DNA of 64,000 nt from Levilactobacillus brevis (GTDB lineage: Bacteria > Bacillota > Bacilli > Lactobacillales > Lactobacillaceae), in the NCBI GenBank assembly GCA_003666485.1, contig CP032931.1:2604001-2668000 (forward strand), given 5' to 3'. A program made the translations under genes and the position numbers. Positions 1 to 64,000 of this stretch are shown piece by piece (position 1 is the first letter of the stretch; each line of letters begins with the position of its first letter). Below the pieces are notes generated by a model that saw only the letters and a program-made list of their open reading frames with translations, searched no databases and was not told the DNA's origin.

Positions 1-172
1 CTGGTGGAGCTACCGGTTCCACGCCCGCGACAATAACGCCGGCTGGCGGATCGACTACTTCATCACCAGCAATCGTCTCCAACCGCAATTACAGAAGGCA
101 GAAATTTTAGACCAAGTCATGGGGTCGGACCACTGTCCCGTTGAATTAGACGTGGACGAACTGACCGTCTAG
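1..172 (+). CDS. xthA: Exodeoxyribonuclease III, C-terminal end (partial)
   Basis: The window opens inside this gene; only the last 56 codons (from base 2) are present, ending in TAG. The readable end has the pattern WWSYRFHARDNNAGWRIDYF followed by GSDHCPVELD. These are the C-terminal blocks of the exonuclease III/AP endonuclease family: the RIDY segment and the catalytic SDH histidine near the end. The enzyme cuts abasic sites in base excision repair and has 3'-5' exonuclease activity. The DnaQ-like exonuclease starts 31 bases downstream on the same strand, so the two may be cotranscribed. Confidence 0.9.
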   Translation, partial: WWSYRFHARDNNAGWRIDYFITSNRLQPQLQKAEILDQVMGSDHCPVELDVDELTV

Positions 173-203
173 CCCCGGCATCATCAGAGAGGAAGATTAT
201 TCA

Positions 204-740
204 GTGAACTTTGTTGCCATGGATTTTGAAACCGCGAGTGGCAAACGTTACAGCGCCTGCTCGCTAGCATTGACCATCGTTCGCGACAGCCAAGTCGTCG
301 ATGAATTTTATTCGTTGATCAAGCCTGATACGGACTTTTTCTGGCGCAACGTCCAGATTCACGGCATCCACGAACGCGACGTTGCCAACGCCCCGACCTT
401 TCCTGAGGTTTGGGAGCACGTTGCCCCCTTCTTCCAACGCGATCGCCTCGTCATCGCGCACAACGCGCCCTTTGACAACGGGGTCTTACGGAGCAGTCTG
501 GAGCACTACAACCTGCCACCAGCCCGTTATTTGACGTTAGACACCGTCAAAACCAGTCGGAAGTTCTTCCCGGAATTTCCGAACCACAAGTTGGACACGG
601 TCTGTGATGAGTTAAACATCGACCTACACCATCACCACAACGCGCTGGATGACAGCCTGGCCTGCGCCAACATCCTGCTGTACGAAGCCAATCATTTTGG
701 CACCCAGCCGTTGAAGTCATTTGTTAAGGTGACGGCTTAA
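204..740 (+). CDS. DnaQ-like 3'-5' exonuclease (DEDDh)
   Basis: A 178-residue single-domain exonuclease of the DnaQ/epsilon superfamily. The Exo I motif is DFET (residues 7-10), Exo II is the HNAPFD block near residue 87, and Exo III is HHNALDD near residue 145, which places it in the DEDDh class of two-metal 3'-5' exonucleases. Such stand-alone proteins are known to trim DNA or RNA 3' ends; the substrate cannot be told from sequence. The start is GTG at 204, preceded by GAGAGGAAG at good spacing. It follows the exonuclease III gene by 31 bases, so a joint repair or nucleic-acid turnover unit is plausible. Confidence 0.85.
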   Translation: MNFVAMDFETASGKRYSACSLALTIVRDSQVVDEFYSLIKPDTDFFWRNVQIHGIHERDVANAPTFPEVWEHVAPFFQRDRLVIAHNAPFDNGVLRSSLEHYNLPPARYLTLDTVKTSRKFFPEFPNHKLDTVCDELNIDLHHHHNALDDSLACANILLYEANHFGTQPLKSFVKVTA

Positions 741-825
741 ACCGACAGAGCTAACAGGGTGCCGTAAACTTCTGATTTAGCTAATCTTAGCAGGTAGGCG
801 TTTTCAACCTGTCAATCAACGACAC

Positions 826-876
826 AAAACCCGTAGATCAGTCGCATTCGTCGCGATTGGCCTACGGGTTTTTATT
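826..876. terminator. Bidirectional terminator between convergent genes
   Basis: AAACCCGTAG pairs with CTACGGGTTT around an inner GTCGCATTCGTCGCGAT hairpin. T-runs are present on both strands (TTTTTATTTT on plus, a T-run on minus). It serves the plus-strand exonuclease gene and the minus-strand aldo/keto reductase. Confidence 0.85.
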
Positions 877-926
877 TTGTCCGGCCACCACAGACACCCG
901 GTCAAACCAGCTTGTTCAACAGCACG

Positions 927-1946
927 TTAGGCCTTGGCAGACCAGTCGATTGGGGCTTGAGCCGCCAAGATATTGTCAATGGCTGTGAGCTCTGCTGCAC
1001 TGAACGTCAGATTCTCTAGCGCCGCCACATTGGCCACCACCTGTTCCGGTCGGCTGGCGCCAATCAGAACGCTGGCGATTGCCGGTTGCCGCAGGTTCCA
1101 TGCCAGCGCCATTTGCGCCAGGCTCTGTCCCCGGTCCGCCGCCACGGCATTGAGCTGCTTGATGGTTCCCAGCGTTTGTTCGACCTGGGCTGGGTGGAGG
1201 AACGGAATCGTGGCCTTCATGGCGCGGGAGTCGGCGGGGATGCCGTGCAAATATTTGTTGGTCAATAATCCCTGGCACAACGAACTGAAGCTGACGGCGC
1301 CCTTCTTTTCCGCAGTCAGTTCCGGTAAGACGTCCGTTTCAATCTGCCGGTTCAAGAGGTTGTAGCGCGGCTGGTCGATAATAAATGGCGTATGTAAGTC
1401 CTTGAAAATGCCGGCCATCACCTTGATCTGCGCACCACTGTAGTTGGATAAGCCAACGTACAGCGCCTTGCCTGATCGAACCAATTGATCCAGTGCCAAC
1501 GCCGTTTCTGCCGGATTGGTCTGCGGGTCCGCCCGGTGGCTGTAGAAAATGTCGAAGTAATCCAAACCGGTCCGCCGCAAACTCTGGTCGGCGCTGGCGA
1601 TGATACTCTTGCGTGACCCCCAGTTACCGTAGGGTCCCGGCCACATTACATAACCCGCCTTGCTGGCAATCACTAGTTCGTCCCGGTATGGCTTCAGGTC
1701 CGTTGCCAACATTTTACCGAAATTGGTTTCGGCGCTGCCTGGTTCTGGTCCGTAATTGTTGGCTAGGTCAAAATACGTAATGCCTAAATCAAAGGCCTGC
1801 TGGACGATGGCCTTTTGGGTGGCATAGGCATCCACACTGCCAAAGTTATTCCACAGCCCCAACCCAATTGCCGAGAGTTTGAGGCCGCTGTCGCCGACCC
1901 GGTTATAAACCATTTTTTGATAACGCTGTTCATCTGCACGATACAT
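927..1946 (-). CDS. Aldo/keto reductase, YghZ/Gpr type
   Basis: 339 residues, full length for the YghZ/L-glyceraldehyde 3-phosphate reductase branch of the aldo/keto reductases. Visible features are the N-terminal strand GLKLSAIGLGLWNNFG, the catalytic aspartate and tyrosine block DLANNYGPEPGSAE, the lysine strand VIASKAGY, the YSHRADP segment with the catalytic histidine, and the C-terminal NADPH-binding LIGASRPEQV. Members reduce small aldehydes with NADPH; the physiological substrate is uncertain. ATG is preceded by GAGGAGGG. A perfect 15 bp palindrome lies just upstream of the ribosome binding site, so repression by a dedicated regulator is possible. It appears monocistronic. Confidence 0.85.
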   Translation of the reverse strand: MYRADEQRYQKMVYNRVGDSGLKLSAIGLGLWNNFGSVDAYATQKAIVQQAFDLGITYFDLANNYGPEPGSAETNFGKMLATDLKPYRDELVIASKAGYVMWPGPYGNWGSRKSIIASADQSLRRTGLDYFDIFYSHRADPQTNPAETALALDQLVRSGKALYVGLSNYSGAQIKVMAGIFKDLHTPFIIDQPRYNLLNRQIETDVLPELTAEKKGAVSFSSLCQGLLTNKYLHGIPADSRAMKATIPFLHPAQVEQTLGTIKQLNAVAADRGQSLAQMALAWNLRQPAIASVLIGASRPEQVVANVAALENLTFSAAELTAIDNILAAQAPIDWSAKA

Positions 1947-1960
1947 CTGACACCCTCCTC

Positions 1961-1975
1961 AAAGCGAATCGCTTT
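1961..1975. promoter_or_regulatory. Perfect palindrome, candidate operator
   Basis: AAAGCGAATCGCTTT is a 7+1+7 perfect inverted repeat directly abutting the ribosome binding site (GAGGAGGG) of the aldo/keto reductase gene. Its position in the 5' leader would allow a repressor dimer to block transcription or an mRNA hairpin to mask the start. No regulator gene adjoins it. Confidence 0.45.
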
Positions 1976-2002
1976 AAGTTAAGGATACCGCTTTCATGGT
2001 CG

Positions 2003-2030
2003 CAAAAAAAGCCCGGTCTCACCGAGCTAG
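2003..2030 (-). terminator. Rho-independent terminator of the ung-pta-tsaE-GNAT group
   Basis: On the minus strand AGCTCGGTGAGACCGGGCT is followed by seven T. The stem overlaps the stop codon of the acetyltransferase gene. Confidence 0.8.
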
Positions 2031-2545
2031 TCTTGTCCTGTAATTTGGTAGACCATTTCGACTGCCGTGACCTGTTCACCATCATCATCGGTGACCAGCT
2101 TGGGCGGCGTCGCGGTCCGGGTGAAACCTAGCTTCTGGTACAACTTCATCGCCGCCACGTTACGGGTCTGCACGATGAGCCCAATCGCCTGAAGCGCGCT
2201 GGCTGTATCGGCCCAGTAAAGCGCTTCATCGACCAGGGCCGTGCCAATGCCCATGTGCCAATATTTTTTCTCCACCGCAATGCCTAATTCACCGACATTG
2301 CCCTGAGGCGTGGGCGAGATGGAGCAGACACCCAACAGCTGATTCCCCAAGCTCGCCACCAGCAACAAGTGCCGCGGGCTGTGCGTGATTTGGGTCAGCT
2401 GGTCGGCCTCTTGGGCGGCACTGATCGGGTCATCAGCGTCGGCGAGGGTAAACGTATCGCTTTCTTGCTGCAGCCGGTCGAGTAGCGTCAACAATTGCTT
2501 GGCGTCGGCTGGATTCGGTAAGCGAATAGCGACTTCTTCACTCAT
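2027..2545 (-). CDS. GNAT family N-acetyltransferase
   Basis: 172 residues with a GNAT fold: an N-terminal RLPNPADAKQLLTLLDRL helix region, central strands (LLGVCSISP, GELGIAVEKKYW), the acetyl-CoA pyrophosphate loop around HMGIGTALVDEAL (Q/RxxGxG/A-like), and the C-terminal NVAAMKLYQKLGF motif typical of the superfamily. The start overlaps the tsaE stop by ATGA, so the two are translationally coupled. The linkage to tsaE is like that of RimI-type acetyltransferases, but length and sequence are closer to small-molecule GNATs, so the acceptor is unknown. Confidence 0.8.
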   Translation of the reverse strand: MSEEVAIRLPNPADAKQLLTLLDRLQQESDTFTLADADDPISAAQEADQLTQITHSPRHLLLVASLGNQLLGVCSISPTPQGNVGELGIAVEKKYWHMGIGTALVDEALYWADTASALQAIGLIVQTRNVAAMKLYQKLGFTRTATPPKLVTDDDGEQVTAVEMVYQITGQD

Positions 2546-3015
2546 TTTTGGCTGTCCTCCAACTGCTGAACTAATTTTTCAAAGCGCGCACCAACCGGTT
2601 CAAAGGTCAATTTTCGCTGATTTTCCCCAGCGGCATCGTCACGTTTAAAAATGATGCGCAGATACTGTGCGGGCAGCTCGTCGGCAATAAACTTTGACCA
2701 TTCGATCACGTTCACGCCATCCCCGTTGAAGTATTCATCGAGCCCCAGTTCATCGCCGCTACCGTCTTCTAGCCGGTAAACATCCATGTGGTACAGCGGG
2801 ATGCGGCCACTCTGATATTCCCGAATAATCGTAAATGTCGGGCTCTTCACGTTACGCTTGATGCCCAGACCGAGGGCCAATCCCTTGGTAAAGGTCGTCT
2901 TGCCCGCCCCTAGATCACCATCGAGCAAGATCACATCTCGCGGTTGCAAGGCGGGAGCCAACGCTTGGCCCAACGCCATGGTTTGTTCCGGACTCGTTAC
3001 GGTCGTTTCAAACAT
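2542..3015 (-). CDS. tsaE: tRNA threonylcarbamoyladenosine biosynthesis ATPase TsaE
   Basis: 157 residues, normal size for TsaE (YdiB/YjeE). It shows the Walker A loop GDLGAGKTTF (residues 34-43), the SPTFTIIREY switch block, the HMDVYRLEDG motif and the late VIEWSKF motif with the conserved tryptophan. TsaE is the ATPase that works with TsaB and TsaD to attach the t6A modification at position 37 of ANN-decoding tRNAs; TsaB and TsaD are not in the window. In many lactobacilli it follows ung and pta; here a 718 bp repeat-containing gap separates it from pta, which could uncouple its expression. Confidence 0.92.
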   Translation of the reverse strand: MFETTVTSPEQTMALGQALAPALQPRDVILLDGDLGAGKTTFTKGLALGLGIKRNVKSPTFTIIREYQSGRIPLYHMDVYRLEDGSGDELGLDEYFNGDGVNVIEWSKFIADELPAQYLRIIFKRDDAAGENQRKLTFEPVGARFEKLVQQLEDSQK

Positions 3016-3399
3016 ACTTACTTTCCCCTTTTTAACGAATTTCTATGACGCTTACTTAAATGAACAGCACTATTTATCCCGGTCGGATAGCGTCTTTACC
3101 GCTGAAATTTGTGAAACCAGAATGCCTCCACCAGCCAGCAGTTCCGCCTGCTCTGGGGAACGCCTCCAGACTGAGAAACGGTCTTTCGGCTCGCTTCAAA
3201 GTCTCGCAAAATCGGCGAGTCTCTGAAGTCGTCCCACCCAGTAACCTGGCAAACAACGCCAGCTAACTGGGTCGACACAGCTGGCTCCACTGCCGGCTGC
3301 CTCCGGCGGGGTAGTGCTTATCAATAACACTGGATCAGATTGGATTTGACTGTTGCCCAAACAGTGTCAAGGATTGGACTGACTGGTGGTAAATCACCC
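3016..3399. other. Intergenic gap with a decayed structured repeat
   Basis: No gene with a ribosome binding site is visible. Between about 3118 and 3300 the sequence is GC-rich and palindromic (AACGGTCTTTCGGCTCGCTTC, with CGAAAT-type inverted pairs around 3180-3240), resembling the middle part of the structured repeat family but too diverged to align confidently. 3016-3060 is the tsaE leader. Confidence 0.35.
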
Positions 3400-3594
3400 C
3401 TGTAGCCGGGAGTTCGCCAAATATGAGCTCACCCGTGGGAGTTCCCTTAGCGGCATGATTCACGCCGGTTAGGGAACTGGCGACTTTGAGACGCGGTCTT
3501 CCGGCTCAAAGTCGAGGAGTCGAGACCGCCCTTTGGCTCGGCCCGTCCGCCCACCGCGTTCCGGCTCATATTTGGCGGACGGGAGGCGGCTAGT
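3400..3594 (-). repeat. Structured intergenic repeat core, copy 1 (minus orientation)
   Basis: A full core copy reading on the minus strand from GCCGCCTCCCGTCCGCC to GGCGAACTCCCGGCTACAG. The outer arms CCAAATATGAGC and GCTCATATTTGG pair; the middle arms are CGACTTTGAG and CTCAAAGTCG; the inner hairpin is AGTTCCCTAA with TTAGCGGC-type partner ending GGGAACT. It is about nine-tenths identical by eye to the copies at 26268 and 39341. It lies between tsaE and pta, genes that are normally adjacent. Confidence 0.85.
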
Positions 3595-3657
3595 CACCGC
3601 CAAATCAAGTGACGCGTTAACCTGGTGATCAGTAACCATTTTCCCATCAGAATAAAT

Positions 3658-3697
3658 AATACCCGGACTGCTGATAAATAGCAATCCGGGTATCTTT
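3658..3697. terminator. Terminator downstream of pta
   Basis: ATACCCGGA and TCCGGGTAT form a 9 bp stem with the loop around CTGCTGATAAATAGCAA. The plus strand has CTTTTAATTT after the stem; the minus strand has TATTATTTATT. It probably ends the ung-pta transcript. Confidence 0.7.
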
Positions 3698-3733
3698 TAA
3701 TTTAGCAATTCATTTGTGTCCAGTAAATAAATG

Positions 3734-4708
3734 CTAGAGTGATTGGGCTGCGGTGATGATGGCAACCTTGTAAACGTCCTCTTCGTTGCAGCCACGAGAC
3801 AAGTCAGAAACAGGCTTGTTCAGGCCTTGCAGGATAGGACCGATGGCTTCAAAGCCACCAAAGCGTTGGGCAATCTTGTAGCCGATGTTCCCGGATTGTA
3901 ATTCTGGGAAGACAAAGACGTTGGCATGACCCGCAACCTTGGAGTCTGGGGCCTTTTGGGCACCGACGCTTGGTACAAAGGCAGCATCGAATTGTAATTC
4001 ACCGTCTAATGGCAGATCAGGTGCCGTTTCGTGGGCAATCTTCGTGGCTTCTTGAACCTTGGTGACCATATCACCTTTGGCAGAACCCTTGGTGGAGAAG
4101 CTTAACAAAGCAACCTTCGGGTCAATGTCAAAGACTTTGGCCGTGTGGGCACTTTCAATGGCAACTTCGGCCATGCCCGGTGCATCCAACTCAATGTTGA
4201 TGGCGCAATCAGCGAAGACGAAACGTTGGTCGCCCTTTTGCATGATGAAGGCCCCACTGATTCGGTGAACGCCTTCCTTGGTTTTAATGATTTGTAAGGC
4301 TGGCCGAACCGTGTCACCGGTTGCGTGAACGGCACCAGAAACCATGCCGTCTGCTTGGTCCATGTAGACCATCATCGTCCCAATGTAGTTGGGATCCTTT
4401 AACATTTCAGCAGCTTGTTCTGGCGTGTTCTTGCCCTTCCGCCGTGCAACCAAGGCGTCTAACATGGCCTTGTGTTGGTCAGCAGGAATGGCTTCAGGAT
4501 CCAGCAAGGTCACTGGACTTAAGTCAATATTGTTGTCCTTGGCAGTCGCTTCAACATCACTTTGCTTGCCTAATACGACGGATTTGATCAGTCCGTCAGC
4601 GGCTAACCGACTAGCGGCGCCTAAGACCCGCGCATCTTCTCCTTCAGGGAAAACGATGGTTTTGTTTTGTCCATTAATCTTTTGCTTGAGACTATCAAAA
4701 AGTTCCAT
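3734..4708 (-). CDS. pta: Phosphate acetyltransferase
   Basis: 324 residues, the short, single-domain phosphotransacetylase (PTA_PTB family). Visible family blocks are KTIVFPEGEDARVLGAA near the N-terminus, the MVSGAVHATGDTVRPALQII region, LLSFSTKGSAKG and the C-terminal LQGLNKPVSDLSRGC. It interconverts acetyl-CoA plus phosphate with acetyl phosphate plus CoA in the cytoplasm, feeding acetate kinase for ATP or, in heterofermenters, drawing acetyl phosphate to ethanol. ung ends 47 bases upstream on the same strand, consistent with the common lactobacillar ung-pta pair. Confidence 0.95.
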   Translation of the reverse strand: MELFDSLKQKINGQNKTIVFPEGEDARVLGAASRLAADGLIKSVVLGKQSDVEATAKDNNIDLSPVTLLDPEAIPADQHKAMLDALVARRKGKNTPEQAAEMLKDPNYIGTMMVYMDQADGMVSGAVHATGDTVRPALQIIKTKEGVHRISGAFIMQKGDQRFVFADCAINIELDAPGMAEVAIESAHTAKVFDIDPKVALLSFSTKGSAKGDMVTKVQEATKIAHETAPDLPLDGELQFDAAFVPSVGAQKAPDSKVAGHANVFVFPELQSGNIGYKIAQRFGGFEAIGPILQGLNKPVSDLSRGCNEEDVYKVAIITAAQSL

Positions 4709-4755
4709 AGATAATGACCTCCATAAAATATCCCACGAATCAATTCTCTCTCAAC

Positions 4756-5475
4756 TTATGCTTGGTTAGATGCTGAGTGCGGCCCCTCATCGACGGAAAC
4801 GTGCTCTGGCAGTTGCCAGTCGATCGGTGTTTCACCCAATGATGTCAGTGCGATGTTGGTTTTGGAAAATGGTTTGGACCCAAAGAAGCCGCGGTAAGCG
4901 GACAACGGACTTGGATGGGGCGCCTGCAAAACGATATTGGTTTGCGTATCGATCAAACTGATCTTCGACCGCGCGGCGCTACCCCACAGGATAAACACCA
5001 CAGGTTCCGGCCGTGCCGATAATTTGGCAATGGCCGCATCAGTCAGGCGTTCCCAACCTTTTCCTTGATGAGAAAAGGCCTTGCCGTCGCGCACGGTCAA
5101 CACGGAGTTCAACAGTAAGACACCCTGCTTGGCCCAGCTTTCTAGATAACCGTGGTGGACGGGCTTGATGCCCAAGTCACTCTCGAGTTCTTTATAGATA
5201 TTCTGCAATGATGGTGGAATCGGCGTTCCCGGTAGGACCGAGAAGCTACAGCCGTGCGCTTGACCAGGGTTGTGGTACGGGTCTTGACCCAAGATCACCA
5301 CTTTGACCTGGCTAAACGGCGTCCACTCGAACGCAGTAAAAATGTGATACATGTCCGGGTCGATTCGGTAGTGCTGATACTCTTCGACCAAGAATTGACG
5401 CAATTGTTGATAATACGTTTGCTCAAATTCGGGCTCGAGCACCGGCCACCAGTCATTATGAATAAACGGTTTCAT
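4756..5475 (-). CDS. ung: Uracil-DNA glycosylase
   Basis: About 239 residues from the ATG at 5475; a GTG three codons upstream is in frame, but GCGAGG is best spaced for the ATG. Family-1 UDG motifs are clear: the water-activating loop [17 protein letters not shown], the [10 protein letters not shown] block, the uracil-specificity asparagine region, and the DNA-intercalating loop [13 protein letters not shown]. It removes uracil from DNA after cytosine deamination or dUTP incorporation and starts base excision repair. It is first in the ung-pta group. Confidence 0.95.
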
Positions 5476-5599
5476 TCCCAACACCTCGCTTTTTATTCTA
5501 TCATAATGGCCGGCTAAATGATATTATTGAACGGCTTCTTGTGAAACATGTTAGAATGAGACTAATAAGATGCTAGTCAAGATTCAAAGGAGGGTCCCC

Positions 5600-6160
5600 A
5601 TGCGTACACTGTACCTAAATCAAGCCGCGCTGTCAGCGAAGGCCACCACGGTCATTCGCGATACCACGAATCACTCTCGCTACTTGTTAGTTGGCAAATG
5701 GGGGTTGCGTGCGGACGTCTTATCTGTCTACACAATTGCCGGTGCCCTTGAAGCGGAGGTCAAGCAAGAATCATTGGGCCTCCTCCCCCGCTTTCGGCTA
5801 ATCTACCATCGACAAACGGTCGGCCGCGTCGCCAAAACCTTTGGCGTGATTCGCGAGGTCCTGTTTGTCCGCGGCTTGAACTGGATCATCATGGGCAATC
5901 TGAACAGCGGTCACTTTAAAATTTATCACGGTCGCAATCTCATCGCGACTATCGATCAGGTCAGCCAATCTGGCGGGGGCACCACGGCCCTGGCCATCGA
6001 TCAGCCGGACCACGAGGCGCTGGTCATTTGCCTGGCCGCAATTCTCGACCGTTGGGCCAAACATCAATCCAAGGCGTTTAATCCGTTGCGGAGTCACGCT
6101 TGGACGCCTGCAACAGGCAACGTGGCGCAGTTCCGCGCTAAAGATGATCGGCGGCGTTAA
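5600..6160 (+). CDS. LURP-one-related (YxjI-type) protein
   Basis: 186 residues starting at the ATG at 5600, which has AAAGGAGGG immediately upstream; an in-frame upstream ATG at 5570 lacks a site. The chain alternates short beta strands (YLLVGKWGLRADVLSVYTI, RFRLIYHRQTVGRVAKTF, NLIATIDQV) and ends with one long helix (HEALVICLAAILDRW), the tubby-like LURP-one (DUF567) pattern. The molecular role of bacterial members is unknown; phospholipid scrambling or membrane association has been proposed for relatives. It is a single gene, with a shared terminator at 6268. Confidence 0.6.
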   Translation: MRTLYLNQAALSAKATTVIRDTTNHSRYLLVGKWGLRADVLSVYTIAGALEAEVKQESLGLLPRFRLIYHRQTVGRVAKTFGVIREVLFVRGLNWIIMGNLNSGHFKIYHGRNLIATIDQVSQSGGGTTALAIDQPDHEALVICLAAILDRWAKHQSKAFNPLRSHAWTPATGNVAQFRAKDDRRR

Positions 6161-6186
6161 GGACGTAACTGGGCTGAAATTGTGTT

Positions 6187-6250
6187 ATCCGCCTGCCGTC
6201 CGCCAAATATGGGTTGGAACGCGGTGGGCGGACCGGACCGAGCCAAGGTT
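6187..6250 (+). repeat. 5' fragment of the structured repeat, copy 2
   Basis: Only the left outer arm survives: CCGCCTGCCGTCCGCCAAAT, GGGTTGGAACGCGGTGGGCG and GACCGGACCGAGCC match the first 60 or so bases of the copy at 62522 closely. It then runs directly into a terminator. With its right half missing it cannot form the outer stem. Confidence 0.75.
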
Positions 6251-6267
6251 CAAACTTTAATTGCAAA

Positions 6268-6315
6268 CAAACAGCCATCCAACGAGACTTGACGTCTGAT
6301 TGGATGGCTGTTTTA
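6268..6315. terminator. Bidirectional terminator between convergent genes
   Basis: AACAGCCATCCAA pairs perfectly with TTGGATGGCTGTT; T-rich tails occur on both strands. It ends the plus-strand LURP-one gene and the minus-strand BspA-like gene. Confidence 0.85.
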
Positions 6316-6326
6316 TTCGTGCCCGA

Positions 6327-8090
6327 TTACGGGACAATCACTAATTTCTTATTCGCAGAAACGTACTGGCCGTTGGTCAATTGGAACCGTGTGGTCTTGT
6401 TGTGGGCGACAATTTTCTTGACCTTGAGTACTTGCCCCTTGCGGTAGTGCTTGACCTTGGTCTTCAACGCCTTTTGCCGGTAACCATTGAGACCGGTTGC
6501 CAGGACTTTGATCTTGGCCTGCTTCTTGGCGTAGTACACCGGCGCCACATAGCTGGCTTTGGCGGTGATATAACCAGTCTTGCCTGCTGACTTTGACTGG
6601 TGGTTCACGTCACGGACCTTGTAGCGTAAGTTGCCCTGCTTCGACTCGGCAATGCCGGTCACCACAAACATCGGCCGGTTGGTCCGTTTTTGCTTGCTGT
6701 ACCAGTGTTTGACGGTCTGTTTGCTAAAGTTCTTGCCGCTGTATAGGCCGATTTTCTTGGTGGCATATACCACGCTGGCCACTGGTGCGATGCCAGCCGC
6801 ATCCCCGCCCGATTGCAGGCTTTGTTGGTAGTGGAAGGTCACGGTCTGGGCTTGATCGGTAAAGGTGCCGTTGGTCTGGCCATCCGTCTTGCTCAGCCGG
6901 TAGCCGGCAAAAGACAGCTGGTCTGCTTGATAGGTCTCACCTACGCTACCGGTCAAGACTTGGTTATTTGCCAGTTGTTTGCCTTGTTCGTCCAGATAAC
7001 GCACCGTCACGGGTTGGGCCTGACTGGTCGTCGGCGGTGTAACTGGTGGTGTCGTCGGCTCAATGACCCGATTTACCGGTTGCCAGACGTAGGTCTCGAC
7101 GCCAGTGGGATTGTTGTCCCCTTTTCGGTACAGGTCCGTAATGTCGTTGCCTGTCGAGAACTCTTGTCCTAAAGGATTTTTCAGGGTTCCCGATCCAACA
7201 GCTTGCCACAGACCGGTGGATTCATCTGGAATTTCCTGAGCATCATTTAAACCTGGATGTGATGCTGGATTCGATCCCCAGTAGCTATTTGGTCCCAGAG
7301 TAATTTGCTGGATCTTTCTTGCATAATTGAACATCGCATACCCTGAATAGGTTGCTGGTGGTGCAAACTTTTCCAGATTGATTTTAGTGATACCAGAACC
7401 ATTCAACATAAAGGGCGCGCTTGATAGTTTGCTGAATGTCCCGTTCTTAAAGTCAATTTCATCCAAGTTTGCTGCTCCAAAAAACATCGAGCTGATGTTC
7501 ACAACATTATCCGTATTGAAATTAGACACATCTACACTCGTCAATGCTGTATTCTGATAAAACATGTTGTTCATAACGGTCACATGACTCGTGTCAAAGT
7601 GAGAGACATCCAGACTGGTCACTGCTGAATCCTGATAGAACATGCTATGCATATCCGTCGCCGCAGAAGTATCCAACTGGTCTAAGTTCACAAATTCCTG
7701 GACGTTGGGCAACTCACCAAAGAGCGTGCCGGCATTGGCTGCAGTTTTAATCTTTCCGTCAAGAATGACCCGCTTCACTAATTTTCCGGCCGCGACTGCA
7801 TCATCATTGGTCGGATTGGTCACGCCTTGTTGCAAGGCAATTTGGGTCGCAAGTTGTCCGGTGTTGCCTGGTATCGCCGGCGTTTCTTCCAGTGTCCCTG
7901 CGCCTAAGTGCAGGTCCCCCGCGGTCGTCAAATACCAATGGACCCCATAGTCACCTTGGTACTGAATCTCATCGGCCGTTGCCGCCTTAGCGGTGATGAC
8001 GGCCGGTTGGTGCGGCGTGATCATCTGACTGACTGGTTGCCCCATCCCAATTGTTAATCCTAATAGTAGTGTTGCTGCTTGCCATTTCAT
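6327..8090 (-). CDS. BspA-like secreted surface protein (DUF285 repeats, MucBP-like, DUF5776)
   Basis: 587 residues. Residues 1-37 form a signal peptide ending near ITAKA-AT. Residues about 130-230 hold BspA-type 25-residue repeats (MFYQDSAVTSLDVSHFDTS, MFYQNTALTSVDVSNFNTD, MFFGAANLDEIDF), the DUF285 family. A PT-rich linker follows near 345-360, then one MucBP-like domain (VTVRYLDEQGK ... FHYQQ), then a basic C-terminal wall-binding-like region with repeated Y-x-K/KTGYITAKASYV segments resembling DUF5776. There is no LPXTG, so attachment is probably non-covalent. A strong GAGGGGGG site precedes the ATG. The repeat-coding part (about 7200-7650) is visibly more AT-rich than neighbouring genes, which hints at horizontal origin. 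Likely an adhesin; the ligand is unknown. Confidence 0.8.
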   Translation of the reverse strand: MKWQAATLLLGLTIGMGQPVSQMITPHQPAVITAKAATADEIQYQGDYGVHWYLTTAGDLHLGAGTLEETPAIPGNTGQLATQIALQQGVTNPTNDDAVAAGKLVKRVILDGKIKTAANAGTLFGELPNVQEFVNLDQLDTSAATDMHSMFYQDSAVTSLDVSHFDTSHVTVMNNMFYQNTALTSVDVSNFNTDNVVNISSMFFGAANLDEIDFKNGTFSKLSSAPFMLNGSGITKINLEKFAPPATYSGYAMFNYARKIQQITLGPNSYWGSNPASHPGLNDAQEIPDESTGLWQAVGSGTLKNPLGQEFSTGNDITDLYRKGDNNPTGVETYVWQPVNRVIEPTTPPVTPPTTSQAQPVTVRYLDEQGKQLANNQVLTGSVGETYQADQLSFAGYRLSKTDGQTNGTFTDQAQTVTFHYQQSLQSGGDAAGIAPVASVVYATKKIGLYSGKNFSKQTVKHWYSKQKRTNRPMFVVTGIAESKQGNLRYKVRDVNHQSKSAGKTGYITAKASYVAPVYYAKKQAKIKVLATGLNGYRQKALKTKVKHYRKGQVLKVKKIVAHNKTTRFQLTNGQYVSANKKLVIVP

Positions 8091-8442
8091 GGTTAGCCCC
8101 CCTCAACGTGTAGCGATTTACCTTGCAGCGCCTCACCGTGATAGTAAGCGCTTCTAAAAAAGTGATGGTTCGCAGCGGTGCCGGCCTAGTCAACGTCCGG
8201 CAACCGTCTTCTATTCTGCTAGTGCTAGTTCCAAATCATGTTTCGTCCGCCACACGGCCCGTTGGCAGGCACAGCGAAAGTTAATCTGTATACTAGTCAC
8301 CCTGTTCACCTGTCATATAATAACACGATTTGTTAACAATTCCAATTACTTTTACTCATAATTTTTATCTAGTGATAATATTGTGGTGGACCAGCAGCCT
8401 AGACCCGCGTCACTAGCGGCTTTACGTGTTTCTTCAGTCAAT
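8091..8442. other. Long leader and promoter region of the BspA-like gene
   Basis: About 350 bp without a credible gene. The stretch 8310-8390 is clearly AT-rich (TTGTTAACAAATCG and TATTATATGAC on the minus strand), and is the probable promoter zone, which leaves a leader of roughly 200 bases. No riboswitch fold was recognised. Confidence 0.4.
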
Positions 8443-8483
8443 TAAAAAAGCGTGCTTGAGAACACTGCCTCAAACGCGCCGAT
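8443..8483 (-). terminator. Terminator of the ABC ATPase gene
   Basis: On the minus strand GCGCGTTTGAG pairs with CTCAAGCACGC, followed by TTTTTTAATTG. Confidence 0.75.
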
Positions 8484-8523
8484 GCCACAAATTCACTTAA
8501 CTGCCATATACACTGCCACGGCC

Positions 8524-9267
8524 TTACACATTCAATACTTTATTCAAGAACTCTCGCGTCCGCGGATTTTGCGGATGGTCGAAGACTTCGCTGGGCGTCC
8601 CCGCCTCTTGGATAATGCCGTCGTCCATGAAGGCGACCCGGTCGGCCACATTCTTGGCAAACCCCATTTCGTGGGTCACGACCACCATGGTCATCCCCCC
8701 TTCGGCCAGATCCTGCATGACCTGCAAGACATCGCCAACCATTTCGGGGTCCAACGCCGACGTGGGTTCGTCGAACAACATGATCTCTGGTTCCATGGCC
8801 AGTGCCCGGGCAATGGCAACCCGTTGCTGCTGCCCGCCTGATAGAGAGTGAGGCATTGCGTTAGCTTTGTCCGCCAAGCCCACCTGCTCCAGCAACTTTT
8901 CGGCCCGCACCTTAGCGTCCGCCTTGCTTAGTCCCTTCAGTTGAACGGGGCCCAGCGTCACGTTCTGCAACACGGAGAGATGGGGGAACAAGTTAAAATG
9001 TTGAAAGACCATGCCAATGTTTTCGCGAATCCGGTTCAAATCGACCTTGGGGTCACCAACCCGTTGGCCTTCGACCAGGACCGTCCCGCTCGTCAATTTT
9101 TCCAATCCGTTCAAGCAACGTAAAAAGGTACTCTTCCCAGAACCTGAGGGTCCAATCAAACACAGAACCTCCTGGGCTTGCACGCTAAGATCAATGCCCT
9201 TCAACACTTCGTTATCACCAAACGCCTTGTGCAGGTCCGTCACTTGAATCTTTGGTGTCGTTGTCAT
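8524..9267 (-). CDS. Polar amino acid ABC transporter ATP-binding protein (GlnQ type)
   Basis: 247 residues with every ABC ATPase motif: Walker [10 protein letters not shown] (residues 38-46), Q-loop in [18 protein letters not shown], signature [15 protein letters not shown], Walker [15 protein letters not shown] and the switch histidine in [10 protein letters not shown]. The [12 protein letters not shown] and [15 protein letters not shown] segments are typical of the glutamine/polar amino acid uptake (PAAT) class. No permease or binding protein gene adjoins it, so it must energise a permease encoded elsewhere or has been separated from its operon. RBS is GGGAGG; terminators flank both ends, so it is monocistronic. 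Confidence 0.9.
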
Positions 9268-9307
9268 CCTATTAACCTCCCAAATATACCAATACCTATT
9301 TTATGTA

Positions 9308-9352
9308 AAAAGGGACAGCCGAACCAACCAAGTTCAGCTATCCCCTTTATTT
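9308..9352 (-). terminator. Terminator of the secG-est-rnr-smpB group
   Basis: On the minus strand AAAGGGGATAGCTGAAC pairs with GTTCGGCTGTCCCTTT, then TTTTACAT. It lies just after the smpB stop. Confidence 0.85.
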
Positions 9353-9355
9353 TAA

Positions 9356-9829
9356 CTAGTAACGCTTCATGACCCGCGCAATTTGCCGGTCTTGTTCACG
9401 TCGCTTAATGGTCTCACGCTTATCGTACTCACGTTTCCCATGAGCCACGCCGATCAACACCTTGGCAAATCCGTGCTTCAGGTACATCCGCAACGGAATC
9501 AGGGTGACCCCTTTATCCATCGTGGCTTGCCCCAGGCGGCGGATTTCTTTCTTGTGTAACAGCAACTTCCGGTTCCGCAGGGGATCGTGATTGAACCGGT
9601 TTCCTTGAACGTATTCACTGATGTGGACGTTCATCAACCACGCCTCATTGTTGCGCACCTGGGCGAAGCCGTCTTGCAAGTTCACCCGGCGGGCACGTAA
9701 CGACTTGATCTCGGTTCCCGTTAAGACGATCCCCGCCTCAATGGTTTCTGTGACCGCGTAATCGTGCCGCGCCTTGCGGTTTTGCGCCAAAACGTTATCT
9801 GGTGTTTTCTTGGTCTTTTTCTTCGCCAA
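9356..9829 (-). CDS. smpB: SsrA-binding protein SmpB
   Basis: 157 residues, full length. SmpB blocks include [42 protein letters not shown] and the tmRNA-binding [16 protein letters not shown] region, with the basic C-terminal tail ending [15 protein letters not shown] that inserts into the decoding centre. It delivers tmRNA to stalled ribosomes for trans-translation. The start is TTG at 9829, chosen because GCGAGGTGA follows the rnr stop at suitable spacing. rnr-smpB is the standard order in Bacillota; the tmRNA gene itself is not in this window. Confidence 0.95.
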
Positions 9830-9844
9830 GTTCAGTCACCTCGC

Positions 9845-12241
9845 TTAGTGCCGACCACCTTGTGAATTGTTGCGGTGTTGCCCACCGTTGTTGTTCCGGT
9901 GTTGGCTGTTATTGCCACCACGTGAATTCGATGATCGTTGATTCCCGTTGCGGTGATTGCCACCGTTACGGTTGCCCCCACCATGGTTGTTGCCATGGTT
10001 ATTGTTATTGTTCCGACCGTGGAAATTACCCCCACGTGACCGGTGTTCCCGGTGTGGCAGTAAGTCACTGGTTGGCGCACTTTCAGGGTTTAATAATTCA
10101 AAGTCGATTTCACTTTGTTCTTTGTCGACGTGGATGACCTTGACCCGGATCTGTTGACCGATTCGATACGTCCGTCGCGTATTCCGACCGACTAAGGCCA
10201 GGTACTTTTCAACGTATTCGTAGTAGTCATCCTGCATCCGACTAATGTGAATCAGGCCTTCGATGGTGTTTGGCAATTCGACAAACATCCCGAACTTCAT
10301 CACGGAACTAACTACGGCGTCAAATTCTTCGCCGACGTGATCAGCCATGTATTCAGCCATCTTCATGTCGTTGGTATCCCGTTCAGCATCGATGGAGCGC
10401 CGTTCCATTTCAGACGTGTGGACCCCGATTTCTTCCAGGATCGGTGCAAATTTTTCTTTGCTAGCCTCACCCGTTCCGTGGTCTTCGTAGTAATGGATCA
10501 TCCGGTGCACCATGGTATCTGGGTACCGCCGAATCGGTGACGTGAAGTGGGTGTAGAATTCCGCGCCCAACCCAAAGTGACCCAAGGATTGATCGGCGTA
10601 ACGCGCCTGCTTCAAGCTCCGTAACATCATAACGGAAACCATGGCTTCTTCTGGCTTGCCGGCCACTTGCTTTAAGATGCCTTGTAACATCTTTGGCCGC
10701 AGGTGGTTCGGGTCACCCTTAACGTTGATCCCGAAGGCCGTTAAGAATTCGAAGAAGCTCCGGACCCGGTCGCCATCTGGCGTTTCGTGGACCCGGTATA
10801 AGAATGGTACCTTGGCACGGAAGTAGTGTTCGGCAACCGTTTCGTTAGCCGCCAGCATGAAGGATTCAATCAAGCGTTCAGCCACACCACGCGTCCGCAA
10901 TTTTACGTCAATAGCGTGACCCTTGTCGTCGACGATGATTTCAGCTTCGCGGTCATCAAAATCAATGGCCCCACGACGCTTACGGTGCTTAACCAAGATC
11001 TTGTGCAGCTCACCCATGGCTTCAAACATAGGTACGAGAGACTTGTAACGGTCCATGGTAACGGGATCATGGGCTTCCAAGATCTGGTTAACGGCCGTAT
11101 AAGTCATCCGTGCCTTAGAGCGCATCACGGACGGGTGGATCCGGTGCTTAACCACATTCCCGGATTCATCGATTTCCATGTCACAGCTCATGCACAACCG
11201 CAATTCGCCCTCATTCAAGGAACAGATCCCGTTGGACAGACGCCGTGGCAACATTGGAATAACCCGGTCAGTCAGGTAGACACTGGTCCCCCGCTTGTAG
11301 GCTTCCTTGTCTAAGATGGAGTCTTCCTTGACGTAATGGGAAACGTCGGCGATGTGGACACCCAGATGGTAGTTACCATTAGGCAATTTCCAAACCGTCA
11401 CAGCATCATCCAAGTCTTTAGACGACTCGCCATCAATGGTGACCAAGTCTTGGTCCGTGATGTCCTCGCGTCCGGCCATTTCTTCTGGTAAGACGTGATC
11501 TGGAATCTCGTCAGCGGCCTGCATGACCTCTTCAGGGAATTCAGAAGGAATGTTGTGTTGGTACACGATTTGTAAAATATCGATACCCGGGTCATCCACA
11601 CTCCCGATGACTTGCTTAGCAATCCCCACCATAGCGTCAGGATGCTCAGCACTTGGATATTCGGTAATTTCAGCGGTGACGACCTCACCTGGCGTTGGGT
11701 TCAAGCCGACAGCGGTCACGTAGAACTTGTACTTCATGACCTTCTTATCGGTCAACCGGACTTGACCCAGGTAGCCGTTATCGTCGTCGGTCTTAAAGAA
11801 TTCCCCAACGACTTGCTCGTAGTGGTGTTCCACGATTTCGGTGACCTTACCTTCAGGACCCTTACCACTGCGCGGATCGCCCGCCCGAATGATTTCAATC
11901 TTAACGGTATCGCCATTCAATGCCCGCAACGTGTTGTTGGGTGCAATATAAGCGTCTGGTTCAATCTTGTTTTCATCATATGCCACGAAACCAAAGCCCT
12001 TGTCATTGCCGTGAAAAATCCCGGTCAATGTCCGTTGGCTTGGGTCCAATTGAAAATGCCCGTGATCGGTCACTTGGACCAACCCGTCGCGTTCCAATTG
12101 CGCAAGCTCCTGCACGATCAGCTTGAAAGCCGCTGACCCGTGGTAATGGAGTGCGTCAGAAATGTCTTCTACTGTGTAGCTTTGTTCCGAATGTGCTCGG
12201 AAGAAAGCTGTTAAGTCTGTTTTTAATGTATTATCTTGCAC
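9845..12241 (-). CDS. rnr: Ribonuclease R
   Basis: 798 residues. In order: an N-terminal winged-helix region (SYTVEDISDALHYHGSAAFK), two cold-shock domains (GIFHGNDKGFGFVAYD...), the RNB catalytic domain with the metal-binding DLVTIDGESSKDLDDAVTV aspartates near residues 275-295, and an S1 domain (FDAVVSSVMKFGMFVELPNTIEGLIHIS). It is a processive 3'-5' exoribonuclease that degrades structured RNA and stable-RNA fragments and helps turnover of non-stop mRNA with tmRNA-SmpB. The last 70 residues form an unusual tail rich in N, G, H and R instead of the usual lysine-rich tail. Start is GTG with GAGGAA upstream. Confidence 0.95.
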   Translation of the reverse strand: MQDNTLKTDLTAFFRAHSEQSYTVEDISDALHYHGSAAFKLIVQELAQLERDGLVQVTDHGHFQLDPSQRTLTGIFHGNDKGFGFVAYDENKIEPDAYIAPNNTLRALNGDTVKIEIIRAGDPRSGKGPEGKVTEIVEHHYEQVVGEFFKTDDDNGYLGQVRLTDKKVMKYKFYVTAVGLNPTPGEVVTAEITEYPSAEHPDAMVGIAKQVIGSVDDPGIDILQIVYQHNIPSEFPEEVMQAADEIPDHVLPEEMAGREDITDQDLVTIDGESSKDLDDAVTVWKLPNGNYHLGVHIADVSHYVKEDSILDKEAYKRGTSVYLTDRVIPMLPRRLSNGICSLNEGELRLCMSCDMEIDESGNVVKHRIHPSVMRSKARMTYTAVNQILEAHDPVTMDRYKSLVPMFEAMGELHKILVKHRKRRGAIDFDDREAEIIVDDKGHAIDVKLRTRGVAERLIESFMLAANETVAEHYFRAKVPFLYRVHETPDGDRVRSFFEFLTAFGINVKGDPNHLRPKMLQGILKQVAGKPEEAMVSVMMLRSLKQARYADQSLGHFGLGAEFYTHFTSPIRRYPDTMVHRMIHYYEDHGTGEASKEKFAPILEEIGVHTSEMERRSIDAERDTNDMKMAEYMADHVGEEFDAVVSSVMKFGMFVELPNTIEGLIHISRMQDDYYEYVEKYLALVGRNTRRTYRIGQQIRVKVIHVDKEQSEIDFELLNPESAPTSDLLPHREHRSRGGNFHGRNNNNNHGNNHGGGNRNGGNHRNGNQRSSNSRGGNNSQHRNNNGGQHRNNSQGGRH

Positions 12242-12258
12242 TATCGATTCCTCGTTAT

Positions 12259-13002
12259 TTAAAAGATTGTTTGGAGATAAGCTAAAATGTCCGTTTCTAA
12301 GGCATGGTGCGCCGAGTTGACGGTCAACACGTGACCGGCACCGGGGTACTCATGAAAATCAGTTTGATTGGCCGGATAGGCGTCCGCTAACCATTGACCC
12401 GAACGGGGATCGATCATCTGATCTTGGTCCCCTTGGGCAATGAAGACGCGCTGCTTGATCCGGTCTAAATGCGTTGCTGTCGTGTCCGTAAACGCTTGGA
12501 TCGCCGTTAATTGGGCGTTCAAGTGGTCCTTTAACCAGGCCACCCGTTGCGCTTGGTCATCGCCAGTAATGTTTTGCTCCCGGTAAGTCGCCTGCGCCAT
12601 CTGAATGAACGACGCCGGTACGTTGGTCTGTCCCCGAAAGATGACGGGGGAGGCAATCGTCCCACCACCCAGCAACTCTGGGTATTCCTGGAGCGCGCGG
12701 GTCGCAAATAGCCCGCCGAGTGACAAACCAAAGATAGCGATCCGCTGATAGCCGCTCTGCCGTAGCTTGGCAATTGCGTCTTGCGTATCCTGCCACCACT
12801 GCTTAGGCGACCCCAGCCGTAAAATATCGGCGGGATCTCCGGTGGCGTGGCCGGTAAAGATCGGTGCCAGCACGGTGTAATTTTCACTCTGTAAACGCCG
12901 TGCCAGGATGCGCATATCATTGGAACTTCCGGAATAAGCGTGCAGTAGGATCACTGCTTGAGGCCCCTCTTCAAAGAAGAGCGGGGCTGGTTTTCGAATC
13001 AT
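12259..13002 (-). CDS. Carboxylesterase / alpha-beta hydrolase (Est30 type)
   Basis: 247 residues, alpha/beta-hydrolase fold. The nucleophile elbow is GLSLGG near residue 95, the acid lies in AQGDQDQMIDPRSG, and the histidine is in YPGAGHVLTVNSAHH. AVILLHAYSGSSNDM near the N-terminus forms the oxyanion region. The size and its place between secG and rnr match the Est30/YvaK carboxylesterases, which hydrolyse short-chain esters; the natural substrate is unknown. It starts 18 bases before rnr ends its leader, with GTGGTGG upstream of ATG. Confidence 0.85.
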   Translation of the reverse strand: MIRKPAPLFFEEGPQAVILLHAYSGSSNDMRILARRLQSENYTVLAPIFTGHATGDPADILRLGSPKQWWQDTQDAIAKLRQSGYQRIAIFGLSLGGLFATRALQEYPELLGGGTIASPVIFRGQTNVPASFIQMAQATYREQNITGDDQAQRVAWLKDHLNAQLTAIQAFTDTTATHLDRIKQRVFIAQGDQDQMIDPRSGQWLADAYPANQTDFHEYPGAGHVLTVNSAHHALETDILAYLQTIF

Positions 13003-13039
13003 GTAAAACCACCACTTTCCGCAATATTAACATTATTCT

Positions 13040-13078
13040 GTAAAAAAGCCCCCTGTAACGAAAAACAGGAGGGCCTAC
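13040..13078 (-). terminator. Terminator or attenuator after secG
   Basis: On the minus strand GGCCCTCCTGT pairs with ACAGGGGGC, followed by TTTTTTAC. It would reduce readthrough from secG into the esterase-rnr-smpB genes. Confidence 0.8.
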
Positions 13079-13086
13079 ATTCTACT

Positions 13087-13323
13087 CTAGTGTGAAGATA
13101 AATAAACTAAAGCCATTGCCAGCCCAAAGAACAGGGCCCCTAAGACGACCGTGACTTTTTGCATGAAGGCTTCAAAGCCACGGGGCTTCGCCTTAGCAAA
13201 TAAATCATCCGCACCACCAGATAAAGCGGATAATGCGTCGTTGGTCTTAGCTGGTTGCATCATGACTGCGATGATGATCAACACAGCGACAATTAAGATA
13301 CAGGTCATTAAAAAGTTATACAC
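13087..13323 (-). CDS. secG: Preprotein translocase subunit SecG
   Basis: 78 residues with two membrane segments (residues about 3-22 and 53-75) separated by a short loop containing MQPAKTNDALSALSGGADDLFAKAKPRGFEAFMQK, the SecG pattern with its conserved LSGG turn. It is the small auxiliary subunit of the SecYEG channel, stimulating SecA-driven export; SecA is encoded at 56.3 kb. The leader contains the direct repeat AGACCTATTAGACCTATT just upstream of GGAGGC. Confidence 0.92.
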   Translation of the reverse strand: MYNFLMTCILIVAVLIIIAVMMQPAKTNDALSALSGGADDLFAKAKPRGFEAFMQKVTVVLGALFFGLAMALVYLSSH

Positions 13324-13418
13324 GAATTTGCCTCCTACCTATCGAATAGGTCTAATAGGTCTAACTATACCTTACCAATTTATCATAGTCGGCCACTTTT
13401 TACCAGCCCCCCGCTCGT

Positions 13419-14975
13419 CTAATCGGGCAATTGTGCCGAAGAATCGTTTAAGTGGGTAAGTTGTTGCCGGACGTAAGCACGATTATTTTGGTAGGTAAAA
13501 ATCACTAAAATGTCGCCAGCCCGCAAAATCGTATCGCCGTGCGGAATCACTGACCGTTCCCCCCGGCGCACGCTGACCAGCAGCGACCCGGTTGGCCACA
13601 CAATGTCACGGACCTGTTGTCCAACCAAGTCGGTCCCCTCATCGACCGAAAATTCAATGCGGTCGGTCGGCCCGACATCCTTGGCTTCAGCGGGCTTGAC
13701 CATCTGTTCCAACATGGCTTCATAGATTGGTGCCCCACCAAGCACATCGACCGTAATGTAGGCCACAATGGCAACCACGGCCAATGGCATCAGGTGATGC
13801 AAGGTCCCCACCATTTCGGTAATCAGTAAGATGGCGGTGAACGGTGCTTTCGAGATACCGGCAAAGTAGCCAGCCATGGCGTAGATAATCAAATTGGCCA
13901 CATAGATGGCTGGTAACCAACCGATGGCCACGAAGATTCGCGCCCCAATGGCCCCTAGCAACGCGCCCAGCGCCAAGATCGGCAGGAAGATTCCCCCGGG
14001 TAACCCGGAGCTGTAACTAATCGTCGAGAAGCAGAAGCGCAAGATAAAGTAGCCAATCAGTGGCAGCAGCAATGGCGTGTGTTTGGCAAACAGAACGATC
14101 ATCCCGTTACCACCACCCAAGGCTACTGGCCACAGCAGGCCAATTGGAATGACCAAGAGAAACGGAATAATGCCGTCTAAATGCCGGGGTAACCAGCGTA
14201 ACTTAGCATACCAACTGGCCCCGCGTAACGTGACCCATTGATAGGCATACCCCAACAGACCCAACCCCACGCCTAAGAGCAATAGCAGCCCGTAGTAGCG
14301 CAGTGGGAGCGCGTGTTGGTAAGTGATGTGTAACACTGGGGTCAGGCCGAAAACTTCGTTAGAAACGAAATTAGCCACCACAGCGCTGGTCAATGAAGTG
14401 AGCCATACCAGCGTCGAAAAGTTATGATAGACCTCTTCCAGAATAAAGAGGGTCGACGCAATCGGCGCGTTGAAAGCCGCAGATAACCCGGCAGCGGCCC
14501 CACCGGCAATCAGCAGGCGTCGTTGACTACCAGTAAACCGGAAGCCCTCAGCGACCCCTTGTGCCACGGTCCCGCCCAACTGAATCGACGGTCCTTCCCG
14601 GCCTAAGAACAGCCCGGAGCCAATACCTAAGATACCACCGAAGAATTTCTTCCACAGGACTGGCCACCAGGCATAATCCATTTCACCGGCCAATTGGCCT
14701 TCAACCTGGGGAATCCCAGAACCCTTGATCATGGGTGTTTGCTTGGTCCAATGGCCAATCAATACCGCCACCGCGACCAATAGCAATGCCCAGGGAATCA
14801 GCCACAAGGGATTTTGGCCAAACCAGCCATACAGGCTCTGCATGAGTTTAAGTAAATGTTCAATAGCTAACCGAAACGTGCTCACGACGGCCCCGGCCAA
14901 TAACCCCACGATACTTCCGAAGAAGATGGCGCTGAGTCGGGTAAAATCATGTTGGGTCCGTTGCTTTCGTTTCAT
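13419..14975 (-). CDS. ClC family chloride/proton antiporter with RCK_C domain
   Basis: 518 residues: about ten hydrophobic segments of the ClC fold followed by a cytoplasmic TrkA-C (RCK_C) domain at about 430-505. Selectivity motifs are GSGIPQVEG (residues 85-93), GREGPSIQLGG with the gating glutamate near 126, and GLPGGIFLP. The LFILEE segment carries the internal glutamate expected of H+-coupled exchangers rather than channels. It probably exchanges chloride for protons at the membrane, helping acid or ion stress tolerance. Start ATG with GGAGGAA upstream; it runs alone. Confidence 0.9.
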   Translation of the reverse strand: MKRKQRTQHDFTRLSAIFFGSIVGLLAGAVVSTFRLAIEHLLKLMQSLYGWFGQNPLWLIPWALLLVAVAVLIGHWTKQTPMIKGSGIPQVEGQLAGEMDYAWWPVLWKKFFGGILGIGSGLFLGREGPSIQLGGTVAQGVAEGFRFTGSQRRLLIAGGAAAGLSAAFNAPIASTLFILEEVYHNFSTLVWLTSLTSAVVANFVSNEVFGLTPVLHITYQHALPLRYYGLLLLLGVGLGLLGYAYQWVTLRGASWYAKLRWLPRHLDGIIPFLLVIPIGLLWPVALGGGNGMIVLFAKHTPLLLPLIGYFILRFCFSTISYSSGLPGGIFLPILALGALLGAIGARIFVAIGWLPAIYVANLIIYAMAGYFAGISKAPFTAILLITEMVGTLHHLMPLAVVAIVAYITVDVLGGAPIYEAMLEQMVKPAEAKDVGPTDRIEFSVDEGTDLVGQQVRDIVWPTGSLLVSVRRGERSVIPHGDTILRAGDILVIFTYQNNRAYVRQQLTHLNDSSAQLPD

Positions 14976-15036
14976 TAGGCGATTCCTCCACAGTTTTTAA
15001 AGTCTAAATACCAGTTTAGCACAGATTGGCACAGAC

Positions 15037-16280
<1,244 letters not shown>

Positions 16281-16335
16281 CCATTCCCCCTCGTTAAAGT
16301 TAACTCCGTAAGAAATGGTCGAAAATTTTATTTTG

Positions 16336-16374
16336 CACAAAAAAAGAAGCAAGCCCATCACTGGACCTGCCTCT
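16336..16374 (-). terminator. Terminator of eno
   Basis: On the minus strand GAGGCAGGTCC pairs along its whole length (with G-U pairs) with GGGCTTGCTTC, followed by TTTTTTT. Confidence 0.85.
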
Positions 16375-16390
16375 TAGATTTCATGTTTAA

Positions 16391-17770
<1,380 letters not shown>

Positions 17771-17772
17771 TT

Positions 17773-17801
17773 ATTCTATAAGTTTAACATTGAACTTTCA
17801 A
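17773..17801 (-). promoter_or_regulatory. Promoter of eno
   Basis: On the minus strand TTGAAA, a 17 bp spacer, and TAGAAT, followed by a leader of about 60 bases before the eno start. Confidence 0.7.
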
Positions 17802-17817
17802 TTATATTTTGCCCGAA

Positions 17818-18576
17818 TTACAAATTTTGATAGTTCGCTAACTGAATGAAAGAGTTTTCATCCAAACTAGACCCGCCAGCGAGGACCCCATCGACATTAT
17901 CCTTGGCCATTAGGCCGACAATATTGTCGGGTTTCACGCTGCCACCATACAAAATTCGCACGCCGTTGGCTAAATCATCCGAGTAGATGTCAGCCAACGT
18001 CTGGCGGATCAGGTAACACCCTTCTTCGGCTTGGTCAGTCGAAGCTGAGGTGCCACTGCCAATAGCCCAACTCGGCTCGTAAGCAATCACGATCTTGGCA
18101 GCATCTTGCGAACTAACGCCCTTGAGCGCCGCCGTGACTTGGTTGACGACCCAGTGAATCTTTTCACCGGATTCGCGCCGCCCCATGGTTTCATCACAAC
18201 AAACGATGGGCGTCATGTCATTGCGAAAAACCGCTTGGACTTTCCGGTTGATGACATCGTCCGTCTCGTTAAAGTAACGTCGCCGTTCGGAGTGGCCCAC
18301 GATGGTGTAAGGAATCCCCATCGCGTGTAGGGCCTTGGGGCTCGTTTCGCCCGTGTAGGCACCTTCGTCTTCGTAATAGCAAGTCTCAGCACCAATTCGT
18401 AAAATATCTTCCCGATTGGCATCTAACATGGTCTGTAAAAATAACGCTGGTGCGGCAATCGCCGTTTCCACCACGTTTTCAGCCGGTAGCTTGCCCTGCA
18501 CAGCTTCAACGAAACTGCGCGCTTCAGCAACCGTCTTGTTCATTTTCCAGTTACCAGCAATGAGTGGTATCCGCAA
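17818..18576 (-). CDS. tpiA: Triosephosphate isomerase
   Basis: 252 residues, TIM barrel. Catalytic lysine is in AGNWKMNKT, the catalytic histidine in [13 protein letters not shown], and the catalytic glutamate in [18 protein letters not shown], with the phosphate-gripping [12 protein letters not shown] and GVLAGGSSL loops. It interconverts dihydroxyacetone phosphate and glyceraldehyde 3-phosphate. Translation starts at TTG (18576) behind GAGAGGGTGG. It follows a terminator placed after pgk, so it depends on readthrough or an undetected promoter. Confidence 0.98.
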
Positions 18577-18679
18577 CCTAATCCACCCTCTCTAAAAAAT
18601 AAATTGACTACGCTCATCATCTTACCGAATTCCCGCCGGATTAGCCAGCGAAGACCCTTACCGATTGACGAGTTTAAGC

Positions 18680-18715
18680 ATAAAAAGCTGTGATGACAAC
18701 CACCACAGCTCTTTA
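18680..18715 (-). terminator. Terminator between pgk and tpiA
   Basis: On the minus strand AGCTGTGGTG pairs with CATCACAGCT (one G-U pair) around GTTGT, followed by TTTTTATG. Confidence 0.8.
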
Positions 18716-18720
18716 CAAAT

Positions 18721-19923
18721 TTACTTATCAGAAATTGCGGCAATTCCTGGTAAGGTCTTCCCTTCGAGGTATTCAAGAGAAGCACCACCACCAGTGGAAA
18801 TGTGGGACAGCTTATCAGCAACACCGAGTTGTTGAACAGCGGCAGTTGAATCCCCACCACCGACGATCGTCTTGGCATCAGTCAAAGTCCCTAAGAACTT
18901 ACCGATTTCCAAAGTACCTTCGGCGTAGTTGCTCATTTCAAAGACACCCATTGGGCCGTTCCAAACAACCGTCTTGGCAGACTTCAGAACGTCTTCGAAT
19001 TCAGCGATAGACTTAGGTCCAATATCCAAGGCCATGTAGCCATCAGGAACGTCGCCTTCGACCGTCTTGTGGGCAGCATCGTTGTCAAACTTTTCAGCAA
19101 CAACGGAGTCAACTGGGAGAACCAACTTGTCGCCGGCCTTGTCCAAGATTTCCTTGGCTAAGTCGATCTTGTCGGTTTCAACCAGTGAGTTCCCAATCTT
19201 CATACCCTTAGCAGCGTAGAACGTGTAAGTCATCCCACCACCGATAAGAATCTTGTCAGCCTTAGCCAACAAGTTGTCGATCACACCGATCTTGTCAGAA
19301 ACCTTGGCACCACCCAAGATCGCAACGAATGGGTGTTCAGGGTTGTCAACGGCACCCCCGATGAACTTGATTTCCTTTTCCATCAAGAAGCCAGCAGCCG
19401 TTTGGGCCATGTTGGCAGCGATCCCGGCGTTAGATGCGTGGGAACGGTGAGCCGTCCCGAAGGCATCGTTAACGAAGACGTCACCCAATGAAGCCCAGTA
19501 CTTGCCCAATTCAGGGTCGTTACCAGATTCACGCTTAACGTATTCGCCGTCTTTAACATCTTCGTAACGGGTGTTTTCCATTACCAAGACATCGCCGTCG
19601 TTCAAGCCATCAATGGCATCTTCAAGCTGTTTGCCTTCAGTGGTTGGGACGAACGTAACTGGCTTGTTTAACAAGTTGGACAGACGTTCTGCGACTGGGC
19701 GCATGGACAGGCCTGGCTTGTCGTCTTCCTTCTTGATCCGACCTAAGTGAGATAAGAGGATGGCCTTGCCACCATGTTCGATTACGTACTTGATCGTTGG
19801 TAATGCCGCAACGATACGGTTATCGTTACCAATCACACCGTCTTTGATTGGGACGTTAAAGTCGACCCGCATCAGGACTTTTTTGCCCTTTAAGTCTAAA
19901 TCAGAAACTGTTAATTTAGCCAA
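18721..19923 (-). CDS. pgk: Phosphoglycerate kinase
   Basis: 400 residues, full length. N-terminal [15 protein letters not shown] with the substrate-binding DFN, the [11 protein letters not shown] arginine loop, [16 protein letters not shown] linker, nucleotide-binding [11 protein letters not shown], and C-terminal [11 protein letters not shown] and [13 protein letters not shown]. It makes ATP from 1,3-bisphosphoglycerate. It starts at TTG (19923) with CAAGGAGGA at the right distance. A promoter at 19970-19998 and terminators on both sides make it an independently expressed unit inside the glycolytic cluster. Confidence 0.98.
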
Positions 19924-19969
19924 TTCTGAAATCCTCCTTGAGTAATATCTATTAAAAGATTACTTTCAC

Positions 19970-19998
19970 AATATACAGCACTTACCTCTGAAATTCAA
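19970..19998 (-). promoter_or_regulatory. Promoter of pgk
   Basis: On the minus strand TTGAAT, a 17 bp spacer, TATATT; it lies between the gap terminator and the pgk start. Confidence 0.65.
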
Positions 19999-20017
19999 AG
20001 GACTTATGCAAATTTTT

Positions 20018-20062
20018 ACAAAAAACGCAGCGAAGAAATTCCTCCCTCCGCCGCGTTCGTGA
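20018..20062 (-). terminator. Terminator between gap and pgk
   Basis: On the minus strand AACGCGGCGGAG pairs with CTTCGCTGCGTT (12 bp with two G-U pairs), followed by TTTTTTG. Confidence 0.85.
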
Positions 20063-20092
20063 GTCTATTTAAAAGCTGTTACAACTGTCGGA

Positions 20093-21103
20093 TTAGAGAG
20101 TTGCGAAGTGCAATAACGTCCGAACCATGTTGCAAGTGAAGCCCCATTCGTTGTCGTACCAAGCAACAGTCTTGACAAGTTGGGTGTCACCGTTAGTCGT
20201 AACTTCAGTTTGGGTTGGGTCAAAGACAGAACCGTGATCATCATCGATGATGTCTGAAGAAACGATTTCGTCGGCGTTGTAACCGAAGGCTTCGTTACCT
20301 TCAGTGTGCTTCTTCATAGCGTCGTTGATTTCGTCAGCAGTAACCTTCTTGTCCAGAACAGTGACTAATTCAGTCAAAGAACCGTCAGTCAAAGGAACAC
20401 GTTGTGCATGGCCTTGTAACTTACCCTTCAAGTCAGGGATAACCAAACCGATAGCCTTAGCGGCACCAGTTGAGTGAGGAATCGTGTTAACACTGGCAGT
20501 ACGGTTGTTCCGCATCTTCTTGCCACGAGGGCCATCCAAGATTTGTTGGGTAGCAGTGAAGGCATGAATAGTGGTCATCGTACCAGCCTTGATACCGAAT
20601 TCCTTGTTCATGAAGTAAGCCATTGGTGCCAAGCAGTTCGTGGTGCAAGAACCAGCAGAAACGATCACATCGTCCTTGCTTAAGGCATCCAAGTTAACGC
20701 CAGGTACAACCGTCGTAACGGCACCGGCTGGAGCAGATACTAATACCCGCTTAACACCAGCATCGATGTGGGCGTGAGCCTTTTCTTCGGAAGTGTAGAA
20801 ACCGGTACATTCGAGGACGAAGTCAACACCGTCGTTCTTAACCCAAGGAATGTCTTGAGCCTTTGGTTCAGCGTAAACAGGGTATTCCTTACCGTCAACC
20901 ACGATGCCCTTGTCCGTAGCGGAAACTTCGCCAGGGAAACGGCCATGAGTTGAGTCATACTTCAACAAGTAAGCTAACATGGAAGGTGTCGTCAAATCGT
21001 TGATGGCAACAACTTCGATGTCACTTGAGTGGAGTTCGTGAATCCGCTTGAAAGCCAAACGGCCGATACGTCCGAAACCATTAATACCAATCTTTACAGT
21101 CAT
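20093..21103 (-). CDS. gap: Glyceraldehyde-3-phosphate dehydrogenase (type I)
   Basis: 336 residues from the ATG at 21103, chosen over an upstream in-frame start because GAAGGAGGAAA is directly ahead. NAD-binding [16 protein letters not shown] with a later acidic residue, the catalytic cysteine in [15 protein letters not shown], the histidine in [10 protein letters not shown], and the C-terminal [18 protein letters not shown]. It oxidises glyceraldehyde 3-phosphate with phosphate and NAD. It is downstream of cggR by 67 bases; a TACAAT -10-like hexamer at 21165-21170 might give it extra transcription. Confidence 0.98.
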
Positions 21104-21170
21104 ACTGTGATTTCCTCCTTCAGGAAGCAAACAAAGATAATTTTTTAAAAAGCAATACATGTTCATTGTA

Positions 21171-22199
21171 TCACTTTTTTAAAACAAAGTCAGCAGCACC
21201 TTCATCGGTTACTAGCCAAGTCTGTGCTGGCGCTAAACGCATGTAAGCCGCAATTGCGGCCCCCTTCTCGGCACCACCGGCAACGGCGATGACTAATTGT
21301 TTAGCGGCTAAGTCGCCAATTTCCAACCCGATACGGGGGAACTTGCTGACGACGTGGCCCTGGTCATCATAGAAATAACCAAAGGCCTCACCCACGGCAT
21401 GGGCCGCGGATAAATCGGCGATCACGTGCGGATCCATTTTCCGCCGCTCGGCCATGACAAATGCCTGACCGATGCCGTGAATCACCACGTTGCTCTGGGC
21501 AATCAACTGTAACACTTCGTGGATTGCTGGCTCCGCGAACAACGATTTATAGGTGGCTGAGTTCAGTTGTTCCGGCACATAGAGCTGTCGAAACGCGCTG
21601 TTGGTGTGCTCCGCCATGGCGGCACTCACCGTGTTGGCCTGAATGGCGGGCGACTCACCAACCCCACCACGCGCCGGAACGAATAACAATTCCCGGTTAG
21701 TGGCCAGTGCCGGTGTCAACGCATCCGCCACGCTTGCCAACGTGTGACCGCCCATGACGGCAACCGTACTGGGTCCTGCTGGCATCTGCGCCATCAGAAC
21801 CTGCCCGGCCGCCTGGGCTAAGCCATTGAGCGAACCGTTAGCCGCGGTGCTGTCACCGGGAACGATCGTGCAATGCGCGATGCCCAGCTTTTGCGCCAGT
21901 TCGCGTTCTCGCTGTTGGCGGCCCGCCAGGTCGTTCATCACGGGGGTCAACCCCCGCAAGACCCGCTGGCCACCAGCCGTGATCTGCATCCCCCGGACAG
22001 ACATCTGAATGAATCCCAAGTCTGCCAAGGCGTCCGTGGTCGTTCGTACCGTCCGCTCGGAACACGCGAGCTTGGTCGCTAGCGTCCGCCGCCCCACGGG
22101 TTGGAGGCGGGCAACACCCTGCAGAACACGGAAGCGGCTGGTCAGTTTCCCAACCATCTGGGGCATAATCGCATCCACCCACTGCCAATCTTCATGCAT
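21171..22199 (-). CDS. cggR: Central glycolytic genes regulator CggR
   Basis: 342 residues of the SorC/CggR family. An N-terminal winged helix-turn-helix ([30 protein letters not shown], residues 36-65) precedes a sugar-phosphate-binding domain with [52 protein letters not shown] and a C-terminal [16 protein letters not shown]. In Bacillus the protein represses the gapA operon until fructose 1,6-bisphosphate binds; the same role fits here because gap follows directly. Its own promoter (22305-22333) and a candidate direct-repeat operator (22218-22253) suggest autoregulation. Confidence 0.95.
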
Positions 22200-22217
22200 C
22201 CTGCTTACCTCCTAGTG

Positions 22218-22253
22218 GGACGATAACCGACCTATGGTGGCTGATAAACGCCC
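22218..22253 (-). promoter_or_regulatory. Candidate CggR operator (direct repeat in the leader)
   Basis: On the minus strand GGGCGTTTATCAGCC and GGTCGGTTATCGTCC match at 11 of 15 positions and are repeated with a 21 bp period, between the promoter and the ribosome binding site of cggR. Bacillus CggR also binds two direct repeats about 20 bp apart downstream of its promoter, though the base consensus differs. Confidence 0.45.
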
Positions 22254-22304
22254 ACCCTGGTCAAAAAATTTAAGGCCAACCAGAGCTAACCTTTTACGAT
22301 TAAT

Positions 22305-22333
22305 AGTATAATCCCATGCTCGCCCTTTAGCAA
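22305..22333 (-). promoter_or_regulatory. Promoter of cggR-gap
   Basis: On the minus strand TTGCTA, 17 bp, TATACT, with a leader of about 95 bases. Confidence 0.65.
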
Positions 22334-22437
22334 GTAATTCAGACCGTTAATTTATGTAAGCCCTTACAATAGAAGAAACTGAAACATAAGGTGTACTGGA
22401 CCAGCCAGAAACTGGCGGCGTACCTCGAATTATAGGC

Positions 22438-22479
22438 AAAAAAATCGCCGTCCTCCGGCGAACCGGCGACGACGATTTC
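22438..22479 (-). terminator. Terminator of the first tRNA-Arg
   Basis: On the minus strand AAATCGTCGTCGCCGG and CCGGAGGACGGCGATTT enclose a TTCG tetraloop, followed by a T-run. Confidence 0.85.
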
Positions 22480-22494
22480 TTTGCTTTTATTTGA

Positions 22495-22566
22495 TGCGCC
22501 CGGAGGGAATCGAACCCCCATTTCAAGAACCGGAATCTTACGTGCGATCCATTACACTACGGGCGC
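22495..22566 (-). tRNA. tRNA-Arg (anticodon CCG), copy 1
   Basis: On the minus strand the acceptor stem GCGCCCG pairs with CGGGCGC; the D-arm is GTGTAATGGATCGCAC, the anticodon loop TTCCGGT (anticodon CCG, reading CGG), and the T-arm GGGGGTTCGATTCCCTC. The discriminator is A and CCA is not encoded. Its promoter is at 22597-22625. Confidence 0.93.
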
Positions 22567-22596
22567 ATAAAAATTGTTATGAACAACACCTTGATT

Positions 22597-22625
22597 ACTA
22601 TAACTGATTTTGAATAAAAATACAA
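22597..22625 (-). promoter_or_regulatory. Promoter of tRNA-Arg copy 1
   Basis: Minus strand TTGTAT, 17 bp, TATAGT, about 25 bases before the mature 5' end. The same arrangement precedes copy 2. Confidence 0.7.
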
Positions 22626-22697
22626 GGCAGTTTTTCATTTTTAGGGGAGAATTCATGCTATAATGACGGCATTAACTTTTTCCTGGAGGTTTCCGCA

Positions 22698-23297
22698 ATG
22701 ACGCGACATAAGACTTTTCGCCTGGTCGTTGACGCATTATTAATGGCGATCGTTTTGCTACAAAATATTATTCCGTTTCTGGGCTACGTGCCCCTGGGTC
22801 CATTCAGTATGACCCTGATTGGCTTGACCGTCATCGTGGCCGGTACGGCTCTGGGTCCCAAAGACGGCCTGGTCATCGGTGGGTTCTGGGGCCTAATCAC
22901 CTTCGTGCGGACCTTTACCTGGCCATCCAGCCCGGTTGCCCCACTGATCTTTACCAACCCGTTGATTTCCATCCTGCCCCGCTTGCTGATGGGGCTAGCG
23001 GCTGGTGGACTCTACACCTGGGGCCGTAACCGTCAGTGGTCTCAGCGTCGCGCCATGCAAGTTGCCGCCGGTTGTGCGGCGTTGGTCAACACCCTTTTGG
23101 TCCTAGGCCTGGTCTTTTTCTTCTACCAAACGCCCGCCGTCGCCACGGCGTTCGGCGCCAAGGGTAACCAAACCTTGGGCTACGTGCTGATGATTTCCTT
23201 ACTGACTAACGGGATTCCAGAGTTTATTTTAGATGTTCTAGTTGCCCCGTTGATTGCCCGGCCCCTACGTAACCGCTGGGATCGGCTCAGAGCCTAA
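22698..23297 (+). CDS. ECF transporter substrate-binding (S) component
   Basis: 199 residues, about six hydrophobic segments, matching the ECF S-component fold: LLMAIVLLQNIIPFLGYVPLG at the first segment and loop, FSMTLIGLTVIVAGTALGPKDGLVIGGFWG, a PLIFTNPLISILPRLLMGL block and a C-terminal GIPEFILDVLVAPLIARPL. S components capture a vitamin and associate with a shared EcfA/A'/T energising module, encoded elsewhere. The PLGPFSMTLI and GPKDGL features are seen in pantothenate-type (PanT) members, so pantothenate is a reasonable guess, but no vitamin riboswitch is visible upstream to confirm it. RBS CTGGAGG. It sits between two tRNA-Arg genes. Confidence 0.8.
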   Translation: MTRHKTFRLVVDALLMAIVLLQNIIPFLGYVPLGPFSMTLIGLTVIVAGTALGPKDGLVIGGFWGLITFVRTFTWPSSPVAPLIFTNPLISILPRLLMGLAAGGLYTWGRNRQWSQRRAMQVAAGCAALVNTLLVLGLVFFFYQTPAVATAFGAKGNQTLGYVLMISLLTNGIPEFILDVLVAPLIARPLRNRWDRLRA

Positions 23298-23369
23298 TCA
23301 GTATTGGTCCTACACGGGTGGCCGGCCGCGATTTATGACTGCTCACCCTGAGTTAATCATTAATTTTCT

Positions 23370-23403
23370 ACGCGTTCACGTTACTTGTGAGCGCGTTTTT
23401 TTG
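23370..23403 (+). terminator. Terminator of the ECF S-component gene
   Basis: ACGCGTTCAC pairs with GTGAGCGCGT, followed by TTTTTTT. Confidence 0.85.
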
Positions 23404-23495
23404 GTTTCAAATCCAATAAATTAAAATAATCTAATAGCCTGACTAAACCCTTATCCCAGCTGGTCTAGATACCAGATAGGACGGTATCATCTAGC

Positions 23496-23553
23496 GGTGT
23501 ACACGAGTGGTGTATACCGCCTTCAGTCACATTGGTGTACATTTCGGTGTACA
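23496..23553. repeat. Four iterated GGTGTACA motifs downstream of tRNA-Arg copy 2
   Basis: GGTGTACA at 23496, GGTGTATA at 23509, GGTGTACA at 23534 and 23546. Short iterated motifs of this type beside a tRNA 3' end resemble arm-type binding sites of tyrosine integrases. No integrase gene is present, so this may be a scar of an integrated element. Confidence 0.45.
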
Positions 23554-23642
23554 TTTGTCCACGATTAATCTGCATCAAACAAAAAGAAAAGACCGCAATA
23601 GCAACGTTTTCACGTCCTATCACGACCTATCCTAACTATAAG

Positions 23643-23714
23643 TGCGCCCGGAGGGAATCGAACCCCCATTTCAAGAACCGGAATCTTACGTGCGATCCAT
23701 TACACTACGGGCGC
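23643..23714 (-). tRNA. tRNA-Arg (anticodon CCG), copy 2
   Basis: Identical over the mature sequence to the copy at 22495: same acceptor stem GCGCCCG, anticodon loop TTCCGGT and T-arm, no encoded CCA. No strong terminator hairpin is seen right after it. Confidence 0.93.
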
Positions 23715-23746
23715 CTATCAGCATCAGTATTTTTGAGCACCTAATT

Positions 23747-23775
23747 ACTATACCTGATGCTGAATATAAATTCAA
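23747..23775 (-). promoter_or_regulatory. Promoter of tRNA-Arg copy 2
   Basis: Minus strand TTGAAT, 17 bp, TATAGT. The sequence around it is recognisably homologous to the promoter of copy 1, so gene and promoter were duplicated together. Confidence 0.7.
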
Positions 23776-23800
23776 GGGGTCGTTGAAAATTTCTTCCGGA

Positions 23801-24538
23801 TTAGATGTAAATCAGCGTGACCCCACCAAAGGACACATTCCCGTGAATCGTGACTTGTGGCGTCGTCCGGTCGGGCGTGGCCGTGCCCTTTTCTTCAACC
23901 GCGCCGAAGCCCGTGTTGACGTTATTTTGCACGTTCCAGTTCTTAGGAATGAACAACTCCGTGCCGCCAAATGAATCGTCGACCACGATCTCTGCGCCGT
24001 CTGGATTCAGCGCAACGTTGTCGAAGTACACCTTGGCATTACCCATGTAAACCTTGATGACGGCCCGTTTAAAATCCTGTGATTGCAGGTAGCGAATACT
24101 GCTACTCATGTTCACGTCAACTAGAATTTCCGCCTCGTCGCTGTTCTGCACGTCCTCTTCTTCCCAGTCGTGGCCATGCCGGTGATGCCAATCCTGACCA
24201 TTCACGATTACCCGTGGGCCATGGTGATGCCAGCGCCAACGCGGCTTGATGATCAGTGACAGACCCGCCGTTAACAGGACCGCCGCCCCCAGAATCGTCC
24301 AGGGTGCCAGGGTCGCAATCCCCAGCGGCTTAGCGAAGATGATGGCCAGAAAGGCTAAGGAAAACACCATCCCCCCTACCGTGACGTGAATCACGCTTTC
24401 GACAAACGCCGCGACTAAAAACATCGCCAGCAACAACGTCCAAAATCCAATATGATAGGTGAAAATGCCCAGTTGGCTGGTCACTAAGATACCTGCCGCC
24501 AACACTAGGAAAACACCCCAAAACCAATTTCGATGCAT
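23801..24538 (-). CDS. LiaF-like membrane protein (C-terminal cell-wall stress domain)
   Basis: 245 residues. Four hydrophobic helices fill residues 1-100 (WFWGVFLVLAAGILV onward), then a histidine-rich linker (HHHGPRVIVNGQDWHHRHGHDW) and a cytoplasmic or surface beta-helix domain from about 145 to the end (VIKVYMGNAKVYFDNV, GAEIVVDDSFGGTELFIPKNW, HGNVSFGGVTLIYI), the DUF2154/LiaF C-terminal pattern. LiaF proteins restrain a LiaSR two-component system in response to cell-envelope stress; here the partner is a LytTR protein instead, encoded 5 bases upstream. The pair is therefore probably an envelope-responsive regulatory module. Confidence 0.75.
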   Translation of the reverse strand: MHRNWFWGVFLVLAAGILVTSQLGIFTYHIGFWTLLLAMFLVAAFVESVIHVTVGGMVFSLAFLAIIFAKPLGIATLAPWTILGAAVLLTAGLSLIIKPRWRWHHHGPRVIVNGQDWHHRHGHDWEEEDVQNSDEAEILVDVNMSSSIRYLQSQDFKRAVIKVYMGNAKVYFDNVALNPDGAEIVVDDSFGGTELFIPKNWNVQNNVNTGFGAVEEKGTATPDRTTPQVTIHGNVSFGGVTLIYI

Positions 24539-24543
24539 CTGCT

Positions 24544-24990
24544 TTACCCCTCTCGTTCTAGTGCCTCTTTGAGCGCCTTGTAGTAGCGCCGCGACACGTA
24601 GAGTTGCTTGTGTGATTTCTGAAATTTAACCAAATTACCCGTGACGGACTTGGTCAACGATAAGATTTGCTCACGGTTGAGGATGGCGGACTTGGAGACC
24701 CGCTGGAAAGTTGTGGGCAACGCGTCAGCCAGCTCGTACAAGGGCTGTCGCGTAACGTAGACGTCATCAGCCGTGTGGACCATCACTTGGTGATCCGCCG
24801 CTTCCAGGAATAAAATGCTACCGACTCGGACTTGATAATTCTGCCCGCGCTGGCGTAGCGTAAGTCGTTTGGCCGAAGCACTGGCAGCTTCTAGGGCCGC
24901 CACCAATTGACTGACGTCCGTATTAGCTGCCGCGCGAATGGTCACATCCGGTTCCGATGCCGTCTCATCAACTTCCACGTGGATTTTCAA
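24544..24990 (-). CDS. LytTR-family DNA-binding regulator
   Basis: 148 residues, start TTG at 24990 behind AAAGGGGGTGG. An N-terminal 45-residue segment (MKIHVEVDETASEPDVTIRA) leads into a LytTR domain from about 50 to 145 (RVGSILFLEAADHQVMVHT, YVTRQPLYELADALPTTFQRVSKSAILNREQI, the last part matching the DNA-contact strand region). There is no receiver domain, so it is not a classical response regulator. The following gene is a membrane protein, like other LytTR regulatory systems where a membrane partner inhibits the regulator. Confidence 0.82.
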   Translation of the reverse strand: MKIHVEVDETASEPDVTIRAAANTDVSQLVAALEAASASAKRLTLRQRGQNYQVRVGSILFLEAADHQVMVHTADDVYVTRQPLYELADALPTTFQRVSKSAILNREQILSLTKSVTGNLVKFQKSHKQLYVSRRYYKALKEALEREG

Positions 24991-25354
24991 ATCGCCACCC
25001 CCTTTCGTTATTTCAAGTAAACCATATCCACTGGCAAAAATAAATAACGGTAGCGTGACCGGTCAATTAACCAACGCAAGTGGTCGCCTAAGTTCGGTGA
25101 GCAAACCTTCTGCCCGCTACGCCGCAAGGACTGGCCCGCCTGCTGGTCGCCGCTGATCACTGGTTCCTGACACAATCGATGGGTGTTTGCAAATTCACTT
25201 AAAACCGCCCTTCTGATTGACTTCACAGCGTTGCCACCCCGGTTCACGGCGTTAGCACTCTCCCCATTCGACTGACAGAATACGTGACGTTTGGCCAAAC
25301 TCTGTTATGATGGTTTTAGTTAATTGGTTCTGGCCGAAATGGTAAGTCATATTG
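24991..25354. other. Intergenic leader of the LytTR-LiaF pair
   Basis: About 360 bp between divergent genes. The minus-strand reading has a 96-codon open frame at 25008-25298 with a TTG start and no ribosome site, which I do not accept as a gene. A GGGGTGGCAACGC stretch near 25250 resembles a T-box core but has no accompanying terminator. Nothing else is recognised. Confidence 0.3.
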
Positions 25355-25384
25355 TTTGACCTACTTTGACCATAGCGGTACACT
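25355..25384 (+). promoter_or_regulatory. clpP promoter with CtsR operator
   Basis: The minus strand carries GGTCAAAGTAGGTCAAA (25355-25371), a perfect CtsR heptad direct repeat. On the plus strand TTGACC (25356-25361), a 17 bp spacer and TACACT (25379-25384) form the promoter, so the operator covers the -35 hexamer. Repression by CtsR and relief on heat stress is expected from the family. Confidence 0.92.
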
Positions 25385-25442
25385 AACAACATGTTAGCGA
25401 AACGCTAGCCATTCAATAGTTAATAAGGGAGGCTATCTAGTC

Positions 25443-26039
25443 ATGAATTTAGTACCAACAGTTATTGAACAATCATCCCGTGGCGAACGGGCCTATGATA
25501 TCTATTCACGACTCTTAAAAGACCGGATCATTATGTTATCTGGCCCAATCGAAGATGACATGGCAAACGCCATCATTGCGCAATTGCTCTTCTTGGACGC
25601 CCAAGACTCCACTAAGGACATTTCGTTGTACATCAACTCACCAGGTGGTGTGGTTTCTTCCGGCTTGGCCATTTACGATACCATGAACTTCATCCAATCC
25701 GACGTGCAAACCATTACGTTGGGGATGGCAGCTTCCATGGCCAGTGTCTTGGCTTCATCCGGGACTAAGGGCAAGCGTTTTGCATTGCCACATGCCCAAG
25801 TCATGATTCACCAACCATCAGGTGGTGCTCAAGGGCAACAAACTGAAATTGAAATTGCTGCACGTGAGATCTTGAAGACCCGTGAATTGATCAACAAGAT
25901 TTTGGCTGAAAACTCTGGTCAACCCGTTGAACGTCTGAACCAAGATACCGAACGGGACAACTACTTGAGTGCGCAAGAAGCCGTTGATTATGGTTTGATT
26001 GACCACATCATGACCAACAGTAGCGAACAAAAGAAGTAA
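25443..26039 (+). CDS. clpP: ATP-dependent Clp protease proteolytic subunit
   Basis: 198 residues. The catalytic triad is visible: serine in [15 protein letters not shown] (residue about 98), histidine in [11 protein letters not shown] (about 123), and aspartate in [13 protein letters not shown] (about 172). The N-terminal [29 protein letters not shown] is typical. It forms the tetradecameric chamber fed by ClpX, ClpC or ClpE for protein quality control. The start follows GGGAGGC. It is controlled by a CtsR box and faces whiA across a repeat-filled gap of about 925 bp. Confidence 0.98.
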
Positions 26040-26048
26040 TCGACTAAT

Positions 26049-26092
26049 TAAAAATAACACCGGCCCGGCTTGGGTTGGTGTTATTTTTTTTG
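26049..26092 (+). terminator. Terminator of clpP
   Basis: AATAACACCGGCCC pairs with GGGTTGGTGTTATT, followed by TTTTTTT. Confidence 0.9.
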
Positions 26093-26267
26093 CACTAAAC
26101 ACTTGAGTCCCACCACTAACGGATCGGTTGAGCTTGTCTTTTCGATTCAGAGATTAAGACTAACCAAAGATTGCAAACGCAAAATACCTGATAATACCTA
26201 GCTGACGGGGATTGCAGACATTAAAGTTAGCCCCCCATCACCTGCGGCTGTCAGAGATGTGGGGGCT

Positions 26268-26457
26268 GGCCGCCTCCCGTCCGCCAAATATGAGCCGGAA
26301 CGCGGTGGGCGGCGGGACAAGCCAAGAAGCGGTCTCGTCTCCTCGACTTTGAGCCGAAGTTCGCGTCTCAAAATCGCCAGTTCCCTAACCGGCATGAACC
26401 ATGCCGCTAAGGGAACTCCCACGGCTGAGCTCATATTTAGCGGACTCCCGGCTACAG
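26268..26457 (+). repeat. Structured intergenic repeat core, copy 3
   Basis: Begins GGCCGCCTCCCGTCCGCC and ends GCGGACTCCCGGCTACAG. Outer arms CCAAATATGAGC and GCTCATATTT; middle arms CGACTTTGAG and CTCAAAATCG (one mismatch); inner hairpin AGTTCCCTAACCGGCATG with CATGCCGCTAAGGGAACT. The first 43 or so bases are identical to copy 1. Confidence 0.88.
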
Positions 26458-26639
26458 AGATGTTTCACTAGTCGGTTAGGTTAGTCCTTGGCAACAGGTG
26501 AACTACAGTCACATCTAATCCAATTCGGTGGGACTGAGAAGCGCCAATCCGTCGGCGTCAACCGGCAATTCAGCGCCCCCCAGTGGTGTTGGCCCAGTTA
26601 GTGGCATCGCTGAAATGGCAAACATTAATGGCAATCTGC

Positions 26640-26825
26640 CACGTAGCCGTGAGTGAGCTAAATTTGGACTCAGCAGTGGGCGTTTTCAAGTGAACTGCTT
26701 GAAAACGGGCGTCTTCGAGACGTGGTTTTCGGCTCGAAGCGAGGTTGAAGACCGCTCTTGGGCTTCGACCGGTCCTTCCCACAGCGTCACGGTCCAAATT
26801 TGGCGAACGGTCAGGCGGCCAGCAC
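26640..26825 (-). repeat. Structured intergenic repeat core, copy 4 (minus orientation)
   Basis: Diverged subtype. Outer arms are now GTCCAAATTTGG and CTAAATTTGGAC, middle arms CTTCGAG and CTCGAAG, and the inner hairpin CGTTTTCAAG with CTTGAAAACG is perfect over 10 bp. All three differ from copy 3 yet remain paired. Confidence 0.85.
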
Positions 26826-26964
26826 GAACTATCTTGCGTTCAGAAACTAATTTTCCGTCATGAACTCAAGTGTCACAATGGCCCTGGCTACTTTCAAGCT
26901 TGCAATTTTTAAAGACTAACAGAAAAAACGGCCCCCAGCACCATTAGCTGAAAGTCGCTTTCCC

Positions 26965-27903
26965 CTACGCCGAAGCTTCTTCACGAAGGTGCTTGGCATA
27001 GTCATTGATTTTACGTAAGCGGTGATTGATACCGGACTTGGAAATAGGACCGCCGGGAACCAGGTCACCGAGTTCTTTCAAACTGACCTCTTGATGGGCC
27101 ATCCGCGTTTCAGCAACTTCACGTAACTTGATTGGAAGTTGCCCCAGGCCGACCGTGGCTTCAATAAACTGAATGTTATCGAGCTGTCGGGTCGAGGCGT
27201 TGGCCACCTTGTCCATATTGGCGTTTTCACAGTTGACCAACCGATTGACCGAGTTGCGCATGTCCCGCATGATGCGGACGTCTTCGAACCGCAGCATGGC
27301 CGTGGTGGCGCCAATCAGGGACAGGAAGTCCGCAATCTTTTCGGCACCCTTCAAGTACGTGATGTACCCACTCCGTCGCACGATGGTCCGAGCATTCAAG
27401 TCATAACGGTTCATCATTTCCGCAATCATCTGGTTGTGCTCCTCGTATAGTGAGTAGATTTCCAGGTGGTAGCGACTGGTTTCGGGGTTGTTGACGGACC
27501 CGCCCGCCAGAAAGGCACCGCGCAAATAAGAGCGGACCCGCATGTCATCGTTTAAGATTTCATCTGGCACGGACTCCAACAGCTGCATCCCGTCAAAGAT
27601 ACCGAGGTCGGATAAGACTTCCGTGGCTCCCGTTTTGACTCGGACAATGTACAGGTTATTTTTTTTGAGCTTCATTTTACGCCGCACCAGCAATTCACTT
27701 TCCAAATCGTAGAATTGCTTGAGCAACTGGTACATCCGCCGGGCAATCGCCGGGTTTTCTGTTTGGACATTCAAGACAAAGTGATGATTGGCGAGCCCAA
27801 GGGCGCCGTTCATCCGGATCAAGGCGACTAATTCAGCCTTGGCGTTGTCGCGGTGAACCTCCAGGGTGGTTAATTCTTTTTTGACTTCACTGGCGTATGA
27901 CAC
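26965..27903 (-). CDS. whiA: Sporulation/division regulator WhiA
   Basis: 312 residues. N-terminal LAGLIDADG-homing-endonuclease-like region ([25 protein letters not shown] near residues 127-150) and a C-terminal helix-turn-helix ([44 protein letters not shown]). It is widespread in non-sporulating Bacillota, where it affects division and chromosome segregation. The start is GTG at 27903, immediately after the yvcK stop, with GGAGG inside the yvcK end, so translation is coupled. It is the last of the rapZ-yvcK-whiA operon. Confidence 0.95.
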
Positions 27904-27905
27904 CG

Positions 27906-28919
27906 TTAAGGCCTCCGTTTCATTCGGTAACGCGGCTGGCCAATTAAGTTCAAGAGTTCATGAACGACCTCTTGCCCGTTGTGGAAAGCCCCATTATCGC
28001 GTAATTGTAAAAAGTCGGTCGAAATGACCCGGCACCCCTGATCACGGAGTCCCTGAAAGTCATGCCGCACCGGTTGAGACATTTCGTCCCAGCGTTGGTA
28101 ATCAATGTATTGGTCAGGCACCTTGCGGGTGTTGACCAACACCGTGTCAATAAAATTTGTGTGTAAATGCTGGTTCAAGACGCGCACGTGATCGGCATCG
28201 GTGAAGTTTTCCGTTTCACCCTTTTGCGTCATGATGTTGCAGATGTAAACGACTTCCGCCGACGTCTCCTTGACCGCGTTGCCGACGCTTTCAATCATCA
28301 GGTTGGGCAGGATGCTGGTAAATAGGCTCCCGGGCCCCAAGACGATTTGATCAGCGTTCATGATGGCATCGATGACCGGCTGGACGGCTTGCGGCTGCTG
28401 GTGATGGTCGCTAGTCTCGACCCACACCCGCTTGATGAGCTTGTGGGCGGCCGTGATTTCCGACTCGCCACTCAGGGTACTGCCATCCGCAAATTGGGCG
28501 TGCAACTCCAACGGTTCATCGGCCGCCGGATAAATGTGGCCATTGACACGCATCAGTTGGGACAGTTCCTGAACAGCATCAAAAATACCGCCCTTCATTT
28601 CCGACAAGGCGGCAATGATTAGATTTCCGATCGCGTGACCGGCAAAGAAATCATCCGTCGTCTCAAACCGGTACTGGAACAAGTCTTTATAAATGTCTGG
28701 CACTTCCGCCAGCGCCACCATGACGTTGCGAATATCACCAGGCGGCACGACGTTCACGTAATGCCGAATGATACCAGAAGAACCCCCGTCATCAGCAACC
28801 GTGACCACTGCCGTAATATCGACATCTTGGTCACGCAGGTTGCGTAAGATTACGGGGAGTCCCGTTCCACCGCCAATGACCACGATTTTCGGGCGGCGGC
28901 TACTATTTAGCTCTCTCAT
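27906..28919 (-). CDS. yvcK: Gluconeogenesis factor YvcK/CofD-like
   Basis: 337 residues of the CofD/YvcK (UPF0052) family: [40 protein letters not shown] at the N-terminus, [33 protein letters not shown] and [15 protein letters not shown]. In Bacillus it binds UDP-sugars and is needed for gluconeogenic growth and cell-wall synthesis regulation. The start overlaps the rapZ stop (ATGA), so the pair is coupled. Confidence 0.95.
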
Positions 28920-29800
28920 GATCGATTAGCGGACTCCTTTCGCTTGTTGATGTCGCGGTGGGTCACGTGGACCGGATAGCTGTCCCCCAGTGCCTTGCCG
29001 AGGCGTTGGGCTAAGGCAACGGACCGGTGTTGGCCGCCGGTACAACCAATCGCAATGGTCAGACTGGACTTACCCTCTTTTTTGTAGCCCGGCACGATAG
29101 TCTGTAGCAGGCCCAAGAACTGTTGATAAAAGTTCTCCGTTTGCGGCTGCGTCATGACGTACTCGTAAACGGGTTGGTCTAAACCAGTCTGTTCCCGGAG
29201 TTCTGGCAAGTAGTAAGGATTCGGCAAAAACCGCACGTCCATCACGATATCGGCGTCGATGGGCAAGCCATACTTAAAGCCAAACGACATGACTTCGATG
29301 TGAAAGGCATTCGTCGTTTCTGTTTCATAATTGTGGAAAATCTCTTCACGGAGCTTACGGGGACTGAGGTTAGTGGTATCCAGTACCAACTGGGCCGCCT
29401 GCCGAATCGGCGCCAGCAATTTCCGTTCACGCTGAATACCTTCCATCACGCGACCGTTACGGGCCAAGGGATGTGAGCGCCGTGTCTCCTTGTAGCGTGA
29501 AACCAGTTCCTCATCCGACGCGTCCAGGAACAGAACCTGGGCGTTCATGGTACCGTGGACCGCTACATCATTTAGCATGCGCACGATTTCGTCGTAAAAT
29601 GCCCGTGAGCGTAAATCGATCACTAACGCAATCTTGGATAATTTACCTGACTCACGCACTAAATCCCAAAACTTGGGCAGCAGCGAAGGTGGCATGTTAT
29701 CAATACAAAAGTAGCCTAAATCTTCAAAGCTTTGCATGGCGACGGTCTTGCCGGCACCACTCATCCCGGTAATGATCACCAACCGAATATCTTCAGTCAT
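28916..29800 (-). CDS. rapZ: RNase adapter / nucleotide-binding protein RapZ (YvcJ)
   Basis: 294 residues. P-loop [31 protein letters not shown] (Walker A near residue 10), Walker-B-like [11 protein letters not shown], and the conserved C-terminal domain with [25 protein letters not shown] and [18 protein letters not shown]. In enterobacteria it adapts RNase E to glmZ; in Bacillota, YvcJ binds and hydrolyses nucleotides and influences competence, with the RNA role unproven. It is first in the rapZ-yvcK-whiA operon. Confidence 0.95.
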
Positions 29801-30327
29801 GGCTCTTCTCCGCTCCTTTCGAAAACAATCTTTATGCAGTATAACACACCGGGTGTGTCTTTTCCTAACAATTCTCTTAAATTACGTCAATTTTGGTCGG
29901 TTTGGCCACTGAATTTGCTTGCCGCTTCCGCTAGACCTTCGGCGTTACGCTGTGCACTTCCTAAGAAAGTTTAAAGTTCTTGGCAGCGGGGGCCACAAAT
30001 GGCGGTTGGATTTCGTTGGTATCAGTAAGGACCTAACGATTGAGAGGCGGAGTTGCCTAGAATCATTGATACAAGTTGTTTGTGGCTGCCCGGTCTGTGC
30101 TGGCAGACTCTCGGCTACAGGAGTGGTTAACCATCAACTGGCCATTGCCAATAGTCCCGGTACGGCTAAATCTGACCTAATTCAGACTCACCGACAGGTC
30201 CTTCCCCGCCGAAGTCAGCTGGCAATTAATGATGCCAACTGTATCGACCTCAAACCAGCCATTTCTGTCTAATCACTGAGCAAAACACCTTTCAGACTGG
30301 TGAACTAGGCCAGTTTTCCAAGCAAAC
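29801..30327. other. Long intergenic gap with a decayed structured repeat
   Basis: No credible gene. From about 29920 to 30135 the sequence begins CTTGCCGCTTCCGCTAGACC and ends with GCAGACTCTCGGCTACAGG, resembling both ends of the structured repeat core in plus orientation; the interior no longer aligns. The rest (30135-30320) shows nothing I recognise. Confidence 0.35.
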
Positions 30328-30375
30328 CAGAAAACCGCCTCTCCGGCTAATGACATCCCCAGAGTAGGCGGTTCG
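30328..30375 (-). terminator. Terminator of the CoA-disulfide reductase gene
   Basis: On the minus strand AACCGCCT pairs with AGGCGGTT around a long loop with an inner CTCTGGGG/CCGGAGAG pairing; T-rich tail TTTTCTGG is modest. Confidence 0.6.
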
Positions 30376-30388
30376 TATAGACGCATGC

Positions 30389-32038
30389 TCAGTCATACAA
30401 CAGTTCGTCAGGGCGAACCGTGTGGTACAGCGAGAAGCCGCCGTCGAGGTTGATCACGTCAAACCCGTGTTGTTTCAAGATCCGTTCTGCCACGTAACTG
30501 CGGTGGCCACTTTGGCAACTAACGATGTATGGTTGCTCGCTGGATAATTCGTCTAGTCGTTCCCGTAATTGGTCCAGCGGGATATTGATGGCCCCGGGGA
30601 ACCGGCCGGCTTGCAATTCGTCTGGGTTGCGGACGTCCAGTAGCTGTCTGCCAGCGACTTCCGCGGCTTTTAACGCTGACCACTGGAGATTGTCGCTGAG
30701 ACCATCAACAATGTTTAACGCCATGTCGCCCACCAGATTGACCGGATCCTTGGCCGAATTGAATGGCGGCGCGTAACTCAGCTCCAATTCTGGTAAATCG
30801 GCGACAGTCAAATGACCCTTGATGGCCGTGGCCAACACGTCGATGCGTTTGTCCACGCCACTGCCGACCCCCTGTGCGCCGTAAAGTTGGCCGGTCTGTG
30901 GATTGAATAATAGCTTCAACACCATTGGCTTGCCGCCAGGGAAATAGCTGGCGTGGTCATCCCCACGATAGTGTACCGCCCGATATGGCAACTGTTGCGC
31001 CTGCAAGGCCGCCTCATTGAGTCCCGTCACGGCCGCGGCCAGGTCAAAGACCCGGACAATGGCCGTGCCCAGGCTCCCCCGATTTCGCCGTGGCAGTCCG
31101 GCTAGGTTATCCGCCACTTGGCGACCCTGTCGATTGGCTGGCGAGGCCAGTGAAATGAGATCCGCCTTGCCGGAAACTTGCTTTTGCACCACGATGGCAT
31201 CCCCAACCGCAAAGACGTCAGGCACGCTGGTTTGGTAGGTCCCGTCCACTTCAATGCCACCCCGCAGGCCCAATTTGATCCCACTTCCGACGAGAAAGTC
31301 CGTGGCTGGCCGCACCCCTACTGCTAGAATTGTCAGATCTGTTTGTAACTGCGTGTGGTCGCTCAGTGTCAGTGTTCGACCAGCGTGCTTAACGGCAGTC
31401 ACAGCTTGACCGGTGATGACACGGACCCCGTGCTGCGTCAAGGTTTGTTGCACGTAGGCCGCTATTTCTTCGTCTAGTGGTGCCAAAATGTGATCAGCCT
31501 GTTCCACGATTGTCACGGCTAAGCCACGTTGACGCAAGGCCTCGGCCATTTCCAGGCTAATGAAGCCCCCACCGACCAACGTGACCGCTCGCGCCGCCGT
31601 GTCGTTCAATTGAGCCATGATGCGGTCCAAATCTGGTATGTTGCGCAGAACCATCACGTTTTTCGCCGCGGCTAATCCGGGGAGTTGGGGGACGATCGGT
31701 ACGGCCCCGGGCGCCAAAATGAGTTTGTCATAATCTTCGGTCACGGTCTTCCCCGCCACAACGACGTCAACTTGATGGCGGTCCGGATGAACTGCCGTGA
31801 CACGCTGATTGACCCGAACATCAATGCGGAACCGTTGCCGTAGCTTCGTTGGCGTTTGGACGATCAACGCATCTCGATTAGCAATTTCGCCAGCCAAGTG
31901 GTACGGCAAGCCACAGTTGGCAAATGAAACGTATGGCCCCTGCTCTAACACCACGATTTCCGCCGTTTCATCCAGCCGCCGCAACCGAGTCGCAGCTGAC
32001 ATACCGCCGGCCACGCCGCCAACAATCAGAACTTTCAT
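30389..32038 (-). CDS. CoA-disulfide reductase with fused rhodanese domain
   Basis: 549 residues from the ATG at 32038 (GGGGAGAGGAG upstream); in-frame codons extending upstream lack a start site and are not protein-like. Domains: FAD-binding VLIVGGVAGGMSAATRLRR (residues 1-20); the single redox cysteine in SFANCGLPYHLAG (about 43), characteristic of CoA-disulfide and NADH peroxidase-like reductases; NAD-binding VTLVGGGFISLEMAE; second FAD block PDVFAVGDAI; a dimerisation domain; and a C-terminal rhodanese (LLDVRNPDELQAG, catalytic cysteine in SCQSGHRS). The fusion suggests a role in polysulfide or CoA persulfide handling and in redox stress. Confidence 0.9.
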   Translation of the reverse strand: MKVLIVGGVAGGMSAATRLRRLDETAEIVVLEQGPYVSFANCGLPYHLAGEIANRDALIVQTPTKLRQRFRIDVRVNQRVTAVHPDRHQVDVVVAGKTVTEDYDKLILAPGAVPIVPQLPGLAAAKNVMVLRNIPDLDRIMAQLNDTAARAVTLVGGGFISLEMAEALRQRGLAVTIVEQADHILAPLDEEIAAYVQQTLTQHGVRVITGQAVTAVKHAGRTLTLSDHTQLQTDLTILAVGVRPATDFLVGSGIKLGLRGGIEVDGTYQTSVPDVFAVGDAIVVQKQVSGKADLISLASPANRQGRQVADNLAGLPRRNRGSLGTAIVRVFDLAAAVTGLNEAALQAQQLPYRAVHYRGDDHASYFPGGKPMVLKLLFNPQTGQLYGAQGVGSGVDKRIDVLATAIKGHLTVADLPELELSYAPPFNSAKDPVNLVGDMALNIVDGLSDNLQWSALKAAEVAGRQLLDVRNPDELQAGRFPGAINIPLDQLRERLDELSSEQPYIVSCQSGHRSYVAERILKQHGFDVINLDGGFSLYHTVRPDELLYD

Positions 32039-32118
32039 AATGACGCTCCTCTCCCCTGTTCCATCAGGGATGTAATAGCTTTCAGTATACCCGGGTCCTA
32101 AAGGGACGCAACTATTTT

Positions 32119-32155
32119 GTTTACAAAAAAACAGCCATGACAGAAGCCATAGCTG
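32119..32155 (-). terminator. Terminator of the HdeD-like gene
   Basis: On the minus strand AGCTATGGC pairs with GTCATGGCT around TTCT, followed by TTTTTTT. Confidence 0.75.
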
Positions 32156-32169
32156 CGACAAATTATTTA

Positions 32170-32715
32170 TTAAGACCGACTGCGTGCAATCGCGATCCAA
32201 ATGGCGTTGACGCCAAAAATCACGAAGAAGAACGCAATCAACACGTTCAATGACAAGGCTGCGGCCACTGGGTGAATGAACAACATGATTCCAATGACCA
32301 AGCTGATAACATCCAATACCACGGACAGCCAAAACCACAGGCCACCGAAGTCCCGTAAATGGCTGGCAACCAGCAAGCGTTCGATGGAATCAAAGATGAA
32401 CCACAGGGCAAATAGGTAGCCCAGCGTCACAATGGCACTGTTCATGTCAAAGAAGAACACGACGGCAATCAGGATATCTAACACCCCGAAGACCACGGCG
32501 AAGTTCGCCCGAATACCGGTCACGTCGCGCAGCTTCTTGTAGCCAGCAATCGTGGTCAAGCCACTCAGGAGCGCCATAAACGCAAAAATAATAGCAAGTC
32601 CCGTCAAGCCAATCTTGGGAGAACGCAAAAGTCCAGCCGCGGCAACGATAAACAGAATGCCGAGGATGAACTCGCCCCAGTCAAATCCCCAACGGGTACG
32701 ATTCATATTAAACAT
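32170..32715 (-). CDS. HdeD-like (DUF308) membrane protein
   Basis: 181 residues from the ATG at 32715, which has GAGGAGAT at the right distance. Six hydrophobic helices arranged as three repeated pairs (LGILFIVAAAGLL, LAIIFAFMALLSG, ANFAVVFGVLDILIAVVFFF and so on), the DUF308/HdeD family pattern. HdeD supports acid resistance in enterobacteria; in lactic acid bacteria the role is not established. It is a single gene, between the CoA-disulfide reductase and uvrA terminators. Confidence 0.8.
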   Translation of the reverse strand: MFNMNRTRWGFDWGEFILGILFIVAAAGLLRSPKIGLTGLAIIFAFMALLSGLTTIAGYKKLRDVTGIRANFAVVFGVLDILIAVVFFFDMNSAIVTLGYLFALWFIFDSIERLLVASHLRDFGGLWFWLSVVLDVISLVIGIMLFIHPVAAALSLNVLIAFFFVIFGVNAIWIAIARSRS

Positions 32716-32921
32716 TAGCAAAATCTCCTCACAACACCAGCCAAGTGTTGACTGGTTTTCAACCATTGTACTGGTTTTTCAGCCGCGCGACAAGTTCGAG
32801 GACCAATCATTGGTGCGCAAAACCGTGAACCATCAACGCTACGACCCATCTGTGACAATTTTGTGACGACTTGTGCTGGTCATTTGGCTGCGAGCATCTC
32901 AAAATTACCGTAAAGAACACA

Positions 32922-32975
32922 AAAACGGCAGTGAACCACAACCCGCAAGTTGTCATTCACCACCGCCATTTTTAC
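32922..32975 (-). terminator. Terminator of uvrBA
   Basis: On the minus strand GGCGGTGGTGAATGACAAC pairs along most of its length with GTTGTGGTTCACTGCC, followed by TTTTTG. Confidence 0.85.
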
Positions 32976-32982
32976 ACTTACA

Positions 32983-35865
32983 TTACTTTGTCTTGGCTGG
33001 CTTCGGTTTTACCGTTGCCTGGTCTTCTTTGGTCCGCGCTGTATCGCGTTCCAAGACTGGCTTGAGGTACTGGCCCGTGTAACTCTCCGTGACCTCCGCC
33101 AACTCTTCTGGCGTTCCGGTAGCGACTACGTTTCCGCCAGCTTCTCCACCTTCAGGACCCAAGTCGATCAGGTGATCCGCTGTCTTGATGACATCCAAGT
33201 TGTGTTCGATGACCAAGACCGTGTTGCCCTTGTCGACCAACCGGTGGAGCACCGTCAACAGGCGTTTGATATCGTCCGTGTGCAGCCCCGTCGTTGGTTC
33301 GTCCAGGATGTAGAAGTTCTTCCCGTTTTGTTGCTTGTGCAGTTCAGACGCCAACTTCATCCGTTGGGCTTCCCCACCGGACAGCGTCGTGGCGGGTTGA
33401 CCCAACTTCACGTAGCCCAAACCGACGTCTTGAATCGTTTGGAGCTTCCGGGTGATCTTCGGAATGGCATCGAAGAACTTCAGCGCTTCGCTAACAGTCA
33501 TATTCAACACGTCAGAGATGTTCTTACCCTTGTATTCCACTTCCAACGTTTCGGAATTGTACCGCGTCCCGTGGCAGACTTCACACGGCACGTAAACGTC
33601 GGGCAAGAAGTTCATTTCGATCTTCAAAATACCATCCCCATGACAGGCTTCGCACCGGCCACCCTTGGTGTTAAAGCTGAAGCGGCCCTTTTGGTAGCCC
33701 CGCAGCTTGGCATCATTGGTCTGGGCAAAGAGCGTCCGCACATCATCGAAGACGCCGGTATAGGTCGCCGGGTTACTCCGTGGTGTCCGTCCGATGGGAC
33801 TTTGGTCGATATCAACCAGTCGTTCGATGTTCTTAACGCCAGCAATCGACTGATATTTCCCAGGTTTTTCTGAGTTGTGATTCAGCTTTTGTGCCAACGC
33901 CCGCTTCAAAATGGTGTTGACCAGCGTTGACTTCCCGGAACCGGAGACCCCGGTCACGACGACAAACTCGCCCAATGGGAAATCAACCGTGATGTCCTTC
34001 AGGTTGTTTTCCGCAGCGCCCGTGATCCGAATGGTCTTACCGTTACCGGTCCGCCGTTCGAGTGGCACTGGAATGTATTTTTTCCCAGCCAGGTATTGCC
34101 CCGTCAAGGACTTGCGCGACCGCATGACCTGCTTAGGAGTGCCGGCGGCCATCACGTGACCCCCGTTTTCCCCGGCACCCGGGCCGATGTCGACGATGTA
34201 GTCGGCCGCCCGCATAGTGTCCTCGTCGTGTTCAACGACGATCAGCGTGTTGCCCAGATCGCGCATTTGTTTCAATGACGCAATCAACCGGTCGTTGTCC
34301 CGTTGGTGCAGCCCAATCGACGGTTCATCCAGAATGTACAGGACCCCGGACAAGTTGGAGCCAATTTGCGTGGCCAACCGAATCCGTTGGGCTTCCCCAC
34401 CGGACAGGGTTCGGGCCGAACGACTCAGCGTCAGGTAATCCAAGCCCACGTTTCGTAAGAATGTCAGTCGATCCCGAATTTCCTTTAAAATGGGTTGGGC
34501 GATGACTTGATCTTGTTCGCCAAAACTCAGGTCCTGGAAGAAGGCCAATTCCTTTTCCACGGGCAGATCAGAGACTTCCCCGATGTGTTGGTGGTTGATC
34601 TTAACACTCAAAGCCTGCCGGTTCAGCCGGAAGCCGTGGCAGGTTTGGCAAGTCAACTCGGTCATGTATTTACGCATGACGTCGCGGGTGAAGTCACTGT
34701 TGGTTTCGTGGTAACGCCGGTTGACGTTGGGAATAACCCCTTCGAATTCAACGTCCACGTCGCGGACCCCACCGAAGTCATTTTCATAATGAAAATGGAA
34801 TTCCTTGCCCTGAGATCCATAAAGGACCAGTGCTTGGTCGGTCTTGGACAACTGCTCAAATGGCGTGTCCATATCGACGTTAAAGGCGGCACAGGCCTGT
34901 TCCAGCAGTGCCGGGTAGTATTGCGAACTGATGGGGTTCCAGGGCGCTAAGGCCCCTTCACGCAGCGTCTTGGTCTTGTCAGGAACGACCAGATCCAAGT
35001 CGACTTCCAACTTCACACCTAACCCGTCACAGTCTGGGCAGGCACCAAAGGGCGCGTTAAAGGAGAACAGGCGCGGTTCCAATTCCCCCACCGTGAACCC
35101 ACAGACGGGACAGGCGTAGTGTTCAGAAAAGATCATTGGCTCGCCATCGATCAAATCGGCGATGGCATAGCCGCCGCTTAACCGCAAGGCCGCTTCAAAG
35201 GAATCAAACAGCCGCGAACGAATACCCTTCTTGACCACGACCCGATCGATGACGATTGCGATGTCGTGGTTCTGGTTCTTGTTGAGTTCGGGAACTTCGC
35301 TAATATCCATGGTCTCGCCATCGACGCGAACCCGGACGAAGCCCTCTCGTTGAATCTTTTCGAAAATCTTCTTGTGTTGCCCCTTCTTGGCCCGCACGAT
35401 GGGCGACAAGATCTGCATCTTGGTGCGTTCTGGCAGGGCTAAGACTTGGTCAACCATCTGTTCAACGCTTTGGCTGGTGATCTTGGTCCCATCATTGGGA
35501 CAGATGGGGGTCCCGACCCGCGCCCATAAGAGCCGCAGGTAGTCGTTGATCTCCGTAACCGTCCCCACGGTCGACCGCGGGTTCTTGGAGGTCGTCTTCT
35601 GGTCGATAGAAATGGCCGGGCTTAACCCGTCAATCGAGTCAACGTCCGGTTTATCCATTTGCCCCAAGAACTGGCGCGCGTATGACGATAGACTTTCCAC
35701 GTAGCGACGTTGCCCTTCCGCGTACAGCGTGTCAAAGGCCAGTGAGCTCTTCCCAGAGCCTGACAGGCCACTGATAACGACCAGCTTGTTCTTGGGAATC
35801 GTCACGTCAATATCTTTTAAGTTGTGGGCACGGGCCCCGTGAATCACGATTTTATCGTTTGCCAA
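32983..35865 (-). CDS. uvrA: Excinuclease ABC subunit A
   Basis: 960 residues. Two ABC ATPase modules: Walker A GLSGSGKSSL (residues 32-41) and GVSGSGKSTL (about 640), signatures LSGGEAQRIRLATQIG and LSGGEAQRMKLASEL, Walker B ILDEPSIGLH and ILDEPTTGLH. Zinc-binding cysteine pairs appear as CPVCGF with CPDCDGLG and as CEACHGDG with CEVCHGT. UvrA finds bulky lesions and loads UvrB in nucleotide excision repair. Start is TTG at 35865 with GGAGAT upstream; it follows uvrB by 20 bases, forming the SOS-controlled uvrBA operon. Confidence 0.98.
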   Translation of the reverse strand: MANDKIVIHGARAHNLKDIDVTIPKNKLVVISGLSGSGKSSLAFDTLYAEGQRRYVESLSSYARQFLGQMDKPDVDSIDGLSPAISIDQKTTSKNPRSTVGTVTEINDYLRLLWARVGTPICPNDGTKITSQSVEQMVDQVLALPERTKMQILSPIVRAKKGQHKKIFEKIQREGFVRVRVDGETMDISEVPELNKNQNHDIAIVIDRVVVKKGIRSRLFDSFEAALRLSGGYAIADLIDGEPMIFSEHYACPVCGFTVGELEPRLFSFNAPFGACPDCDGLGVKLEVDLDLVVPDKTKTLREGALAPWNPISSQYYPALLEQACAAFNVDMDTPFEQLSKTDQALVLYGSQGKEFHFHYENDFGGVRDVDVEFEGVIPNVNRRYHETNSDFTRDVMRKYMTELTCQTCHGFRLNRQALSVKINHQHIGEVSDLPVEKELAFFQDLSFGEQDQVIAQPILKEIRDRLTFLRNVGLDYLTLSRSARTLSGGEAQRIRLATQIGSNLSGVLYILDEPSIGLHQRDNDRLIASLKQMRDLGNTLIVVEHDEDTMRAADYIVDIGPGAGENGGHVMAAGTPKQVMRSRKSLTGQYLAGKKYIPVPLERRTGNGKTIRITGAAENNLKDITVDFPLGEFVVVTGVSGSGKSTLVNTILKRALAQKLNHNSEKPGKYQSIAGVKNIERLVDIDQSPIGRTPRSNPATYTGVFDDVRTLFAQTNDAKLRGYQKGRFSFNTKGGRCEACHGDGILKIEMNFLPDVYVPCEVCHGTRYNSETLEVEYKGKNISDVLNMTVSEALKFFDAIPKITRKLQTIQDVGLGYVKLGQPATTLSGGEAQRMKLASELHKQQNGKNFYILDEPTTGLHTDDIKRLLTVLHRLVDKGNTVLVIEHNLDVIKTADHLIDLGPEGGEAGGNVVATGTPEELAEVTESYTGQYLKPVLERDTARTKEDQATVKPKPAKTK

Positions 35866-35885
35866 ATTGAAATCTCCTTACTTCC

Positions 35886-37892
35886 CTAATCACCGATCTC
35901 GGTCTTCATATCCATAATCGTATCGCGCAGTGAAGCGGCCTGTTCAAAGTCTAACTTCTTGGCCGCCGCACGCATCTCATCTTCCAGACGGGCAATCAGC
36001 TTTTCTTGATCCGGCTTGTCCATATCCTCGAAGTCACTCGCCACGAAGTCATCCTTCTCATCGGCGTTGTCATTCTTCTTGGTGACCGCAATCAGATCAC
36101 GAATTGGCTTGATGATGGTGGTTGGCGTAATGCCGTGTTCCTTGTTATAGGCAATCTGGACCTTCCGCCGACGCGCCGTCTCATCCATCGCGGCTTGCAT
36201 GGATTCTGTCACGGTATCCGCGTACATGATGACGTGACCGTGTGAGTTCCGCGCCGCCCGACCAATCGTCTGAATCAACGACCGCTCGTTACGCAGGAAC
36301 CCTTCCTTGTCGGCATCCAAGATGGCAATCAAGGACACTTCTGGAATATCGATTCCTTCACGCAACAGGTTGATACCGACCAACACGTCATACTTGCCTA
36401 ACCGCAAGTCGCGCATGATCTCCGTTCGTTCCAACGTCTTGATGTCCGAGTGTAGATAAGCGACCTTGATGCCCAGATCCTTGAGGTAATCCGTCAAGTC
36501 CTCCGCCATCTTCTTGGTCAGCGTCGTGACAAACGTCCGCTCGTTCTTCTCAACGCGGGCATTGATTTCGCCCACCAGGTCATCCATTTGCCCCATGATT
36601 GGCCGCACTTCAATGGTGGGATCAAGCAAGCCAGTTGGCCGAATGATCTGTTGTACTACGTGATCCGTTTGGGCCTCTTCGTAAGGTCCGGGCGTGGCTG
36701 ACATGTAGACCACTTGGTTGATGTGGTCTTCGACTTCGTTTAGCTTGAGTGGCCGGTTATCCAGCGCACTCGGCAACCGGAACCCGTAATCAATCAGCTG
36801 TTGCTTCCGCGCCCGGTCACCGTTGTACATCCCCCGAACCTGAGGCATCGTCACGTGAGATTCATCGACGACTAGCAAGAAGTCTTTGGGGAAGAAGTCC
36901 AATAACGTGTATGGTGGCTCGCCGGCTTTACGGCCGTCCATCCAGCGCGAATAGTTTTCAATCCCACTGGTATAGCCCATTTCCCGCATCATTTCCAAAT
37001 CATAGGTGGTCCGTTGCTTGAGACGTTGGGCCTCTAGTAGCTTGCCACCGTTCTCCAGTTCGGCTACCCGGTCCTTTAACTCGCCTTCGATGCCAGCCGT
37101 GGCCTTGGCCATGATGTCATCATTGGTCATAAAGTGGGTCGCCGGGAAAATGGCCACGTGTTCGCGGTCGCCCACGATTTCACCAGTCAGCGCGTCGACC
37201 TCACGAATCCGGTCGATCTCGTCGCCGAAGAACTCGATCCGCAACGCCCGTTCATCGCGTGACGCGGGGAAGATTTCGACCACATCGCCGTGGACCCGGA
37301 ACCGGCCCCGCTGGAAGTCATAGTCGTTACGTTCAAATTGAATGTTGACCAATTTGCGCAGTAAGGCATCGCGTTCAATTTCCTGGCCAACCCGCAGTGA
37401 GACCACGTGGTTTTTATATTCGGTAGGATCCCCTAATCCGAAGATGGAGGAAACGGAGGCCACGACGATGACGTCGTTACGTTCTAGCAAGGAGCTGGTC
37501 GCGGAGTGCCGCAGCTTATCGATTTCATCGTTAATGGACGAGTCCTTTTCGATATAGGTATCGCTCGAAGGCACGTAGGCTTCCGGTTGATAGTAATCAT
37601 AGTAACTCACAAAGTACTCCACCGCGTTATTGGGGAAGAACTGCTTGAACTCCCCATAAAGTTGGCCCGCCAACGTTTTGTTGTGTGACAGGACCAATGT
37701 GGGCTTGTTCACATTCTTAATCACATTAGAAATTGTGAACGTCTTCCCGGTCCCGGTAGCCCCCAACAGGATCTGGGCCTTCTCGCCACTCTCAATGCCA
37801 TCGGTCAACTGCTTGATGGCTTGTGGCTGGTCGCCGGTAGGCTTGTATTTAGAAACCAGATCAAACTTGCGGTCCGTTTGTCGATCAATCAT
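35886..37892 (-). CDS. uvrB: Excinuclease ABC subunit B
   Basis: 668 residues from the ATG at 37892; the longer in-frame extension has no site. Helicase motifs: [17 protein letters not shown], the beta-hairpin region [38 protein letters not shown], and [29 protein letters not shown] with QTIGRAARN. The C-terminal UVR motif ([26 protein letters not shown]) binds UvrC. The start lies 4 bases inside an out-of-frame ATGCATGATTGA mini-frame that is closer to the ribosome site GGGAGG. Regulated by the LexA-like box at 38036. Confidence 0.98.
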
Positions 37893-37984
37893 GCATGGTA
37901 ACCTCCCTACTGTACCGTTTACACTTAGAATTTTTTTGTGTGCTGAATGCCGGTCTCCCGGCACAAATCAGCGTCAATCGCAAA

Positions 37985-38014
37985 AAGAGTCTGGACGCAA
38001 ATCCAAACTCATCA
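37985..38014 (-). terminator. Terminator-like hairpin in the uvrB leader
   Basis: On the minus strand GAGTTTGGA and TCCAGACTC pair (one mismatch) around TTTGCG, followed by TTTTTG. It lies between the SOS promoter region (38020-38049) and the uvrB start, so it may attenuate uvrBA as well as end the upstream transcript. A second hairpin (GCCGGGAGACCGGC) follows near 37950. Confidence 0.65.
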
Positions 38015-38023
38015 CGCTCAAAT

Positions 38024-38049
38024 ATTCTACCATACCGAACATACTTTCG
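38024..38049 (-). promoter_or_regulatory. LexA (SOS) box and promoter of uvrBA
   Basis: On the minus strand CGAAAGTATGTTCG (38036-38049) matches the Gram-positive SOS box CGAAC-N4-GTTCG except at one base of the left half. A TAGAAT -10 hexamer starts 3' of it at about 38024-38029, putting the operator in the spacer. Confidence 0.75.
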
Positions 38050-38066
38050 CCAGTTTGACGACCTAC

Positions 38067-38588
38067 TTAAAATTTATCTTGGTAAATCGTCACGTTGGCG
38101 ACCCGTTCGCCGCGTACGACGGCTGTGGTCTGCATTGCGGCCAAGCCTTGGTCGGTCCAAAATTGCTGCATTTGCCGGTCACCCATGAAGACGCTCAGCT
38201 GCAGTTGTACGGCTTGGGCTTCCTTCAAGGTCGCCACTAGACTGGCATAAAAGGCGGCGGAATCGGCCGTGCTTAACGACTTAGCAGGCAGCCACATCCC
38301 CAACCACACCAGACTTGGCAGCGGGTAGTCAATGATCAGGTCAACCAACACGACCAAGTGGTCATCGCGGAAAATCCCCAGGTAGGCCTTCTGCTCTGGC
38401 AACGCGTTCAACGGCACATCGGTCACATCTTGAATGGCTTCCTGCCGAGTCACGGGATGGTCTTGAAAGTGGGCAAAGTATTCCGGATGCGCCGCTTGAA
38501 ATTGATAGATCAGCTCATCATCTTCGTGCGTCAAGGGCCGCACCGTGGCACCCGTCAGGTGTTGGTTCCACACTTCTGCTAATTTCAC
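38067..38588 (-). CDS. GNAT-like acetyltransferase
   Basis: 173 residues. Sequence fits a degenerate GNAT fold: TVRPLTHEDDELIYQFQAAH at the N-terminus, AYLGIFRDDHLVVLVDLIIDYP strands, LVWLGMWLPAKSLSTADSAAFYASLVATLKEA around the cofactor region and FWTDQGLAAMQTTAVVRGERVANVTIY at the C-terminus. No strong RxxGxG/A loop can be pointed to, so the catalytic status is uncertain. It overlaps the upstream HD-domain gene by four bases (ATGA), so the two are coupled. Confidence 0.6.
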   Translation of the reverse strand: MKLAEVWNQHLTGATVRPLTHEDDELIYQFQAAHPEYFAHFQDHPVTRQEAIQDVTDVPLNALPEQKAYLGIFRDDHLVVLVDLIIDYPLPSLVWLGMWLPAKSLSTADSAAFYASLVATLKEAQAVQLQLSVFMGDRQMQQFWTDQGLAAMQTTAVVRGERVANVTIYQDKF

Positions 38589-39223
38589 TTTTTGGCCTCC
38601 AATAACTGGTCTGTTAATTCGGCTAATTTCTGCCGGTCACTAAAGTCTGCGGACAACATTTCCGGTAAGACGGCTGACAGGAAATATTGAACGCAGGCCA
38701 TCTGTTTGAATTTCAAAATCGTACTGAGGCTTTCGCGGTAGATCTCGGTGAAGACGGGTTCCGGATTACCCTTTTGAATCTCGCCAAAGGATTCGTACAG
38801 CAGGTCGACCTTATCGGCAACGGAAAGAATCTGGCCTTCCAGCGTGTCGTCTTTCCCCTCACCCAAACGGCGGGTGTAGGCGGCCTGGAACTGTTCCGGA
38901 ATTTCATTTTTAATAAAGTTCGCCGTCAAAGACGTTTCCACGTCGGCCAGCATCTGGCGGAGTTGCGGCGTCGCGTACTTGACCGGCGTCTTGATATCCC
39001 CGATAAATCGTTCCGTGTAGTCATGATTCAACGCCTTTTCGTAAAGCAACCGCCAGTTGACCTCATGGCCGTCTTGTTCCTCAACGTCCCCTAAGAACTG
39101 GGCCACTTCCGCCACCTTAAACGAATGGGCAGCAACGGAGTGTTGTTCGAATTTAAAGTAACCGGGAGCCCGGTCAATCGTTTCCAAGTCACTCAAGCTT
39201 TGCAAAAATTGGTTCATTCCCAT
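38585..39223 (-). CDS. HD-domain hydrolase, YfbR-like
   Basis: 212 residues. Metal-binding HD residues are visible: EQHSVAAHSFKVAEVAQFLG gives the first histidine, ALNHDYTERFIGDIKTP the HD pair, and SVADKVDLLYESFGEIQKG the distal aspartate. This pattern matches YfbR-type 5'-deoxynucleotidases and related HD hydrolases. The likely role is dephosphorylation of a deoxynucleoside monophosphate. It starts at 39223 behind AGGAGC and is first in the pair with the acetyltransferase; a structured repeat lies upstream of its promoter area. Confidence 0.8.
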   Translation of the reverse strand: MGMNQFLQSLSDLETIDRAPGYFKFEQHSVAAHSFKVAEVAQFLGDVEEQDGHEVNWRLLYEKALNHDYTERFIGDIKTPVKYATPQLRQMLADVETSLTANFIKNEIPEQFQAAYTRRLGEGKDDTLEGQILSVADKVDLLYESFGEIQKGNPEPVFTEIYRESLSTILKFKQMACVQYFLSAVLPEMLSADFSDRQKLAELTDQLLEAKK

Positions 39224-39340
39224 GGTTCACGTCAGCTCCTTTAGTTTTTGTCTCGTGGTTCAGTGATTGCTTTCAGCTTACCACTTTTCCGTGGTCGAAT
39301 TCATCTATTCCTACCTGAAATAGTCAGGCATTGGCTGGGC

Positions 39341-39531
39341 TGACCGCCTCCCGTTCGCCAAATATGAGCTGGAACGCGGTGGGCGGCGGGACGAGCCAAA
39401 AAGCGGTCTCGTCTCCTCGTCTTTGAGCCGAAAGACCGCGTCTCAAAGACGCCAGTTCCCTAACCGGCATGAACCGTGCCACTAAGGGAACTCCCACGGC
39501 TGAGCTCATATTTGACGAACTCCGGCTACAT
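39341..39531 (+). repeat. Structured intergenic repeat core, copy 5
   Basis: Begins GACCGCCTCCCGTTCGCC and ends ACGAACTCCGGCTACAT. Middle arms CGTCTTTGAG and CTCAAAGACG are perfectly paired; relative to copy 1 the central T-A pair is replaced by A-T, a compensatory double change. The right flank (ATGTGGATGAACTTTGCC onward, about 39550) matches the right flank of the minus core at 63094 read on the other strand. Confidence 0.88.
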
Positions 39532-39696
39532 AACAGATTCACCATTAATGTGGATGAACTTTGCCATTTCAACGACGTTTCTGCTAGTTGCGTATTATCA
39601 GTTTTTTACTCGATAAATTCGGCCCAAAATAAATATCGGCCACAAAAAATGACAACCACCAGAAAATACCAGCAATTGCCATTCGTTCATTTCTAA

Positions 39697-40632
39697 TTAT
39701 TTAGTAGCCGCAGCCTTTAAGTCTTCGATGTAGCTGAAGGCTTGTTGGCCGGCGATACCACCGTCGCCAACAGCCGTGGTGATTTGCCGCAAGTCCTTTT
39801 GCCGCACGTCACCGATGGCAAAGATGCCAGCAACAGCCGTCTGCATGTGTTCGTCCGTCTTGATCCAGCCAGCATCATCCGTGATGCCGAGGTCCGTGAA
39901 GGCGTCCGTCATTGGGAGATTCCCCACGTAGATGAAGACCCCACTCACAGCCTTTTCACCGGTCTCGCCGGTCTGGTTGTTCTTGATGGCCACACCGGTA
40001 ACCTTCATGTCGTCGCCCAAGATTTCAGTGACGTTCGTGTTCCAAACGAATTCGATCTTGTCGTTCGCGAAAGCCCGGTCCTGTAAGATCTTTTGGGCCC
40101 GTAATTGGTCCCGCCGAACAAAGACTGTGACTTTGGAAGCCAACCCAGCCAAGTAGAGGCTTTCTTCAACAGCGGAGTCCCCGCCACCGATGACTGCGAC
40201 TTCCCGGTTCTTAAAGAACGCTCCGTCGCAGACCGCGCAGTAGGAAACACCCCGGCCACCGAATTTATCTTCGCCAGGAACGCCGAGCTTCTTGTACTCG
40301 GAACCCGTCCCAATGATGACTGCCTTGGCAGCGTAGTCCCCATCGTCGGTCTTAACCACCTTGTGGTCACCATGATCTTCGATAGCTTCGACACTTCCGT
40401 AGGCAAATTCAGCGCCAAATTGGGTCGAGCCTTCATACATGTCCTTGGCCAAGTCTGGTCCGAGGACGGACTTGAAGCCTGGGTAGTTTTCAATGGCTGC
40501 CGTGTTGTTCATTTGACCACCGTAGATGCCGCGGTCCAACATTAATACTGATAAATTAGCCCGTGAAGCGTACAGTGCGCCCGTCATACCACCGGGGCCG
40601 GCACCAATCACGATTACATCATAATTCTTCAA
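39697..40632 (-). CDS. trxB: Thioredoxin reductase
   Basis: 311 residues. FAD-binding VIVIGAGPGGMTGALYASRA, redox-active CAVCDGAFF (CxxC near residue 135), NADPH-binding VAVIGGGDSAVEESLYLAGLA and GIFAIGDVRQKDLRQITTAVGDG at the C-terminus. It reduces thioredoxin with NADPH. Start is TTG at 40632 with GGGAGCG upstream. It is the promoter-distal gene of the hprK-lgt-gpsA-galU-trxB run, an order well conserved in lactobacilli. Confidence 0.96.
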   Translation of the reverse strand: MKNYDVIVIGAGPGGMTGALYASRANLSVLMLDRGIYGGQMNNTAAIENYPGFKSVLGPDLAKDMYEGSTQFGAEFAYGSVEAIEDHGDHKVVKTDDGDYAAKAVIIGTGSEYKKLGVPGEDKFGGRGVSYCAVCDGAFFKNREVAVIGGGDSAVEESLYLAGLASKVTVFVRRDQLRAQKILQDRAFANDKIEFVWNTNVTEILGDDMKVTGVAIKNNQTGETGEKAVSGVFIYVGNLPMTDAFTDLGITDDAGWIKTDEHMQTAVAGIFAIGDVRQKDLRQITTAVGDGGIAGQQAFSYIEDLKAAATK

Positions 40633-40702
40633 GCGTAACGCTCCCTTCCACTCATGCCTTGATGATACCGTCCACTTTACTATTAAAAAGTAAGTTTGTC
40701 AC

Positions 40703-41608
40703 CTATTTTGCCTTGGACGCTTTTTCATCGGCCTTGTTGAGCTTGGCACCAAGTTCTTTAATGTAGGCGCGCAGTTGGTCCTTCGTTTCTGGATGATTCA
40801 AGCCGTATTCAATGTTCGTTTGAATCCAGCCAAACTTGTTGCCGACGTCAAAGCGCTTGCCCGTGTATTCGTGGGCAAAGACCCGTTGCGTCTTGTTCAA
40901 ATTATCAATGGCATCGGTCAATTGCAATTCGTTGCCCAAGCCGACCGGCGTGTTTTCCAGGGCTTCAAAAATCTCTGGGGTAAACAGGTAGCGGCCGATA
41001 ATGGCCAGATCACTGGGCGCTTCGTCAGGTTGTGGCTTTTCCACAAAGTTCGTAACGTTGTACAGCCCCGGCGCGGTCTCTTCTGAGGGATTGATGACCC
41101 CATACTTGGCCGTATCCTTGTGAGGGACCCGCATGACGGCCAGCGTTGAGGCGCCCGTTTGTTCGTAACGGTCCATCAATTGCTTGGTCAGCGGTACCTT
41201 GCTGTCGGTCATGTCATCGCCCAACATCACCACGAAGGGTTCGTCGCCGATGAAGGCCTTGGCAGTCAAGACCGCATCCCCCAAGCCGCGGGGGTACGGT
41301 TGCCGGATGAAGTAAAGGTTCATGCCCGTGGTCTCTTGGACCTGGCGCAATAGTTCATCCTTGTGCTTGGCTTCCAGGTTGGCTTCCAGTTCGGGGTTGG
41401 AGTCGAAATGATCTTCGATTGACCGCTTGGATTTCCCGTCAACGATCACAATGTCTTCGATTCCTGACTTGCGGGCTTCCTCAACGATGAATTGAATCGT
41501 TGGCTTGTCGACGATGGGCAGCATTTCCTTGGCAAGCGCCTTGGTGGCTGGCAAGAAACGGGTACCCAAACCTGCGGCTGGAATCACAGCTTTTCTAACT
41601 TTTCTCAT
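40703..41608 (-). CDS. galU: UTP-glucose-1-phosphate uridylyltransferase
   Basis: 301 residues. Nucleotidyl transferase motifs: [39 protein letters not shown] at the N-terminus, [55 protein letters not shown] and [18 protein letters not shown]. It makes UDP-glucose from UTP and glucose 1-phosphate, for wall polymers and galactose metabolism. The last 15 residues are lysine-rich. The ATG has AGGAAGG upstream. Confidence 0.96.
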
Positions 41609-41644
41609 AAGTAAACTATCCTTCCTCGTATCCCCAGAAAATTT

Positions 41645-42658
41645 TTAAAACTCAGACCGACCTTCGCGTTGCATCAGCTCAGAAATGGCCGTGCGAATGT
41701 CTTTGCCCTCATAAATAACTTGGTAAATAGCTTCCGTGATTGGCATCGAAACGCCACGTTCACGGGAAAGCTCGTAAGCGGCCTTAGTCGTGGCCAAGCC
41801 TTCGATCACCATGCCCATGTGGCTGATGACGTCATCCAGCTTTTCACCGCGGCCCAGTTCATCGCCGGCGCGCCAGTTCCGTGAGTTGGCACTGGTAGCC
41901 GTCACGATGATGTCACCGACACCAGACAGGCCGATAAAGGTCATAGGATCCGCCCCAAACGAAGTCCCTAACCGTGAAATTTCTGCCAAGCCCCGCGTCA
42001 TCAATGCGGCCTTGGCGTTGTCGCCGTAACCCAGGCCATGTAAGGCCCCGGCACCCAGCGCGATGATGTTCTTCAAGGCCGCACCAATTTCCACCCCAAT
42101 GATATCGGGGTTGGTGTAGACCCGGAAGTAAGACGTCATAAATAATTTTTGGGCATATTTTGCCGCATCCGGACTCAAGCTAGCCGCCGTGACCAAGGTG
42201 ATATCCTTACGGGCCACGTCTTCCGCATGACTGGGACCAGAAACGACCGTGACGGCCTTGCGGTTTTCGGCAGGAATTTCTTCTTCCAAGACCTGTGACA
42301 GCCGCTTGTAAGTCTTCTGTTCGATCCCCTTGCTAGCGTGGATCAATTCTGGCTTCAGGTTCTTTTCCTTTAGGATGGCTGCGACTTGTGCTGCCACGGA
42401 ACGGATGGCCTTGGTTGGCACCACGAACAAGATGGCGTCCACGTTGTCGAGGGCACTCGCCAAATCAGAGTAAGCCACTAACGACGGAGAAAACGTAAAG
42501 TCCTTGATGTAATGCGTGTTCGTGTGCTGCGTATTTAATTCCTCAACCTGCTTAGGATTGTACGACCACAAGCGGACGTCATGACCATTTTCGTCCAAAA
42601 CGCTCGCTAAGATTGATCCCCATGAACCGGCACCGAGTACTGCAATTTTCTCTGACAT
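41645..42658 (-). CDS. gpsA: Glycerol-3-phosphate dehydrogenase [NAD(P)+]
   Basis: 337 residues. NAD(P)-binding [26 protein letters not shown], the [11 protein letters not shown] and [19 protein letters not shown] segments, the catalytic lysine in [35 protein letters not shown], and [19 protein letters not shown]. It reduces dihydroxyacetone phosphate to sn-glycerol 3-phosphate, the first step of phospholipid synthesis. It lies between galU and lgt. Confidence 0.97.
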
Positions 42659-42673
42659 AGTAATGGATTCTCC

Positions 42674-43537
42674 TTATTTAGAAAGATTAGATTTTTCTTG
42701 GAACGGATTGCCGTCTAGGTAGGCGATTGGTGGCGTAACTGACCGCCGCCGACTGATCCAAATGATCAAGGCCCCGACAAACAAAACGACCGACAACAGC
42801 TGTGACACCCGAATAACGTTGAACAACATCAGACTGTCCGTCCGCATCCCCTCGATGAAGAAACGGCCGAACGAATACCACATGACGTAAGCCAAGAAGA
42901 CCTCGCCTTGTTTGAATAGCCCCGGGTAATGCCGCAGACTCATCAAGACGACGAAGCCCATCAGGCTCCAAGTCGATTCATACAAAAAGGTCGGCTGGCG
43001 ATAGGCCCCATTGATCAGCATTTGATCAATGACCCACTGGGGTAGATGCAGCCCCTGTAAGAAGGCCAGACTGGTGACCCGCCCGAAGGCTTCTTGATTC
43101 ATGAAGTTGCCCCAGCGGCCAATGGCTTGGCCCAGGATCACTGTCGGTGCGGCCACATCGAGCATCAACCAGACCGGAATGAACCGCGACCGGCAGAAGA
43201 AATACACGACCAGCCCGGCCCCAATCAGCGAGCCGTAGATGGCGATCCCACCGTCCCAAATGGCAATGATCTCGCCTGGATGCTGCTGATAATACGGCCA
43301 CTGGAAGATGACGTAGTAGGCCCGCGCCGCAATCAAGGCGGCTGGCAAGGCCCACAGAATCATGTCGTAAATGTCGTCGGACTTGATACCACGTCGATTG
43401 CCTTCGCGCACAGCCAAGGTCACCGCAATGATGACACCGGTCGCAATAATGACACCGTACCAATGGACCGCAATGGGTCCTAAATGAATGGCAATGGGGT
43501 TAAGCGCCGCCACAATAGGTGAAAAGATAACGCCCAT
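42674..43537 (-). CDS. lgt: Prolipoprotein diacylglyceryl transferase
   Basis: 287 residues with seven hydrophobic helices. The Lgt signature with the phosphatidylglycerol-binding region appears as [15 protein letters not shown] (residues about 133-147), with the [12 protein letters not shown] and [13 protein letters not shown] segments before it and the [14 protein letters not shown] motif after. It transfers diacylglycerol from phosphatidylglycerol to the lipobox cysteine of prolipoproteins at the membrane. hprK-lgt adjacency is conserved in Bacillota. Confidence 0.97.
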
Positions 43538-43542
43538 CTCCC

Positions 43543-44478
43543 TTATGATTTATTTCCGTTTTGTTTAATTAAGCGCTTTAAGTTTTCGTCAAAGACTTTG
43601 GTAGCGTCATACCCCATCGAGCGGGCCCGGAAGTTCATGGCTGCGGCTTCGATGATGATGGCCAAATTCCGCCCGGTCTTAACCGGAACGCTGATTTTAG
43701 GCACGACCACGTCAAAGAATCGTTGGGTTTCGTCGTTGTTGCCCAGCCGATCAAAGTGGTTGTCATCCTTCCACAACTCCAGATGGACGATCAGGTCGAT
43801 GTCCGTTTCACTGCGGACCGCCCCGGCTCCAAACAAGTTCATGACGTCGATGATCCCGATCCCCCGAATTTCCAGGAGGTGACTCAGAATCGCTGGCGCA
43901 GCGCCGACCAAGGTCTGTTCATCTTGCTGGTAAACTTCGACCCGGTCATCCGCAATCAACCGGTGACCCCGTTTGACCAGCTCCAAGGCTGTTTCACTCT
44001 TACCGACACCAGAATCGCCGGTAATCATGACACCGACACCGTAGATATCGACCAAGACCCCGTGAACGGATTGGCGTTCCGCAAGCTTGCCTTCCAAGAA
44101 ATTGGTCATGTTACTGAGGACCCGCGACGTAGTCAACTTGGTCCCTAGGATGGGAATACCCGCCTCATCAGCGGATTGTTTCAATTCCTCTGGCGGATCG
44201 AGTTGCGTCGAGATCACAAATGCCGGGGTCTCCGGCTGACACATCTTACGCATCACGTCGAGTAACTTCTTGTGACTCATGCCCTTTGCAAAGGACGTTT
44301 CGGTAATTCCCAGCAGTTGAACCCGTTTTGCTGGATAATAGTTAAAATAACCGGTTAATTCCAAACCTGGTCGGGAAATATCACTGGTCGTAATCTGCCG
44401 ATTCAGATTTTCTTCGCCGGAATACACATCTAAGCGGTTGGCTTTGACGAGCTCGGCCACCGTGACACTTTCTGTCAT
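43543..44478 (-). CDS. hprK: HPr kinase/phosphorylase
   Basis: 311 residues. Walker [30 protein letters not shown] (P-loop near residue 154), the family signature [20 protein letters not shown] and the C-terminal region with [23 protein letters not shown]. It phosphorylates HPr at Ser46 in response to glycolytic intermediates and dephosphorylates it with phosphate, controlling CcpA-dependent catabolite repression. It heads the run to trxB. Its presence along with cggR puts two carbon-flux sensors in the window. Confidence 0.97.
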
Positions 44479-44558
44479 GGGCGCTCCTCCTTACTGCATA
44501 GTAAACTACTCTAATTTTAGCACTTTCACGTGGGAACTCCCACCAAATTAAACCGGTT

Positions 44559-44939
44559 TTAGTCCCGCGCAAAGTGATCACTGATAATGGCGTTGCACAG
44601 AGACATGAGGATGGCGATGATCAGCGTCGTCCCAAATGAACTGAAGCCAAAGTTACTGCCCACAAACCACGAGGTCAATTCCAGCATGATAGCGTTGAGC
44701 ACCACACTGAACAATCCCAGTGTCAAAATGGTGATGGGCAGGGACAGCACGAACAAAATCGGCTTCACCACGGCATTTAACAACGCCAACACAAAGCTAG
44801 CCAGTAGCGCGATCCAGACACTGGAGACGTAGAACGTATTTTGTAGCCCACCCGCTAGTGAACTTTGGAAAAAGCCAGCCAGCGCTAAAAAGATAACCGC
44901 GTTCACCAAGATTCTCGGCCAAAAGCGCATGCTACTCAC
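44559..44939 (-). CDS. Phage holin family 4 (YvlD-like) membrane protein
   Basis: 126 residues with four hydrophobic segments (ILVNAVIFLALAGFF, FYVSSVWIALLASFVLALLNAVVKPILFVLSLPITILTLGLFSVVLNAIMLELT, TTLIIAILMSLCNA). The VKPIL-LPITILTLGLFSVVLNAIML block is diagnostic of the YvlD/phage_holin_4_2 family. Such proteins usually sit beside a PspC protein, as here, in an envelope-stress context. Function unproven. Confidence 0.85.
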   Translation of the reverse strand: MSSMRFWPRILVNAVIFLALAGFFQSSLAGGLQNTFYVSSVWIALLASFVLALLNAVVKPILFVLSLPITILTLGLFSVVLNAIMLELTSWFVGSNFGFSSFGTTLIIAILMSLCNAIISDHFARD

Positions 44940-45264
44940 CGTCCTTGTGATGGTCTTTCACATCTTGTTCCGTGACATCGTGAATGACCTTACGATCAGG
45001 TTCCTGCGGTGAGGCGGGCCCGCCGCGAAACAAGTCGCGAAAGTTCGGCGTGTTCGGCCGTGAATCATCCAGCGGCATGAAGGTCATGACCACTACGTAC
45101 ACCAACAATCCCAAGACGCCGTGCGTGGGAATCGCCAGGGAAACCAACACATAAATCAAACGCAATAAGTTTGCGTTCCAACCAAAATAGTCTGCAAAGC
45201 CGCCCAATACCCCACCGACTAAACGGTTTGTACGGGAACGGACCAGACGTTTTTTCTCTGCCAT
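44932..45264 (-). CDS. PspC-domain membrane protein
   Basis: 110 residues. PspC domain at residues 4-65: LVRSRTNRLVGGVLGGFADYFGWNANLLRLIYVLVSLAIPTHGVLGLLVYVVVMTFMPLD, with one or two membrane segments and a charged C-terminal tail. It overlaps the YvlD-like gene by eight bases, so they are cotranscribed. PspC proteins sense membrane stress in enterobacteria; in Bacillota the pair is often controlled by LiaSR-like systems. Confidence 0.9.
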   Translation of the reverse strand: MAEKKRLVRSRTNRLVGGVLGGFADYFGWNANLLRLIYVLVSLAIPTHGVLGLLVYVVVMTFMPLDDSRPNTPNFRDLFRGGPASPQEPDRKVIHDVTEQDVKDHHKDGE

Positions 45265-45489
45265 AGGCGGACAACTCCTTTTAAAGTAAGTTTAAGTGCT
45301 TCTATCATATCCGAAAAGCCCGGGGTAAATCCAGTAATCGCCCTAGTTTCGGCGGCGAAATCTGATAAATGGGGGTAGCTAGTGAAATCAGTTGCCAGCC
45401 ATGGGAGACACCGCCAGCTTAAAACGTGGCCTGCCGGTTCGTTTTGAGGCCTGGCACCCCCACCCCAAGACACTCGCTAGGGCAAGAAT
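45265..45489. other. Intergenic gap with palindromic remnants
   Basis: No gene. Positions about 45395-45465 contain TGCCAG and CTGGCA ends with AAAACG and CGTTTT inside, a nested palindrome that may be a decayed relative of the structured repeat; similarity is too low to be sure. Confidence 0.3.
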
Positions 45490-45534
45490 ACCCAAAGCGG
45501 CCACTGAAAGCAAGTCTTCAGTGGCCGTTCGGGT
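45490..45534 (-). terminator. Terminator of the pst-phoU operon
   Basis: On the minus strand CGGCCACTGAA pairs perfectly with TTCAGTGGCCG around GACTTGCT, enclosed by a further ACCC/GGGT pair; the T-tract is poor (ATTCTTG). Confidence 0.7.
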
Positions 45535-45580
45535 AAATCTTCAATTTAGATTAAACTTCTGCAGGTAAAACCCACAACGC

Positions 45581-46261
45581 CTATTCGCTAGCGCTATCCT
45601 GGCTCGCCGTATTCAGCTCAATAATCTGCCCGGATTTCAGGTAGACGACCCATTCACAGACGTTGGTAACGTAATCCCCGATGCGACTGAGGTCTTGGGC
45701 CACGTTCAAGTAGATGGACGCGCCAGTTTCAAATGCTGGGTCCAGCCGCATTTGCTCGTAGCTGTTGGCCCGCACCTGGTGATTCAACTGGTCCAATTCC
45801 CGGTCAACTTCTGCCAATTGACGGGCTTGGTGTTCATCCTTGTTGACGTAGGCCGTCAACACGTCCTTGACCATTTGCGTGGTCATCTGCCCCATTTGAT
45901 TCATGAGCTGCTCGAGCACGGGAATCTTTTGCTTCGTGCCAAATTTAATCGCAGCGTGCGCGATGTTACGGGCGTGGTCCCCGGCGCGCTCCAATTCCGA
46001 AACGGCCTTTAAGATCGTCACGATTTCTCGCAGATCTGTCGTCACGGGTTGGTACAACGCAATCATCTCAAACGTCTTCTTTTCCAACGCGATTTCTCGT
46101 TCGTTGATTTTATGGTCCTGGTCGATCAATTGTTGGGCAGCAACGGCGTCGCGGTTAGTAAACGCGTTCACGGCTTGCTCGATGGTCTCACTGACCAGCA
46201 TCCCCATTTCAGTAAAGTCTGCGTCTAAATCCGCTAGCTCATCATCAAATAATCTGCGCAT
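45581..46261 (-). CDS. phoU: Phosphate transport regulator PhoU
   Basis: 226 residues, two three-helix repeats. Characteristic metal-binding E/DxxxD pairs: FDDELADLDADFTEMGMLVSETIEQA and ELERAGDHARNIAHAAIKF in repeat 1, with DLSRIGDYVTNVCEWVVYL in repeat 2. PhoU links the PstSCAB transporter to PhoR signalling and limits phosphate uptake when it is plentiful. It is the last gene of pstSCAB2-phoU, under PhoP control. Confidence 0.95.
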   Translation of the reverse strand: MRRLFDDELADLDADFTEMGMLVSETIEQAVNAFTNRDAVAAQQLIDQDHKINEREIALEKKTFEMIALYQPVTTDLREIVTILKAVSELERAGDHARNIAHAAIKFGTKQKIPVLEQLMNQMGQMTTQMVKDVLTAYVNKDEHQARQLAEVDRELDQLNHQVRANSYEQMRLDPAFETGASIYLNVAQDLSRIGDYVTNVCEWVVYLKSGQIIELNTASQDSASE

Positions 46262-46272
46262 ATACTTCCTCC

Positions 46273-47031
46273 TTACCCAAAGCGACCGCTGATGTAATCT
46301 TCAGTTTGCTTGTTGGCTGGGTTCATAAAAATGTTCTTGGTCTGATCCACTTCAATCAGCTCCCCGTTCATAAAGAACGCGGTCCGGTCCGCAATCCGCG
46401 AAGCCTGCTGGAGGTTGTGGGTCACAATAATAATCGTATAATCGTGACGTAAATTCAAGAGAGTTGCTTCAATTTGGCTACTGGACACTGGATCCAAGGC
46501 ACTGGTTGGTTCGTCCAGCAGAATAATTTCGGGTGAAACGGCCAGGACCCGCGCGATGCAGACCCGTTGCTGTTGCCCACCGGACAAGGCCAAGGCACTT
46601 TCGTGTAAGTGGTCCTTCACTTCATCCCAAACGGCGGCTTGCCGCAGGGACTTTTCAACGACGGCGTCCAACTTTTCCTTGTCCTTTTCTCCGGCGATTC
46701 GGAGTCCATAGATGACATTATCATAGATGGAAAATGGGAAGGGGTTCGGTTGCTGGAAGACCATGCCAATTTCCTTACGAATCTGTACGGTGTCCGCATT
46801 GGGCGCGTACAGGTTCTCGCCCTTGAACTTGATGGTCCCGGTGATCGTCACGTTGGGAATCAGGTCGTTCATCCGGTTCAGCGTTCGCAAGTACGTGGAC
46901 TTGCCACAACCAGAAGGCCCGATCAACGCGGTGATCCCCTTCTCATCAAAATTCAAGTTGATACCTTTTAACGCTTCTTTATCCCCGTAATACAAATGCA
47001 GGTCTTGCGTCGTTAAAATTTCTTCTTTCAT
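46273..47031 (-). CDS. pstB: Phosphate ABC transporter ATP-binding protein (second copy)
   Basis: 252 residues. Walker [11 protein letters not shown]-loop [18 protein letters not shown], signature [16 protein letters not shown], Walker [14 protein letters not shown], and switch histidine [13 protein letters not shown]; PstB hallmarks are [15 protein letters not shown] and the C-terminal [17 protein letters not shown]. It energises phosphate uptake with the PstCA permease. Duplication of pstB in one operon is common in lactobacilli; this one is slightly less charged in the N-terminus. Confidence 0.95.
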
Positions 47032-47046
47032 TAATTCTTCCTCCTC

Positions 47047-47865
47047 TTAACCAAAGTTCCCCGAAACATAATCACTGGTCACCTGAACCGACGGATTGGT
47101 AAAGATATGGCTCGTGGTGTCGTATTCCAACACCCGCCCCTGATTGAAAAATGCCGTATATTCACTGATCCGCGCGGCCTGTTGCATGTTGTGGGTGACA
47201 ATGATAATCGTGTAATGCTGCTTAAGTGACAACAACGTGTCTTCCAGTTGCCCGGTCGACACCGGATCCAACGCACTGGCTGGTTCGTCTAACAATAAGA
47301 TATCTGGCTTGATGGCGATGGCCCGAGCGATACACAACCGCTGCGCCTGCCCACCAGACAGCGCGAGCGCACTCTTATTCAGGTCGTCTTTGACCTGATC
47401 CCACAGTGCGGCTTGCTTCAACGACGTCTCTACGATTTCATCCAGCTGATGCTTATTCGTGACCCCTCGCAGGCGCAAGGCAAAGGCAATGTTATCGTAG
47501 ATGGATTTGGCAAATGGGTTGGGCCGTTGAAACACCATCCCCACCCGTCGCCGCATCTCGTAGACGTCGATGTCCGGTTGGTTGATGTCCACGCCGCGGT
47601 ACATGATTTTCCCGGTTACCGTGGCGATACGGTCATTCATTCGGTTCAACGACCGCAAGTACGTGGACTTACCGGAACCGGATGGACCGATCAGCGCGGT
47701 AATTTGATTACTAGCAAATTGCAGGTCACCTTCAAACAACGCTTCCTTCTTGCCGTAATAAACGTGGAGGTCTTCTGTGGATAGAATCACCGGGTGGTCT
47801 GGATCATTTAGGGTGATGACGTGCCGGTCTTCCATCGCATTGGCGACATCGTTATTGACAAACAT
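47047..47865 (-). CDS. pstB: Phosphate ABC transporter ATP-binding protein (first copy)
   Basis: 272 residues. A 24-residue N-terminal extension ([19 protein letters not shown]) is absent from the second copy. Walker [11 protein letters not shown]-loop [18 protein letters not shown], signature [15 protein letters not shown], Walker [15 protein letters not shown]-terminal [18 protein letters not shown]. The two PstB proteins probably pair or alternate in the transporter. It starts 14 bases after pstA ends. Confidence 0.95.
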
Positions 47866-47878
47866 GGACTAACCTCCT

Positions 47879-48763
47879 CTACGCCGACGTTAGGCGTTTG
47901 TACAAGCGCTTGCCCAGATACCGGGCGGCAAAGTTAAACAGCAAGATGGCGATCACTAAGACAGCCGACGACCCTGATGAAATGGCCTTGGCATCCGGCA
48001 TGATGCCTTCAGAATTAATCTTCCAAATGTGAACCGCCAGTGTTTCGGCTGGCCGCATCGGGTTTAAGGGACTGGAGATATTGAACGGGTTCCAATCAGC
48101 AAAGTTCAAGGCTGGGGCGCTTTGGCCGGCCGTGTAGATCAGAGCGGCCGCTTCACCGAAGACCCGCCCCGCACTGAGGATAACCCCCGTTAGGATACTT
48201 GGCACGGCGGCAGGTAAGATGACCCGTGAAACGGTCTCCCACCGCGATAATCCCAGCGCCAGGCCCCCTTCGCGTTGCACATCACTGATGGTCCGCAGCG
48301 AATCTTCAATGCTCCGCGTCAGTAGCGGCAGGTTGAAGAAGGTCAAGGCAAAGGCACCCGAGAGAATCGAGAAGCCCAGGTGTAACTTGACCACGAAGAA
48401 CAAGAACCCGAAAAGCCCCACGACCACGGATGGTAGTGAACTCAGGATTTCAATTGCCGTGCGAATCGTGGTGGTTAACCAATTGTCCTTGGCGTATTCG
48501 TACAGGTAAATGGCTGCGCCCAAAGCAATCGGAAAGGAAATCAGCATGGCCAAGATCAACAGGTAAAAGGAGTTGAAGAGCTGCACGCCCACACCCCCGC
48601 CTTTCAAGAAGGCCTTGCCTGGTGCGGTCAAGAAGTGCCAGCTCAATTGTGGCACCCCACTCACTAAGATGAAGCCGAGCAGGGCCAGCAAGATGAGGAC
48701 CACGAAACCGGCGATCCCGTAGAGGCCGCCGATGGCCACCTTGTTTTGCGTTTTCGAATTCAT
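47879..48763 (-). CDS. pstA: Phosphate ABC transporter permease PstA
   Basis: 294 residues, six hydrophobic helices. The binding-protein-dependent permease loop EAA-like motif appears as REGGLALGLSRWETVSRVILPAAVPSILTGVILSAGRVFGEAAALIYTAG. It forms the channel with PstC. Its ATG overlaps the pstC stop, so translation is coupled. Confidence 0.95.
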   Translation of the reverse strand: MNSKTQNKVAIGGLYGIAGFVVLILLALLGFILVSGVPQLSWHFLTAPGKAFLKGGGVGVQLFNSFYLLILAMLISFPIALGAAIYLYEYAKDNWLTTTIRTAIEILSSLPSVVVGLFGFLFFVVKLHLGFSILSGAFALTFFNLPLLTRSIEDSLRTISDVQREGGLALGLSRWETVSRVILPAAVPSILTGVILSAGRVFGEAAALIYTAGQSAPALNFADWNPFNISSPLNPMRPAETLAVHIWKINSEGIMPDAKAISSGSSAVLVIAILLFNFAARYLGKRLYKRLTSA

Positions 48764-49692
48764 TATTGCAAACGCCCCTTTCGACCAATCAAACGAATAA
48801 TTAAGTTAAAGACTAACGACATCAGTAAGAGCACGAGGGCCAGTGACCACAGGGCATTGTTTTGCAGTGACCCCATGACCGTGTTCCCAATACCCGTGGT
48901 CAGCACCGACGTCAGCGTGGACGACGGAGAAACCAGGCTATTTGGCATCAACGCGGCGTTCCCAATCACCATTTGTACGGCTAAGGCTTCACCGAAGGCC
49001 CGAGCCATCCCGAAGACCACGGCCGTCATCAGCCCTGGCGTAGCGGCACGCAAGACGACCTTGTAGATGGTCTGCCATTGCGTGGCACCCAGGGCCAGTG
49101 AGGCTTCCCGGTAGTAACGCGGTACGGCACGCAACGCATCGGCACTCATTGAGGTGACCGTTGGTAGAATCATGACGAACAGCACGCAGGTCCCGGATAG
49201 GATCCCAAAACCACTGCCGCCAAAGAGTGCCCGCGTGGTTGGGACCACGACGGACAGCCCGATGAACCCGTAAACCACGGAGGGAATTCCCACCAGCAGT
49301 TCAGTCACGGGTTGTAAGATCTTTGCCCCTTTATTGGGGGAGATTTCATTCATAAAGACCGCCGTACCAATGGCAAATGGCGTTGCCACGATGGCGGATA
49401 AGATCGTAATCAGAAAGGACCCGACGATCATCGGCAGCGCGCCGACTTCCGGCTTGCCCTGCGCATCAGTAATACCTGGGTTCCAGCTCTTGCCAGTCAA
49501 GAAGTCCCACAGATTGACGTGGTTGCTGGTAAATGTGGCGATTCCTTTAGAGGCAACGAATCCGATGATGCCCACGACCACCGCTACGATTAGTAACAGA
49601 GCCGTCAAGCTGACCAGTCGGCCCCAGATTTCTAATTTGGCGGCCTTGGAGCGCCGCTTTAATTGTCGTTCTAGTTGTTGGGTACTCTTCAT
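48763..49692 (-). CDS. pstC: Phosphate ABC transporter permease PstC
   Basis: 309 residues from the ATG at 49692 with GGGAGGCG upstream; a longer in-frame stretch that overlaps pstS is not used. Six hydrophobic helices; permease loop REASLALGATQWQTIYKVVLRAATPGLMTAVVFGMARAFGEALAVQMVIGN. A basic N-terminal tail (QLERQLKRRSKAAK) precedes helix 1. It pairs with PstA. Confidence 0.95.
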   Translation of the reverse strand: MKSTQQLERQLKRRSKAAKLEIWGRLVSLTALLLIVAVVVGIIGFVASKGIATFTSNHVNLWDFLTGKSWNPGITDAQGKPEVGALPMIVGSFLITILSAIVATPFAIGTAVFMNEISPNKGAKILQPVTELLVGIPSVVYGFIGLSVVVPTTRALFGGSGFGILSGTCVLFVMILPTVTSMSADALRAVPRYYREASLALGATQWQTIYKVVLRAATPGLMTAVVFGMARAFGEALAVQMVIGNAALMPNSLVSPSSTLTSVLTTGIGNTVMGSLQNNALWSLALVLLLMSLVFNLIIRLIGRKGRLQ

Positions 49693-49693
49693 C

Positions 49694-50575
49694 CTACGCG
49701 CCTCCCGTCTTGGTAATGTGTCCCGTTGCATCGCGTTCCACCGACATTTGATTTGGGGAAAGGTACCCCAGTTGGCGGACCAATGTTTTTTGAATGGCGG
49801 GAGACTGGACGTAAGCAATGAATTTCTTGGTTAAGCCCGTGGGCTGACCCTTCGTGTATAAATGTTCATAAGACCAGATTGGCCATTTATTTGTAGTCAC
49901 GTTATCTTCCGTGGGCGCCACGTGATTCAATGACACATCCTGCACGGTCCGATCCACGTAAGAAAAAGCCACGTAGCTAATAGCTCCCGGCGTGGTCGCC
50001 ACGATTGAGCGGACCATCCCGGAAGAATCTTGTTCTTGGGCCGTTTTCGACCGGTGTTTCTTCAGTCCAAACTGTTCAAAGGTGGCCCGAGTCCCACTTC
50101 CCTGCGCCCGGTTGATTAAAACGATGGGGAGGTCAGCGCCGCCAACTTGTTTCCAGTTGGTCACTTGACCCGTGAAGACTTGAATCAGTTGGTGTGTCGA
50201 GAGATTCTGCACGCCTACCCGCTTGTTCACAATCGGGGTAATCCCCACGACCGCGACCCGGTGATCGACCAGCTCGTCTGCTCGAATCCCCTTTTGTTCG
50301 GCGGCAAAGAGGTCGGAATTTCCGACTTGCACGGCGCCCTCTTGGATCTGACTGAGACCAGTCCCCGTACCACCACCCTGCACGTTAATGAACGTGCCCA
50401 GGTGTTCGCCCGTATACTGCTCACCGGCGGCTTCAACTAAGGGTTGGAGCGCAGTTGAGCCCACCGCGGTAATGGATTCTCCCGCGTGACTGACCTGCCG
50501 TGTTTGGTAGGCAAAGACTCCCAATGCCACCAGCACCACCAAGACCAGGCCCTGCACCCAGCGTTTTTTCGACAT
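49694..50575 (-). CDS. pstS: Phosphate-binding protein PstS (signal-anchored)
   Basis: 293 residues. The phosphate-binding fold is clear: ITAVGSTALQPLVEAAGEQY with the anion-binding serine loop, NVQGGGTGTGLSQIQEGAVQVGNSD, and the INRAQGSGTRATFEQF loop. The N-terminus (KKRWVQGLVLVVLVALGVFAYQT) is a membrane segment, but there is no lipobox cysteine; I see no cysteine in the whole protein. It is probably held by an uncleaved anchor rather than lipidated, even though lgt is encoded nearby. First gene of the operon, behind a PhoP box. Confidence 0.93.
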   Translation of the reverse strand: MSKKRWVQGLVLVVLVALGVFAYQTRQVSHAGESITAVGSTALQPLVEAAGEQYTGEHLGTFINVQGGGTGTGLSQIQEGAVQVGNSDLFAAEQKGIRADELVDHRVAVVGITPIVNKRVGVQNLSTHQLIQVFTGQVTNWKQVGGADLPIVLINRAQGSGTRATFEQFGLKKHRSKTAQEQDSSGMVRSIVATTPGAISYVAFSYVDRTVQDVSLNHVAPTEDNVTTNKWPIWSYEHLYTKGQPTGLTKKFIAYVQSPAIQKTLVRQLGYLSPNQMSVERDATGHITKTGGA

Positions 50576-50628
50576 ACCGTAACCTCCTAAATTGGCTGCG
50601 CGTCATTGGCCCAACCATTTCAAAATTT

Positions 50629-50682
50629 AGTATACCGAATCAATGTAAATGTCATGTAGACGTATTGTAAAGGTTGTGTAAA
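50629..50682 (-). promoter_or_regulatory. PhoP box and promoter of pst operon
   Basis: On the minus strand four hexamers TTTACA, TTTACA, TCTACA, TTTACA with exactly 5 bp gaps (11 bp period; plus-strand starts 50644, 50655, 50666, 50677), then TATACT as the -10 at 50629-50634. This is the direct-repeat arrangement of Gram-positive PhoP sites. Confidence 0.92.
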
Positions 50683-50734
50683 TATATCCCGTATCAGGCT
50701 AATTTTTGTCGAAATCATGCTGGGTGGCGATCAT

Positions 50735-50879
50735 TTTTAGGTAAATCGGCACCTGGCGCTAACCAAATCACTGCCTGGGGCTGCCGGTTTTTCCGTCTGC
50801 CATGAGCAAACACCTCCAACCAAAGAGCGGTCTTCCGCCTCAAAACGAGGCGTCGCGCATGAATTTAATCCGTTTAAGC
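50735..50879. other. Gap between pstS and phoR with possible decayed repeat
   Basis: The stretch AACCAAAGAGCGGTCTTCCG followed by CCTCAAAACGAGGCG resembles the middle hairpins of the structured repeat in plus orientation; ends are not recognisable. No gene is visible here. Confidence 0.35.
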
Positions 50880-50915
50880 AAAAGGACGCAACCATCCCCT
50901 GGCTACGTCCTGATA
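50880..50915 (-). terminator. Terminator of the phoPR operon
   Basis: On the minus strand AGGACGTAGCC pairs with GGTTGCGTCCT around AGGGGAT, followed by TTTTG. Confidence 0.8.
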
Positions 50916-50939
50916 GTTTTTTAGTTCGCACATCACCAA

Positions 50940-52283
50940 CTAGGCCACCGGAAAGGTCATCGTGACCTGGGTGCCGACGTCGGGGGTGCTTTGTAAGTCG
51001 ATCTTGCCATTTAATGATTGGACCAGTTCGCGCACGATGGCTAGGCCTAAACCACTACCACTGACCAACTGGTTGGAATGCGAGACGTCCGCTCGGTAGA
51101 AGCGTTCGAACACCCGCAATTGGTCTTGGGGGGCGATACCGATTCCAGTGTCCGCAACCGTGAGGGTCCACGATTTAGGCGTGACTTTGCTCGTCAACGT
51201 GACCGTGCCCTGGGGCCGATTGTACTTGATGGCATTGCTCAACACGTTCTTCAAGATCTGGTCGAACTTGTGCTGGTCGGTGACTGCCATTAACGTGGTG
51301 GGCACCTGATTGACTAGCGTCACGGCATTGACCGCTGCTAGTGGCGTCAACAAGGCCACCTGACTAGCAATCACCTGGCCGACCGGTACTTCGGCGACTT
51401 CGACGGCATTGCCCGACTCGATGTGTGAAATCGTCAAGACGTCGTTGATCAATTCCACCAGCCGTTCACTCTGCTGGTCAATGATCTTTAAGAACTCGAC
51501 TGATTTCTCGGGGTCATCCTTAGCCCCCGCCAACAACGTCTTGGCAAAGCCCGAGATAGCCGTGACCGGTGTCTTTAACTCATGTGAGGCATTAGACACG
51601 AAGTCCATCTGCATCTGTTCGACGGCGTACACCTCCGTGACGTCATAGAGCAAGACCAATACTTGGAAATAGTCCTGAGAAGTTGCCGTGTAGATGGCGC
51701 GCGCGTCAACCGTTCGCTCCTTGACTACACCTGGTAGCTTCAACGTCTTGTGCTGCGTCTGTCGATCATTTAGCGCTGCGTTGATCAGACTCGCCAGCTC
51801 AAACTGCTGCACGTCTTGGGTAAACGGGTGCCGCCGCGGTGAAATCTGGCGTTGCAAGAATTGTTCCATCGCGGGATTGGCCAACTCAACTTTGCGGTAA
51901 CGGTCAATGACCATCACGCCAATCGGTAGGTAATCCAACAACGTCGCAAATTCCTGATTCTGACTGGCCATGTCCCGCCGCGCCTTACGTTGTTGTGTCT
52001 GCAGATAATTGATCTGCAAGGCCAACTGCTGGAACGGATCATGTGGCGACAACAACACGTGGGCCGGCGTTTCTTCGTGGCGAATCCCCTCGACTTTCTT
52101 GGTCAAAATGGCGATCCGTTGTGTCAACCACCGGTAACCATAGCCGAGCACCACCGTTTCCAGCAACGCGACTGACCACGCCACCAGCGTTGCCAACGCC
52201 ACGTGAGGTGCGCGTACCCCCCACACCAGCAACGTGTTCACTGCACCGAGCCCGACAAATGCCACGGCCAGTTGCCGGATCAT
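50940..52283 (-). CDS. phoR: Phosphate-regulon sensor histidine kinase PhoR
   Basis: 447 residues. Two membrane helices at the N-terminus (about 1-45), a short linker, a PAS-like segment (FATLLDYLPIGVMVIDRYRKVELANPAMEQFL), HisKA with the phospho-accepting histidine in VSNASHELKTPVTAISGF, and an ATPase domain with N-box NVLSNAIKYN, G1 VADTGIGIAP and G2 GSGLGLAIVREL. No large extracellular domain, consistent with sensing through PstSCAB-PhoU rather than phosphate directly. Overlaps phoP by four bases. Confidence 0.93.
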   Translation of the reverse strand: MIRQLAVAFVGLGAVNTLLVWGVRAPHVALATLVAWSVALLETVVLGYGYRWLTQRIAILTKKVEGIRHEETPAHVLLSPHDPFQQLALQINYLQTQQRKARRDMASQNQEFATLLDYLPIGVMVIDRYRKVELANPAMEQFLQRQISPRRHPFTQDVQQFELASLINAALNDRQTQHKTLKLPGVVKERTVDARAIYTATSQDYFQVLVLLYDVTEVYAVEQMQMDFVSNASHELKTPVTAISGFAKTLLAGAKDDPEKSVEFLKIIDQQSERLVELINDVLTISHIESGNAVEVAEVPVGQVIASQVALLTPLAAVNAVTLVNQVPTTLMAVTDQHKFDQILKNVLSNAIKYNRPQGTVTLTSKVTPKSWTLTVADTGIGIAPQDQLRVFERFYRADVSHSNQLVSGSGLGLAIVRELVQSLNGKIDLQSTPDVGTQVTMTFPVA

Positions 52284-52987
52284 GGCTGGGCCTCAAACGT
52301 GTAACCGAAGCCACGGACCGTCTTCAGTAAAACGGGATGCTTGGGGTCGCGTTCGATTTTTTCTCGCAAATGTGAAACGTGAATATCGACCATCCGTGTC
52401 TGACCACTATAGTCAAAGCCCCAAACGCCTTCCAACAGTTGCTCACGACTCCAGACCTTGCCGGGACGCTTGGCGAAGAATAGCAGTAATTCAAATTCCT
52501 TGGGCGTCAATTCGATCGGTTTGTCGCCGCGTTTGACCTGAAATTTGTCCTGATCGATGGTCAGATCCCCGACCTGCAGGCGATGGTCCACCTTACTAGG
52601 GGCCTGCTCTTGCGGTTCATCGTCGTGCGTTCGCCGCATGACCGCCTTTATCCGGGCAATCACCTCTCGTGGGCTAAATGGCTTGGTGATGTAATCATCC
52701 GCGCCGAGTTCCAGGCCAAAGACTGTATCGAATTCCCCAGTCTTAGCCGTCACCATGATGATTGGGGTCTTAATTTTCTCTTGGCGGAGACGCTTGGTCA
52801 CCTCCACCCCATCCAATTTGGGCAACATTAAATCCAACAGAATAACATCAAACTTTTCGTGTAACGCTAAATTTAACGCCTGCTCACCGTCAATTGCGGT
52901 GACAACTTGAAAATCCGCTTGCTCCAAGTTGTACTGCAACAACGTCACAATTGCGGGCTCGTCATCGACGACTAGGACTCGACTCAT
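52280..52987 (-). CDS. phoP: Response regulator PhoP (OmpR family)
   Basis: 235 residues. Receiver domain with acidic pocket DDEP near residue 8, phospho-accepting aspartate in VILLDLMLPKLDG (about 53) and lysine in DYITKPFSPREV; winged-helix output domain (LTPKEFELLLFFAKRPGKVWSREQLLEGVWG...TRMVDIHVSHLREKIE). It binds the four-repeat PhoP box at 50644. It follows the PDZ protein gene by five bases on the same strand. Confidence 0.95.
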   Translation of the reverse strand: MSRVLVVDDEPAIVTLLQYNLEQADFQVVTAIDGEQALNLALHEKFDVILLDLMLPKLDGVEVTKRLRQEKIKTPIIMVTAKTGEFDTVFGLELGADDYITKPFSPREVIARIKAVMRRTHDDEPQEQAPSKVDHRLQVGDLTIDQDKFQVKRGDKPIELTPKEFELLLFFAKRPGKVWSREQLLEGVWGFDYSGQTRMVDIHVSHLREKIERDPKHPVLLKTVRGFGYTFEAQP

Positions 52988-52991
52988 AGAT

Positions 52992-54146
52992 TTACCCCTC
53001 CTGATCTCTGAATAAAACGATTCCGATTTCGTGCGGTGCCCCAGAATAAATAGCTGTTTCCGTCATCTTTAACTCGCCATTCATATCCCGCACGCGCAAA
53101 TGACAATACGCAGGGTTGGCGAGGAGGGCCTCATAAAAACTCGTTTCGCTGTTCACGGGACGATGGTTACACTCTAAAATAATATCGCCGGCCGCCAGAT
53201 CCATTTTTACAGCTGGCGTCTGCGGGCGAATCGCTAGGACACGTACACCATCATCGACCTGAGAATACCAGAATTGTTGGCGTTCATCATAGCGTTTAGC
53301 TCGCCATAGGATAACCGCATAACCAACTAACAGGACGATTAATAGGTAAGGTGAATCGGCCGGGCGCGCCATGGTCCAGCCACAGAAGGCTGCCGCGGCC
53401 ACGCCTAACCACATGAACTGCTTGGATAAATGCCGATACACGGCTCGTGGCGCCTGCCGAAAGACCGTCCAGCGCAGGCCTAAGATCAGTGGAATCACTA
53501 AAATGGCAAAACTTTTTCCTTGAAAATGAAAGACTGGCCAAAAGGCCCATTGACTGGTCAACCAGTCCCCTGGCACCAGCGTGACCATCGGCAGCACTAA
53601 GAACTCACGCCACGGATAACCCGCAATCCGTTTACCCCGCTGCTTGGCATAGATCTTGGGACTCGCAAAGCGGCCGCCATAATGCGCCACCCAGTGCCCC
53701 AACAAGAGGAAGAATACGACGGCCAGCCACAAATAGTTGGCACCCGCGACCGTTGACCAATTGAGGCCGATTGCCGACAGGTCCGGTTTCCCCGTTATGT
53801 AAGGCCCCCCCAAGACCGTCAACGCCGTGGTGACTACGATCAGCGTCAACGGCAAAATCGTCGTTGGTAACACCACCAACGTGAGAATCGACAGGCCTTC
53901 GTAGATGATGACCCAGAGTAACGGCAGGCTGAAGCCCATCACCAGGTTGATCACTGATAGACCCAGGCCCAACACGACCCCCTGAGTCAGCATATGACGC
54001 AGTTCGAAGTGGTCGCTGTAAACGGCACTTCCAAAATCATGACGCTCGGACTTGATCCGCGCGCGACTGGTCAGCCAAACGCGTAAAATCGCCAGCCAAA
54101 CCAGCGGCTGCAGCAGGTAAGTGCTACAAGCAATAAATGTCCGCAT
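52992..54146 (-). CDS. Multi-pass membrane protein with C-terminal PDZ domain
   Basis: 384 residues. Around eight hydrophobic segments fill residues 1-300; the tail from about 305 is a PDZ fold (VRVLAIRPQTPAVKMDLAAGDIILECNHRPVNSETSFYEALLANP). No zinc protease HExxH motif is seen, so it is not a site-2 protease. It sits between prfB and phoPR, a position seen in other lactobacilli. A -10-like TATACT (54184-54189) precedes it. Function unknown; the PDZ may tether partner proteins at the membrane. Confidence 0.8.
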   Translation of the reverse strand: MRTFIACSTYLLQPLVWLAILRVWLTSRARIKSERHDFGSAVYSDHFELRHMLTQGVVLGLGLSVINLVMGFSLPLLWVIIYEGLSILTLVVLPTTILPLTLIVVTTALTVLGGPYITGKPDLSAIGLNWSTVAGANYLWLAVVFFLLLGHWVAHYGGRFASPKIYAKQRGKRIAGYPWREFLVLPMVTLVPGDWLTSQWAFWPVFHFQGKSFAILVIPLILGLRWTVFRQAPRAVYRHLSKQFMWLGVAAAAFCGWTMARPADSPYLLIVLLVGYAVILWRAKRYDERQQFWYSQVDDGVRVLAIRPQTPAVKMDLAAGDIILECNHRPVNSETSFYEALLANPAYCHLRVRDMNGELKMTETAIYSGAPHEIGIVLFRDQEG

Positions 54147-54198
54147 GAAATCGACACCTTTCCTGAAAAGATAGCTGTTCCCAGTATATCATGAAATA

Positions 54199-54233
54199 AA
54201 AATGGGTAACACGACATTCGCGTTACCCATACA
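54199..54233 (-). terminator. Terminator of prfB
   Basis: On the minus strand ATGGGTAAC pairs with GTTACCCAT around a GCGAATGTCGT loop, followed by TTTTTATTTC. Confidence 0.85.
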
Positions 54234-54281
54234 ATCATTATTTTAATCATCAATTGGCAGTAATAGGTGTTTCACCCCGCA

Positions 54282-55398
54282 TTAGTCCGGGTTCTTTTGA
54301 CTTAACTGCCACTGCAGGTAAGCGTCAATGAACGGATCAAGGTCGCCATCCATGACGGCTTGGCCGTTCCCCGTTTCGTAGTTGGTCCGATGGTCCTTGA
54401 CCATGGTGTACGGATGGAAGACGTAGGAGCGAATCTGTGAGCCCCAGCCAATATCCATCTGGTCGCCCTCCAGCTTGGCCTTTTCAGCGGCCTTTTTCTC
54501 TTCTTCACGTTCGTACAATTTGGCCCGCAACATCCCCAACGCCGTCTGTCGGTTTTGTAACTGCGACCGTTGGGCCTGACTTTGGGTCACGATACCCGTT
54601 GGCAAGTGGGTGATTCGCACGGCCGATGACGTCTTGTTGACATGTTGGCCCCCAGCCCCGGAAGCCCGATAAACGTCGACCTTCAAGTCAGCTGGATTGA
54701 TCTCAACGTCCACGGAATCATCCAGTTCGGGTAAGACATCCACTGATGCAAACGACGTGTGCCGCCGCCCAGCCGAATCGAACGGCGAAATCCGCACGAG
54801 CCGGTGGACCCCCTTCTCAGAGCGCAAGTAACCATAAGCGTTGTGCCCCGCAATCAGCAACGTGGCACTGCTCAGGCCAGCCACATCCCCCGCCTGGTAA
54901 TCCAGCACGGTGACCTTGAACTGGTGCTGTTCCGCCCAGCGTGTGTACATCCGCATGAGCATCTCGCCCCAGTCCTGGGATTCAGTCCCCCCAGCGCCCG
55001 GATGGATTTCCAAAATGGCGTTGTTCCGATCGTATTTTTGGTTGAGCAACATGTTTAAACTGTACTGCTGTAAGGCTTTCTTGGCCGCCGCGAAGTCGGT
55101 TTCAAACTCGGCTTGCATATCGGCGTCCGGCTCGGCCTGCAATAATTCCAAGGCGACTTCTAGGTCATCCACCTGGTCAGACAGTTTTTGATATTCCTCA
55201 ACTTTTTTCTTCATTTCGTTGGTCTCGTCGATCAACTTCTGGGCGGCCTGGGCGTTATCCCAAAAGCCGGGTTGGGCCATTTGACCCTCATTGACACTGA
55301 TGCTTTCGTTCAGGGCATCAAAGTCAAAGTGACCCCCTAAAGCCGGTGAGTTGTTCTTTCATGGCAGTGATTTCGCGTTTCGCATCGCTTAGTTCCAT
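54282..55398 (-). CDS. prfB: Peptide chain release factor 2 with programmed +1 frameshift
   Basis: The first 24 codons (55398-55327, start behind AAGGAGCC) end in CTT followed by an in-frame TGA (55324-55326). The sequence AGGGGGTCACTTTGAC has the internal Shine-Dalgarno-like AGGGGG and slippery CTT T of the classic RF2 autoregulatory site; reading resumes at GAC (55325) to give about 371 residues. The downstream part shows the GGQ motif in RASGAGGQHVNKTSSAVRITH and the SPF-type recognition SPFDSAGRRHTSFASV. RF2 releases at UGA and UAA, so low RF2 promotes the frameshift. Confidence 0.95.
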
Positions 55399-55445
55399 GT
55401 TTGTTGGCTCCTTTTTAAGTTATTTTTTAATCCGACACAGTGTGT

Positions 55446-55637
55446 GCTGGCCGCCTTGCCGTTCGCTAGATATGAGTCGGGACGCTGTGGGCGGACGGGC
55501 CGAGCCAAAGGACGGCCTCGACCCTCAGTTCGGAGCCGAAAATCACGTCTCCAAACTGCCAGTTCTCCAACCGGCAAACTTCACCGCTTGGAGGACTCCC
55601 ACGGCTGAACGCACATCTAGCGAACTATCGGTTACGG
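55446..55637 (+). repeat. Structured intergenic repeat core, copy 6
   Basis: Begins GCTGGCCGCCTTGCCGTTCG and ends GCGAACTATCGGTTACG. Diverged subtype: outer arms GCTAGATATGAG and CGCACATCTAGC, inner hairpin AGTTCTCCAACCGGC with ACCGCTTGGAGGACT. The inner stem differs from copy 3 (AGTTCCCTAA) on both sides, and pairing is largely kept. Confidence 0.82.
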
Positions 55638-55984
55638 TAGTGCTTATCATCTAGAATTGATTAGCCCCAGCGCTACCAAATTACGGGACTTTCTCGACCA
55701 TAATCGGTCACCGATTGACTCCGGCGAGCTTGTTATTCTCCTGAGCATTACCTTAATTCGAAGACTAACAACAACTATATTATTCCCACGACCAATGGTG
55801 TATGTCCAGTGAGACGAATCGTTGCTGTTCGCCAATTAAACCAGTTTTGTTTTTGCTTAGCCGACCGGGCGTAAAGGCATTAAATCAATCTACGCCATCA
55901 CCTATGGCTGTCAGAAATCACCCACAAAGTTAGCCGAAACTTCCCTGAAATGGCAATGTTCATCTACAGTAATGGGTTATCTAC
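55638..55984. other. Spacer between two opposed repeat cores
   Basis: No gene. The last 110 bases before 55985 (CCATCACCTATGGCTGTCAG onward, ending ATGGGTTATCTAC) match the flank shared with the elements at 26 and 63 kb, so the minus copy at 55985 retains most of its longer element. The earlier part has nothing I recognise. Confidence 0.45.
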
Positions 55985-56170
55985 CACGTAGCCGTGAGTG
56001 AGCTAAATTTGGACTCAGCCGTGGGAGTTTGCAAGTGGTCTGCTTGGAAACTGGCGTCTTCGAGACGCGACTTTCGGCTCGAAGCGAGGTTGAAGACCGC
56101 CCTTTGGCTTCGACCGGTCCTTCCCACAGCGTCACGGTCCAAATTTGGCGAACGGTAAGGCGGACAGCAC
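55985..56170 (-). repeat. Structured intergenic repeat core, copy 7 (minus orientation)
   Basis: Same subtype as copy 4. Outer arms CTAAATTTGGAC and GTCCAAATTTGG; middle arms CTTCGAG and CTCGAAG; inner AGTTTGCAAG with CTTGGAAACT (one mismatch). Its right-hand flank ends AGCTCGCAACCTTTAG near 56208, matching the outer terminus of the long element. Confidence 0.85.
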
Positions 56171-56237
56171 GGACTACCTTCCGTTCAAGCTCGCAACCTT
56201 TAGTTAAGAAGCTGGCGCCCTTGGTCCCACTCTTTTC

Positions 56238-56271
56238 ACAAAAACGAGGCGAAAGAATCTCTTCCGCCTCG
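56238..56271 (-). terminator. Terminator of secA
   Basis: On the minus strand ACGAGGCGGAA pairs with TTTCGCCTCGT (one G-U) around GAGATTC, followed by TTTTTG. Confidence 0.85.
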
Positions 56272-56282
56272 TCCGTTCCCGT

Positions 56283-58646
56283 TTATCGGGTAATATTTTG
56301 TCGAATTTCAGACTTCATGAACAGGCGCGTGGCGTCGTAGTCGATGTCAGAGATCATTTCCCCAAACATCCGGAATCCGTCTTGTTGGTATTCAACCAAC
56401 GGGTTCAACTGACCATAACCCCGTAACCCAATTGATTGTCGTAATTGGTCCATGGCATCAATGTGGTCGGTCCAATGAGAGTCCACGCAACGCAAGAGCA
56501 CAACCTTTTCGAATTCTAGCATTTGTGCTGGATCGTACAGTTGCTTTTGCTTTTCAGCGTAAACGTCTTCGGCTAAGCCCATGAAGAAGGCCTTGATCTC
56601 GTCTGCGGTCTTGCCCTTCAAGTCATCCAAACTAATCTTGTCTGGGGAAACCATCGCGGAAATCCCGAAGTCCAGTAAGGTATCCAAGTCCCAATCGGAT
56701 TGGTCACCCTGCGTATGCAAGTTAACCACCCGGTCAACGGTCCGTTTGATCATTGGCATTAAGACCCACTTCAATGACTTGTCTTGGTTAATGACTTGGT
56801 TCCGTTCGCCATAAATGACGTCCCGTTGTTGGCGCATCACATCATCGTATTGCAAGACGTTCTTCCGGGAATCATAGTTGTTCCCTTCAACCCGCTTTTG
56901 GGCGGATTCCACTTGCTTGGTGATCATGCGACTCCGGATAACGGCATCTTCGCCATCCACGTTCATCCGTTCCAAGAAGGCTTTGACTCGGTCAGAACCG
57001 AATCGCCGCATCAAATCATCTTCCAAGGACAGGTAGAATTGCGTCATACCAGGGTCCCCTTGACGACCGGAACGTCCACGAAGCTGGTTATCGATCCGCC
57101 GTGATTCGTGACGTTCAGTCCCGATAACGGCCAATCCACCAATTTCAACCACGCCGGGTCCCAATTTGATATCGGTCCCACGCCCAGCCATGTTGGTGGC
57201 GATGGTAACAGCACCCTTTTGACCGGCATTTTGAATGATGTCGGCTTCCTTGGCGTGGTTCTTCGCGTTCAAGACCACGTGAGGGATGTTTTCCTGATCC
57301 AACCGTTGTGACAGGTATTCGGACGTTTCCACGGCCACGGTCCCGATCAACATCGGTTGCCCCTTGGCGTGCAGCGTCTTGATTTCCTTAACGACCGCGT
57401 TGAACTTGGATTCCAGAGTTGGGTACAGCAAGTCAGGTTGATCGACCCGGACGACCGGTTTGTTGGTCGGCACAGTGATAACTTCCATGTTGTAGATTTC
57501 CCGGAATTCTTCAGCTTCGGTCTTGGCCGTCCCAGTCATCCCGGAGAGCTTCTTGTACATCCGAAATAAGTTTTGGTACGTAATGTTGGCCATGGTCTTG
57601 GTTTCTTCTTGAATCTCGACGCCTTCCTTGGCTTCAATGGCCTGGTGCAGGCCGTCAGAGTAACGACGACCGTCCATGACCCGCCCAGTGAAGGAATCAA
57701 CGATCAAGACTTCACCATCTTGTACCACATAATCCTTATCGCGTAGCATGATAAAGTTGGCCCGCAGCGCTTGGTCCATGTGGTGGGTCAAGGCCGTGTT
57801 GTCCGTGTCATATAAGTTCTTCAAGTTGAAGTACTTTTCGGCCTTTTCAATCCCGGTGTCGGTCAACGCCACCGTCTTGGATTCCAGGTCGATCTTAAAG
57901 TCGTCTTTTTCGTGCAGCGTCTTTGCGAAACGGTCAACCCGTTGATACAGGGCACTTGTCCCTTCGGATTGGCCAGAAATAATCAATGGCGTCCGGGCTT
58001 CATCAATTAAGATGGAGTCAACTTCATCGACAATCGCAAAGTTCAATGGTCGTTGAACCATATCTTCTTTGTACACCACCATGTTATCCCGCAGGTAATC
58101 GAACCCGATTTCCCCGTTGGTTGAATAAGTGATGTCCGCATTGTAGGCTTCGCGCTTTTCTTCAGGAGACTTTTCAGCGGAGTTTAACCCCACCGTCAAG
58201 CCCATCCAAGTGTACAGTTCACCCATTTCAGTTGCGTCCCGCGCAGACAGGTATTCGTTAACCGTAACCACGTGAACCCCTTTACCCGCTAAGGCATTCA
58301 GGTACACGGGCATCGTGGCGGTCAAGGTTTTCCCTTCACCGGTCTTCATTTCGGAAATGTTCCCTTCATGAAGCACAATTCCCCCCATGATCTGCACGTG
58401 GAAAGGATAGAGACCGAGGACCCGCTTGGCACCTTCACGGATAGCCGCAAAAGCCTCAGGCAGTAAATCGTCCAACGTTTCGCCGTCTTGATAACGCTTC
58501 TTAAATTCAGGCGTTTTTGCTTTCAAATCGTCGTCTGAAAGTTCTGCGTACTCGTCAGCGTAAGCACCAACTTGGTCCGCTAATTTACTGAGGCGTCGTA
58601 AAGTCCGGCGATCACTTTCGACCCATCGTTTCAAAATATTTGCCAT
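56283..58646 (-). CDS. secA: Preprotein translocase ATPase SecA
   Basis: 787 residues, the compact SecA of lactobacilli, lacking the C-terminal zinc-binding tail of longer homologs. NBD1 Walker [42 protein letters not shown], the preprotein cross-linking domain, NBD2 with [17 protein letters not shown] and [10 protein letters not shown], and the helical scaffold/wing region to the end. It drives Sec-dependent export through SecYEG (secG at 13.1 kb). Terminator at 56238; a promoter is probable in 58680-58790. Confidence 0.97.
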
Positions 58647-58951
58647 GTGAGAATTCCCTTCAGTACATTTAGTAAGTCTATTTAAAGTTACCCATTTATT
58701 TGCAATAAATCAACCTACATTTTACCACTATCCGGGCCAAGATGAAACAAATCTCCACAGCCGCCGCACAGTGAAGCGGTTTCTTTGGCGTGATAGCAAC
58801 TACAAATGGGGTTAACAAAATTAGTTTAAACCTTTATCTGTTTCGCCATTTTTCAGAAAATGACCTTCCGACTAGCATACCAGTTCGAGATTAGCCCCTG
58901 ATTGCGTGCAGATTAAATCTAGATGTCACCTGCCTGTAGCCTACCACAGGC
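58647..58951. other. secA leader and upstream gap
   Basis: About 305 bp with no gene. A TAAAAT -10-like hexamer about 17 bp from TTTCAT on the minus strand (near 58722-58750) could be the secA promoter. Nothing else recognised. Confidence 0.35.
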
Positions 58952-58988
58952 CATAAAAAAAGCACCGCAGGCACGCGGCGCTTCGTAA
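58952..58988 (-). terminator. Terminator of hpf
   Basis: On the minus strand AGCGCCGC pairs with GCGGTGCT (with one mismatch) around GTGCCT, followed by TTTTTTT. Confidence 0.85.
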
Positions 58989-58999
58989 ATTAAACTTAC

Positions 59000-59557
59000 T
59001 TAATCTTGATTATCGGCTTCGATCAAACCATACCGACCGTCATTGCGGCGGTAGACGATGCTGATACCATTGGTTTCAGCATCTTCATAGATAAAGAAGT
59101 CATGGCCTAGCATGTCCATTTGTAAGACGGCCTCTTCGTTATCCATTGGCTTCAACGAAACGCGCTTGGTGCGGACAACTTCTAATTCGTTACTGTCAGC
59201 TGATTTGTCACTGTCAGTATCTGGTGAGAAGTCGAGATTCTTGTATCCCTTCTCCCGTGACTTACGGTTGACTTTGGTCTTGTACTTGCGAATTTGACGT
59301 TCCAGCTTGTCCGTAACCAAGTCAACACTTGCATATAAGTCCGGAGAGGTTTCCTCTGCCCGTAATGTCAAGTATGGGAGTGGGATTGTTACTTCAACCT
59401 TCGCTGTCTTGTTTTGGTAGACCTTCAGGTTGACATGCGCAATTGCCTCAACATTGTTGTCGAAATATTTCTCCAACTTGCTGATACGCTTTTCAACGTA
59501 ATCCCGTATTGCGTCAGTAACTTCGATGTTTTCACCACGAATATTAAATGTGAGCAT
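59000..59557 (-). CDS. hpf: Long-form ribosome hibernation promoting factor
   Basis: 185 residues. N-terminal S30AE domain (NIRGENIEVTDAIRDYVEKRISKLEKYFDNN..., basic helix LERQIRKYKTKVNRKSREKG) and a C-terminal dimerisation domain from about 128 (VVRTKRVSLKPMDNEEAVLQMDMLGHDFFIYEDAETNGISIVYRRNDGRYGLI). This long form joins two 70S ribosomes into a 100S dimer in stationary phase. Its promoter is TTGTTT-17-TATAAT at 59643, with a hairpin in the leader. Confidence 0.96.
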   Translation of the reverse strand: MLTFNIRGENIEVTDAIRDYVEKRISKLEKYFDNNVEAIAHVNLKVYQNKTAKVEVTIPLPYLTLRAEETSPDLYASVDLVTDKLERQIRKYKTKVNRKSREKGYKNLDFSPDTDSDKSADSNELEVVRTKRVSLKPMDNEEAVLQMDMLGHDFFIYEDAETNGISIVYRRNDGRYGLIEADNQD

Positions 59558-59600
59558 AAAACTTCTCTCCCTTCAGCCAAGAGATCACTTGGCTTGCTCA

Positions 59601-59671
59601 GCATTAGAAGGACCACTCTTCTAATATGCTTTGCTTACACTTATTATAATAGAAAGCCCTACCAGAAACAA
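59601..59671 (-). promoter_or_regulatory. hpf promoter and leader hairpin
   Basis: Minus strand TTGTTT (59666-59671), 17 bp, TATAAT (59643-59648). The leader then contains GCATATTAGAAG and CTTCTAATGC (59601-59629), a strong stem with the loop AGTGGTC, about 45 bases before the start; it has no T-run, so it is not a terminator. Confidence 0.75.
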
Positions 59672-59697
59672 TTAATCTAATTATTTTTTCGGGGCAA

Positions 59698-60375
59698 CTA
59701 ACGCGCTAATGTCAGGCTGGTAACCGCTTTCGCCCCACCCAAATAAATTTGATCGGCGGCATGGCGCAACGTCCGCCCCGTCGTATAGACGTCATCTAGC
59801 AGTAAAACCCGGCGATTTGTCAGGAGTGACGCGGCATTGGGCGCCAAGGTAAAGGGCTGGGCTGTCCGCAACCGTGCCGCCCGGTCCTTAGCCGATTGCG
59901 GCTGTGCCTTGCGCGTGGCTTGGACCAACAACGCCTGTTGAAAGGGTTGGGTCTGTAGCCAGCCGGTGACCTGATTGAAGCCCCGCTGCTGCCAGGTCGC
60001 CTGATCCACCGGAATTGGCACCAACACGTCGTAGGTCTCTTTGGCCAGAGCCAAGCGCAACGGTTCCTGTAAGACCCGACGCAGCGTATAATCCCCCTGA
60101 AATTTGTACTGCTGCATGTACGCCTTCATCGCCGCGTCATAGACGTATACCGCGTGATTGACCAGTGGCCGCCCCGACCAGCGCTGACAATCCCGACAGA
60201 CGGTCTCATCCGTTTGCTGGCGGCCACACTGCGGACAGTGCTGACTGGAAATGGGTGTCAGGCGCGTTTGACACGCTCGACAGACCGCCGACCTGATCAA
60301 CGGGCCCCAGCGCCAGAGCTGGCTGACTGTCACCACGCCCCCGAGACGGCGGCCACACCAGACACACGCATTCAT
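59698..60375 (-). CDS. comFC: Competence protein ComFC (phosphoribosyltransferase-like)
   Basis: 225 residues. Two zinc-finger pairs at the N-terminus (CVWCGRRL, CRACQTRL, CPQCGRQQ, CRDCQRW) and a PRT domain with VLLLDDVYTTGRTLRHAAD near the C-terminus (PRPP-binding loop). ComFC cooperates with ComFA in DNA uptake and is homologous to GntX. It overlaps comFA by four bases (ATGA). No competence sigma-factor box was found upstream of the pair. Confidence 0.93.
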   Translation of the reverse strand: MNACVWCGRRLGGVVTVSQLWRWGPLIRSAVCRACQTRLTPISSQHCPQCGRQQTDETVCRDCQRWSGRPLVNHAVYVYDAAMKAYMQQYKFQGDYTLRRVLQEPLRLALAKETYDVLVPIPVDQATWQQRGFNQVTGWLQTQPFQQALLVQATRKAQPQSAKDRAARLRTAQPFTLAPNAASLLTNRRVLLLDDVYTTGRTLRHAADQIYLGGAKAVTSLTLAR

Positions 60376-61688
60376 GGTCGGCCCCCTTGACGCCGGCCCT
60401 GCAGATTCAGACGGGCAATCATCCCCCGGGCCAACCGCACCCGTCGCGTATAGCTGTGGCAGTAGCTGGTCACCTCGCCCGTGGGAAATTGGGCGCTTCG
60501 ACCGACCCGGCCGGCAATTTGCACCAACGCGGCCGTGGAAAAGACCGGGTCGTCCCCACCTAAGATCACGACCGCCACGTTGGGAAAGGTCACACCGCGC
60601 TCCAAAATCGTTGTCGTCACTAGAAATGAGACCTGACGATCACGCATGGCTTGGACCTTTTCCTGGCGGGACTCATCAGCCGCATGAACCGTCACCCCGC
60701 CAGCAATGCCGGCCCGGTGTAACGCTCGATCCACCAGCGCCAAATCGGCCACGTGTGGCACGAACAACAAGAAGCGCTGACCGGCCTGTTGATACGCCCG
60801 CAATTGCCGAATCAGCCGCAACGGTAATCTGCCATGCCCCAGCTGCTCACGCCACCGCCAGGCAATCTGCAAATCGATTTGCGGCAACAAATGGCCGTGA
60901 TAGCGCAACGGCACGTAGGTCACCGCCAACGTCTTTCGGGCCACGCGTTTTTGCAAGCCCTCACCAGGCGTTGCCGTTAGTAGCAAGTGACAACCCGTGG
61001 GCTTCTGGGCATGATCGATGGCGCGTTTTAACATGGGACTGGTGGCCAGCGGAAAGGCGTCGACCTCATCAACCACGATCAGGTCAAAGGCCGCTTGAAA
61101 CCGCAGCAGCTGATGTGTCGTGCAAATGGTCAGTGGACAATACCGGTAAGGCTGCGGCTGATTCCCATACAACACGGTCTGTGGCACGTCCGCAAAGGCT
61201 GACTGAAGTCGGGGCGCCAGTTCCAGACACACATCGACTCGCGGCGAGGTCCAAGCGACCCGCCAGCCCTGACCCAACGCCCACGCCAGCGCCGGGTACA
61301 CGATTTCCGTCTTCCCCGCGCCGGTGACTGCCCACAACAAGTGATTCGTCTGCGACTGGACGTGGGCCAATACGGACTGGGCCGCCACCTGCTGCTGGGC
61401 GCTCAGTTCACCATCCCAGGTCAGCCCACCATTGGCCAACTTTGGTAACTGATTCGGCTCAGGAATAGTGTATAATTTATGCTGAGAGGTCAAGCGCCCC
61501 AACTGTAGGCATTGCCGGCAATACCAGGCCTGATTGGCCAACCGATCCGTGGGCCCTAACCAGTGGCCACAGCGCTGACATTGCAACCGGGACCCCAGCG
61601 CCTTGAGCGCAGGCGTGGCCGTGAGATCAGGGGCAGGCGCCGCACGAAACGGGAGTTGCCGACCAAAAAACGCTTCCTTGTCTGTCAT
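60372..61688 (-). CDS. comFA: Competence ATPase/helicase ComFA
   Basis: 438 residues. A four-cysteine zinc finger near 38-80 (CQRCGHW, WYCRQCLQLG), then DEAD-type helicase motifs: Walker A AVTGAGKTEIVYPAL, Ia SPRVDVCLELAPRL, VVDEVDAFPL (motif II as DEVD), LLLTATPGE (III), and the C-terminal VTTTILERGVTFPNVAVVILGG with QIAGRVGRS. ComFA is the cytosolic ATPase that helps pull single-stranded DNA through ComEC; ComEC is not in the window. Its start is divergent from yigZ. Confidence 0.95.
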   Translation of the reverse strand: MTDKEAFFGRQLPFRAAPAPDLTATPALKALGSRLQCQRCGHWLGPTDRLANQAWYCRQCLQLGRLTSQHKLYTIPEPNQLPKLANGGLTWDGELSAQQQVAAQSVLAHVQSQTNHLLWAVTGAGKTEIVYPALAWALGQGWRVAWTSPRVDVCLELAPRLQSAFADVPQTVLYGNQPQPYRYCPLTICTTHQLLRFQAAFDLIVVDEVDAFPLATSPMLKRAIDHAQKPTGCHLLLTATPGEGLQKRVARKTLAVTYVPLRYHGHLLPQIDLQIAWRWREQLGHGRLPLRLIRQLRAYQQAGQRFLLFVPHVADLALVDRALHRAGIAGGVTVHAADESRQEKVQAMRDRQVSFLVTTTILERGVTFPNVAVVILGGDDPVFSTAALVQIAGRVGRSAQFPTGEVTSYCHSYTRRVRLARGMIARLNLQGRRQGGRP

Positions 61689-61764
61689 CCATCTTCCTCC
61701 TCTAGGTGTCTCTATAGATAACTCCGTAATAACGAGCCGATATTTTTTTGAAAGGTGTTTTTAA

Positions 61765-62427
61765 ATGGAAACTGATTACTTAACCATTCAAGCCAGCGGC
61801 AACCACGAGCTGGAAATCAAAAAATCACGCTTCATTGGCGATCTGGGCCGCGTGACGTCTGAGGATGAGGCCAAGGCTTTCATCGCCGCCGTCACTGCCC
61901 GAGAACCTAAGGCGACCCACCACTGCTGGGCCTACCTGATTGGTGAACACGACGAGATCCAACGGGAAAGTGACAACGGTGAACCCTCTGGGACCGCGGG
62001 CGTCCCCATTCTGACGGTGCTACAGCGTAATCACCTGCACAACGTCATTGCAGTCGTCACCCGGTACTTCGGGGGCATCAAGCTGGGCGCCGGCGGGTTG
62101 ATCCGCGCCTACAGCAATAGCACCTCCACGGCAATCGAAGCGGTCGGCGTGGTCAAATTGGTCCGCCAACAAGCCATGACGCTGACCGTGGACTACCCCC
62201 ACTTTGACCGGCTCAACCATTACCTGACGGAAAATAACATCGCCATCTTGGACACCAGTTATACCGATCAGGTCGCCATCACGATTGCCGTGGACCTCGC
62301 GGACGTCGCGGCAACGCAAACGGCCATTACCAATTTGCTGAGTGACCGGCTGACTCTCAAGCTCGGCGACATCGCCTACAACGAGGTTCCGGTCGAAATC
62401 AACGCCAGCAGCCGGAGCGATGACTGA
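61765..62427 (+). CDS. IMPACT family protein YigZ/YvyE
   Basis: 220 residues. N-terminal UPF0029/IMPACT domain (KKSRFIGDLGRVTSEDEAKAFIAAVTAREPKATHHCWAYLIG, DNGEPSGTAGVPILTVLQR, VVTRYFGGIKLGAGGLIRAYSNSTSTAI) and a C-terminal ferredoxin-like DUF1949 domain. Members bind ribosomes or nucleic acid; the function is not settled. It is divergent from comFA, as in many Bacillota, and starts at ATG behind GAAAGGTG. Confidence 0.9.
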   Translation: METDYLTIQASGNHELEIKKSRFIGDLGRVTSEDEAKAFIAAVTAREPKATHHCWAYLIGEHDEIQRESDNGEPSGTAGVPILTVLQRNHLHNVIAVVTRYFGGIKLGAGGLIRAYSNSTSTAIEAVGVVKLVRQQAMTLTVDYPHFDRLNHYLTENNIAILDTSYTDQVAITIAVDLADVAATQTAITNLLSDRLTLKLGDIAYNEVPVEINASSRSDD

Positions 62428-62521
62428 TATTGCCACAACTAAAGATTGAAATCGACATGAACCATTGTCACCACACGGTTCATGCCGTTAAACTTAGTCG
62501 TTTACAGCCCCGTAGTGGGGA

Positions 62522-62713
62522 CTGGTCGCCTACCGTCCGCCAAATATGGGTCGGAACGCGGTGGGCGGACCGGACCGAGCCTGAAAAGCGGTCTCGGCCT
62601 CGCTTTGAGCCGATGGCCCACGTCTCCAAGACGCCAGTCTCCTAAGCGGCATGAAACGCGCCGCTAAGGAGACTCCCACGGCTGAACCCATATTTGGCGA
62701 ACTCTCGGCTACA
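62522..62713 (+). repeat. Structured intergenic repeat core, copy 8
   Basis: Begins CTGGTCGCCTACCGTCCGCC and ends GGCGAACTCTCGGCTACAA. Outer arms CCAAATATGGGT and CCCATATTTGG; inner hairpin AGTCTCCTAAGCGGC with GCCGCTAAGGAGACT (one mismatch). Its first 60 or so bases closely match the fragment at 6187. Confidence 0.88.
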
Positions 62714-62878
62714 AGAGTACGTGCTACTAGCAGTCGGCTTAGTCCCAGATAGCAGGCAGAATCTCTGGCTGACACAAGCACTTGCTTTCACTAACATATT
62801 AGTAGACAGAACACTGTCGTTCCAGAAATCAGTCCGTTAACGCTACTTACAACCTGTTCACAATTGTCCATATATGAA

Positions 62879-62919
62879 AGGCGCCAACCTGCTCTCTCCA
62901 GCAGATTGGCGCCTTTTGC
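62879..62919. terminator. Bidirectional terminator between yigZ and lysR
   Basis: GGCGCCAACCTGCT pairs with AGCAGATTGGCGCC around CTCTCC, followed by TTTTGC on plus and TTTCATAT on minus. Confidence 0.85.
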
Positions 62920-62929
62920 ATTGTCTCAA

Positions 62930-63305
62930 TCTAAAGGTTGCAAGTACAAAAACACCTGATAATACTCAGCTGACAAGGATTGTGAACATGAAATTAGTCC
63001 ACACCGCCATCTGTAGCAGTCAGAGATTACCCGCAAAATTTGCAAGGAAATTTCTGAAATGGCAACGTTCATCCACATTAGTAGGCAACCTGTCACGTAG
63101 CCGTGAGTGAGCTAAATTTGGACTCAGCCGCGAGGTTGAAGACCGCCTTTTGGCTTCGACCGGTCCTTCCCACAGCGTCACGGTCCAAATTTGGCGAACG
63201 GTAAGGTGGCCAGCACAGAGCAAGGTGCGTTCAAAGACTAAATTTATCCCTGTAAACCCTGGTGTCACCATAAATTTAGCTACTTTTAAACTTGCAACCT
63301 TTAGA
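62930..63305. repeat. Complete long element with terminal inverted repeats
   Basis: About 376 bp, beginning TCTAAAGGTTGCAAGT and ending with its exact reverse complement (16 bp perfect). It contains a minus core (63094-63216) with an internal deletion. There is no open frame with a ribosome site and no clear target-site duplication in the flanks. The architecture resembles a non-autonomous MITE. Confidence 0.8.
63094..63216 (-). repeat. Structured repeat core, copy 9, with a 65 bp internal deletion
   Basis: Aligned with the copy at 55985 the sequence jumps from CTCAGCCG straight to CGAGGTTGAAG, removing the inner hairpin and half of the middle one while leaving the outer arms (CTAAATTTGGAC / GTCCAAATTTGG) intact. 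Confidence 0.85.
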
Positions 63306-63332
63306 CCTTGATACTGATTACCGCCAGCCCAT

Positions 63333-64000
63333 TCAATCCGCAAAGTCCACTTGCAGCTGCTTCACAAAGCTTTCAGCGATTGGCGTGAAGACCTGGTATT
63401 TCTTCCAAATGATATACATCTTCGTCTTCAGTTCTGGTGCCAAGGGGCGGAAGGTCAGCCCACTCTCAGCGCTGGTATCGCAGAGGCCTTTAAAGGTCAG
63501 CTCGACACCTAACCCGCTACGCACGAAGACGGAGCCGTTGAACGATAGATTCGTCGTCCCAATCAAATTCAAATCCAAAGTCTCATCCCCCGCCCACCGT
63601 GGAATGTCATTTTGAATCGACTGTTCCGAGCAAATCACGGCTTGTCCCCGCAAATCGGCTGGTGTGATGACAGCCTTTTGCGCTAGTGGATCCTGTTGGC
63701 GCATGACTACGCCCCAGGTGTCCGCTCCGGGCACTTCTAAATACGTGTACCGTTCCAGACTAGGTGGCTCCACGATAACCGCCAGATCGACCAATCCCCG
63801 GTCCAACCGGTCAGTTACCAATTCCGTATCTCCGCTGACTAGATGGAACCGTAAGTCCGGATATTGCTGGCGAAACCGACTGATGGCTTCCGCCAGATAA
63901 TGGATCAGCTGGGATTCCGCACAGCCAATGTAGATGTCACCACCCGTCAGCGTCGTCAGGGCCGCAAACTCAGCGCTAGTCTTATCCACCATCGCCAGAA
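63333..64000 (-). CDS. LysR-family transcriptional regulator (partial, C-terminal domain)
   Basis: The gene runs off the right edge of the window; about 220 C-terminal residues are present. They form the LysR substrate-binding domain: GGDIYIGCAESQLIHYLAEAISRFRQQYPDLRFHLVSGDTE, DLAVIVEPPSLERYTYLEVPGADTWGVVM, and LKTKMYIIWKKYQVFTPIAESFVKQL near the end. The DNA-binding helix-turn-helix is outside. The inducer and target genes cannot be told from here. Confidence 0.88.
   Translation of the reverse strand, partial: LAMVDKTSAEFAALTTLTGGDIYIGCAESQLIHYLAEAISRFRQQYPDLRFHLVSGDTELVTDRLDRGLVDLAVIVEPPSLERYTYLEVPGADTWGVVMRQQDPLAQKAVITPADLRGQAVICSEQSIQNDIPRWAGDETLDLNLIGTTNLSFNGSVFVRSGLGVELTFKGLCDTSAESGLTFRPLAPELKTKMYIIWKKYQVFTPIAESFVKQLQVDFAD

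Follow-up and report, generated by a model that had tools for sequence, protein, structure and literature searches.

A MITE-like element family in Levilactobacillus brevis with head-to-head cores whose fold is conserved across genera

Cores and complete elements in the window

The window, a stretch of 64 000 nucleotides of Levilactobacillus brevis (contig CP032931.1, positions 2 604 001 to 2 668 000), contains a dispersed repeat for which a preliminary description had listed eight cores (at 3400, 26268, 26640, 39341, 55446, 55985, 62522 and 63094) and a fragment at 6187. All are present, in both orientations, the covarying arm pairs quoted for individual copies were found in those copies, and BLAST comparisons of the window copies with one another gave E-values down to 5e-83. 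However, the list was one core short, as model R2 found nine matches in the window, all with E-values of 4.7e-11 or better, including a C-type core on the minus strand at 3127–3304 (57.8 bits, E=2.7e-13) that is head to head with the A-type core at 3409–3583 on the plus strand (the 3400 copy, found with models R1 and R2 and the first row of alignment A2). The remaining A-type cores are all on the minus strand, at 26276–26448 (the 26268 copy, E=1.6e-44), 39350–39523 (the 39341 copy, E=1.1e-45), 62532–62705 (the 62522 copy, E=3.8e-40) and, in a diverged form, 55458–55628 (the 55446 copy, E=5.3e-37), while those of B type are on the plus strand, at 26650–26811 (the 26640 copy, E=2.7e-33), 55995–56156 (the 55985 copy, E=5.4e-33) and 63104–63202 (the 63094 copy, E=4.7e-11). 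The last of these is a genuine copy but is internally deleted, the match covering 99 nt compared to 162 nt in each of the other two. The piece at 6187 (6186–6246, minus strand) was incorrectly defined as a 5′ fragment; read on the core's own strand it is the 3′ part, sharing 88.5 % identity over 61 nt with the 3′ part of the copy at 3380–3620.

Though the copies described before are real, their extent was underestimated, as each is the core of a longer element. The A-type and B-type cores at 26276–26448 and 26650–26811 are head to head within a complete MITE-like element of 748 bp (26164–26911) in the clpP-whiA gap, which has the ends CCAAAGATTGCAAA and TTGCAATTTTTA and is flanked by an exact 8-bp target-site duplication, AAGACTAA (26156–26163 on the left and 26912–26919 on the right), detected by script. 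No ORF within this element reaches 80 aa. Short ORFs of 82–107 aa cross other cores in the window (at 39324, 55346, 62530 and 63020) and were taken as chance. A second element, 374 bp long (62931–63304), has perfect 14-bp ends (CTAAAGGTTGCAAG and CTTGCAACCTTTAG) and no recognisable target duplication (4/8).

Complete elements have the inverted ends CTAAAGGTTGCAAG (also written CTAAAGGTTGMAAGT) and 8-bp duplications, and are 390–749 bp long where the target duplication is good and 335–875 bp when all those with both ends are considered. Among the 15 elements with both ends in the stretches fetched from this genome, the duplication matched at 8/8 positions in four and at 7/8 in two, against 0.39 and 0.46, respectively, expected from permuted flanks with self-matches included. 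The window element at 26164–26911 becomes a fifth exact case when its right end is moved one base inward, and in nine of the 15, including the 374-bp element, no good 8-bp duplication is present in the frame that was applied. In a second genus, both ends were found at 10 of 20 loci, with duplications of 8/8 in two of the ten and 7/8 in one. One of the end-pair surveys used the best-matching pair of ends at each locus, without a permuted control.

Presence and absence at an orthologous position was seen at one site, the clpP-whiA gap, which is 932 bp here and 176 bp in L. suantsaiihabitans, where the element is missing. When the element and one copy of the duplication were removed, the two gaps aligned with a score of 113.5, compared to a maximum of 35 in 100 shuffles, and the target octamer itself was not recognisable in the empty gap. 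In L. angrenensis, the same gap is occupied by a different member of the family, 641 bp long, with an exact duplication (TAAAAAAA) and a head-to-head pair of cores.

In sister species, transposases of the IS4 family (NCBIfam NF049925) were found with the same or similar ends, CTAAAGGTTGAAAGT or a variant. At locus L121, an exact end is adjacent to a transposase that is truncated by the contig edge, at L122 both ends (13/15) surround a gene broken in two frames, and at L123 the transposase gene is intact and the ends differ at 3/14 positions; no target duplication was visible around the intact copy. Unlike the elements described here, these transposons encode a transposase, and in the copies of 1558 and 1562 bp the sequence outside the gene is too short to accommodate a core. 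In the L. brevis genome, no close transposase was found, the best match being an IS1380-family protein (26 % identity, E=2.3e-4). The corresponding IS (14 hits) was rejected as the partner, as it belongs to the IS1380 family and no such ends were present at the borders of the two copies checked.

Hence, the elements are short and non-coding with inverted ends and target duplications and are present or absent at an orthologous site, and sister species harbour an autonomous relative whose ends are the same or similar. On these grounds, the family is a MITE-like, non-autonomous DNA transposon that has transposed. The shared ends further suggest that its members are moved in trans by the IS4-family DDE transposase of sister species, which was not found here.

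Copy number, gene context and distribution

Searching this genome and related Lactobacillaceae with the models, as had been proposed, revealed many further copies. At least 124 distinct cores of the A and B types were found in the stretches fetched from the L. brevis genome, and as only 15 elements retain both ends, most copies appear to have decayed or to have spread otherwise. Neighbouring cores were arranged head to head in 24 of 27 pairs in this genome and 20 of 21 across the family, and never tail to tail. Gene context was recorded using the best 131 rows of alignment A4, itself made from the best 150 of 226 matches, and 4 of the 124 cores were dropped as a flanking gene was missing from the stretch. 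All but one of the remaining 120 are outside ORFs of over 600 nt, with 40 in gaps between convergent genes, 71 in tandem gaps and 9 in divergent gaps. In the tandem gaps, 34 cores were co-oriented with the genes and 37 were not, and for this reason a function in cis on one particular neighbouring gene was rejected. An intrinsic terminator was also rejected; by eye no T-run follows the cores, and of two terminator-like sites, compared to 1.0 expected, one is outside the element. Carriage by plasmids or phages was not supported, as there were no matches in plasmids to a 351-base query with an A core or to an f2 element, in phages to a 401-base query with a B core, or in either to an f4 core.

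Related structures were found in 33 of 35 genomes of the genus and 11 of 40 genera of the family, including Lactiplantibacillus, and weaker relatives were found in three further families, some of them overlapping the model of the streptococcal sRNA SSRC8. That the cores belong to no named family held with respect to Rfam, where the only matches in the window were two tRNAs, no Rfam 15 model reached its gathering score over the window cores, and loci L001 and L173 were blank up to E=1. Among the titles and starts of abstracts listed from the open-licence literature, none described the repeat.

Covariation and strand asymmetry of the core fold

The core of approximately 180–195 nt folds into a long outer stem enclosing three hairpins. 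The outer stem and two hairpins noted before are correct as far as they go, but a third hairpin, bearing the most conserved loop (GAGACCGC..GGCTC), was overlooked. Kissing of the loops of hairpins 3 and 4 (GCGGTCT and AGACCGC in the A type) was considered and dropped, as by eye it is not kept in the other types. Model R1 includes only A types because hairpins 3 and 4 of B-type cores were wrongly placed in the first alignment, A1.

Covariation in the cores is very strong. In 17 A-type cores, 99.0 % of positions predicted to pair do so, compared to 94.2 % in 500 shuffles, and 18 pairs have changed on both sides, compared to 6.4; none of the 500 shuffles reached either observed value. When the partners were slid by 1–3 columns as a control, no more than 41.9 % were paired. 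Across several genera (66 cores, in an alignment fitted to the model), 49 of 53 pairs have changed on both sides and pairing is still 95.6 %. The earlier view that selection acts on the fold, and that the changes are not passive decay, is upheld within this genome, in a second genus and across genera.

In order to distinguish the two DNA strands, changes from a Watson-Crick pair to G-U were compared to those to A-C. In 77 A-type cores (the distinct sequences among the best 81 rows of A4, in an alignment fitted to the model), there were 77 changes to G-U and 22 to A-C, while the corresponding numbers at unpaired positions were 115 and 146 (p=8e-9). The same excess is present in the 17-row alignment, which was built without reference to structure (27 G-U and 4 A-C cells over 53 pairs). 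The second genus gave 40 and 20, with 19 and 56 at unpaired positions (p=1.9e-6), in a count over distinct sequences in which 40 of 40 were kept, and the opposite arms, on the other DNA strand, gave 72 and 10 cells, with 18 and 26 at unpaired positions (p=6e-8). In distant copies the excess is weak or absent (24 to 15 cells in f2, 13 to 18 in f4 and 7 to 3 in f5). There is too little variation among the B-type cores of this genome for the comparison, with 5 to 2 cells, the sole figure used from a grouping that mixed A rows, other types and opposite-strand matches. Where G-U outnumbers A-C on one of the strands, a single-stranded, RNA-type fold is favoured over a DNA palindrome. Predicted folding energy was lower on the sense strand for 70 of 77 and 56 of 63 cores (the latter being the 66 rows of A5 minus three from this genome, loci L014 and L031), but shuffled controls were nearly alike (63 of 77 and 53 of 63) and this measure was dropped as evidence.

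Interpretation and comparison with known systems

The reading that we consider probable is of a MITE-like transposon, moved in trans, that carries two outward-reading, RNA-folding domains made by read-through and serving as a protective 3′ RNA module. The typical element has two structured domains with their 5′ ends facing each other, each of which folds on the strand that reads outward, and this appears best explained as RNA. The weakest step is the source of that RNA, which may be read-through from neighbouring genes, given that no promoter was found in the one element scanned (0.3 would be expected by chance, so the scan had little power) and that copies lie mostly beyond gene ends with unbiased orientation. 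With the head-to-head layout, read-through from either side would give a single domain with the correct fold, in the distal half of the element. That domain could form a compact, probably protein-bound module that would terminate or protect the transcript and render insertions tolerable to the host.

Rather less likely, though the best placed of the alternatives, is that the cores are independently expressed sRNA genes related to SSRC8 that were captured and multiplied by the transposon and act in trans. Northern signals and mapped ends are reported for SSRC8 in S. pyogenes in the part of that study available (PMC3675131), and all ten f4 and f5 loci examined include a match to RF02616 (SSRC8_2) on the sense strand of the core (E=1.4e-10 to 8.5e-4). 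However, these matches are all below the gathering score (48.5 bits at most, compared to 72) and cover only part of the model, and there are none in the four f2 loci examined, in the window or, up to E=1, at L001 and L173. The single element scanned has no promoter-like site, and more than 100 copies per genome is unlike a dedicated sRNA gene.

The possibility that the fold acts as single-stranded DNA in transposition or replication, as in REP sequences and the ends of IS200/IS605, seems improbable. In each arm it is the strand reading outward that folds, and such symmetry would be natural in the ends of a transposon; G-T pairs are tolerated in DNA hairpins too. However, judging by the ends and the 8-bp duplications, the enzyme would be a DDE transposase that works on double-stranded DNA, and the REP tag GTAG is not conserved at the 5′ foot of the core (GTAG, TTAG, TCAG, TAAG, TGAG and ATAG all occur). 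Slightly more doubtful is the proposal that no RNA is involved and the paired changes are a mutational by-product, via arm-to-arm copying in replication, or reflect DNA cruciforms. Though the arms are long inverted repeats and double changes with no intermediate observed are common (95 Watson-Crick to Watson-Crick events), such processes treat the strands alike, while a one-strand excess of G-U over A-C is present in the two genera, and in the second it extends to both arms. Unpaired positions are also kept, with the bulged A of GAGACC present in all 56 rows with letters of the model-fitted alignment and the G that follows ACC in all 55. We give least credence to an ordinary MITE whose structure is a functionless relic of inverted duplications since, though MITE transcripts are often well folded according to the portion of a review available (PMC10969869) and tolerance alone would yield few divergent gaps, the divergence of relics should erode pairing and not leave it as high as it is across genera.

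A more tentative proposal, which we regard as no more than a possibility, is of an RNA domain present throughout the Lactobacillales that travels mainly in small DNA transposons and is under selection as RNA on the outward-reading strand of both arms. The ends of these transposons are unrelated (CTAAAGG.. in Lactobacillaceae and GGTTCT.., likewise with 8-bp duplications, in another family), and in one further family the domain would have become established next to purine genes as an RNA of low copy number, with SSRC8 as a member. SSRC8 and the f4 and f5 copies share two neighbouring hairpins on the same strand (GGAAAC..GAGACC..GGCTC..AGG..GAGACCGC..CCGTCC), but the likeness is below the cut-off and is not seen for the window's own cores. 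If true, the link would tie a known but unexplained sRNA to a mobile ancestor. Intergenic sequence in these genera is also explained by the family, which should help in annotating genomes and interpreting transcript ends, and with over 100 cores in the genome of one lactic acid bacterium the purpose of RNA structure in a MITE becomes testable.

Among other bacterial repeats, bcr1 repeats also have a conserved fold, and REP/BIME sequences occur as pairs in inverted orientation. In the portions of the sources available, bcr1 is likewise a high-copy, mobile, non-coding repeat found group-wide in the Bacillus cereus group, but its mobility is tied to a TTTAT motif and neither 8-bp duplications nor twin divergent cores are mentioned there (PMC6542083). 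REP/BIME are high-copy palindromes, but the units are 20–40 bp with a GTAG or CGTC tag (PMC3733652, accessible part), compared to approximately 190 nt without a conserved tag here. Though the 5′ GTAG of some cores is suggestive, what the cores share is mostly AGCCG and the preceding bases vary; this assignment was rejected, the unit size also differing. The pneumococcal BOX, RUP and SPRITE repeats are similarly multi-copy and enriched between convergent genes, and BOX is modular and tightly folded when transcribed, but in the text available they are reported in S. pneumoniae, to a lesser extent in S. mitis and very rarely in other streptococci (PMC3049150), while the fold described here is found in 11 of 40 genera. 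MITEs in general are likewise short, non-coding, intergenic, multi-copy and IS-derived, with terminal inverted repeats and target duplications, and the part of the review available notes stable stem-loops in transcripts but includes neither 'lactobacill' nor 'compensatory' (PMC10969869); this family differs from them in having two divergent domains, each with several hairpins, in which compensatory changes are seen across genera. Bacterial MITEs are usually seen as short, decaying by-products of ISs. Here the inner fold is kept across genera while the sequence turns over, which suggests that the RNA shape of a mobile element is being preserved and that either the element or its host benefits in some way from the RNA (or single strand).

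Distribution and fold of the cores

The preliminary description had listed eight copies of the core in the window (at 3400, 26268, 26640, 39341, 55446, 55985, 62522 and 63094) and a fragment at 6187, and all were found at those places. A model search gave nine matches, namely these eight copies and a C-type core at 3127-3304. When the genome to which the window belongs was searched (3,096,874 bases in five contigs), an A-type query had at least 43 matches, 40 near full length (40 of 272 candidates scored), and a B-type query at least 44, 38 near full length (40 of 192 candidates scored). The stretches fetched from this genome hold 124 distinct A or B cores, and C-type cores are additional.

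Using R1, a core model built from A types, matches were found in 33 of 35 genus genomes (E 1e-3; up to 79 matches scored per genome) and in 64 of 301 family genomes, representing 11 of 40 genera (E 1e-4), while a second model, R2, matched 37 of 395 order genomes, 12 of the 37 lying outside the family. A core match was present in 12 of 80 named loci around whiA, from Levilactobacillus cerevisiae, lanxiensis, angrenensis, koreensis, andaensis, namurensis, zymae and acidifarinae, one Lactobacillus sp., and Lactiplantibacillus mudanjiangensis, fabifermentans and nangangensis (partial and weak in the last). The WhiA adjoining one copy is 90-98 % identical to that of the 24 closest loci (22 Levilactobacillus, two Lactobacillus sp.) and the next share no more than 79 % identity, which places the window's genome in Levilactobacillus.

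On the strand on which the core runs GTAGCCG...CGGCCAG, it folds into an outer stem of 17 pairs with five further inner pairs that close a multi-branch loop bearing hairpins H2, H3 and H4. Two of these hairpins had been described previously but the third was overlooked. A structure-independent alignment of 17 A-type cores has 99.0 % of its cells paired and changes on both sides in 18 of 53 pairs. An alignment of 66 cores, three of them from the window's genome and the others drawn from further species and genera, was fitted to the model and its counts are thus biased towards structure; it has 95.6 % of cells paired versus 68.3 % when shuffled (slid versions, at most 46.4 %), a covariation score of 0.612 versus 0.159, and changes on both sides in 49 of 53 pairs. 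The fold is kept while the sequence changes. Constancy is greatest in the H4 loop, AGACCGC..GGCT, where every row with a letter has the bulged A (56 of 56) and the G that follows it (55 of 55).

Read from the opposite strand, each G-U pair becomes an A-C mismatch; equal frequencies of the two would therefore be expected from template switching or for a DNA palindrome. In 77 A-type cores examined by parsimony, Watson-Crick pairs became G-U 77 times and A-C 22 times, the corresponding directions at unpaired positions being 115 versus 146 (Fisher p 8e-9). Forty cores from a second genus of the family, aligned with MAFFT and given the structure of the folded consensus, had 40 versus 20 (unpaired 19 versus 56, p 1.9e-6), and the other arms of 20 second-genus elements, which lie on the other DNA strand, had 72 versus 10 (unpaired 18 versus 26, p 6e-8), counted as cells and not independent events. 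Across genera, 116 cells were G-U and 23 A-C, where composition predicts 1.1 to 1. Hence, within the Lactobacillaceae, a fold on one strand is well supported. Distant copies, from three families outside the Lactobacillaceae, show little or no excess (f2, 24 to 15; f4, 13 to 18; f5, 7 to 3), the B types of the window's genome varied too little (5 to 2 cells), and an energy comparison between strands was uninformative. A protective role for the core RNA, a putative transcript, is our guess. One complete element was scanned, and no promoter-like site was seen (0.3 expected by chance).

Transposition of the elements

Complete elements have the termini CTAAAGGTTGCAAG and CTTGCAACCTTTAG. Among 15 from the fetched own-genome stretches, 8-bp duplications were exact in four and matched at 7 of 8 positions in two more (permuted expectation 0.39 and 0.46, respectively). 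The element at 26164-26911, between clpP and whiA, has AAGACTAA on either flank. This gap is 932 bp here versus 176 bp in L. suantsaiihabitans, and the 756-bp difference is accounted for by the 748-bp element and a single duplication; after their removal, the gaps align with 123 identities in 150 aligned bases and a score of 113.5 (no more than 35 in 100 shuffles). The target octamer was unrecognisable in the empty gap in this alignment. The corresponding gap in L. angrenensis (754 bp) contains a different, 641-bp member with termini CTGAAGGTTGAAAG and CTTTCAACCTTTAG, an exact duplication, TAAAAAAA, and two head-to-head cores. In the second genus, both ends were found in 10 of 20 loci, two of these with exact duplications and one at 7 of 8. 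Transposition of the element family is thereby shown.

Of the neighbouring cores separated by under 450 nt, 24 of 27 pairs in the window's genome and 20 of 21 in the family-wide set are arranged head to head, and none is tail to tail; hence, the typical element consists of two arms (end, tail, core) meeting 5' to 5' across a spacer that ranges from tens of nt to a few hundred. Divergent gaps are avoided (9 of 120 cores) and tandem gaps show no orientation preference (34 to 37). At two own-genome loci (L012 and L021), the left flank of an A core resembles, by eye, a reversed B-type 3' flank, and these chimeric elements look as if arms had recombined or a core had flipped.

Elsewhere in the window, successive TTCTGGTTCGGT-like direct repeats of 12 bp occupy 15503-15747; they overlap a minus-strand ORF (15447-16361) and likely encode a length-variable protein segment. 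Two minus-strand tRNA genes (22495-22566 and 23643-23714), 1148 nt apart, score equally and are 99 % alike over 75 nt.

A candidate transposase

Allowing one mismatch, CTAAAGGTTGCAAGT was found in 26 of 35 genus genomes, up to 33 times per genome, versus 10 of 35 and at most three times for its reversed control. In sister species, the end sequence adjoins transposase genes or their remnants. It is exact at L121, where the gene is cut by the contig edge. At L122, a 1558-bp copy, 13 of 15 positions match on each side of the gene, which is broken in two frames. The 1562-bp copy at L123 is intact and has perfect 14-bp ends, 3 of 14 positions differing from CTAAAGGTTGAAAG; no target duplication was seen there. 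The model NF049925, 'IS4 family transposase', recognises the L123 protein with a score of 464.9 bits (cut-off 250). A search of the window's genome found no close transposase. From the ends, we infer that this IS4-family enzyme moves the elements.

At two further loci (L105 and L113), an end together with part of a transposase-like coding region was seen by eye; these appear to be IS4-family copies with internal deletions and are possibly intermediates between IS and MITE. An IS1380-family element has 14 hits in the window's genome (L131, L135, L137-L140 and eight further places) and was probably recently active, given that L131 shares 99.9-100 % identity over ~1650 bp with the other five copies fetched.

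Possible relationship to SSRC8, and classification as MITEs

Of 11 f2 cores checked, four belong to elements of 281-283 bp that have different ends (GGTTCT..AGAACC) and are flanked by exact 8-bp duplications, a tally with no permuted control; MITE-like elements of this type and length, with the same kind of core, lie at L338, L345, L352 and L353. The f4/f5 core resembles GGAAACTTTGAGACC..AGG..GAGACCGC..CCGTCC. In 10 of 10 f4/f5 loci tested, it is overlapped on the same strand by a partial match to the Rfam model RF02616 (SSRC8_2; E 1.4e-10 to 8.5e-4, all under the gathering score), and none of four f2 loci tested had such a match. Passages in PMC3675131 report a Northern blot signal and mapped ends for Streptococcus pyogenes SSRC8. 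The f4/f5 structures could be either true homologues of SSRC8 or look-alikes in two hairpins. Some f4 copies lie just upstream of purE (L330, L331, L333, L334 and L337, core from 1501 on; purE checked for L330 and L331) or purF (L347, purF checked), and these pur-adjacent structures, at one or two copies per genome, are possibly a fixed host RNA.

The elements are MITEs, a variant that stands apart in its twin divergent structured domains and in the depth of their conservation.
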